Source: a virus. Taken from it: a DNA stretch of 32,304 nt. This document shows positions 1 through 32,304 of the stretch, piece by piece. How positions within the stretch are numbered: the first letter of the stretch is position 1; the number at the start of each line of letters is the position of its first letter. The position numbers and the translations under genes were made by a program. The stretch spans positions 1 through 32,304 of the IMG/VR virus record IMGVR_UViG_3300010389_000073, one strand, 5' to 3'. A model generated the notes under the pieces. It had not been told where the DNA came from and searched no databases. It saw only the letters and a program-made list of their open reading frames with translations.

Positions 1-583
1 TGCCATCAGAAGCGCGACTCTTAGTAAACCAGTCACGCAAAGAATAATCACCACTTTTGTTTGCTTCTTCAAGAGGATTCTCCATGTAACCAGCAGCTGC
101 ATCCATATTGTGCTCAGTATCAGTAATCTTTGCCTGAAGCCAAGCTGGAATATTTTTTTCTTTTTTACCTAGTGCTTTACGAAGTGTTTTAATATTTCTC
201 TCAGTTTTTGCTAACTGAGATTGTGCCATTGAGACTTCATGGTCTTTTTCATAGTCTTTTGCTTCGTTCACTTTCTTTCTTCCTTGACAATGTGCTCGCT
301 GAGAGAACCCTTTTGGATTATCGCAATCGATGGACCTCCTGTATGCTGCACTCCAACCTTCTGATACTCCTCCGCTATCAGAGCTCCCAGAAGAGTCCCC
401 ATTCCCACTTCCATTGCCATTTGTACCATTGCCATTCTTTTTGGTCTCCTCTTCTTCTTTATGCTCGCTATCTTTCATAATACGACCAGTAGACGCCATA
501 AGGTGCCATCCCTTAGGGATCTTCTTACACTTCTCAGAAGTGAAACAATAGTAATATCCTTTCTTGCAGGACCTCTTCGCCAT
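1..583 (-). CDS. Cysteine-motif phage protein, partial (runs off left edge)
   Basis: This frame opens two bases after the gp16 stop and stays open for 194 codons to the window edge, so the C-terminus is missing. The N-terminus is basic with paired aromatics and cysteines (KKGYYYCF at residues 7-14, C19, then KIPKGWH). Next come an acidic patch, a Gly/Asn/Ser linker at about residues 50-72, and a second motif, YRRSIDCDNPKGFSQRAHC, at 81-99. A Lys/Glu-rich helical stretch follows. Both cysteine motifs resemble short modules I associate with hypothetical or virion-associated proteins of marine phages, but I cannot name a function. The four cysteines and His98 could bind metal, which is inference. 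In T4 the large terminase gp17 follows gp16. This protein has no Walker motif in the visible part and is not a normal gp17 N-terminus. Confidence 0.8.
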   Translation of the reverse strand, partial: MAKRSCKKGYYYCFTSEKCKKIPKGWHLMASTGRIMKDSEHKEEEETKKNGNGTNGNGSGNGDSSGSSDSGGVSEGWSAAYRRSIDCDNPKGFSQRAHCQGRKKVNEAKDYEKDHEVSMAQSQLAKTERNIKTLRKALGKKEKNIPAWLQAKITDTEHNMDAAAGYMENPLEEANKSGDYSLRDWFTKSRASDG

Positions 584-585
584 AC

Positions 586-1020
586 TTATGCGTCTTGTGA
601 CTTATTATTATTTAGAAAACCTTGCTTAAGTAGTTTCGACAACTCACTAGTAGAACCAACAAACAAGGCGTTATTTGTTACATTATTTGTTGTTTGTTTA
701 ACAGTGTCTTCTTCCAAATCTTTGAGTTTCTTCTGCAAGTCTGCCAACTTATCTGTTGTATCGGCAACACTTTTAATAAGTTGACCAGCAACTTCATATG
801 CTCTTGGACTTGCACTTTCGCCAGCAAGTTCCATGATACCGTTGATTGCCTCTTGCCCCTTTTCTATAAGAGAGTACAAGTTTGCTCTGGTGTATTCATA
901 ATCTTTTCTAATGTCATTAGTAACTGGCACCGAAGGTTTTACAATCGGTGCTTTTTCTGTTTCAACAATGCTACTCTCAATATCGAGTGCCTTGTCAATG
1001 GACTCATAATTATCTTTCAT
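586..1020 (-). CDS. gp16: Terminase small subunit (gp16-like)
   Basis: This 144-residue protein follows gp15 by six bases, the same place as gene 16 in T4. The small terminase forms a ring that recognises DNA and regulates the gp17 motor during head filling. T4 gp16 is 164 residues, so the length fits. The N-terminal 40 residues are acidic and probably flexible. Residues about 41-110 are strongly helical with heptad-like spacing (Y-x-x-x-R-x-x-L-Y-x-L-I-E, then KSVADTTDKLADLQKKLKDLEED), as expected of the central oligomerisation coiled coil. A polar Asn/Thr stretch (TTNNVTNN) leads to a short C-terminal helix. The identification rests on gene order, size and helical layout rather than on a catalytic motif. 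Confidence 0.8.
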   Translation of the reverse strand: MKDNYESIDKALDIESSIVETEKAPIVKPSVPVTNDIRKDYEYTRANLYSLIEKGQEAINGIMELAGESASPRAYEVAGQLIKSVADTTDKLADLQKKLKDLEEDTVKQTTNNVTNNALFVGSTSELSKLLKQGFLNNNKSQDA

Positions 1021-1026
1021 GGATTA

Positions 1027-1875
1027 TCAGGGGAGATCAGTTTGGCGAGTTGGGCTATATTCTTTTCCGTCTGAGAAGAATGACCACTCTTCATCAAAAC
1101 CAAAGTTGTCGCCTGGTTGTAGAAGAGCACTGTCAGCAGAGTTAATTACGCCATCATTATTTTTATCTTCAAGTGCTCTTGGTTCAACGGTATATCTCAT
1201 TTCACGTTTTGCTGTTGCAGTATCTGTACTAGTATAAAGATCCACTTGAACCTTACGAATAAGACCATCGCTGCTGTCTGCAATAGGACCAAACAGATAG
1301 GTTTTTGCTGTAAATTGTAATGTGTGTATTAATGCTCTTCTAGTATCAAAGTTTCCTTCATAATCATCTTGAAAACTTACAGAGTCTAGAATAATTGGAA
1401 TGTCTCTCTTTTCTCCAATGGAGTCTATAAGATCCACTGTCAAATTGAAGTGAGGTTGAAAGTATGGTAGAATCTGCTCTATAACTTGTAAAGAATCATC
1501 ATTTAATTTTGAAAGAATATTAAGTTCAAATCCAATGTTATAGGGAACAGGCATAAAAACTTTTTTTGCTTTGCTGCCATCATCGCAAGTCTTAAAAGTT
1601 TGTACTAAACTTGCCTTTCTGGTTGGATCGTATTGAATAGATGTCATCTCAAATGACATCCTTGGTAAAGTAATCTGTATTGGTTTGTTTAGTTCTGGTT
1701 GTTGTGTAATTCTTGCTAAAAACTTTTGGCTGGGACCATATGCCAAAGGTACTTTCATATCACTGATGTCATTCCCATTTTGATTTTGATGACGAATATG
1801 AATATCGTTAAATAACGTTCCAAACGCTATAATCGTCTTTCTAATTATCTCGTGATAATAATAAGTTCCTAACAT
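1027..1875 (-). CDS. gp15: Proximal tail sheath stabilisation protein (gp15-like)
   Basis: This 282-residue protein is close to T4 gp15 (272 residues), the hexameric terminator that caps the tail tube and sheath and docks the tail to the neck. The N-terminus MLGTYYYHEIIRKTIIAFGT is typical of the family. It is followed by the conserved region around residues 40-75 (VPLAYGPSQKFLARI, then LPRMSFEM) and the central PVPYNIGFELNI segment. Its ATG overlaps the gp14 stop by one base (TAATG), which suggests coupled translation. The C-terminal tail is unusual: residues 237-248 read DKNNDGVINSAD, a close match to a dockerin or EF-hand calcium loop, followed by an acidic, aromatic tail ending at residue 282. 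The family call is secure; calcium binding is inference. Confidence 0.93.
   Translation of the reverse strand: MLGTYYYHEIIRKTIIAFGTLFNDIHIRHQNQNGNDISDMKVPLAYGPSQKFLARITQQPELNKPIQITLPRMSFEMTSIQYDPTRKASLVQTFKTCDDGSKAKKVFMPVPYNIGFELNILSKLNDDSLQVIEQILPYFQPHFNLTVDLIDSIGEKRDIPIILDSVSFQDDYEGNFDTRRALIHTLQFTAKTYLFGPIADSSDGLIRKVQVDLYTSTDTATAKREMRYTVEPRALEDKNNDGVINSADSALLQPGDNFGFDEEWSFFSDGKEYSPTRQTDLP
1132..1167 (-). other. Dockerin/EF-hand-like loop in gp15 C-terminus
   Basis: The codons for gp15 residues 237-248 encode DKNNDGVINSAD. Acidic or amide side chains fall at loop positions 1, 3, 5 and 12, with Gly at 6, Ile at 8 and Asn at 9. This is the spacing of the dockerin type I calcium loop. Only one copy is present, whereas true dockerins carry two, so it is an isolated loop rather than a dockerin domain. 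Confidence 0.6.
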
Positions 1876-3317
1876 TAAAATATACCAAATGGATTAGTTT
1901 CTGAAAAATCTACGATATCGTCGGCAAGCCTTTCGAACTCATCATTTTCAGTGTATTTATCATATGTATCATCTTGTACGTGAATTCTGAGAGGATATTC
2001 AGTACCAGAATCTTTTCCAATGATAGTTTCTCCCGGATAGAAACCAAGTTGTGTCGAACCAATACTTACATTTGATACCTTAAGTATCTTAGTATCTTGA
2101 TCCCATTCTTTAACTCTTGCCTCAGTTCTAGATCTAGATCCATAGACAATTTCATTGAAATAATAGGTTCCTAATCCAACAGAAAGTGCTTCTGGATCTG
2201 AAATAGTAACAGCAGGTGCTGAACTATATCCTCTTCCTGGATCAGATATGTATATTGATTTAACAACAATATCATTTCCATCAATACCAATCGAAGCAAT
2301 ACCAACAGCAGTCTTCGCAATTCCACTTGATGGTGGAGCAGCAACTGTAACGATAGGAACGGTACTATATCCAACACCACCATCAGTAACTGAGAATCTA
2401 ATAACACCTTGACCACTAGTTACAATGGAACAAGTTGCTGCTGCACCAGATCCACCGCCACCAGATATTGTTATTGTTGGAGCAACAGTATATCCAGCAC
2501 CAGCATTTGTTAAAAGAATATTTTTGAGAGAAGTTACTCCACCTTTGGTGGTAACAAATCCAACAGCAGTTGCATTATCCCCAACCTGACCTGTTGGTGA
2601 TGATGTAATTGATATTGTTGGTGCTGATGTAAATCCATATCCATCATTATTTAAATATATTCTATCAATATATCCACTAGCAATCGACCCTTGAATAAAA
2701 GCAACCGATGTTGCTGTTCTTCCTACCCCAACAAGTTGAAGAGTAGTGATATAACCCTGGTCTTGAAGTTGAGTATCAATTTCCTCAATAGTGGTATCAA
2801 GAATTTCATCTTCATATTCGAAGAGTTCACATTTCAACTGGTAAACATAGTTTTTACCTAACTGATAAAACGGATCTTCATGCTCTACAAATTTAACTTC
2901 AAATAATCTTTGACCTAATGGAAAATATACTAAATCTCCCTCTCTTGGTCTTGTTGGGGTCGGTAGAATACTAGTATCAGTTCCATCATCTTGACCTGCC
3001 ATAAATGGCGCAATAAAATCTTCGAATCTCTCTTTTGATATTGTAATAATTAACTCATCTCTAACACTAACACCAAACTTAGTTAAAATATCTCCTGCTC
3101 CCCCATATCCATCAAACGTATTAACATACGCTTCGATAGCAAAGTTATCATCAAACTTAGATGATTGAACTTCTTCTATGATCGTTTTGGTGTTTACATA
3201 TTTCCTTGGAATATAAACTACCTCAACACCATGAAATTTTAGGTGCTCATTAACTATATCCTGAACTAGTCTCTGTTCAGAAGCAGTTCCTTGTAAAAAG
3301 AAGGGATTAAGTGCCAT
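1875..3317 (-). CDS. gp14: Neck protein gp14 with a repeat insertion
   Basis: Residues 1-200 match the neck (head completion) protein gp14. They include an N-terminal NPFFLQGTASEQRLVQDIV segment, VEVVYIPRKYVN at about 32-43, and the region around DELIITISKERFEDF. With gp13 it forms the collar that closes the filled head and receives the tail. T4 gp14 has 256 residues but this protein has 480. The extra length is mostly an insertion at about residues 218-377 holding four tandem copies of a GxGY beta unit spaced about 45 residues apart. After it, family-type sequence resumes (YYFNEIVYGSRSRTEARVKEW) to an acidic C-terminus. The start overlaps the gp13 stop by one base, and gp15 starts on its own stop (TAATG in both cases). 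Identification is strong; the role of the insertion is unknown. Confidence 0.93.
   Translation of the reverse strand: MALNPFFLQGTASEQRLVQDIVNEHLKFHGVEVVYIPRKYVNTKTIIEEVQSSKFDDNFAIEAYVNTFDGYGGAGDILTKFGVSVRDELIITISKERFEDFIAPFMAGQDDGTDTSILPTPTRPREGDLVYFPLGQRLFEVKFVEHEDPFYQLGKNYVYQLKCELFEYEDEILDTTIEEIDTQLQDQGYITTLQLVGVGRTATSVAFIQGSIASGYIDRIYLNNDGYGFTSAPTISITSSPTGQVGDNATAVGFVTTKGGVTSLKNILLTNAGAGYTVAPTITISGGGGSGAAATCSIVTSGQGVIRFSVTDGGVGYSTVPIVTVAAPPSSGIAKTAVGIASIGIDGNDIVVKSIYISDPGRGYSSAPAVTISDPEALSVGLGTYYFNEIVYGSRSRTEARVKEWDQDTKILKVSNVSIGSTQLGFYPGETIIGKDSGTEYPLRIHVQDDTYDKYTENDEFERLADDIVDFSETNPFGIF
2185..2667 (-). repeat. Four tandem GxGY units inside gp14
   Basis: The encoded repeats read IYLNNDGYGFTSAPTISI, ILLTNAGAGYTVAPTITI, FSVTDGGVGYSTVPIVTV and IYISDPGRGYSSAPAVTI. 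Their shared pattern is [IF]-x-[LVI]-[TSN]-x-x-G-x-G-[YF]-[ST]-x-x-P-x-[IV]-[ST]-[IV]. Glycine-rich connectors separate them at a period near 45 residues. The copies are diverged at DNA level, so this is a protein repeat rather than a recent DNA duplication. The same unit occurs in the gp7-like, gp8 and DUF4815 proteins of this window. Confidence 0.85.
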
Positions 3318-4156
3318 TATCCAATAAAGTCGAGAGGTGGAAGTTCATATTCCATTGTCATTCGTGATTTGATATCACTCAATTCTTGTTCTGCTGCTTG
3401 ATATATCTCCCCACCATTCAATTCAATTCCACCAGGAAGTTTAACACCTTTAAACTTGCTAAGATTTTGACCCCACTGTCTTTTAATCAGTGCCGTTAAA
3501 TATTTTTTCAAGAAACTATCATTATAAATTTGGGAGAAGGAAGCAGGATCTAATGCTCTATAACATTCCAATACAATAAACTCACCTGCGGTCTGTGAAC
3601 CCCAATCAATGTCAAGATATAATCTATCTTGTCTCTTATTGAATCTTATTTGTTTATCTGTCGTAAGTAAGAAGTCAATATCTTCAAGATATGATTTGAC
3701 CATTGAATATTGTAAAAGTTCAACCGAGTTAAAATAATAAAGATCGTTTAAGAACAATTGGTATTTGATACTAAACATTCCACCAGAGATGGAACTAGTA
3801 TCAAATTTAAATATTCTTTCTATACCAATTACCGATTCTGGTACTTGAATATAATTAGAAGTTTCATAAAAACTGAATGTAGTTGCAGCACCAACAATAT
3901 TTGATGTTCCTGTTGTTGTTACAATCCCAACACCAGAAGTACCAGATGCTCTCCCTCGGTTTAAATCATCCTCTGTTATTTTGTACTTCAAGTACATTTT
4001 TTCAACACCATCATAATGACGTTCATTAAAGTATTGAATGGCATCATCAACTAGATCATCAATCTGATCATCGTCAACATTAATTTCAAGTACAGGAGCA
4101 CCTAACTGGCGAAGACAATAATCAATTAATTGCTGTCTAGTTGCTGGTTTTGCCAT
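3317..4156 (-). CDS. gp13: Neck protein gp13
   Basis: This 279-residue protein is near the length of T4 gp13 (309), the head-completion/connector protein that assembles with gp14 on the portal after packaging. The N-terminal RQQLIDYCLRQLGAPVLEIN and the acidic helix DQIDDLVDDAIQYFNERHYDG (about residues 25-45) are characteristic of the family. So is the central RLYLDIDWG segment, about residues 175-185, followed by ECYRALDP. A short Gly/Thr/Ser-rich stretch at about 70-92 (ASGTSGVGIVTTTGTSNIVG) is less conserved-looking and may be a loop. The gene ends in a TAATG overlap with gp14 and starts four bases after the preceding coiled-coil gene. Gene order and sequence agree, so I am confident. Confidence 0.93.
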   Translation of the reverse strand: MAKPATRQQLIDYCLRQLGAPVLEINVDDDQIDDLVDDAIQYFNERHYDGVEKMYLKYKITEDDLNRGRASGTSGVGIVTTTGTSNIVGAATTFSFYETSNYIQVPESVIGIERIFKFDTSSISGGMFSIKYQLFLNDLYYFNSVELLQYSMVKSYLEDIDFLLTTDKQIRFNKRQDRLYLDIDWGSQTAGEFIVLECYRALDPASFSQIYNDSFLKKYLTALIKRQWGQNLSKFKGVKLPGGIELNGGEIYQAAEQELSDIKSRMTMEYELPPLDFIG

Positions 4157-4160
4157 ATTC

Positions 4161-4355
4161 TTACTTTGTTTTTTCTTCTAATTTTTGTTTCAAGTCAGCA
4201 TTCTCTTGAAGCAAAGATTCTATTTGTTCCTTATAATCTTGATTTAAGGTAGCAAGCTTTGCTTCAAGAAGTACATTTTGATTTGTTATTGATGATAGTT
4301 TTGAATTATAAAGTTTAATTAAAACGTTCACATCCACTTCATTTTGATTTTCCAT
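4161..4355 (-). CDS. Small coiled-coil protein, unknown function
   Basis: This is a 64-residue, almost wholly helical protein. Heptad-like hydrophobics run from residue 10 to the end (VLIKLYNSKLSSITNQ, then LEAKLATLNQ, then IESLLQENADLKQKLEEK), so a continuous parallel coiled coil is likely. It sits between the fibre-like protein and gp13, and starts just after the fibre stop with a GGAGGA motif 16 to 21 bases upstream inside the fibre gene's last codons. T4 has wac, the fibritin coiled-coil whisker, directly ahead of gene 13. This protein is much too short to be fibritin, but position and fold make a small neck or fibre accessory plausible. No family function is known to me. Confidence 0.8.
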   Translation of the reverse strand: MENQNEVDVNVLIKLYNSKLSSITNQNVLLEAKLATLNQDYKEQIESLLQENADLKQKLEEKTK

Positions 4356-4360
4356 TTATT

Positions 4361-6100
4361 TTAGAAGTTTCCTCCATCAAGGGTTGAAGTCCAAGTCGGT
4401 TTATTAGTATATATTACGGTTACGGCAGAAGGAATTGAGGAAAGGTCTTCAATAAATCCATTTTGACCTTCTCTTCTGATATTATAAGTATTGGTAAATG
4501 TACCCTCAACACCAATGAGATCTACACTAGATGCAGAAGACACAGATGTCTCAACTACACCATAAGCACCAGATGAATCTTGTCTAATGATGTCACCAGC
4601 ACTTGCTGTAATTGCAGAACCAAGGGACAAGGTATTCTTAGTAACGGCAGTTAATACCTGTTTTGATGTAATCGTTGGTGATGCAGGATTATTAGTAGAT
4701 CTTTGCAGACCAGTGTCATCAAAGAATACAACTCCATTAGTATTATAATCACCTGACTGATAATAGATACCTTTAATATCAAGGAATCCTTTGGTTCCAC
4801 CTACAACACTATTGGTGATAGTAGCGTCTGGAATATAAGTCCATCTTCTGCTATCATCAGCATGAGTTCCATTTGTTAATGTAGTTACAGTGCTATCAGC
4901 AATTGAACTATCATCAAAACCAAAGAATCCATTCTTGGCATTTGCAGTTCCACTGCTGGTATTATAAGCAAACGAAATACCTCTGTCGGTATTGCTATCG
5001 TATGCGTGAGTGATAGTTAACTGTGTGGTAGTTGCAATACCAGAGACTGTATTGTCGTTAATCGTGATTATTTTAGTTACAGAATCATATGCTGTAACAG
5101 TAGAAATTCCAGAACCAGATAATCCAGCATTACCACTAACAATGTCGCCAGTGTTAATTCCTACAACAGAGTCGAGTGTGATTGTATTAACACCAACTGC
5201 AACTGTTGCCATGACAGTTCTTACACTGGTGACATCACCAAGGTGTAAAATTGGATCATTTACTGTTGAAACTGTTGAATTAACCTGAGTGGTTGTACCA
5301 TCTACTTGAAGGTTGCCTTTAATAATAACCGTACCTTCATTACTCAATCCGTCTGGATATGGATCAAGATATAAGGTATCAGTTCCACCAGGAATTGTGG
5401 AAATGATATTTTCGGATATTTTTACTTGATCAAAGATGGAATCGCCACTTACAACTACATTTCCACCAACATTCAAATTCTTCTCAATTCCAACACCACC
5501 CTCTACAACCAGAGCACCGGTGTCTTTATCATTAGATTGAGTTACATCGCCAATGTTAATTGCTACTCCATCAGCAAAAAACCAATCTGCACCCTCAATT
5601 TCAAAATTATCACTTCCAGCTTCATCGTAGCGCATCGCTACGTTGTCATCATTACCGAAGTTTAAATAAGTATCATCTGGTAATCTTACACTACCAATAC
5701 CATTTGGGTCAATATTAATATCTCCATCAGTATTTGTTGAAGATATCGTATTTAAATCAATTCTTATATTATCTACGTTCCACTGGTCTACTTTAAGTGA
5801 AGACGCTCCTCCAAGACCAGAGTTTGTTGCTGGTGCAAGAACTGCAACAACACCGTTATCCTGGTTTCTGGTATTTTGAATACCGTCTACTGCACCAGGT
5901 TGGTGCTCCATCATGGAGGTGTAGTAGTATCCACCAACTGGATTGGCATTAGTGCCGTCATCTCCAAGGAAAATTCTATCCTTATATTGGTTTAAACCAC
6001 CATAACTACCAATACCAGTTACGTATCCAAATTCGCCCCATTGCAGACTTGATGGTTTATTAGTACCTGAGGATCTTTTGATCCTGATAATACTTGCCAT
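4361..6100 (-). CDS. Tail-fibre-like virion protein
   Basis: This 579-residue protein begins directly after the stop of the 75-residue gene. The N-terminal segment (SIIRIKRSSGTNKPSSLQWGE, then GGYYYTSMMEHQPGAV) is of a type I recognise from fibre or structural proteins of marine T4-like phages. The body is a beta-rich, Gly/Asn/Thr-rich chain. It includes a fibre-shaft-like stretch at about 195-290 (TGALVVEGGVGIEKNLNVGGNVVVSGD, read in two parts, then NLQVDGTTTQVNSTVSTVNDPILHLGD). There is a longer beta domain at about 290-370 and a C-terminal region ending in GGNF. No peptidase, lyase or chaperone domain is evident. It lies between the DUF4815 protein and gp13, where T4 has gene 12 and wac, so a short fibre or whisker role is plausible. 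Host specificity cannot be read from the sequence. Confidence 0.8.
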   Translation of the reverse strand: MASIIRIKRSSGTNKPSSLQWGEFGYVTGIGSYGGLNQYKDRIFLGDDGTNANPVGGYYYTSMMEHQPGAVDGIQNTRNQDNGVVAVLAPATNSGLGGASSLKVDQWNVDNIRIDLNTISSTNTDGDINIDPNGIGSVRLPDDTYLNFGNDDNVAMRYDEAGSDNFEIEGADWFFADGVAINIGDVTQSNDKDTGALVVEGGVGIEKNLNVGGNVVVSGDSIFDQVKISENIISTIPGGTDTLYLDPYPDGLSNEGTVIIKGNLQVDGTTTQVNSTVSTVNDPILHLGDVTSVRTVMATVAVGVNTITLDSVVGINTGDIVSGNAGLSGSGISTVTAYDSVTKIITINDNTVSGIATTTQLTITHAYDSNTDRGISFAYNTSSGTANAKNGFFGFDDSSIADSTVTTLTNGTHADDSRRWTYIPDATITNSVVGGTKGFLDIKGIYYQSGDYNTNGVVFFDDTGLQRSTNNPASPTITSKQVLTAVTKNTLSLGSAITASAGDIIRQDSSGAYGVVETSVSSASSVDLIGVEGTFTNTYNIRREGQNGFIEDLSSIPSAVTVIYTNKPTWTSTLDGGNF

Positions 6101-6328
6101 TTAGAAATTTCCCCCGTTGATGTCTAAATTCTGTGTTGCACCTGGTGTAAGTGTCAGTGTGGCGTCCCACTTTCTAGTGCTACCGTTGTATACAAGAACC
6201 ATTCCATTCTGTAAATTGGTAGCATTAACATCACTAAGTTCGGCTAATGACAGTCCCTGAGCCCCAGCAAGTGAAGAGATAACTTTTACTGCCGGTTGTT
6301 GACCTACTCTGACTTTAATTTCAGCCAT
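6101..6328 (-). CDS. Small fibre-associated protein, unknown function
   Basis: This 75-residue protein reads AEIKVRVGQQPAVKVISS at the start, then LAELSDVNATNLQNGMVLVYN at about 31-51, and ends in DINGGNF. The LSDVN...L.NG.VLVYN...KW pattern is one I associate with short fibre modules of marine T4-like phages. It shares its last four residues (GGNF) with the adjacent 579-residue fibre protein, whose start codon follows its stop with no gap. An exact late promoter box lies 30 bases upstream of its ATG, so it heads a late unit with the fibre gene. It may be a fibre subunit or a free-standing fibre module. Function is not established. Confidence 0.82.
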   Translation of the reverse strand: MAEIKVRVGQQPAVKVISSLAGAQGLSLAELSDVNATNLQNGMVLVYNGSTRKWDATLTLTPGATQNLDINGGNF

Positions 6329-6358
6329 GTATATTGTAACAGTTCAGGATCTAAGAAG

Positions 6359-6366
6359 TATTTATA
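6359..6366 (-). promoter_or_regulatory. T4-type late promoter, exact TATAAATA
   Basis: On the minus strand this octamer is TATAAATA, identical to the T4 late promoter box read by sigma gp55. It lies in a 41-base intergenic gap, 30 bases before the 75-residue gene. Its flanks (AATATAAATACTT) match those of the gp8 promoter. It would drive the fibre, neck and terminase genes downstream. Confidence 0.8.
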
Positions 6367-6369
6367 TTG

Positions 6370-6543
6370 TTAGGAACCCATAAGAGCAGTCACAACTTCC
6401 TGTTGTTTGAAGTAGAGTTTAATATATGCTTTTGCTAAAAGTCTCAATTCTTCTACAGAATCTAACGAATCAATTTCTGATGCAAGTTTAAAATATTCAA
6501 AACTCTTAGATAAATTTTCTAATTCAATTTTGTCGGGATCCAT
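6370..6543 (-). CDS. Small acidic helical protein, unknown function
   Basis: A 57-residue frame starts MDPDKIELENLSKSFEYF, continues through SLDSVEELRLLAKAYIKLYF, and ends VVTALMGS before a TAA. It is predicted to be entirely helical and amphipathic. It overlaps the last 20 bases of the preceding 75-residue gene and stops just before the late promoter, leaving no waste space, which supports it being real. Small proteins of this kind occur between the baseplate/fibre genes of marine T4-like phages, but I cannot assign a role. There is no clear Shine-Dalgarno; GGAGC lies about 10 bases upstream. Confidence 0.72.
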   Translation of the reverse strand: MDPDKIELENLSKSFEYFKLASEIDSLDSVEELRLLAKAYIKLYFKQQEVVTALMGS

Positions 6544-6751
6544 TAGTAAGCTCCTTTAATAGAGATTTAATTTCATCAATATCACTTTTAATTTGATCTA
6601 ATTCACTCTTCTCCCTCTGCTTTTGTTCTTTCATTCTAATATACTGGGCATATCCACTTTTGTCGGTATTAATAATAGCACCTGTACTACCATCCCTAAA
6701 AAGTTGATTATGCCCTTCAACAGGAATCAAATTATCGTCAGAATCATTCAT
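6524..6751 (-). CDS. Conserved small marine-phage protein, unknown function
   Basis: This 75-residue protein starts MNDSDDNLIPVEGHNQLFRD and continues GAIINTDKSGYAQY. I recognise the IPVEGH..L.RD...GAI.N pattern from small proteins of T4-like cyanophages, always without a known function. The C-terminal half is a charged coiled coil (EQKQREKSELDQIKSDIDEI, then LLKELTNG). I chose the ATG one base after the stop of the DUF4815 gene. An in-frame TTG at 6766 would lengthen it by five residues, but those overlap the upstream gene and do not look like the conserved N-terminus. Confidence 0.78.
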   Translation of the reverse strand: MNDSDDNLIPVEGHNQLFRDGSTGAIINTDKSGYAQYIRMKEQKQREKSELDQIKSDIDEIKSLLKELTNGSRQN

Positions 6752-6752
6752 T

Positions 6753-9700
6753 TTATGCCAGAGCAATACATCTAAAATCTTTCAGTTTAACTGGTGTTGA
6801 TTCATTTGTAGAAGACATTACTACTTTAATAGCGAAGGAATCAAATTGTTCTAGATTATTTGCAGTGAACTGATATTCCGAATATGAACCAATCTGATTT
6901 GCAGATACAAATGCATCCGCTCTTCCACTATTCTTATCGGGATCAATTACTCTATCACCGTAACCATCACCATCAGTATCTATCAAATTATCATAACCAG
7001 GGAATGGTACATATGCCTGAAGCACTTCGCTAGAATCTGCTTTAAAGAGTCTATAGAATACTCTGAAATCTGCACCTTCTTGTCTACTTGCAGCAATAAT
7101 AACTCTAAGACTTGTCGCTGGTTGTTGCAGTGAAATAGCCTTAGTTACAAATACTGAACCATGAGGGTCACCTTTAACATTATTAGATCTGCTATCTAAT
7201 GTGTAGTCTGTAATAGGACTGTTGGTCTTATTTCTTCCTAAAATGAATGCTGCATTTTGAATATCCATCACTGGCGACAGATCTTCATTTTCAGTTTTAA
7301 AGTCAACTTTCAAAGTTAATGACTTATTCGATGGAAGAGTTGTTAACCTTTCCAATTCGTTTACTCTAGAAGCAACCATTCTTGGAGTACGGAATCTCAT
7401 TACTCTATTAAGAGGAATTGGTTCGTATCCACGATCTAAGAATGAGACCTCATTTCCACCAGCACTGGTTCCTGTGACAGTTCTAATTTGACTTGAAACT
7501 GCTGTTCCTTTTCCTGGTGTGATGACATTAAATGATGCTTCAAGACTGCTAAACTGATGATTCTGAGAAATACCAACAGTATTACCTCCAAACCCTTTTT
7601 GTGAAGCAAAGTTAATCATATTAAATCCAGAAGATCTATCTGATGGTGTAGATCTATCAAATTCTAAGAAGTAAGTATCAAGATTTGAATTCTCGGATCT
7701 GTAGTATGTTGAAGGAATATCATGATCTGTATTAATTCTCATCAGAGAAACGCCATTAACTTCATATGGTTGAATGAAATCATTTGAGGTATGAATGGTT
7801 TTTACTGTTCCATTTAATGCTCTACCATCAATTGTTAAAGTTCCTGCTCCACCAGATCCAGCAGTAATATTGCTATAAGAAACAACTTCATTTTGAATCA
7901 ATGCATATCCACGACTGGTTGTAATTCCTTCAAATTTATTAAAGACACTTGTATTTGCTACTGATATAATAGTATCATTCAATCCAAATTGTCCGGTGAG
8001 AGATACTTTTTCTCTGTCAGGTAATACATCAACAATAGAAATCTTATTATTTCCACCATGATGTGCGTGATTATACTGCTTAATCTGGAACACATTGCCA
8101 GTGTATTTGTCATCAATCAAACTTGATGTTCCATTAACTGATGCAACTGTATTTGTTCTAGATGCCTCACTATCAATATCTGTGTAGTAAACAATAGTAG
8201 ATGAGTTTGTAAAGTTTTCACCCTGAACATTTGTAAGATAGATCGTATCAAATGTTGGATTTCTAGATGTAACTCCAATCTTAGCACCAGTTCCTTTACC
8301 AACACTACTTGTAGTGATTCCAAGGACTTCTCCATCAACATAACCAGAACCATTATTTGTTAAAGTTACACTACTTACCTCATTACTACTAATAACTACT
8401 GTTGCTTCTGCGTTTGTACCATTACCACTAATAGAATAAAGTGGAACTCCTGTAAATGTTCCGTTTGAATATCCAACACCAACAGAGATTATGGATGAAG
8501 AAGAAATTGGACCACCAAGATTTTCAACAGTACCGGTTATACTTGGACTTGATCCTTGACCAATCTTTGTTCCAATAAGAATTTGTGTTTGAACAGTTCC
8601 ATTTACTCCTGATACGGGAAGTTTTAACTTTCTTGGCAAACCTTCGATTGGATTGTCAACCAATGCGGAAGTGTTGTCTCCCTTTGGTGTAATATCAGTA
8701 TTGTAGAAGGTAAGTGTTCCAGAAGGAACAAACTTTGCTTTGTAAAGTTTAAACGTCAAATCTTGATACTGACTTGGAGTCCAAATAGTACCATTTTGGG
8801 ACTTGAATAAAGAACCACCAATGTATTGCTTAGTAACAACAACATTTTGTACATCTGGAAGATTTTGAGTTCGAACTGTCTTCTTACCCATCGTGGCAGT
8901 CCACATTTCATAAGCATCGGATGCTGGTGAAAGAATTACGATTGCATATTCCTTATCTGCTTCTAAGTAAACAGGAGATGGGAATTTAATGTTTGTTGGT
9001 ACTGGTTCAAATGGATTTGTCGTATTGATATTAATATCATTTGGATTTAAAGCAATTTGTGTATAATCTTGTACTAAGAATTGAGTTGGAGTTCCCAATT
9101 CAACAGTTCTAAGTTCAACAAAGACTTTTGCACTAGGATCTTTTGAAGCAAAATACAGATCGAATGATGTTAGGAATGCACCTCTTCCATCAACAGTAAA
9201 TGATTGTGCTAATGGATCTCTATGTGTTGCTTTAACTTTTACATCAATATCAGTTGCTTTTGCTGCTGGTTTGGGTGGATTTCTAACAGAAACTCTTGAT
9301 GTCTCTTGTGTTAGAATAGTTCCAGAACCACTATAACTACCAATAGCTTCACTAGCAAATCTAGTAGAACCTGGAACTGGAGTTACGCCAGGTGGAACTG
9401 CCGTAACTTTGACAGTTTTTGTTCCACTTCTAATCTTCGATGGTGGTGGTGGATTGCTATTTGGATCTCTGAAGAAGAAGTTAGCAACAATATCACCCCA
9501 ATTATCTGAGATTAATTCTGCTCTTGTGATTGTTGCAACAGCACCACTAGTTCTTCCAACAACAGTACATCCAGCAGTTACATATCCATAATATTTTTCA
9601 CTTGTAGAGAGAACTCTAACTCCGAAGTTAATTAATCTTGATGTTGGTGAATAAGTATTACTAGGTGCTGTTCTTGTTCTATCATAAGGATCAGCACTAT

Positions 9701-12700
9701 ACTCCTCAACTAAAACAGCAGGAGATCCCAATCCAGATCCAATATCTGGACGACCTGTGTCGCCAAACTTATGATTTGGTTTTTGAACTCTTATGAATCC
9801 AACTTTTCTACCAGAGTCAAAAATGTCAGCATCTTCAAATACCTGGAATGTTCCAGATTGCATTTGAATTTCGCAGAGTTTTGGAACAATATCGACGGTT
9901 TGACTATCAAGAGACAAATAATGTTTTGTAAATGGTCTTAATCCATTAGCAGCGAAATAAACATTTCTAGAACGCATGAATGGATCAACATCACCAGAAA
10001 TTTTTACATCTTCTACATAATTAAATTCTCTTGATGGACCTGTGAGTTTTGGTGTATATGTTGTAGTAGTTGTAGTTGTAGTTACATCACGTTGTTTCTT
10101 CTCTCCTCTTCCACCACCTTTTTTGTATGTCTCTACTCTGGTATCAACAGCAGTGTTTACATTTGCTTCCTGTACCCAATTAGCACCAGTGGATTCTACT
10201 CTATGATCATCAATATAAATTGTTCTTACCCAGTTATCAGATGCTGGATCTAATTGAACTCCACCAACAAATACAATAACATTGAATGGATTGACATTTT
10301 CAACATCAGTTGCGTGTGGTTGATTAATCCAGTCAACTTCCGTGTAAGCGAGTGTTAAAAGATCACCAGTCTTTTGAATATTTGGATCGAGAAGTTTTAA
10401 GTTCTGACTCAAATCTGCTTTTGTTTTATCAATTCCTGGATTGAGTGCTAATTCAGCATTCATTGACCAGAAATCGACAGGAGAAATTGCAGCACCTTCT
10501 TCTCTACTAATATCAATAGTAGTCTCTGCTGGGTTTGCTAATGATTTGTCTCTAAAATCACTAACAATAAATCCACTCTTAAATCTATTAAGTCCTTGTG
10601 CATCAGTAACTTCAAGAGTCTTTGTACTCAATTCGAGCATTGACAAACTAGTTACTTCTTCAAGTTTCTCAATTCTTTCTTCCAGTTTCGCAATGTCACG
10701 CATTGTGAATCTTCTATTATCACGAAGAAGAACAGAAGATTCTTTAATTGGATTATAGAGATATGCTTTATATCTAATTTGAGCAATCTCCATAGCATCA
10801 TCTGCAAGAACAGGTGCTTCTGGATTATCGCTAGATTCACCTTGAACTACTTCAATCTCACCAAGACGATTCAAAGTTACAAGGTCAATTCTTGGTTGAT
10901 AGTAACTATAAGAAATCAATGAAGACTCATCTGGTGATATGATGAAGTTATAAGTGGATTCATATGATCTGCTGCTAAATGAGAATGGTGAAGAATTTGT
11001 AGTTGAGGGATTAAACTCACTTACTCTTGGTCTAAAATCAAGAGTATCAGATGCTCTTGTACCACCCTCAATTCTTGGAATATCATTTGTAAATCTATCT
11101 TGTGTGTAGGAATTTACAGTGAACAAATCTCCACTGTTACCTTCACCAACCTTATAGTAATCGTAAATTATAAGAAGTTTTTTGGAGGGGACAGCACTTC
11201 CTGCTTTCCTCTTAATTCTAGAGTAGTCGCAATATTGTCTTCTATGACCTTTATCTAGATTATAGTTTGGAGTTCTATCAACATAACTTCCGTTTGTAAC
11301 TAACTGGATAACAGCATTGATTGAAGAATCCTTGAAGGAAACTGTTTCACCAACTTTAAATCTATTCTCATTTCTATAAACAAATTCAATCTCTGTTGCA
11401 GTTTTATTGACTACTTGTGCTACTGCTCTACTATCTCTACCAACAATTTTTTCACCAACTATAGCATTAGTATCTAATGACAGTCCAGTAGCAAATGTCA
11501 ACTTGTCAAGAACAGGAGATGAACTATTAGTTGATTCATATACTGCACGAACACTAACTACATCAGGAACGTTGAGTGAAATTTCATCATCCTCAACTCT
11601 AAGACCATAGTAGCTACTTGTGCTTAAACCTGTGGCAGTAGATACACCACTTGTTCTAGTTACGAGTAATTGATTACTTCTTACAAAATTCTTAGTTTTG
11701 CTAGTAAGACTTCTCTTTCTGAGAGTAGCATTGACTGTTACTCCTGTTTCTCCTGGGAGAAGACCATTGAATGTTACCGATGATCCATTTGCTCCAAGAG
11801 TAAATTGATCGCTAGTTAAATTCTCAACAGTTCCGTTTGAATATGTAATTGTATATCTTTCAGCATCAAATGTTTCGTAGAATACGCTGGTTATACCAGA
11901 CGCTACATCAATAACATCAGACAAGTTTATCGTCAAATTACCAGTTGAGGCATTTGTAGACTGATTGGTAATTTGTTTTGTGATGATTAAATTTGAATCT
12001 GCAAGATCAACAGAAGAGACATTTGATTCTGGAATATCGGAATATAGACCAGAACTTCCCAAATTGATAATTTTGGGACTCATTATAGAAAACACAGACT
12101 CTGTTGAAGATCCTGGTAAAGCACCGGTACAAACACCAACAATTGCTGTTGAAGTATCAAGTGCTGCAAGTGATAAAATGGAACCATCAGCACTAATTGA
12201 TTCAACTCTGTTAAAGGTTGGTAGAGAACCTCCACCAATTTGATATCTGATGATTGAATCTGTTTTAATTCCAGTTACACCAGAGAAAAATCTTCCAGGT
12301 GATGTTGCTTCTCCAGAAGGATTGACGTTTAATTTATCTGTAATTGAGAAATTTGCTAATCTCTTTGGATACAAAATAGCATCTGCGATAAAATCACTAC
12401 CAAGATTTACATTCAGAGAATCTGAATCTTGATATACAGATTTAATATCCTCTACTCCAAATTGTTTTAATGATGTGATAGCAACTTTGAGTTTTGGATT
12501 TTCATTAATTATAACCTGCTCACCAGTAAGGAATGTTCCGGAAGTTTGTGACAAGTTAAAAATACTATTATCACCATTAAATCTTGATTCCAGATATCCC
12601 GTTGCTCCACTAGATAAACCTCTTACAAAAGAAGATGTTGGAGCATCTGCTGTTGTATATGACTTTGCAAGAGAAAGTCTTGTATAGGTTTGAATATCAA

Positions 12701-14108
12701 AAAGATACAAATCCCACTGAGTAGATGCATTTGTATATGGAGCATCAGATACTCCATACCAATAAACTCTTGCATCACCAATTTTTTCACCAGTTCCTGC
12801 ATTTGTGACACTGGTATTTCTTCTTCTATTATAAAGACTTATTGTATTATTATTTCCACCAATACCCAAATATGGAGTTCCATAAACATTATTAACTCTC
12901 AACAAACTTCCCATTGCAAAGGGAATCAATGCTCCATCAACTCTTTTTGTTGTTCTTGGTTTTGGAACATCAACTACGGTAGATCCTACCAAATCAATAT
13001 CAAATCCTTTAACATAAGCAGTTCCTGCCGATACCTTGATCGACATTAAGTCGTCGGTAGGTGTATTACCCTGCTCAGTTTTTTGAGATTCAATATAAAG
13101 ACCACCATTTCCAACTTCATCATTTAAGGAATTGAATACATCTACTGTAAATGAATCAACGGCATAGTTTCCGGACTCTTCAAATGTTCTCTTTGCAAAA
13201 TAATCTTTTATAACACTGTAACTAGACTTATCCTGTAATTTTTTAATCTCACCATTATCAATCTTAACTAACTCAACAAAGTTAGTATCATCATTGTCTG
13301 TAAGTTGTTTTTTGGAAAGTTTTACACTGATCTTTAATCTATCTGCACCTGGTGCAGCATAGTTTGTAAAACCTTTTGCATTATCATTTAATGATTCATC
13401 ATCATCGGAGGTAACAATTTCCTCCAAAATATCAAAACCGACACGATATGATGGATTTGTATCATATGGATCAAGAACTATTCTTGAAGTTGGAACATCA
13501 ACAAATACTCCTCTAATGAAGTATACACCCTGCGCTACACCTACAGCATATCCAGTAGCAGTGGAGTTTGCTGAAAGGAGAGTTAATACAGTATCTCCAC
13601 TATTTAAAGTAGTATTTCCATAAGTTATATTACTTTCTAATGCAAGAATTTCTCCGTCTTCAAATTCTATCGTCTCACCATCAGCAGCACCATCACGATA
13701 TTTGATAAAGATAGTTATCTCCTCCACCCCTTCTGCAGGAGGAAGCAAGTATCCTTTAATAGTGCCAACAACCGATGAGTTTTGACCTACTAACTTTGCA
13801 CCTCTACCACTATTTGCACCAACCAAAGCATCAAGATATACTGTAATATCAATGCCCAAATGATCTGGATTTACCTTAACTGTTGTAAAGGCATTATCAC
13901 AAGTAACTCCACCAGGAATTACCATAGACCCTTCTTTGAAGATATGACTTCCGAAGGATTCTATTTGATTCTGTAATATCGACTGAAGACCTGTTAACTC
14001 CCTTGCCTGAACAGGAAATCCAGGTTTAAAGAGGACTCTGTAAAAATTATCCGCCTTGTCAAAGTCATCATAATAAGGGTTTACGTTAAGGTTAGTCTTT
14101 TGTGGCAT
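6753..14108 (-). CDS. Giant DUF4815-type virion structural protein (gp10/fibre position)
   Basis: This protein has 2451 residues. The N-terminal region (LNVNPYYDDFDKADNFYRVL, then FKPGFPVQARELTGLQSILQ, then FGSHIFKEGSMVIPGG, about residues 5-70) is typical of the DUF4815 family of phage virion proteins. Later parts include a helical coiled coil at about 1122-1156 (MRDIAKLEERIEKLEEV) and an eight-threonine run at 1343-1350. GxGY repeats lie at about 1869-1930, an IDDE-like unit (ALIQNEVVSYS) at about 2049-2106, and a DTDGDGYGD loop at 2377-2385. It lies directly downstream of gp8, where T4 carries genes 9-12. It is therefore probably a peripheral baseplate or fibre-attachment protein; the exact T4 equivalent is uncertain. 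The start sits three bases after the gp8 stop. No enzymatic motif was recognised. Confidence 0.85.
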   Translation of the reverse strand: MPQKTNLNVNPYYDDFDKADNFYRVLFKPGFPVQARELTGLQSILQNQIESFGSHIFKEGSMVIPGGVTCDNAFTTVKVNPDHLGIDITVYLDALVGANSGRGAKLVGQNSSVVGTIKGYLLPPAEGVEEITIFIKYRDGAADGETIEFEDGEILALESNITYGNTTLNSGDTVLTLLSANSTATGYAVGVAQGVYFIRGVFVDVPTSRIVLDPYDTNPSYRVGFDILEEIVTSDDDESLNDNAKGFTNYAAPGADRLKISVKLSKKQLTDNDDTNFVELVKIDNGEIKKLQDKSSYSVIKDYFAKRTFEESGNYAVDSFTVDVFNSLNDEVGNGGLYIESQKTEQGNTPTDDLMSIKVSAGTAYVKGFDIDLVGSTVVDVPKPRTTKRVDGALIPFAMGSLLRVNNVYGTPYLGIGGNNNTISLYNRRRNTSVTNAGTGEKIGDARVYWYGVSDAPYTNASTQWDLYLFDIQTYTRLSLAKSYTTADAPTSSFVRGLSSGATGYLESRFNGDNSIFNLSQTSGTFLTGEQVIINENPKLKVAITSLKQFGVEDIKSVYQDSDSLNVNLGSDFIADAILYPKRLANFSITDKLNVNPSGEATSPGRFFSGVTGIKTDSIIRYQIGGGSLPTFNRVESISADGSILSLAALDTSTAIVGVCTGALPGSSTESVFSIMSPKIINLGSSGLYSDIPESNVSSVDLADSNLIITKQITNQSTNASTGNLTINLSDVIDVASGITSVFYETFDAERYTITYSNGTVENLTSDQFTLGANGSSVTFNGLLPGETGVTVNATLRKRSLTSKTKNFVRSNQLLVTRTSGVSTATGLSTSSYYGLRVEDDEISLNVPDVVSVRAVYESTNSSSPVLDKLTFATGLSLDTNAIVGEKIVGRDSRAVAQVVNKTATEIEFVYRNENRFKVGETVSFKDSSINAVIQLVTNGSYVDRTPNYNLDKGHRRQYCDYSRIKRKAGSAVPSKKLLIIYDYYKVGEGNSGDLFTVNSYTQDRFTNDIPRIEGGTRASDTLDFRPRVSEFNPSTTNSSPFSFSSRSYESTYNFIISPDESSLISYSYYQPRIDLVTLNRLGEIEVVQGESSDNPEAPVLADDAMEIAQIRYKAYLYNPIKESSVLLRDNRRFTMRDIAKLEERIEKLEEVTSLSMLELSTKTLEVTDAQGLNRFKSGFIVSDFRDKSLANPAETTIDISREEGAAISPVDFWSMNAELALNPGIDKTKADLSQNLKLLDPNIQKTGDLLTLAYTEVDWINQPHATDVENVNPFNVIVFVGGVQLDPASDNWVRTIYIDDHRVESTGANWVQEANVNTAVDTRVETYKKGGGRGEKKQRDVTTTTTTTTYTPKLTGPSREFNYVEDVKISGDVDPFMRSRNVYFAANGLRPFTKHYLSLDSQTVDIVPKLCEIQMQSGTFQVFEDADIFDSGRKVGFIRVQKPNHKFGDTGRPDIGSGLGSPAVLVEEYSADPYDRTRTAPSNTYSPTSRLINFGVRVLSTSEKYYGYVTAGCTVVGRTSGAVATITRAELISDNWGDIVANFFFRDPNSNPPPPSKIRSGTKTVKVTAVPPGVTPVPGSTRFASEAIGSYSGSGTILTQETSRVSVRNPPKPAAKATDIDVKVKATHRDPLAQSFTVDGRGAFLTSFDLYFASKDPSAKVFVELRTVELGTPTQFLVQDYTQIALNPNDININTTNPFEPVPTNIKFPSPVYLEADKEYAIVILSPASDAYEMWTATMGKKTVRTQNLPDVQNVVVTKQYIGGSLFKSQNGTIWTPSQYQDLTFKLYKAKFVPSGTLTFYNTDITPKGDNTSALVDNPIEGLPRKLKLPVSGVNGTVQTQILIGTKIGQGSSPSITGTVENLGGPISSSSIISVGVGYSNGTFTGVPLYSISGNGTNAEATVVISSNEVSSVTLTNNGSGYVDGEVLGITTSSVGKGTGAKIGVTSRNPTFDTIYLTNVQGENFTNSSTIVYYTDIDSEASRTNTVASVNGTSSLIDDKYTGNVFQIKQYNHAHHGGNNKISIVDVLPDREKVSLTGQFGLNDTIISVANTSVFNKFEGITTSRGYALIQNEVVSYSNITAGSGGAGTLTIDGRALNGTVKTIHTSNDFIQPYEVNGVSLMRINTDHDIPSTYYRSENSNLDTYFLEFDRSTPSDRSSGFNMINFASQKGFGGNTVGISQNHQFSSLEASFNVITPGKGTAVSSQIRTVTGTSAGGNEVSFLDRGYEPIPLNRVMRFRTPRMVASRVNELERLTTLPSNKSLTLKVDFKTENEDLSPVMDIQNAAFILGRNKTNSPITDYTLDSRSNNVKGDPHGSVFVTKAISLQQPATSLRVIIAASRQEGADFRVFYRLFKADSSEVLQAYVPFPGYDNLIDTDGDGYGDRVIDPDKNSGRADAFVSANQIGSYSEYQFTANNLEQFDSFAIKVVMSSTNESTPVKLKDFRCIALA
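6954..6980 (-). other. Possible calcium loop DTDGDGYGD in DUF4815 protein
   Basis: These codons encode residues 2377-2385, DTDGDGYGD, followed by RVIDPDKNSG. Alternating Asp with Gly at this spacing is the pattern of thrombospondin type-3-like and other D-x-D-G-D-G calcium loops. It lies about 70 residues from the C-terminus. Binding is inferred from pattern alone. Confidence 0.6.
8300..8500 (-). repeat. GxGY units in the DUF4815 protein
   Basis: Two units occur in tandem, IISVGVGYSNGTFTGVPLYSI and VTLTNNGSGYVDGEVLGI (read in part), separated by a GNGTNAEATVVI connector. Pattern and spacing match the four units in gp14 and those in the gp7-like protein. Confidence 0.75.
10059..10082 (-). repeat. 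Eight-threonine run coded by mixed ACT/ACA codons
   Basis: Residues 1343-1350 of the DUF4815 protein are eight consecutive threonines after a basic stretch (GGGRGEKKQRDV). The codons alternate ACT and ACA, giving a near-repetitive GTAGTT-like tract on the plus strand. It probably encodes an extended linker. Confidence 0.8.
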
Positions 14109-14111
14109 TTT

Positions 14112-15671
14112 TTAAAATTCCAGTATAATTTTTATGTCTTCTTTTTGGCGCAAGTTCCTAGAAATACTAGGTCTGTTGTCGATGTAGATCACATCTCCTG
14201 ACCCTTTATTTATCTCAGGAGACGCCAATCCATTTGTGAAGTTGACGCCAAGATTAATTAACTTAGTTCCAGTTGGATTGACTTTATTATCTGTGAATGT
14301 TGTATCGATCGCTGCTACAAATCCAGAAGACCTTCCAGTAATTTGATTTGCAGATGATTCAAAAGAATAAACATTTCCATTTGTGGAAATACCAACATAA
14401 TCTTGCTGATCAAGAGTTGTTTGGTTATAGTAAAGAGATCTATCTCTAAAATACTTCAGAACCTTTGTCTCATTGTCCCAAGAAGCAACATAACCATATG
14501 CTCTACCATTACCATTCTGAACAACTTGTTCGATTTTCTCACCAATAGTTGGTGTTCCGCTAATAGAAGATAATTTTAAGGAATAGAGTCCAGTAAAAGT
14601 ACTTCCAGTGTAAATTCCAGTAGATCCTGTTTCAGTTGGATTTTTTATAATTGAAACCTGAGCAAAACTGGTATCAACTGGAAAGTCTTTTGTAGAATCA
14701 TCAAATCTAGCATATACCAAAACTCTGTCAGTTCCAAGTTCTTTATAAATATCGAATCCATGACCATTGGATGGAGGAATAACAGGGATAAGTTTTGCGC
14801 TAGTTCCTGTTGTATTTGAATTTATAGGACCAAGATCTACAAGAGCGTAAGAATAATTCTTACCGCCAGATGTTACAACAGTATTTGTTATTGTTCCACT
14901 TTCAACATCAACTCTAACTCTTCCACCAGTTCCATCACCAATGATGTTTAATTCTTGCCCAAGCCCATTAGCATAGTTTTCTCCTGCCGTGTCAATATAA
15001 ACAGTTTTAATTTGATTATTATTAACAGTTGAATCGGCAGATTCTCTAATCGCTCTTATTTGAGAATCTGTTGAGCTTGACCAATTATTTGGTACAGTTA
15101 TATACTCAGTCGAATCAAATTTGATTACATCACTTGGAGAAATGGTAAACAAATACTTCCAAATATATCCATCACCACTATCGCCTGCCCTAGAAGGTTC
15201 TAAGTCGGTGAAAGTCGGTTGATCCTGTGATATATTCCCTTTTGGGTTGGTTCCATCAGAACCATTTTCAATACAAATATAAACCCTATAATCATCATTC
15301 ATTACATAGTAATTTGCATCATATAGTCTAGATGCATTTGATTGTGGGCTTGGATTAAGGATGCTATAATCATCCCTATACATTTCATATCTTTTTCCTG
15401 GTTCCCATACTACCTTTCTAATAATTCTTCTAATATTAGATGAAGATATTTTCTTACCGTATAAAACAAGGTCACCAAAATGACCATCATTTGAGAAATT
15501 ATCAATAGGTGAGGGAGTTTGGGTATTCCAATCACTTGTTCTACCAAAACCAACAATTGTAGGATTTGGTAGACCGACAGTAACGTAATAAGAGTTAGAA
15601 GATGACTCTACTGACTCTACAAAATTACTGGCGTTCAAAATTCTAAATTGATCAGTAACAATTGCTGGCAT
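14112..15671 (-). CDS. gp8: Baseplate wedge protein gp8
   Basis: The N-terminal region of this 519-residue protein fits gp8 of T4-like phages. It has MPAIVTDQFRILNASNFVES, then SNSYYVTVGLPNP, the IIRKVVWEPGKRYEMYRDDYS segment at about 85-105 (read in parts), and GDGYIWKYLFTIS at about 165-177. In T4, gp8 (334 residues) joins gp10, gp7, gp6 and gp53 in the baseplate wedge. The extra 185 residues here lie in the C-terminal half. They include GxGY-like units at about 220-285 (IDTAGENYANGLGQELNI, then VVTSGGKNYSYALVDLG) and a SGxxGxPTIGEKIEQ-type unit near 365-385. An exact late promoter lies 17 bases before the ATG. Identification is strong; the extension is a marine-type elaboration. Confidence 0.92.
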   Translation of the reverse strand: MPAIVTDQFRILNASNFVESVESSSNSYYVTVGLPNPTIVGFGRTSDWNTQTPSPIDNFSNDGHFGDLVLYGKKISSSNIRRIIRKVVWEPGKRYEMYRDDYSILNPSPQSNASRLYDANYYVMNDDYRVYICIENGSDGTNPKGNISQDQPTFTDLEPSRAGDSGDGYIWKYLFTISPSDVIKFDSTEYITVPNNWSSSTDSQIRAIRESADSTVNNNQIKTVYIDTAGENYANGLGQELNIIGDGTGGRVRVDVESGTITNTVVTSGGKNYSYALVDLGPINSNTTGTSAKLIPVIPPSNGHGFDIYKELGTDRVLVYARFDDSTKDFPVDTSFAQVSIIKNPTETGSTGIYTGSTFTGLYSLKLSSISGTPTIGEKIEQVVQNGNGRAYGYVASWDNETKVLKYFRDRSLYYNQTTLDQQDYVGISTNGNVYSFESSANQITGRSSGFVAAIDTTFTDNKVNPTGTKLINLGVNFTNGLASPEINKGSGDVIYIDNRPSISRNLRQKEDIKIILEF

Positions 15672-15688
15672 CGTTAGACTTTTTTATG

Positions 15689-15696
15689 TATTTATA
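15689..15696 (-). promoter_or_regulatory. T4-type late promoter, exact TATAAATA
   Basis: TATAAATA on the minus strand lies in the 30-base gap between the gp7-like stop and the gp8 start, 17 bases ahead of the gp8 ATG. The context CATATAAATACAT resembles the promoter at 6359-6366. It would give gp8 and the DUF4815 gene their own late transcript after the 12.3-kb gene. Confidence 0.82.
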
Positions 15697-15701
15697 TGGT
15701 G

Positions 15702-18700
15702 TTATGGTAGGTTAGAGAACTTCCTTATAGCGCCACTCTCTCTAAATCCAAATGTTCTTCTTTGAATCGTTGGGAAAGTAGATAATCCAGAATCAACTGT
15801 CAATCCAGTTACACCAATAGAAATTGGATTTGTTCTGACATCGTAGTTGTAAATTCTACCCCATGATATATTTCCAAGAGGAAGTTCTGTTGAACCAGTC
15901 GTTGATATTCCAGCAATATTACTAGAAGAATCGACATTACAAATCATTTCTCCTCTTGGACCAAAGTTTGTTTTATTTTCTACAATATAGACATTATCTA
16001 AGAAAGTTGTTCCAATACCAACAACAGAAGAGTCTGAACCATTAACTGAGGTTACTCCATCACCAATAGTTGTATTGTAGACGAGTATTGGATAACCATC
16101 TTGGAGGTCATTTGCATCAGAGGAGTTTGAACGGAAGAAGAATTTCAACGCTAATGGGTGACCACCAGTTCCAGCAGAAGTTGTAATTCCAGTAATGATT
16201 CCACTAAATCCTTGGATATTTTGTATACCAGTAATCAATTCTTTTGATGCTTTTGGAGTCTCAATGATTACTTGTGGTGGATTTGTAAACGTATATCCAA
16301 ATCCAGGATTTGTAATTGTTACAGATGAGATGGTTCCACCGCTGATTGTTGCTTCTGCAGTAGCAGTCGTACCAATACCAACTCCAATTCTGGAAGGAGC
16401 AGATATCTTCACAGGCAATGTAGATCCTGTGTAACCAAGACCAACATTACTTATGGTTATTGCAGATATCGTGGATGCTGCTGATACTGTTGCAGTAAAT
16501 GCCGCAGATACTGGTTCATTTCCACCAACTATCAATCCACCAAAAGTATTAATTACAAATCCATAATTATCTTCTTCATAATTGAAGAATTCTGCATCAT
16601 CAACAAAAATATTTGATGTATCTGAGTTAATATCACCAATAATTTTTCCAGTAGGATATACAAAAGGTTCAATGGAGTCTCTAGTCTTATAAACAACATC
16701 TCCTTTAATATATCGATCAATTTTTTGTTTGATCCATTCAATTGGTCTGAAATCTACATCATCAATTCCATTTCCAACATAGATATCCGTCTCAATAGTA
16801 TCTGAACCAAGAATATCTACAATTACTCTGGATCTCTCTTGGTCAGGTGTTAATTTCTTAAATGGATTCTTTCTAACATAAACTTCGTCACCAATCTTAA
16901 TTGTTTCATTAACATCAATTATGGAGACATCAACGCCATCTTGTCCAAGATAGAAGAATATATCAACCTTATCAGAAGTTCTTGGTGCTCTATCAAATAC
17001 AAATGATGTTCCACCTTCAAACGTATATGAATATTTTGGTTGCTGTAATACACCATTAACAAATATGAGTAATAGTGCATCAAGATCGATATTTGCAGAT
17101 AATGGATCATTAGTATCAATTTCAAAACTGAGCAATTCTCCATTGTAATATAATGGGAATCTTCTTCTTGAACCATCTTGCAAGAATCTAATACTATCGA
17201 TATAATCCATTTCACCGAAAGACCATGCTGAGAAGAAATCATTAAATGTTTCTACAACTTCAAGTTTAAATTCTTGAATTGGTTCACTTAATCCAGCAGC
17301 GGTAACCAGTCCAACTGGTTTAAATACATCACCTTTTTGGAATGAATATCCCGATCTAGTTATTTCAAAAGACTCTACCAAGAATAGGGTAGATCCAATT
17401 CCAACATTTGAAGCAGGACCTATCTTTACATTCATGAGAAGATTGCTACCAGTATCAGTTGTAGTACCGACACCTACTCTTGAAATTCCAACAACTTCAA
17501 GATTTTCATAAATTGGTTCGGGTAATTGAATGTATGGTTCAACATATCCAGACCCACCATCATTAACTGTAAATGAGAGTGATCCACCCGCCCCAACAAC
17601 AGCAGAAATACTTGCAGGTGTTCCACTGTGATTTGGATCTGTAACTGCAACAGATACTGGATTTCTGTATCCAGATCCATAATTCAAGTCATACCATGGG
17701 AATACTGTACCAAATCCAACATAAGAGTGTGGTAAAGTACTGGTGCCAACATTTGCAGTGAAAGTTCTTGCAGATACAATTCCTGTAATATCGTAAGAAT
17801 ACTGAAGTTCATCCAGTGGGAAGAAGGATACTATTCCTGCACCTGATGGGCAGGTAAATCCAAGTCCAACAAGTTTAATTCTGTCTCCACCAACAAAATT
17901 ATGATCCGAAGGCGTAGTTATTTCAATCAAACCAGTCTCATTATCGTACAAAGCAGTGCTAATTGACTGTCCAGGACCAGTGTATGATGTTCCAGTGACA
18001 CTGAGAATACTTCCAGACCCATCAAGATTTGCTCTAACCTTTGCGCCAAATAATGGAGCATATCCAAGACCAGGTGTAGAACCAAGAGAAACAATCAGAC
18101 CACCTCTTGGAAGTTGATTTTGATTAATATCAAAATCCGATTTGATATAGGTTCCATCAGTTGATGTGATTCCAGTAAAGACTACACTAGAAATTCCAGC
18201 AACATTATCATTTTCAAATTCATAGTTATTGCCAGCGTTATTATTAGTTGTTGGTGTTTGGAATACGCCATTGATGAATAATATTCCATTTCCAATGTCA
18301 ATACCAGAAGTGTTTATACCCTGAACTGTCATTGTATAAGTTTTTCCAATTCCAGTAAATTGATCTGAAATATCATCAAAAAGAATATTTGTATCATAAT
18401 TTGATCTCAGGAAAGTTCTACCAGAATATTGTGCTCTTACATATGGAAGATTACCTTCGTCTCTTCTTGCTCTTGTATTACCCTTTGGAGGGTCTGCAAA
18501 GAATACTTGATTACCAACAATATTAAATGAACCTCTGTAAACTTGAACATTAGCGCCATCAATGTGGGTTGTTGCAGTGCTTCCAATAGACGCCCTGACA
18601 ACAGAAACAGTTGGGAACGTTGTAATTCCACTACCATTAATAATACCCTGTATATTTCCACCAGTATTTGAACTTAGACCAACATCAACAACTTTCATAA

Positions 18701-21700
18701 ACTCGTCGTCAATCTTCAATAAGTCTCTAAGTTGGATGGAAGAGATTCCACTGAGATTGAATGTCGAAATTCCTGCACTAATCGAACCACCATTGAATTG
18801 CAAGGAATGTGAGGTTGGGGTATATGTTACTGGTTGTTGAACAATACCATCAAGAGAAATGACAGTTTTAGTCAATTTCTTAGTCATTTCCAATTTGTGT
18901 GCATTACCAACACCAACATCAGTAAATGTAACTGCTATTCCAAGATTTGCATACTCTTTCTTTGTAGATAATTTGAAAGTATTTGGCGTAATAGCAATAG
19001 GATACACTCTCTCTGGAAGTCTATCAGTCACTACACCAAGATAGTTTTCGGTAGATCCGATACCCATCGCACTTCTACCAATACCAATAAACGTTGAGTC
19101 TGGTCTATAAATCAGTTCTTCTCCTGTATTGAAGAAGTGTTCGTTAATTGTAAAGACACCAGTCTGCAGATTTACCGTTGTAGAATCTGATGGAGAGAAT
19201 ACTTTCTCATAGATTGGTCTACCTTCATGATTAAGTGTAAAGTTAACTTTATTTGCTCTTGTTCCGTTTATACCATCATAAGCAGACAAGAATAATCTTT
19301 GACTGGAATTGCCATATGTCAGTATACGTGGTTCATTATCAAAATCACTGTAGGTGTATAATACTTCATTTAAAGATTGAACATGAACATTATCAGATGT
19401 TGAATCTGGATAGAAGTTCAAGTAGAAGGTATTTCCATCAACTTCTGTTCCAAATGTACCAAGACCAGATACTGTATTTGCTGGCGCAAAAGGACCAGGT
19501 GTTACAACGAACTGGTCATCACCCTGTACTAGCGAAACCTGATGGATGGCAGAACTACTTCCGCAGGAAGTTCTTACAAGAGATGTTACAGATGTAATTC
19601 TATTAACATCAAATGTACCAACTCTAATTGTGTCGATACCAACTCCAATCGTAGATTCTAGTCTTGCACTTCTTTCTGATCCAGATGGTTGTCCAGATAA
19701 CAAGAATCTATATGTTCCTATTCCAGCAGAAGTGGCTCCAAATCCAACAATGTTCGCTCTAACATCTAATGGAGTGTTTCCATCATTAATAACACTAAAT
19801 GATACTATTCCTGAAACTGAGTTATAGTATGAAGTTAATATACCAACTGATTCGGAACTGTACGATCTGGATTCAGTGTCAAAATAATATTCACTGAGAT
19901 AAGTAGATCCTCCATCAAAAATGAGGGCCGCCTCAACATAATTAACATCTCTTGTAATCTTATCTAAAATCTCAACGTTTGCGAACAATCCATTAAAACT
20001 ACTTGCAGAGAATTCTGCAATAGTAGATGTACTAGTAGAACCTATCCCAATAACATTTGAACCAATAAGATCAATAGAACCAAAAGATTCTGTTCCAAGT
20101 CCGGCAAATGATGAAGAGAATGACTTCTTCAAAATTTTGATGTCATGATCTCTATCGTAAGGATCAGTTGGTGTGAATATTAGAGTCTTTCTTGAATTAT
20201 CATCAACGTTTGCACTAAATTCTCCAAGTTTTACATCAGTAAAGTTGGTATACTTTTCAAATATTACGGAATCCAGTGACGTTGTTTGTAATACAAGTTC
20301 TGATATTTGTGATTGTTGAGTATCTGGATCGACTACTTGAATCAAATATCTTACATGCGTATCGGCAGTGTCAATTTCTTCAATCTCAACAAAAATATCA
20401 GAGAATCCCTTACTTGAGAATCTACCACTAATGTCATCATGAATTAAAACTCTATTAGTTCTACATTCAGTGTAATCTGTAAGACTTCTATTTTGTATTT
20501 GTAAGAACTTAGATTGATCTGGATTGGTTCTTATATTATAATCTACAACATTGTCAAAATTGTTAATAATATCAACTCTTCTTTCATTAACAACATCAAG
20601 AACTACAATACTTTGTGATGTTCCACCAAATCCAATGGATGCATTTGCAGTAGATGTAACTCCAACATCAACAAAGTTTTTTAGTCCAGCTGGATGAATA
20701 ATGCTGTTAACTGGACTTGAAGATTCTTCCCAAGTTATTGGACTCTTAATTGAGTAAGATAAGTTCTGATAATAATCATTATTTGGAGTTACTTGGTAAT
20801 CTTCACTAATCTTACCTATGTCATTTCTCCAACCAATGTTGGACTTGGATGAATAATCAATTTTAAATCTTGCTCTATTTTCAGTGATATCACCTACATC
20901 AGCAACAACACCACTAACCTTTCCTTTGATTTGGTCACCTTTTTTGAGGTTATATCTTCCCTTGATCTTAATGTAATCATCCCTTACTTTTGTTACGATT
21001 ACATCTCTCTCAAAGAACCCAGTTCCAGTATTAACAAATAATTGTTCATTCTCTGAGAAGACACCTCTCTTCTTAATTACATTAAATTCGGGATATTTAT
21101 CTTTTGCAATGATTGTTGCATATCCAGATTGAAATGTTTTTGCTATTCCTGGATTGGTTGAAAGACCGACTCCATTTTCATCAACGATGGAGAACACAAC
21201 TCTTGCTGGATTTGTATTTTGATACGAATCCACAACGAAGAATCTATAATCATAGTTCTCAGAATTATATCCTGTTCCGGAACCTACCAGTTCAATTCCT
21301 TCTACAAAAATTTCATCCCCAACATTGAAAACATTCTCATTAAATCCTAAAATTGGAGTTTTTAATGTGCAAGTTGCAATTCCAGCAGTTGCTAGGATAG
21401 AACTAATACCAACACCATTAGAATTATTGATAGAAATTATTTTATGTGGTTCCGAATCAAGACCAAATATTGGTGCTATTTGTTCAACTTCGGACACTGA
21501 TCCATTCGGAGCACTTGCTATCAAAGTACTACTATCGACGACTGTTTTGCTGGTCTCATTCCATAACAACAAATCAGGTGGATTTAGATATTGAGTTCCA
21601 CCAGAAATAACTTCTATTCGATCGATAACATCCAAGTTATCAACCTCAACAATTGGAGAAACAAATGCTTCTGGTCTTAAAGTTTTATCGGAGGAATAAT

Positions 21701-24700
21701 TATATCCAATATCTTTTATTCTGATATTATTAATATTACCAATAGAAGTTGAGACTGCTACTACATTAGCACCAATACCATCTTGACTGGTTACACTAGA
21801 AAACTTAGGAAGTTTCTTGAAGTTGAATCCTTCGGATATAATCTTTACCTTACCGATAGAACCATTAATTGCAGAAGAAGATTTTGTTGTATATTCAAAA
21901 ACATCAGTATCATCTTTATGATAAGATAATACTGTTGGAACTTTAAATGGTGAGAACTTAAATGAACTTGTTGATATGCCAAATATCTGATAAGTTCCAT
22001 TATACTCACTATCTACAAAATTAATTTGAGAATAATTTGATACATCAGTATCCGATGTGCTAATATATCCAGAACTTTCTAGTGTATAGAAGAGTTTGGA
22101 AGGAACATTATCAGAATAGTTAATTGAAAGAGATGCTCCCGAGTATCCAGCAGTACCTACTCCAATTACATTAAAATCTCTACTATCGGAAGAACTTACA
22201 AAGTTACTCTCAAATTCCTTCTCACGGAATAGTTTGAGGGAATATCCTCTCAATGAAGAGTCTTCTAGATTAAAGGTTAATTTAGAATTTTTAACTACAT
22301 CAATCTTTGGATTAATTAAAGATATAACATGATAAGTTCCACCTATTCCAGTAATATTAACATTATTCTCATGTAAAGAATTTGTTTCGTATTTTGTCTC
22401 TGCTAATCTGAAAGTATTAGTAGTATCTTTAATTACATAATAAGAACCTGTATTTAATCCAGCAGCAATTTCAGAACTTTCATAGTAAACCTTATCTCCG
22501 GTATTATAACCATGACTTGAAATTGTGATTGTGCTGGTAGATGTGTTTATCTTGGAAGAATCAAATCCTACTGGATTTACCAATACTTTATGATTTGTAT
22601 TTTCTAATTTTAAAGATAGTGATCCAGTGGTTCCAAGTCCAACAGATGTATTTGGTTTCATTACGAACCTAATACTATCACCAGTGCTTAATCCATGTGA
22701 TTGACCACAACTTACAGTGGTTACAACCCTATCAATACTACCAGTTACTTGACTGAAGTTTGATGTAAGTAAATATTCTGAGTTATCAGATCCATCACTA
22801 TAGAAGAACAGACCTTCAGTATTTGTTGTAAGACCAACTTGTGTTGTTAATCCAATATAGTCCTTACTCTTGTTGATTACATAAACATCAGAAGAAAGTG
22901 TAAATGTATCTGGAATAAAGAAAGTATTTGAAGAAGTATCGTCAACACCTGCGATTAGAGAATCTACTCCAGCAGTACTAGTTTTTGTAAATGTAAGTCT
23001 TTGACCAGTTTTGAATGGGTGATTTGGCAGATATATGCTTCTGAAAGGTACAGATACTGTCTGACTCACATTACCAACAGTAAATGATTTTAGAATGGCT
23101 CCGCCACCAGTTGTACCAACACCAACAGAGTCTTTGGCATTGAAATAAACTAAATCATCACGCTTTGATTCAAATTCTGGTGTTCTAACAGGAATAGTTA
23201 CTTTATCACCAATTACGGTTAATTGACTTCCAAAGGTATGTGCAACACCACTAGAACCTGCTCTCTTAACTCTCAGTACACCATTTTGATAATCATTGAG
23301 AACAGTTAAAAGTTCTCCGCCGAGAGAAGATTGTACATAAATTTTACCACCGATGGAAACATTTGGTCTAGATGATACAAAGATATCTTCTGAAATTCCC
23401 CCTGTTACTGCAGAATAGGAACTCATTGTTCCAGCAAGACCAACAGTCTCTGATGAGAATCCTATCTTCTTACTTCCAGAGAGATAGAGAATAGAAGTGG
23501 AAAGACCGCTTACCAATACCGTATCATTATTATTAACTTCAAAACCATCTCTGTAATATGCAGAAACCTGTCTATCCGTGTCCCACACAAATACACAAGA
23601 ACTGTAATTATCGAGCGAAGTATCAATTCTATTTACATCTTTTCCTACCAATTCGGATACTTCTGCTCTAAAACCGGTTCCACCTGTTCCTTCCTGGTTA
23701 AAATTGACACTATCTCCAATTCTATATCCAGAACCACCATCAACTACCTCTACATCATCAACATATCCCTTTGTAATGGATTCTACAACAGAAGTTTGCT
23801 CAAATAATTCATAAGATTCTATAATAAAATCATAATCAGCATCTTGGTCATTAACTTTATAAGGATAAGTATTCCTTGTGAGTGTAGAATTGTTAAAGTC
23901 AAACGTTTGATCTAATGTATAATTGTCTTGGATTACATTTGATCTAAAAGTATTTCCAACGAAATATGGATAAAGTGGTTCTAACTCATTTGTTGTTGTA
24001 CTGGTAGTAATACCAGCAAAATAAGCATAGATACCATTTGGAAATTCTGGCGTTTTACAGAATCTTCCATTATGCTTATCCAGATCACCACCTGTGTAAC
24101 TATAATCTTCGATAAAGAATCCTGGTGCAAAAGTTGAAGTTGATGGTCTATCTTCAACGCCACCATGGTTTAAGGAATAACCTGGATTAATTATTTTTAC
24201 ACCAGACTGAATATTATCTGGGTCTGAATAACCATATGGACCATAGATTGGAATTCCATCATATGCCCATCCAATAATTGGAGAGTGTAATGAACCTAAT
24301 GTGTCATCATAACTATCTGCCAAATCTTCAGAGTATCCATAAATTCCATAAACCAATGAGTCATTCTTTTCATTCTTATGAAGATTTGAAAATATTTTAG
24401 AACTTCTATTTCTAGCGTAGTCACCAAACCTCTTAGCATCATTTACTGTAAGATCTCTAACTCTTACTCCAAATATTGCACCACTACCCCTTGCATCTGC
24501 ATATACACTAGTATTACTTGGATCATACCCAATTCCCGAATTGATTACAACAATGTTCGTAATACTTCCATTTTGAATAGATGGTCTTAAAATAGCACCA
24601 GTACCACTTCCAGTAACGACGATTTCTGGAATTGAGTAGTATTCGGATCCTCCATTAAGAACTCTAACATCAACAATTCTTCCATTAGAAATGATTGGTT

Positions 24701-27700
24701 TGAGTTCTGCATTCTTTCCAGTTTTAATGGTTATATTTGGTTTTTTGTGGAGATTTAAAGTAGTTGAACCATACTGTGTTCCTTTTTCATAGAGATAAGA
24801 ACCAATAATTTGACCAGTAACAATTGGAGTAAATACAAACTCTCCACTAAACGTAGAACCATATGATACGTTAGTAACTACTCTAATTGGAGGATACTCA
24901 AATATTTGATAACCACTACCAGTAGATTCGAATTCTACATACTTACCTCTTGTTAAATCATTTGTTAAAGTTGCACCTACACCAACATCAATAAGTCTAA
25001 ATGAATCGGAATTAACTTTAACTACACTATACTGATTACTTGTAGATAATCCGGATATAATAGTTCCAGATGTTGAGTAATTTACAATGTCTCCTGTATT
25101 AAATCCATGATTCTCAAATGTAATCAAGTCGTATTGTGTAGAGACTCCTGATGTACCAACCCTCAATTTCCTATGCTGATAACCAGAACCACCAGTTATA
25201 ACATTAATCTTCTTTAAAGTATTTTGTGAAAGAGTTCTGAACTTATGAATTCCACTAGCAGAAGTTGCTGTTGAGAATCCAACCGTATTAATACCAGCAG
25301 CATGTTCTGCTAATGTATTGTAAAGTTTGATAGTTCTTGTATTAACAAATCCTGCAACATATCTTGAACCATTAATTAGATTTCCAGTAGTTACATTTGT
25401 AGTATCTCCAAAAATTCCAATTGGAAGAGGATCATTTCCATTTGGACTGTAAATTACTTCTTGACCATCATATAGGTTATGATTTGTAAAGAAAGTGATA
25501 GTTTCATCAGTAGTGTCTATTCCACCACCAAGTATTAATGCTCTACTATCAAATTCAACCTCTCTAAATCTTTCTCCAATGATTGGTTCTATAAGACAAC
25601 CACTACCATTACCACCTTCCAGAGAGACTGAAACGACATTATCAATATCAAAATCCTGAGGATCGACAAAAACTTCTTTAACACTACCAGAGATAATTGG
25701 TTCAACCAGAGCAGTTGTTCCAGCACTAGGTGAAATGGAAATTTGTGGAGGATTTACTACATCATACCCATCTCCACTATTCAATACATCAAAACTTTTC
25801 AGTGGACCATAATAAATTTTATCTTTTGATTCTGGACTTGTTATCTCTACACCATCAATCAAAATACCAATATTACCAAAACTTCTGGTCTCATTCTTAG
25901 TTTGTGAAAGAGATTGTTGAAGTGAGAACTTTCTTAAAATAGAATTGGAAGATAAAGTTCTGTTTTCATGACGTTTTAAAGTAAATTTGTGAATTCCTGG
26001 ATTCAAGTTTACACCAAATTTTGAATATTGGGGTTGACTTAAATCTGCTAAAAGTGATTTTGATGCGTAGAGTCTAATTTGATTGGAAGCAACAACATAA
26101 ACATAATAATCTTCACCAGAAGATAATCCAGACAATGGATTTTCCGCAGTATATGTAATTACATCACCAGTAATAAAATTGACTGGTGATGAGAATTTGA
26201 TAGTGGAATATGTTGTACCATCTGGGTCTAAGATAAGATTCGCAGATGTTCCATCGGGAATAGTAAATTCAACAATGTTATCTAAAATATTATATTCTGG
26301 AAGAGAATTGGAAGCTACGTATCCATAATTAAAATCATCTACATAAGTATTCAGAGTATTTGCAATATATTTTCCACTTCCAACGGAAAGATTGACACCA
26401 GAACTCTGTACTTTTTTAATCTTTCTACGAATATCATAATTTACATTTGGATTTGCAGTAAATCCTGACAGGTTACCAAGAATAATCTGATTTAATGAAG
26501 TATTAATACTACTAACAACAGCATCTGCTGCGACAATAGTATTGCTCTCTCTCACAAGAACATCAACATTATCACCCTCTTTTAAACTTGACTTATCAAT
26601 CAGACTCGCAAGAGTAAATGTTGATTGGAAAATGGAACTAACTTTATATCTTGTACTTGTATTATAAATCCAAGAATTTGCAAAAACTTGTTTATATGTC
26701 TTATCTTCGTCTGTCGGATTTTCGATTACTTCTCCAACATTTTTAACAAAGATTTCTTCATCTTCTTCAATCAGTTTAATATTATTAACTTGCTCTAATT
26801 CTGAAAGTACACCCGTAATTCTTAAATCAACTCTCTTAGTTGTATCTCCATTCTCATATCCATAGACAGTTTCATCTAATCTTATATCATCACCAAGATT
26901 AATTTGTGATGTAACACCAGTGCATCCGAAGAATTGATTAATGCTCTTTGATGTATAGTTAATTGTATTATTACCGGAAATTAAAGTTCCAGACTCACTG
27001 AATCCGATTGTCGAATCGACAGAAATAATTGATGAACCTACGGATACAGTTTCAAGTGATTTTGAATTTCCTGGAATTGTAAAAGTTCCTTCGATTAAAT
27101 CTCTATCGTTGTATCCAACAAATAATCCAAGTCTATAGTAAGTTCTATCTAATCTTGTGAATATTTCAACATCAGAAACTGATGCACTAGTTCCCGAATC
27201 ATTAGATTTGGTTATAGTTTGCCCTTCTAATTTAAACGGATCTCCTGAGATTGCCTCTACTACAATAAGTTCTCTTCTGATATAATCAGCAGAAGAGGGT
27301 TTAATCAATCTTCTTTCCAGATCCAATACAATGGCATCTACGCCATACAAAACTTTAAAAAGAATTTTTACCGATTCTTCAATACCTTTTGATTGATAAA
27401 AATTTCTTGCGTGCTTAATGAAGTTGCCAACATTAAGGTCCGATACAAAATCTCTATCCTCAAATCCAGGAGTAAATGTTCTTTTGAGTTTTTTATAAAA
27501 CTCTTGTAAGAAAATTACACTGAGATTCTGTACACTTGTTGTTGCTGTATGTGATACTGCTGAAGAATCTGAGAATACTACATTCTGCCTATTTACGTTT
27601 CCAGTGAAACTGGTAGTTCCGGAATCGTAACCAGTTACTGCACTGAAACCACGAACACAACCAGTAAAAGTATTGCCACTGATTCCCGTGTAAGTAATAA

Positions 27701-28013
27701 TCTCATCATCAATTTTTAAGAGACCATATTCTTCGGGGAATCCCTTAGTGGAAGATACTGTAATTGAAGTATCGCTATCACTAATGTTTGAGGAGAGAGT
27801 CGTGCTACCAACAACAACTTCTGGAATTAAGTTGTCAAGTTTAATGTAACGATCAAGATTATTGATCAAGTCACTAGGACTTCCCTGATATTCTTGGGAA
27901 ATATAATACTGTTTAAAAAATTCTACTGCTTTTGGAAAATCTGCAACTATAAACTCTGGAAGTTGGCTCTCAATAATCTTATTGAGTTGCACTCTCTTCT
28001 CAAAATGCGACAT
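15702..28013 (-). CDS. gp7: Giant gp7-like baseplate wedge protein (4103 residues)
   Basis: This single unbroken frame sits between gp6 and gp8, exactly where T4 has gene 7 (1032 residues), so a baseplate wedge role is the best inference. The N-terminus is helical (FPKAVEFFKQYYIS at about 24-37; FIKHARNFYQSKGIEESVKI at about 195-215). The rest is a mosaic of beta modules. These comprise at least eight H-x-F-x-T-G-D units between about 606 and 3381, IDDE-type units near 74-118, 328-367 and 3091-3111, and GxGY units in many places, including 738-756, 1116-1174, 3438-3506 and 3844-3921. A YHYH-like segment (YDGIPIYGPYGY) lies at about 1251-1262. A GAGAGG sequence about nine bases ahead of the ATG could be the ribosome site, within the last codons of gp6. 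Gp7 identity is positional; a large virion structural protein is certain. Confidence 0.85.
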   Translation of the reverse strand: MSHFEKRVQLNKIIESQLPEFIVADFPKAVEFFKQYYISQEYQGSPSDLINNLDRYIKLDNLIPEVVVGSTTLSSNISDSDTSITVSSTKGFPEEYGLLKIDDEIITYTGISGNTFTGCVRGFSAVTGYDSGTTSFTGNVNRQNVVFSDSSAVSHTATTSVQNLSVIFLQEFYKKLKRTFTPGFEDRDFVSDLNVGNFIKHARNFYQSKGIEESVKILFKVLYGVDAIVLDLERRLIKPSSADYIRRELIVVEAISGDPFKLEGQTITKSNDSGTSASVSDVEIFTRLDRTYYRLGLFVGYNDRDLIEGTFTIPGNSKSLETVSVGSSIISVDSTIGFSESGTLISGNNTINYTSKSINQFFGCTGVTSQINLGDDIRLDETVYGYENGDTTKRVDLRITGVLSELEQVNNIKLIEEDEEIFVKNVGEVIENPTDEDKTYKQVFANSWIYNTSTRYKVSSIFQSTFTLASLIDKSSLKEGDNVDVLVRESNTIVAADAVVSSINTSLNQIILGNLSGFTANPNVNYDIRRKIKKVQSSGVNLSVGSGKYIANTLNTYVDDFNYGYVASNSLPEYNILDNIVEFTIPDGTSANLILDPDGTTYSTIKFSSPVNFITGDVITYTAENPLSGLSSGEDYYVYVVASNQIRLYASKSLLADLSQPQYSKFGVNLNPGIHKFTLKRHENRTLSSNSILRKFSLQQSLSQTKNETRSFGNIGILIDGVEITSPESKDKIYYGPLKSFDVLNSGDGYDVVNPPQISISPSAGTTALVEPIISGSVKEVFVDPQDFDIDNVVSVSLEGGNGSGCLIEPIIGERFREVEFDSRALILGGGIDTTDETITFFTNHNLYDGQEVIYSPNGNDPLPIGIFGDTTNVTTGNLINGSRYVAGFVNTRTIKLYNTLAEHAAGINTVGFSTATSASGIHKFRTLSQNTLKKINVITGGSGYQHRKLRVGTSGVSTQYDLITFENHGFNTGDIVNYSTSGTIISGLSTSNQYSVVKVNSDSFRLIDVGVGATLTNDLTRGKYVEFESTGSGYQIFEYPPIRVVTNVSYGSTFSGEFVFTPIVTGQIIGSYLYEKGTQYGSTTLNLHKKPNITIKTGKNAELKPIISNGRIVDVRVLNGGSEYYSIPEIVVTGSGTGAILRPSIQNGSITNIVVINSGIGYDPSNTSVYADARGSGAIFGVRVRDLTVNDAKRFGDYARNRSSKIFSNLHKNEKNDSLVYGIYGYSEDLADSYDDTLGSLHSPIIGWAYDGIPIYGPYGYSDPDNIQSGVKIINPGYSLNHGGVEDRPSTSTFAPGFFIEDYSYTGGDLDKHNGRFCKTPEFPNGIYAYFAGITTSTTTNELEPLYPYFVGNTFRSNVIQDNYTLDQTFDFNNSTLTRNTYPYKVNDQDADYDFIIESYELFEQTSVVESITKGYVDDVEVVDGGSGYRIGDSVNFNQEGTGGTGFRAEVSELVGKDVNRIDTSLDNYSSCVFVWDTDRQVSAYYRDGFEVNNNDTVLVSGLSTSILYLSGSKKIGFSSETVGLAGTMSSYSAVTGGISEDIFVSSRPNVSIGGKIYVQSSLGGELLTVLNDYQNGVLRVKRAGSSGVAHTFGSQLTVIGDKVTIPVRTPEFESKRDDLVYFNAKDSVGVGTTGGGAILKSFTVGNVSQTVSVPFRSIYLPNHPFKTGQRLTFTKTSTAGVDSLIAGVDDTSSNTFFIPDTFTLSSDVYVINKSKDYIGLTTQVGLTTNTEGLFFYSDGSDNSEYLLTSNFSQVTGSIDRVVTTVSCGQSHGLSTGDSIRFVMKPNTSVGLGTTGSLSLKLENTNHKVLVNPVGFDSSKINTSTSTITISSHGYNTGDKVYYESSEIAAGLNTGSYYVIKDTTNTFRLAETKYETNSLHENNVNITGIGGTYHVISLINPKIDVVKNSKLTFNLEDSSLRGYSLKLFREKEFESNFVSSSDSRDFNVIGVGTAGYSGASLSINYSDNVPSKLFYTLESSGYISTSDTDVSNYSQINFVDSEYNGTYQIFGISTSSFKFSPFKVPTVLSYHKDDTDVFEYTTKSSSAINGSIGKVKIISEGFNFKKLPKFSSVTSQDGIGANVVAVSTSIGNINNIRIKDIGYNYSSDKTLRPEAFVSPIVEVDNLDVIDRIEVISGGTQYLNPPDLLLWNETSKTVVDSSTLIASAPNGSVSEVEQIAPIFGLDSEPHKIISINNSNGVGISSILATAGIATCTLKTPILGFNENVFNVGDEIFVEGIELVGSGTGYNSENYDYRFFVVDSYQNTNPARVVFSIVDENGVGLSTNPGIAKTFQSGYATIIAKDKYPEFNVIKKRGVFSENEQLFVNTGTGFFERDVIVTKVRDDYIKIKGRYNLKKGDQIKGKVSGVVADVGDITENRARFKIDYSSKSNIGWRNDIGKISEDYQVTPNNDYYQNLSYSIKSPITWEESSSPVNSIIHPAGLKNFVDVGVTSTANASIGFGGTSQSIVVLDVVNERRVDIINNFDNVVDYNIRTNPDQSKFLQIQNRSLTDYTECRTNRVLIHDDISGRFSSKGFSDIFVEIEEIDTADTHVRYLIQVVDPDTQQSQISELVLQTTSLDSVIFEKYTNFTDVKLGEFSANVDDNSRKTLIFTPTDPYDRDHDIKILKKSFSSSFAGLGTESFGSIDLIGSNVIGIGSTSTSTIAEFSASSFNGLFANVEILDKITRDVNYVEAALIFDGGSTYLSEYYFDTESRSYSSESVGILTSYYNSVSGIVSFSVINDGNTPLDVRANIVGFGATSAGIGTYRFLLSGQPSGSERSARLESTIGVGIDTIRVGTFDVNRITSVTSLVRTSCGSSSAIHQVSLVQGDDQFVVTPGPFAPANTVSGLGTFGTEVDGNTFYLNFYPDSTSDNVHVQSLNEVLYTYSDFDNEPRILTYGNSSQRLFLSAYDGINGTRANKVNFTLNHEGRPIYEKVFSPSDSTTVNLQTGVFTINEHFFNTGEELIYRPDSTFIGIGRSAMGIGSTENYLGVVTDRLPERVYPIAITPNTFKLSTKKEYANLGIAVTFTDVGVGNAHKLEMTKKLTKTVISLDGIVQQPVTYTPTSHSLQFNGGSISAGISTFNLSGISSIQLRDLLKIDDEFMKVVDVGLSSNTGGNIQGIINGSGITTFPTVSVVRASIGSTATTHIDGANVQVYRGSFNIVGNQVFFADPPKGNTRARRDEGNLPYVRAQYSGRTFLRSNYDTNILFDDISDQFTGIGKTYTMTVQGINTSGIDIGNGILFINGVFQTPTTNNNAGNNYEFENDNVAGISSVVFTGITSTDGTYIKSDFDINQNQLPRGGLIVSLGSTPGLGYAPLFGAKVRANLDGSGSILSVTGTSYTGPGQSISTALYDNETGLIEITTPSDHNFVGGDRIKLVGLGFTCPSGAGIVSFFPLDELQYSYDITGIVSARTFTANVGTSTLPHSYVGFGTVFPWYDLNYGSGYRNPVSVAVTDPNHSGTPASISAVVGAGGSLSFTVNDGGSGYVEPYIQLPEPIYENLEVVGISRVGVGTTTDTGSNLLMNVKIGPASNVGIGSTLFLVESFEITRSGYSFQKGDVFKPVGLVTAAGLSEPIQEFKLEVVETFNDFFSAWSFGEMDYIDSIRFLQDGSRRRFPLYYNGELLSFEIDTNDPLSANIDLDALLLIFVNGVLQQPKYSYTFEGGTSFVFDRAPRTSDKVDIFFYLGQDGVDVSIIDVNETIKIGDEVYVRKNPFKKLTPDQERSRVIVDILGSDTIETDIYVGNGIDDVDFRPIEWIKQKIDRYIKGDVVYKTRDSIEPFVYPTGKIIGDINSDTSNIFVDDAEFFNYEEDNYGFVINTFGGLIVGGNEPVSAAFTATVSAASTISAITISNVGLGYTGSTLPVKISAPSRIGVGIGTTATAEATISGGTISSVTITNPGFGYTFTNPPQVIIETPKASKELITGIQNIQGFSGIITGITTSAGTGGHPLALKFFFRSNSSDANDLQDGYPILVYNTTIGDGVTSVNGSDSSVVGIGTTFLDNVYIVENKTNFGPRGEMICNVDSSSNIAGISTTGSTELPLGNISWGRIYNYDVRTNPISIGVTGLTVDSGLSTFPTIQRRTFGFRESGAIRKFSNLP
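16250..16480 (-). repeat. Tandem GxGY units near C-terminus of gp7-like protein
   Basis: Two units, ISAITISNVGLGYTGSTLPV and VTITNPGFGYTFTNPPQVII, occupy residues about 3844-3921 with a GIGTTATAEATISGG connector. They are the closest matches within the gp7-like protein to the gp14 units. Confidence 0.8.
17495..17700 (-). repeat. Pair of GxGY units in gp7-like protein
   Basis: Residues about 3438-3506 contain DLNYGSGYRNPVSVAVTDP and LSFTVNDGGSGYVEPYIQL, separated by an ASISAVVGAGG connector. They have the same pattern and period as the gp14 insertion. Confidence 0.75.
24228..24272 (-). other. YHYH-like segment in gp7-like protein
   Basis: These codons encode residues 1248-1262, GWAYDGIPIYGPYGY, preceded by SLHSPIIGW and followed by SDP. 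The D-G-[IF]-P-I-Y-G-x-x-G-Y core is the hallmark of the YHYH domain, found in bacterial exported proteins and marine phage structural proteins. It is embedded in the baseplate protein rather than free-standing. Confidence 0.8.
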
Positions 28014-28016
28014 ATT

Positions 28017-29993
28017 TTATTTCCTCTCTAATGCTCCGTTGGAATAGCTTGAAGTGTAATAATCTCTTGTAAACGTGACGCCAGAAATATCCTCACCAGA
28101 TGCAATAACATCTTTAACCATATTTATTGTACTATTTGGAACATTAAAACTGAGATAAAGGTCCTTCAATCCAACAACATCATTTGAATCTGGGAATGCT
28201 TGAATCTCAATAATATCATTATCAGCAACAGTTGATGTGATGTTAATTGTGCTAAGATTAATCTCTCCCTTCTCATAATCAACTGTTCCTGCATCTTTGG
28301 CAACAACTACTCTATTACCAGCAGAATCTTCTTTAACCAGTGAAAGAATACCAGTTTTTAATTCTAAAGCTTGTGGTCTATTCTGGAATATTGCACTTGC
28401 TTGTGTTGCGTTGGATATTGTATTTGCACCAGTGCCAACAGTAGGTGCATCTGTAATATAAACGATAGATGATTCCCCAGCAATAGTAAATCCAGTAGAC
28501 TTAATGTTTAAACCATTAGGATTTACATGGAACTTATTTCCAAAGCACAACTCATATTGAGCAAACTGATTCTTTAATACCTTCAAATCTCTTCTAATCT
28601 TTACTTTTGTAATATTAGAAGTGATTGCATTATCAACTCTATCAATCAATTGAAGAACTTTACTATACTTAAATCTTCCTCCAAATTTATTCATATCAAC
28701 ATCTCTTGAATATGTTGTAAGAGATGATATTACATTTGTTCTCAAATCATCAACATTCGAGACTTGTGATGTATTGTAATAAACAGAAGAATCAATTTCC
28801 ACATAAAGAATTTTAAGGTCAACAATCTTCTGATTGATTCCAGCAATAGAATATTGTTTGATTCTATTCAGAATGTTCTGCTTATCAAAGTCTGAGACAT
28901 AGGTTCCATTCTTTGGTTTGATGCTAATCTGAACAGTTCCAAACTGTGGGGGTGATAACTCTTCACCACCTACAACAGACACTGATTCGGTATTTGGATA
29001 AATTGATTGAATGATTGCCTCATAATCACGTGCTGTAACTGCTCTGTATTGCGCTGAGTACAGTCTTGGAGCAAAATACTTAATCGAGGATATATTCTCA
29101 ATATCACCACCATTAGACGCTCTCTGAATGGTGTTTACGGTAATTGAACCTGATGGTATAACTCTTACATTTGCTTGGTCTACAAAGTTACCTTGGAAGT
29201 CGAACCTGGATGGTCCATTACCTGCTTCACCTTCTGTTACGACGTACTTGACGGTGATGACAGAATTATTCTCTAACTCTCTTCCAAAGTATCCATCACC
29301 AAACAGAAGTTCATATCTCTCATCTTGAACTTCTTGAATGAGATAAATCTCAGAGGTGCTGTTTAGATTTAAAATATTATCAACTTTAAAATACTCTCTT
29401 CCAAGACCACTGTCATTAACACCCCTAACATACACAACGATTGTTGAAGTATCAATGTTTGGGTTATCAAGAATAAACCTTTGGTCGGCAGAATTATTTA
29501 CAAGAAATTGCTTTTGAAGAAGTGAACCTTGATATACTGTAACTGGTGAAGAAGATGAACCAAATCTAGCAACACCATTTACGACGGTTGTAGTAATATC
29601 TTCCGAAATTGAGAATCTATATGAGGTATTATCAAACGATCCTACGCATACCAGACCCGCTTTAAGGGTGATGAAATTGCTTCCAGTAGTGGTAGGGACA
29701 TCAAAGGTTATCTGTGCCCTAGAAGCGGTTTTAGAGCGGGGTACATAACCAATATTTCTTGCCAAAGAAACAACATTTTCCCTTACAGTTGCTGAATCTA
29801 AGAACGATTCATTGACTGTTAGGTTGGCATTAAACGAGTTAATGTAGGTATTATACGCTAGCGTATCAATTAGAACAGAGAAATTAGATCCTTCAAAGTC
29901 AAAATCCGTGAAATTGGAGTTTGCACGGAGATATGACTTAATCTCTGTCTTAATTTGATCGAAATCTAGGTTGGTAAATTGAGTAAAAGGCAT
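28017..29993 (-). CDS. gp6: Baseplate wedge protein gp6
   Basis: At 658 residues this matches T4 gp6 (660) almost exactly. Gp6 dimers form the inner iris of the baseplate and link the wedges. The N-terminal region is highly characteristic: FTNLDFDQIKTEIKSYLRAN, then FEGSNFSVLIDTLAYNTYIN, then NESFLDSATVRENVVSLARN, IGYVPRS. The middle contains YELLFGDGYFGREL at about 228-241, as in the gpJ/gp6 superfamily, and the AVTARDYEAIIQ segment at about 320-331. It follows gp25 by three bases and is followed three bases later by the gp7-like start, giving the T4 order 25-6-7-8. No clear Shine-Dalgarno was seen. Confidence 0.95.
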   Translation of the reverse strand: MPFTQFTNLDFDQIKTEIKSYLRANSNFTDFDFEGSNFSVLIDTLAYNTYINSFNANLTVNESFLDSATVRENVVSLARNIGYVPRSKTASRAQITFDVPTTTGSNFITLKAGLVCVGSFDNTSYRFSISEDITTTVVNGVARFGSSSSPVTVYQGSLLQKQFLVNNSADQRFILDNPNIDTSTIVVYVRGVNDSGLGREYFKVDNILNLNSTSEIYLIQEVQDERYELLFGDGYFGRELENNSVITVKYVVTEGEAGNGPSRFDFQGNFVDQANVRVIPSGSITVNTIQRASNGGDIENISSIKYFAPRLYSAQYRAVTARDYEAIIQSIYPNTESVSVVGGEELSPPQFGTVQISIKPKNGTYVSDFDKQNILNRIKQYSIAGINQKIVDLKILYVEIDSSVYYNTSQVSNVDDLRTNVISSLTTYSRDVDMNKFGGRFKYSKVLQLIDRVDNAITSNITKVKIRRDLKVLKNQFAQYELCFGNKFHVNPNGLNIKSTGFTIAGESSIVYITDAPTVGTGANTISNATQASAIFQNRPQALELKTGILSLVKEDSAGNRVVVAKDAGTVDYEKGEINLSTINITSTVADNDIIEIQAFPDSNDVVGLKDLYLSFNVPNSTINMVKDVIASGEDISGVTFTRDYYTSSYSNGALERK

Positions 29994-29996
29994 TGT

Positions 29997-30398
29997 TTAT
30001 CGGGTTGCCTCTAATATGAATGAAAATTGTTGCGACGGAATATCAAGACCAACGATATCAAAGATAACGTTTACGTCAAAACTGTTGTCATCAGGTCTTG
30101 GATCAACTTCAACCTTGAGATTTGTTACTCTTGGTTCATAAAAACGAACAGTATTGCGAATTTGGTCTTCAATTACAATGGCAGTACTGTAATCAACGAA
30201 CTCAAATAGACTTCTACGAATATTTGTACCAAGAGTCGAGTTAAAAAAGCGTTCAGTTGGGATTGTTTCGACTAAATTGCGAACCGCTCTCCGAATTGAA
30301 CGCTCATTTGTCAAGACAGGAAGGTCCTTTGTCACCGGATGGGGATCAAAGGACAAACTAATGTCTTTAAATGCTCTGGAAATCCTCTTGGATGCCAT
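29997..30398 (-). CDS. gp25: Baseplate wedge protein gp25
   Basis: This 133-residue protein matches T4 gp25 (132 residues), the conserved wedge component that starts sheath assembly and shares its fold with type VI secretion TssE. The segment RAVRNLVETIPTERFFNSTL (about 37-56) is typical, as is the EPR motif at residues 88-90 in RFYEPRVTNLKV. The acidic C-terminal half has the DVNVIFDI beta strand. An exact late promoter lies 23 bases upstream, making gp25 the first gene of the baseplate unit. It is followed three bases later by gp6. Confidence 0.95.
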   Translation of the reverse strand: MASKRISRAFKDISLSFDPHPVTKDLPVLTNERSIRRAVRNLVETIPTERFFNSTLGTNIRRSLFEFVDYSTAIVIEDQIRNTVRFYEPRVTNLKVEVDPRPDDNSFDVNVIFDIVGLDIPSQQFSFILEATR

Positions 30399-30421
30399 TG
30401 AAACGATACTTTTCGTCCAAT

Positions 30422-30429
30422 TATTTATA
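30422..30429 (-). promoter_or_regulatory. T4-type late promoter, exact TATAAATA
   Basis: TATAAATA on the minus strand lies between the 95-residue gene stop and the gp25 start, 23 bases from the ATG. The context is GCTATAAATAATTGG. It probably initiates the gp25-gp6-gp7 transcript. Confidence 0.82.
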
Positions 30430-30433
30430 GCAC

Positions 30434-30721
30434 CTACCCAGAAATCTTCCCATAAAAGGGTTCTGTACCATAATCCCAGTCATCATAATCCTCATCATTA
30501 CGAATCTTCTCATGAAGTTCGTTCTGAGTCTTAAAATCGTGCTTTTTTGGTGTCAAATCATCGTTTGCAATCTCACGAAGCATCTTTTGATGCTGATGAT
30601 TTGCTAAATTATCCAAAAAATCACTGTTTGGTTGCATTGATCCATAGTCTGAGATGAGTTTTGTGGTACCCCACATCTCTCTCATGTAGTTTGCATCTCT
30701 ATCGACAGGTGAATTACCCAT
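30434..30721 (-). CDS. Small acidic protein, unknown function
   Basis: This 95-residue protein is rich in Asp, Asn and His. It begins MGNSPVDRDANYMREMWGTT, has LDNLANHQHQKMLREIANDD at about 41-60, and an acidic aromatic end (DEDYDDWDYGTEPFYGKISG). No domain is recognised. It has the clearest Shine-Dalgarno in the window (AGGAG, four bases before the ATG) and a late-promoter-like AATAAATA 58 bases upstream. It is the first gene after the terminator and immediately precedes gp25, so a late virion or assembly role is plausible but unproven. Confidence 0.82.
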   Translation of the reverse strand: MGNSPVDRDANYMREMWGTTKLISDYGSMQPNSDFLDNLANHQHQKMLREIANDDLTPKKHDFKTQNELHEKIRNDEDYDDWDYGTEPFYGKISG

Positions 30722-30779
30722 TTTGCTCCTGATTTACTGCGAAATCAGAACTTTTAGAGGGGTTGCTATCCCTTAATCG

Positions 30780-30787
30780 TATTTATT
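30780..30787 (-). promoter_or_regulatory. Possible late promoter, variant AATAAATA
   Basis: The minus-strand sequence TCAATAAATACG differs from TATAAATA by one base and keeps the ATAAATAC core seen at 6359 and 15689. It falls between the terminator and the 95-residue gene, where a new promoter is needed. Confidence 0.5.
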
Positions 30788-30792
30788 GACAT

Positions 30793-30815
30793 CAAAAAAG
30801 GGGCATAGTGCCCCC
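30793..30815 (-). terminator. Intrinsic terminator
   Basis: On the minus strand GGGGCA and TGCCCC form a perfect six-pair GC-rich stem with a three-base loop (CTA), followed at once by TTTTTT. It lies five bases after the stop of the 49-residue gene and ends the glycosyltransferase unit before the baseplate genes. Confidence 0.9.
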
Positions 30816-30819
30816 TGTA

Positions 30820-30969
30820 TCAACCTTTACCTTGACCGCGATAAGGTTTACGTGCTTTATTGCGAGAAGACGCGGCATACTTAGTTCCGCCCCCAGCTCC
30901 CTGACGAGACTTCTTAGGAGGTCCAGGAATATAAGAGCTCTTATTCAGACCGACTTTTGCTTTTGCCAT
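30820..30969 (-). CDS. Small basic Gly/Lys-rich marine-phage protein
   Basis: This 49-residue protein begins MAKAKVGLNKSSYIPGPPKK and ends NKARKPYRGQGKG. I recognise this sequence type as a very small, strongly conserved protein of T4-like cyanophages with no known function. It is highly basic, with Gly and Ser, and lacks hydrophobic segments, so it is probably disordered and might bind nucleic acid; that is inference. It is the last gene before a strong terminator and follows the 53-residue gene by six bases. Confidence 0.85.
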   Translation of the reverse strand: MAKAKVGLNKSSYIPGPPKKSRQGAGGGTKYAASSRNKARKPYRGQGKG

Positions 30970-30975
30970 AATACT

Positions 30976-31137
30976 TTAATCGAACTTAGTGATTTTTGTT
31001 TCAATCTCCGAGGGATTTGGAGAACCCTTCTGATAAAACTCGATCGAAAGGTCCTCCATTATATCGAAGTATTCGTCCTGTGTCAAGTTCTTAAAGAGAA
31101 CTTTTCCTTTATGGAGAACTGTATACTTCTCTGCCAT
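30976..31137 (-). CDS. Small conserved marine-phage protein, unknown function
   Basis: This 53-residue protein begins MAEKYTVLHKGKVLFKNLTQ and continues DEYFDIMEDLSIEFYQKGSP. A short beta hairpin (YTVLHKGKVLF) followed by an amphipathic helix (QDEYFDIMEDLSIEFYQ) is likely. I recognise the pattern from small hypothetical proteins of T4-like cyanophages, often beside the 49-residue protein that follows here. It starts four bases after the glycosyltransferase stop and is probably co-transcribed with it. Confidence 0.85.
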   Translation of the reverse strand: MAEKYTVLHKGKVLFKNLTQDEYFDIMEDLSIEFYQKGSPNPSEIETKITKFD

Positions 31138-31141
31138 TGAC

Positions 31142-31897
31142 TCAGATTACTCGAGTTTTTTCGTGACCAACGCGAATGCGAGGATCACACCAAATCTCAA
31201 ATCCTGCGTCCTTTGCATCCAGACAGAATGATACATCTTCTCCACACATGTCCTGAACCTCACCAGATTCAAAGACTTGCATCTTTGGTGCAAACCAAGG
31301 ATACTTCATCTCATCATGCTCAAAGACACCATTCTTAATCAACAACCAACCAAAACCAGTGTAGTCAACAGTAAATGGTTTTGTACGCTTGGTAATACTC
31401 TCACCAGTCTCATGATTCATGACTCCACCATTGTTGCGGAAGTCATCCTCTTCTAACCAGTGTGCAACAGAAGTCGTATGACCATCTTCCGTCATATACC
31501 AACCAGCAGCAATGTCTTGATCCATCAGAACCAACTGATAGAACTTCTCTGTGTTAAACACAATATCGCTATCAATCCACAGTTGCCAATCATAGTTCAA
31601 CTTACCGTCCCATGGTTTTTGGTCGGGTCCTCTGAGAACATTTGCACCTAAACACTTACAACGTGCAAAGTTTACCATTGAAGAATAATCTTGTGAAATC
31701 TGAATGCTTGCACCACTCTGTACAAGATCAAAACACAATTGCACAAAATTTTTGAGAAACGTGTATGATACTCCACGCCCTGGTAGACAGAAGACGACAG
31801 TCTTCCCCTTTACCATCTCTCTTGCTTTTGCATAATCCCACTCAGGCTCTTTGCTCACTGTGGGCGTTTTTGCCTTTACTGTAAATCCTTTTGTCAT
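31142..31897 (-). CDS. GT-A-type glycosyltransferase-like protein
   Basis: This 251-residue protein has the layout of a GT-A fold. VVFCLPGRGVSYTFLKNFV lies at 34-52. A WIDSDIVF segment with the metal/nucleotide-binding DSD at 109-111 follows, then YTGFGWLLIKNGVFE at 179-193. GEDVSFCLDAKDAGFEIWCD is at 219-238, and a terminal RVGHE has His245. The GED and final His are the usual acceptor-side base and metal-ligand positions. Such proteins are common in marine T4-like phages. The substrate is unknown; virion protein, host surface glycan or DNA base modification are all possible. It stands between the AbrB-like gene and two small genes, all closed by the terminator at 30793. Confidence 0.85.
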   Translation of the reverse strand: MTKGFTVKAKTPTVSKEPEWDYAKAREMVKGKTVVFCLPGRGVSYTFLKNFVQLCFDLVQSGASIQISQDYSSMVNFARCKCLGANVLRGPDQKPWDGKLNYDWQLWIDSDIVFNTEKFYQLVLMDQDIAAGWYMTEDGHTTSVAHWLEEDDFRNNGGVMNHETGESITKRTKPFTVDYTGFGWLLIKNGVFEHDEMKYPWFAPKMQVFESGEVQDMCGEDVSFCLDAKDAGFEIWCDPRIRVGHEKTRVI

Positions 31898-31965
31898 AAC
31901 TTAATCAAGTTTGAATTTGAATCGATTCATTCCGAATCATAACGCATTATCTATAAGAAGTCAAA
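31898..31965. other. 68-base intergenic gap with short palindrome
   Basis: This gap separates the AbrB-like gene from the glycosyltransferase gene. It contains the perfect palindrome GAATCGATTC at about 31920-31929, next to further GAATC/GATTC copies. A weak late-like TATAGATA on the minus strand lies at about 31949-31956. No terminator was seen. An operator is possible but unsupported. Confidence 0.4.
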
Positions 31966-32160
31966 TCACTCTTTAACTTCGGTTATTACGATACAATCAC
32001 CCTCAACCTCCATGTTTACTAAGGTGCCTTCGTACCACCCAAAGTCATTCAATATCCATTCAGGTATCGTTACATAATACTCCCCAGTTATAGGATCAAC
32101 CTCTACGGTCGTAAAATTTTTGTCCGGATTTTTTTGCATCTGAGGTATTTGTGTTTCCAT
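31966..32160 (-). CDS. AbrB/SpoVT-like small protein
   Basis: The N-terminal 16 residues of this 64-residue protein are polar. They are followed by VEVDPITGEYYVTIPEWILN at about 19-38, DFGWYEGTLVNMEVEGDCIV, and ITEVKE. This is the swapped-hairpin AbrB/MazE pattern (G-x-x-x-[IV]-x-[IV]-P-x-x-[IL] then G-W-x-x-G/D...). Similar small proteins are frequent in T4-like cyanophages. Typical AbrB proteins bind DNA as dimers, so it may regulate transcription. The basic DNA-contact residues of the hairpin are few here, so binding is uncertain. There is no toxin partner next to it. No Shine-Dalgarno precedes the ATG; the leader is A-rich. Confidence 0.78.
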   Translation of the reverse strand: METQIPQMQKNPDKNFTTVEVDPITGEYYVTIPEWILNDFGWYEGTLVNMEVEGDCIVITEVKE

Positions 32161-32189
32161 TTTTGTTTTATATAGAAAAACTTTGAGTT

Positions 32190-32222
32190 CTATAAAGAGC
32201 TGGCAAAAGCAAGACTTTATAG
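32190..32222. repeat. Inverted repeat CTATAAAG / CTTTATAG
   Basis: Perfect eight-base arms at 32190-32197 and 32215-32222 enclose a 17-base loop. The repeat lies about 30 bases upstream of the AbrB-like start and overlaps the stop of the partial upstream frame. There is no T run, so it is not a typical intrinsic terminator. It could be an operator or an mRNA hairpin. Confidence 0.6.
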
Positions 32223-32303
32223 CTTAGAGGGACCCATGGGTTTTATATACACGGCGGCGACCCCGCCCGGGCGGGCACGGCGGGGCACTGCTGATTCACG
32301 AAC
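32217..32303 (-). CDS. Possible C-terminal fragment of an upstream gene
   Basis: A frame entering from the window edge stays open for 28 codons and ends VYIKPMGPSKL before TAA. It crosses the GC-rich patch, where it is Arg/Pro/Gly/Ala-rich (PRRARPGGVAAV). I do not recognise it. GC-rich DNA is open by chance more often, so this may not be a gene; the sequence beyond the edge would settle it. Confidence 0.25.
   Translation of the reverse strand, partial: VRESAVPRRARPGGVAAVYIKPMGPSKL
32251..32287. other. GC-rich palindromic patch in AT-rich DNA
   Basis: About 35 bases are almost entirely G and C, in sharp contrast to the rest of the window. They contain the perfect 14-base palindrome CCCGCCCGGGCGGG (32262-32275), flanked by near-symmetric GGCGGCG and CGGCGGGG. 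No T run follows on either strand. The rest of the 32161-32304 segment holds only the inverted repeat at 32190 and two TATATAAAAC copies on the minus strand. Confidence 0.75.
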
Positions 32304-32304
32304 G

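Follow-up and report, generated by a model that had tools for sequence, protein, structure and literature searches.

A duplicated GxGY beta-repeat in four virion proteins of a P-SSM2-like cyanomyovirus, and its probable relation to domain I of the T4 tail sheath protein

Domain I of the T4 tail sheath protein gp18 (residues 98-188; PDB 3FO8 and 3FOA) is a six-stranded barrel plus a helix, which is inserted in domain II, protrudes outward and has no role in subunit contacts (PMC3004832). In the extended sheath it binds the baseplate, and it also binds the long tail fibres when these are retracted; the substitutions G106S, S175F and A178V inhibit fibre retraction (PMC3004832). Another protruding insert, D3* (residues 434-536), is present in Dpo31, the tail-spike of the marine podovirus Carin-1 (PDB 28LX, 28MG and 8CK1); its authors related D3* to no sequence, noted weak DALI similarity to sugar-binding domains, and suggested activity near the D3*/D3 interface (PMC13317679). 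Promiscuous decoration domains of the Ig-like type are known in phages (PMC8718954, PMC9230969).

The window analyzed here is a stretch of 32,304 nucleotides of viral DNA. The type of virus behind this 32-kb record is a P-SSM2-like cyanomyovirus, according to both gp14 identity (67% between the window protein and that of Prochlorococcus phage P-SSM2) and gene order, as gp25, gp6, the giant gp7, gp8, the VrlC/DUF4815 protein, gp13, gp14 and gp15 follow each other as in P-SSM2. Four minus-strand genes encode the proteins of interest. These are gp14, the head closure Hc2, or neck, protein (1875..3317, 480 aa; Pfam T4_neck-protein, E 5.6e-33 over aa 3-181; phrog_460); the DUF4815, or VrlC-like, virion protein (6753..14108, 2451 aa; Pfam DUF4815, E 3e-55; phrog_358); the baseplate wedge protein gp8 (14112..15671, 519 aa; Pfam Phage-Gp8; Z 14.9 for the model against T4 gp8, 1n7z); and a gp7-like giant baseplate wedge protein (15702..28013, 4103 aa), located between gp6 and gp8, as gp7 is in P-SSM2.

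The consensus of the repeat unit is NGxITSVTVTNGGSGYTxxPTVTISGPxGTGATATAII, about 40 residues in length. A long strand leads into the GxGY turn; a short strand at P-x-V-x-I comes next, and a GxGAxA turn then connects to the third strand. A sequence-only reading of the window had described the GxGY half and had missed the third strand and GxGAxA. Many gp8 and gp7 copies have GxNY or GxEY instead of GxGY. At the DNA level, the window has 19 matches to a pattern for GxGGxY-like turns, versus 3.2 expected, all of them on the coding strand.

All units described below are encoded on the minus strand. The four tandem units of gp14 score 22.4-37.9 bits: unit 1 (aa 213-261, 2535..2681, 30.8 bits; AlphaFold2 (AF2) strands 216-227, 234-237 and 250-258, pLDDT about 90), unit 2 (aa 263-302, 2412..2531, 37.9 bits; strands 261-271, 282-285 and 290-299), unit 3 (aa 303-347, 2277..2411, 22.4 bits; strands 307-312, 322-325 and 338-346) and unit 4 (aa 350-394, 2136..2270, 34.7 bits; strands 349-359, 370-372 and 390-393). 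They lie C-terminal to the core conserved with T4 (aa 3-182). In gp8, unit 1 (aa 217-260, 14892..15023) scores 17.7 bits, or 7.9 bits by the profile built without gp8, and unit 2 (aa 258-299, 14775..14900) 14.5 and 9.0 bits, respectively; both are situated between the T4-matched blocks 164-194 and 485-519. The DUF4815 protein has one strong unit (aa 1907-1953, 8250..8390; 23.5 bits, and 20.3 bits by the profile built without DUF4815), adjoined by a weak one (aa 1866-1907, 8388..8513; 5.4 bits).

The gp7-like protein carries nine clear and three weak units. In the order of the protein, these are aa 735-777 and 775-813, the second being weak (25575..25811; 32.3 and 6.6 bits), a partial unit at aa 930-958 (25140..25226; 11.3 bits), the run of aa 1067-1112, 1109-1150 and 1148-1191 (24441..24815; 8.6, 34.1 and 17.3 bits), a single unit of the GY-x-VGD subtype at aa 1415-1456 (23646..23771; 25.0 bits), a weak unit at aa 2050-2090 (21744..21866; 6.3 bits), aa 3434-3478 and 3480-3509 (17487..17714; 29.1 and 5.3 bits), and aa 3846-3893 and 3891-3948 (16170..16478; 17.9 and 18.6 bits), where the gp14-only profile also matches with 14.9 bits.

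The sequence-only reading had counted four tandem copies in gp14, two weak ones in gp8, two in the DUF4815 protein and about ten in the gp7-like protein, and these counts agree with the scan; the range it gave began at nt 2185 and is slightly short, since the last gp14 unit runs to nt 2136. Its statement that the units are outside the T4-conserved core holds for gp14 and gp8, and the scan of T4 gp14, gp8 and gp7 detected no unit in any of them.

Profile matches were compared with locally shuffled, composition-preserving sequence. The profile of the four gp14 units from the window, suggested earlier as a check, yields cross-hits that are weak but above the shuffles (4 versus 0.17 at at least 2 bits), while the profile of gp14 homologues only is clear: 53 non-gp14 sites score at least 4 bits, compared to 1.6 per shuffled set, and 22 score at least 8 bits, compared to none. 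With the iterated profile, ten cyanophages show 165 sites of at least 8 bits, versus 0.2 in shuffled and 2 in reversed sequence. As iteration risks circularity, the profiles were rebuilt with each protein left out in turn. These still recover 40 units of at least 8 bits in gp14 (0 in shuffled sequence), and, at a level of at least 4 bits, 17 units in gp8 (0.2 shuffled), 12 in DUF4815 (0) and 79 in gp7-like proteins (0.4). The repeat is real, and a homologous unit is present in all four virion proteins.

The search of other marine phages, also proposed in that reading, gave the same picture, as in nine reference cyanophages the same four proteins (gp14, gp8, DUF4815 and gp7-like) carry units, the DUF4815 unit of S-SM2 scoring below 7 bits. 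Whole-genome scans show that in some cyanophages the gp5 hub/lysozyme and tail fibres carry units as well. The cyanophage tail sheaths examined have none. Four units are found in 211 of 228 gp14 homologues, with S-8S53 gp14 as an exception having eight, and two units in 137 of 158 gp8 homologues. A gp14 copy assigned to 'Euryarchaeota' (locus L492) was left out of account, as it probably comes from a mis-binned phage contig.

The nearest neighbour comes from another genome and occupies the corresponding site of the same protein for 32 of the 42 gp14 units and for 12 of the 15 gp8 units. A test for recent exchange among the proteins of a single genome gave no sign of it, as nearest neighbours come from the same genome in 6.3% of cases versus 9.8% expected at random. 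The units being closer to their positional counterparts in other genomes than to units of their own genome, the arrangement is old inside cyanophages. The module proposed to be mobile behaves as insertable (see below); within cyanophages, its units are of long standing and have been inherited at their sites.

In the AF2 model of gp14, pLDDT in the unit region is mostly 84-94, and each unit forms three strands. Both gp14 pairs, as well as residues 217-298 of gp8, are modelled with six strands per pair, although the gp8 model is of middling quality (mean pLDDT 65) and its pair has lower confidence than those of gp14. Foldseek matches of the gp14 model are to neck cores only, and gp18 domain I is absent among the 50 matches listed for this model, where neck cores fill the places.

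The gp8 pair (222-298), on the other hand, aligns with T4 gp18 99-186 in the crystal structures 3foa and 3fo8 with Z 5.5 and 5.4 (rmsd 2.9-3.2 over 72-73 residues), which is below Z 8, the level at which a structural match is safe alone. If the starts 222 and 99 continue ungapped, Y233 of gp8 is opposite Y110 of gp18, both being the Tyr of GxxY turns. The sequence of gp18 98-188 (IDYTISTPGSNYAVGDKITVKY...DGKIKKINIPTGKNYAKA...) agrees with this; the gp8 pair and domain I are 32% identical and collinear over 75 columns. Comparison of the pair profile with T4-type sheath domain I by hhalign gives a score of 24.5 (E 3.5e-4, with a probability of only 37%), while the best of 150 column shuffles scores 15.1, the reversed profile 8.5, and other gp18 segments are also lower. 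Moreover, an Aeromonas phage sheath with the canonical GQGY scores 17.6 bits versus a shuffle maximum of 9.6. These lines of evidence, each of them modest, are independent of one another and consistent in register. The pair most likely folds as one six-stranded barrel equivalent to gp18 domain I, both the fold and the kinship being supported, rather than proved, by sequence comparison and models.

The published gp18 residue numbers fit the sequence only if Met is not counted. With this shift, G106 is the first Gly of unit 1, which is 98% conserved, and S175 and A178 belong to the GxA segment of the second unit. The earlier statement that no function is described for the repeat needs correction, as its likely relative, gp18 domain I, has one, namely the docking of fibres and baseplate.

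A single-unit profile finds nothing better than E 0.2 in the PDB. In an unbiased search with the pair profile, Dpo31 448-513 is matched with E 6.7e-4; this segment has two recognisable units and falls inside the D3* insert. Hence D3* is probably the same module as the unit pair. Ig-type Pfam models (Big_2, I-set, FN3) match none of 46 units, nor proteins with 2-9 units. More generally, no Pfam model matches any unit at a meaningful E-value, or a 763-aa protein with nine units, and no NCBIfam family is found on proteins with 6-9 units. PHROGs scatter the module over 25 families. No description of the unit sequence turned up in the literature searched, and tblastn with an artificial two-unit consensus gave no match, perhaps due to the low-complexity filter.

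Contrary to the earlier restriction of the module to one virion, it is found in other phages and in bacteria. One scan of bacterial genomes yielded 79 loci with 470 units of at least 8 bits, and none in the shuffled set. Very long carrier proteins occur in Verrucomicrobiota, Planctomycetota, Chloroflexota and Acidobacteriota, and single pairs in SusD-family lipoproteins (Pedobacter, Sphingobacterium), a DUF2589 protein, a tail sheath and lambda-like tail-tube proteins. The bacterial spread is patchy. For the phylum to which the Opitutaceae locus belongs, sampling found carriers in 20 of 145 genomes, the seed genome included; for the phyla of Pseudomonas and Pedobacter, the counts, again with the seed genome, are 6 of 299 and 6 of 198, respectively.

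The tail-tube proteins of Pseudomonas (loci L446 and L475, and the Pseudomonas protegens phage PseuP_224) contain a two-unit cassette of about 82 residues. In Pseudomonas sp. S31 and PseuP_224, the two units are in the loop after VGWSDG, while the tail-tube protein of phage D3, 76% identical to that of S31, has a few residues at this site and no units. Around the insert, the Pfam tail-tube profile matches L446 end to end (all 154 positions over 241 residues), and the SusD_RagB profile likewise matches around its pair (positions 1-297 over 334 residues). The module thus inserts in a surface loop of the host protein, and the site is empty in the D3 homologue. Bacterial runs of two, three, four, five, six and seven units number 32, 12, 15, 3, 10 and 3, respectively, which is only suggestive of even-length arrays and strict pairing; the latter is not universal, as many gp7-like matches are single units. 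Still, the functional unit is probably the pair rather than the single repeat.

Taken together, we consider it reasonably probable that the pair is a surface-inserted six-stranded barrel, the same module as gp18 domain I and D3*, that serves as an outward docking or decoration domain. The repeat would then be half a domain, with two units (about 80 residues), contributing three strands each, forming one barrel that enters a surface loop of an existing protein and leaves its core undisturbed. The invariant Gly, Tyr, Pro and Ala would shape the barrel and its turns, while the two conserved turns and variable loops may contact other parts of the virion (retracted fibres, baseplate) and possibly the host surface. 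In the virus studied here, the decorated structures would be the neck, with two barrels per gp14, the wedge (gp7-like and gp8) and the VrlC-like protein. Such a role is favoured by the gp18 mutations, as they affect conserved unit residues (the invariant Gly in the case of G106, and the GxA segment in the others); for the cyanophage neck and wedge, we infer docking by extension.

The modules could also be passive spacers or stabilisers, filling the surface and thickening or cementing long virion proteins with no specific partner. The variable copy number (as in S-8S53), the long bacterial arrays, the conservation of structural residues with the remainder variable, and the fact that D3 and T4 homologues work with no module are all compatible with this; still, we regard it as unlikely, given the strong conservation of copy number and site in cyanophage gp14 and gp8 and the specific phenotype of gp18 domain I point mutants. 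Slightly more doubtful is weak binding of the pairs to host or marine polysaccharides, which would give the virion additional points of adsorption along its length, in line with what has been proposed for phage Ig-like domains. The carriers, among them a polysaccharide-depolymerase spike, tail tubes, fibres and glycan-binding SusD-family lipoproteins, fit such binding, as do the remote resemblance of D3* to domains that bind sugars and the activity suggested near the D3 interface (PMC13317679). However, that similarity has only Z 2.9, the spacing of the conserved Gly, Tyr, Pro and Ala is that of fold determinants, no aromatic or acidic patch is conserved except one Tyr per unit, gp14 at the neck is distant from the host surface, and for gp18 domain I, the probable relative, the sole mutational data relate to the docking of fibres (PMC3004832). 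Finally, separate origin in each protein of Gly/Thr/Ser-rich beta repeats with a GxGY turn, conceivable for a short motif of biased composition in sequence that appears abundant in tail proteins, is very improbable, as the whole 40-residue unit is matched in order even with each protein left out, matches exceed composition-preserving shuffles by large factors, E-values for bacterial pairs go down to 1e-25 per genome, and an insertion with an empty site is known in the tail-tube protein.

Returning to the docking or decoration domain, its broadest form is tentative and, in our estimate, somewhat short of an even chance. The pairs would constitute an unnamed, internally duplicated barrel superfamily with promiscuity at the level of Ig-like domains, repeatedly inserted in neck, sheath, tube, wedge, hub, fibre, spike and bacterial surface proteins; gp18 domain I would be a degenerate member, and marine T4-like phages would have a distributed docking network holding fibres against the neck, tail and baseplate. 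What is likely new is a second promiscuous decoration module, whose structural relatives are likely and were previously unconnected. If true, a domain that occurs in many virion proteins of marine phages and, patchily, across bacteria, and that has so far been annotated only by its host proteins, could be named and assigned a likely fold and a role open to testing. Three separate structural results (T4 gp18 domain I, Dpo31 D3*, and the cyanophage neck and wedge) would be joined, and the Ig-like domains would be accompanied by another large class of promiscuous decoration domains on virions. For phage annotation, caution is needed, as profile matches between neck, fibre and wedge families can stem from the module alone.

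Among the described systems, T4 gp18 domain I resembles the pair in size, six strands, insertion in a host domain and two GxxY turns in register. It differs in its degenerate second unit, in the added helix and in its place on the sheath, where the cyanophages examined have no unit. Dpo31 D3* is likewise a protruding insert of about 100 residues in a virion protein, but it is Ig-like rather than a barrel according to its authors, and its host is a trimeric beta-helix spike with depolymerase activity. The Ig-like domains of phages (Big_2, I-set, FN3) are similarly promiscuous, exposed and often dispensable beta domains of tube, sheath, capsid and fibre; unlike them, the present module is internally duplicated (2 x 40 residues) and inserted in loops, whereas Ig-like domains are mostly C-terminal.

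Besides the GxGY units, gp14 and gp8 possibly have a second module in common, a small barrel seen in the predicted models of both proteins. In gp14, this barrel comprises residues 188-208 and 380-450 (about 1968-2756), being interrupted in the model by the GxGY units, which are inserted within it; in gp8 it spans residues 361-483 (about 14223-14591). The sequence GE-x-I-x-G...W-D-x-x-T-x-x-L is found in both barrels, and the structural match of the models is to barrels of the eIF2-gamma/EF-Tu type (Z about 5.5 for gp14 and 4.6 for gp8).

The gp14 of cyanophage S-8S53 (locus L092, 15127-17061) has eight units, an expansion compared with four in the gp14 studied here, and could serve to test whether such gains come in pairs. 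A full cyanophage-type gp14 is also encoded on a contig of the MAG "Euryarchaeota archaeon" (L492, NZRR01000014.1); the contig most likely comes from a phage and was assigned to the archaeal bin by mistake.

In the gp7-like protein, a run of three units is directly followed by a YHYH domain (Pfam PF14240, residues 1159-1339, about 23997-24539, E 1.4e-26).

In the PHROGs library, the unit is matched by 25 families under different names (neck, fibre, wedge, hub), and thus hits among them may reflect only the unit module.

Among bacterial carriers, small secreted-looking proteins of Paenibacillus (L464, L473, L495) end with a single unit (GSGYTSAPTI) and represent a minimal natural carrier. SusD-family lipoproteins of Bacteroidota (L435, L470, L474, L476 and other loci) contain a two-unit insert, flanked by the VRRRA and ERSLELGFEG segments; SusD-family proteins being glycan-binding, the unit pair is an unexpected extra there.
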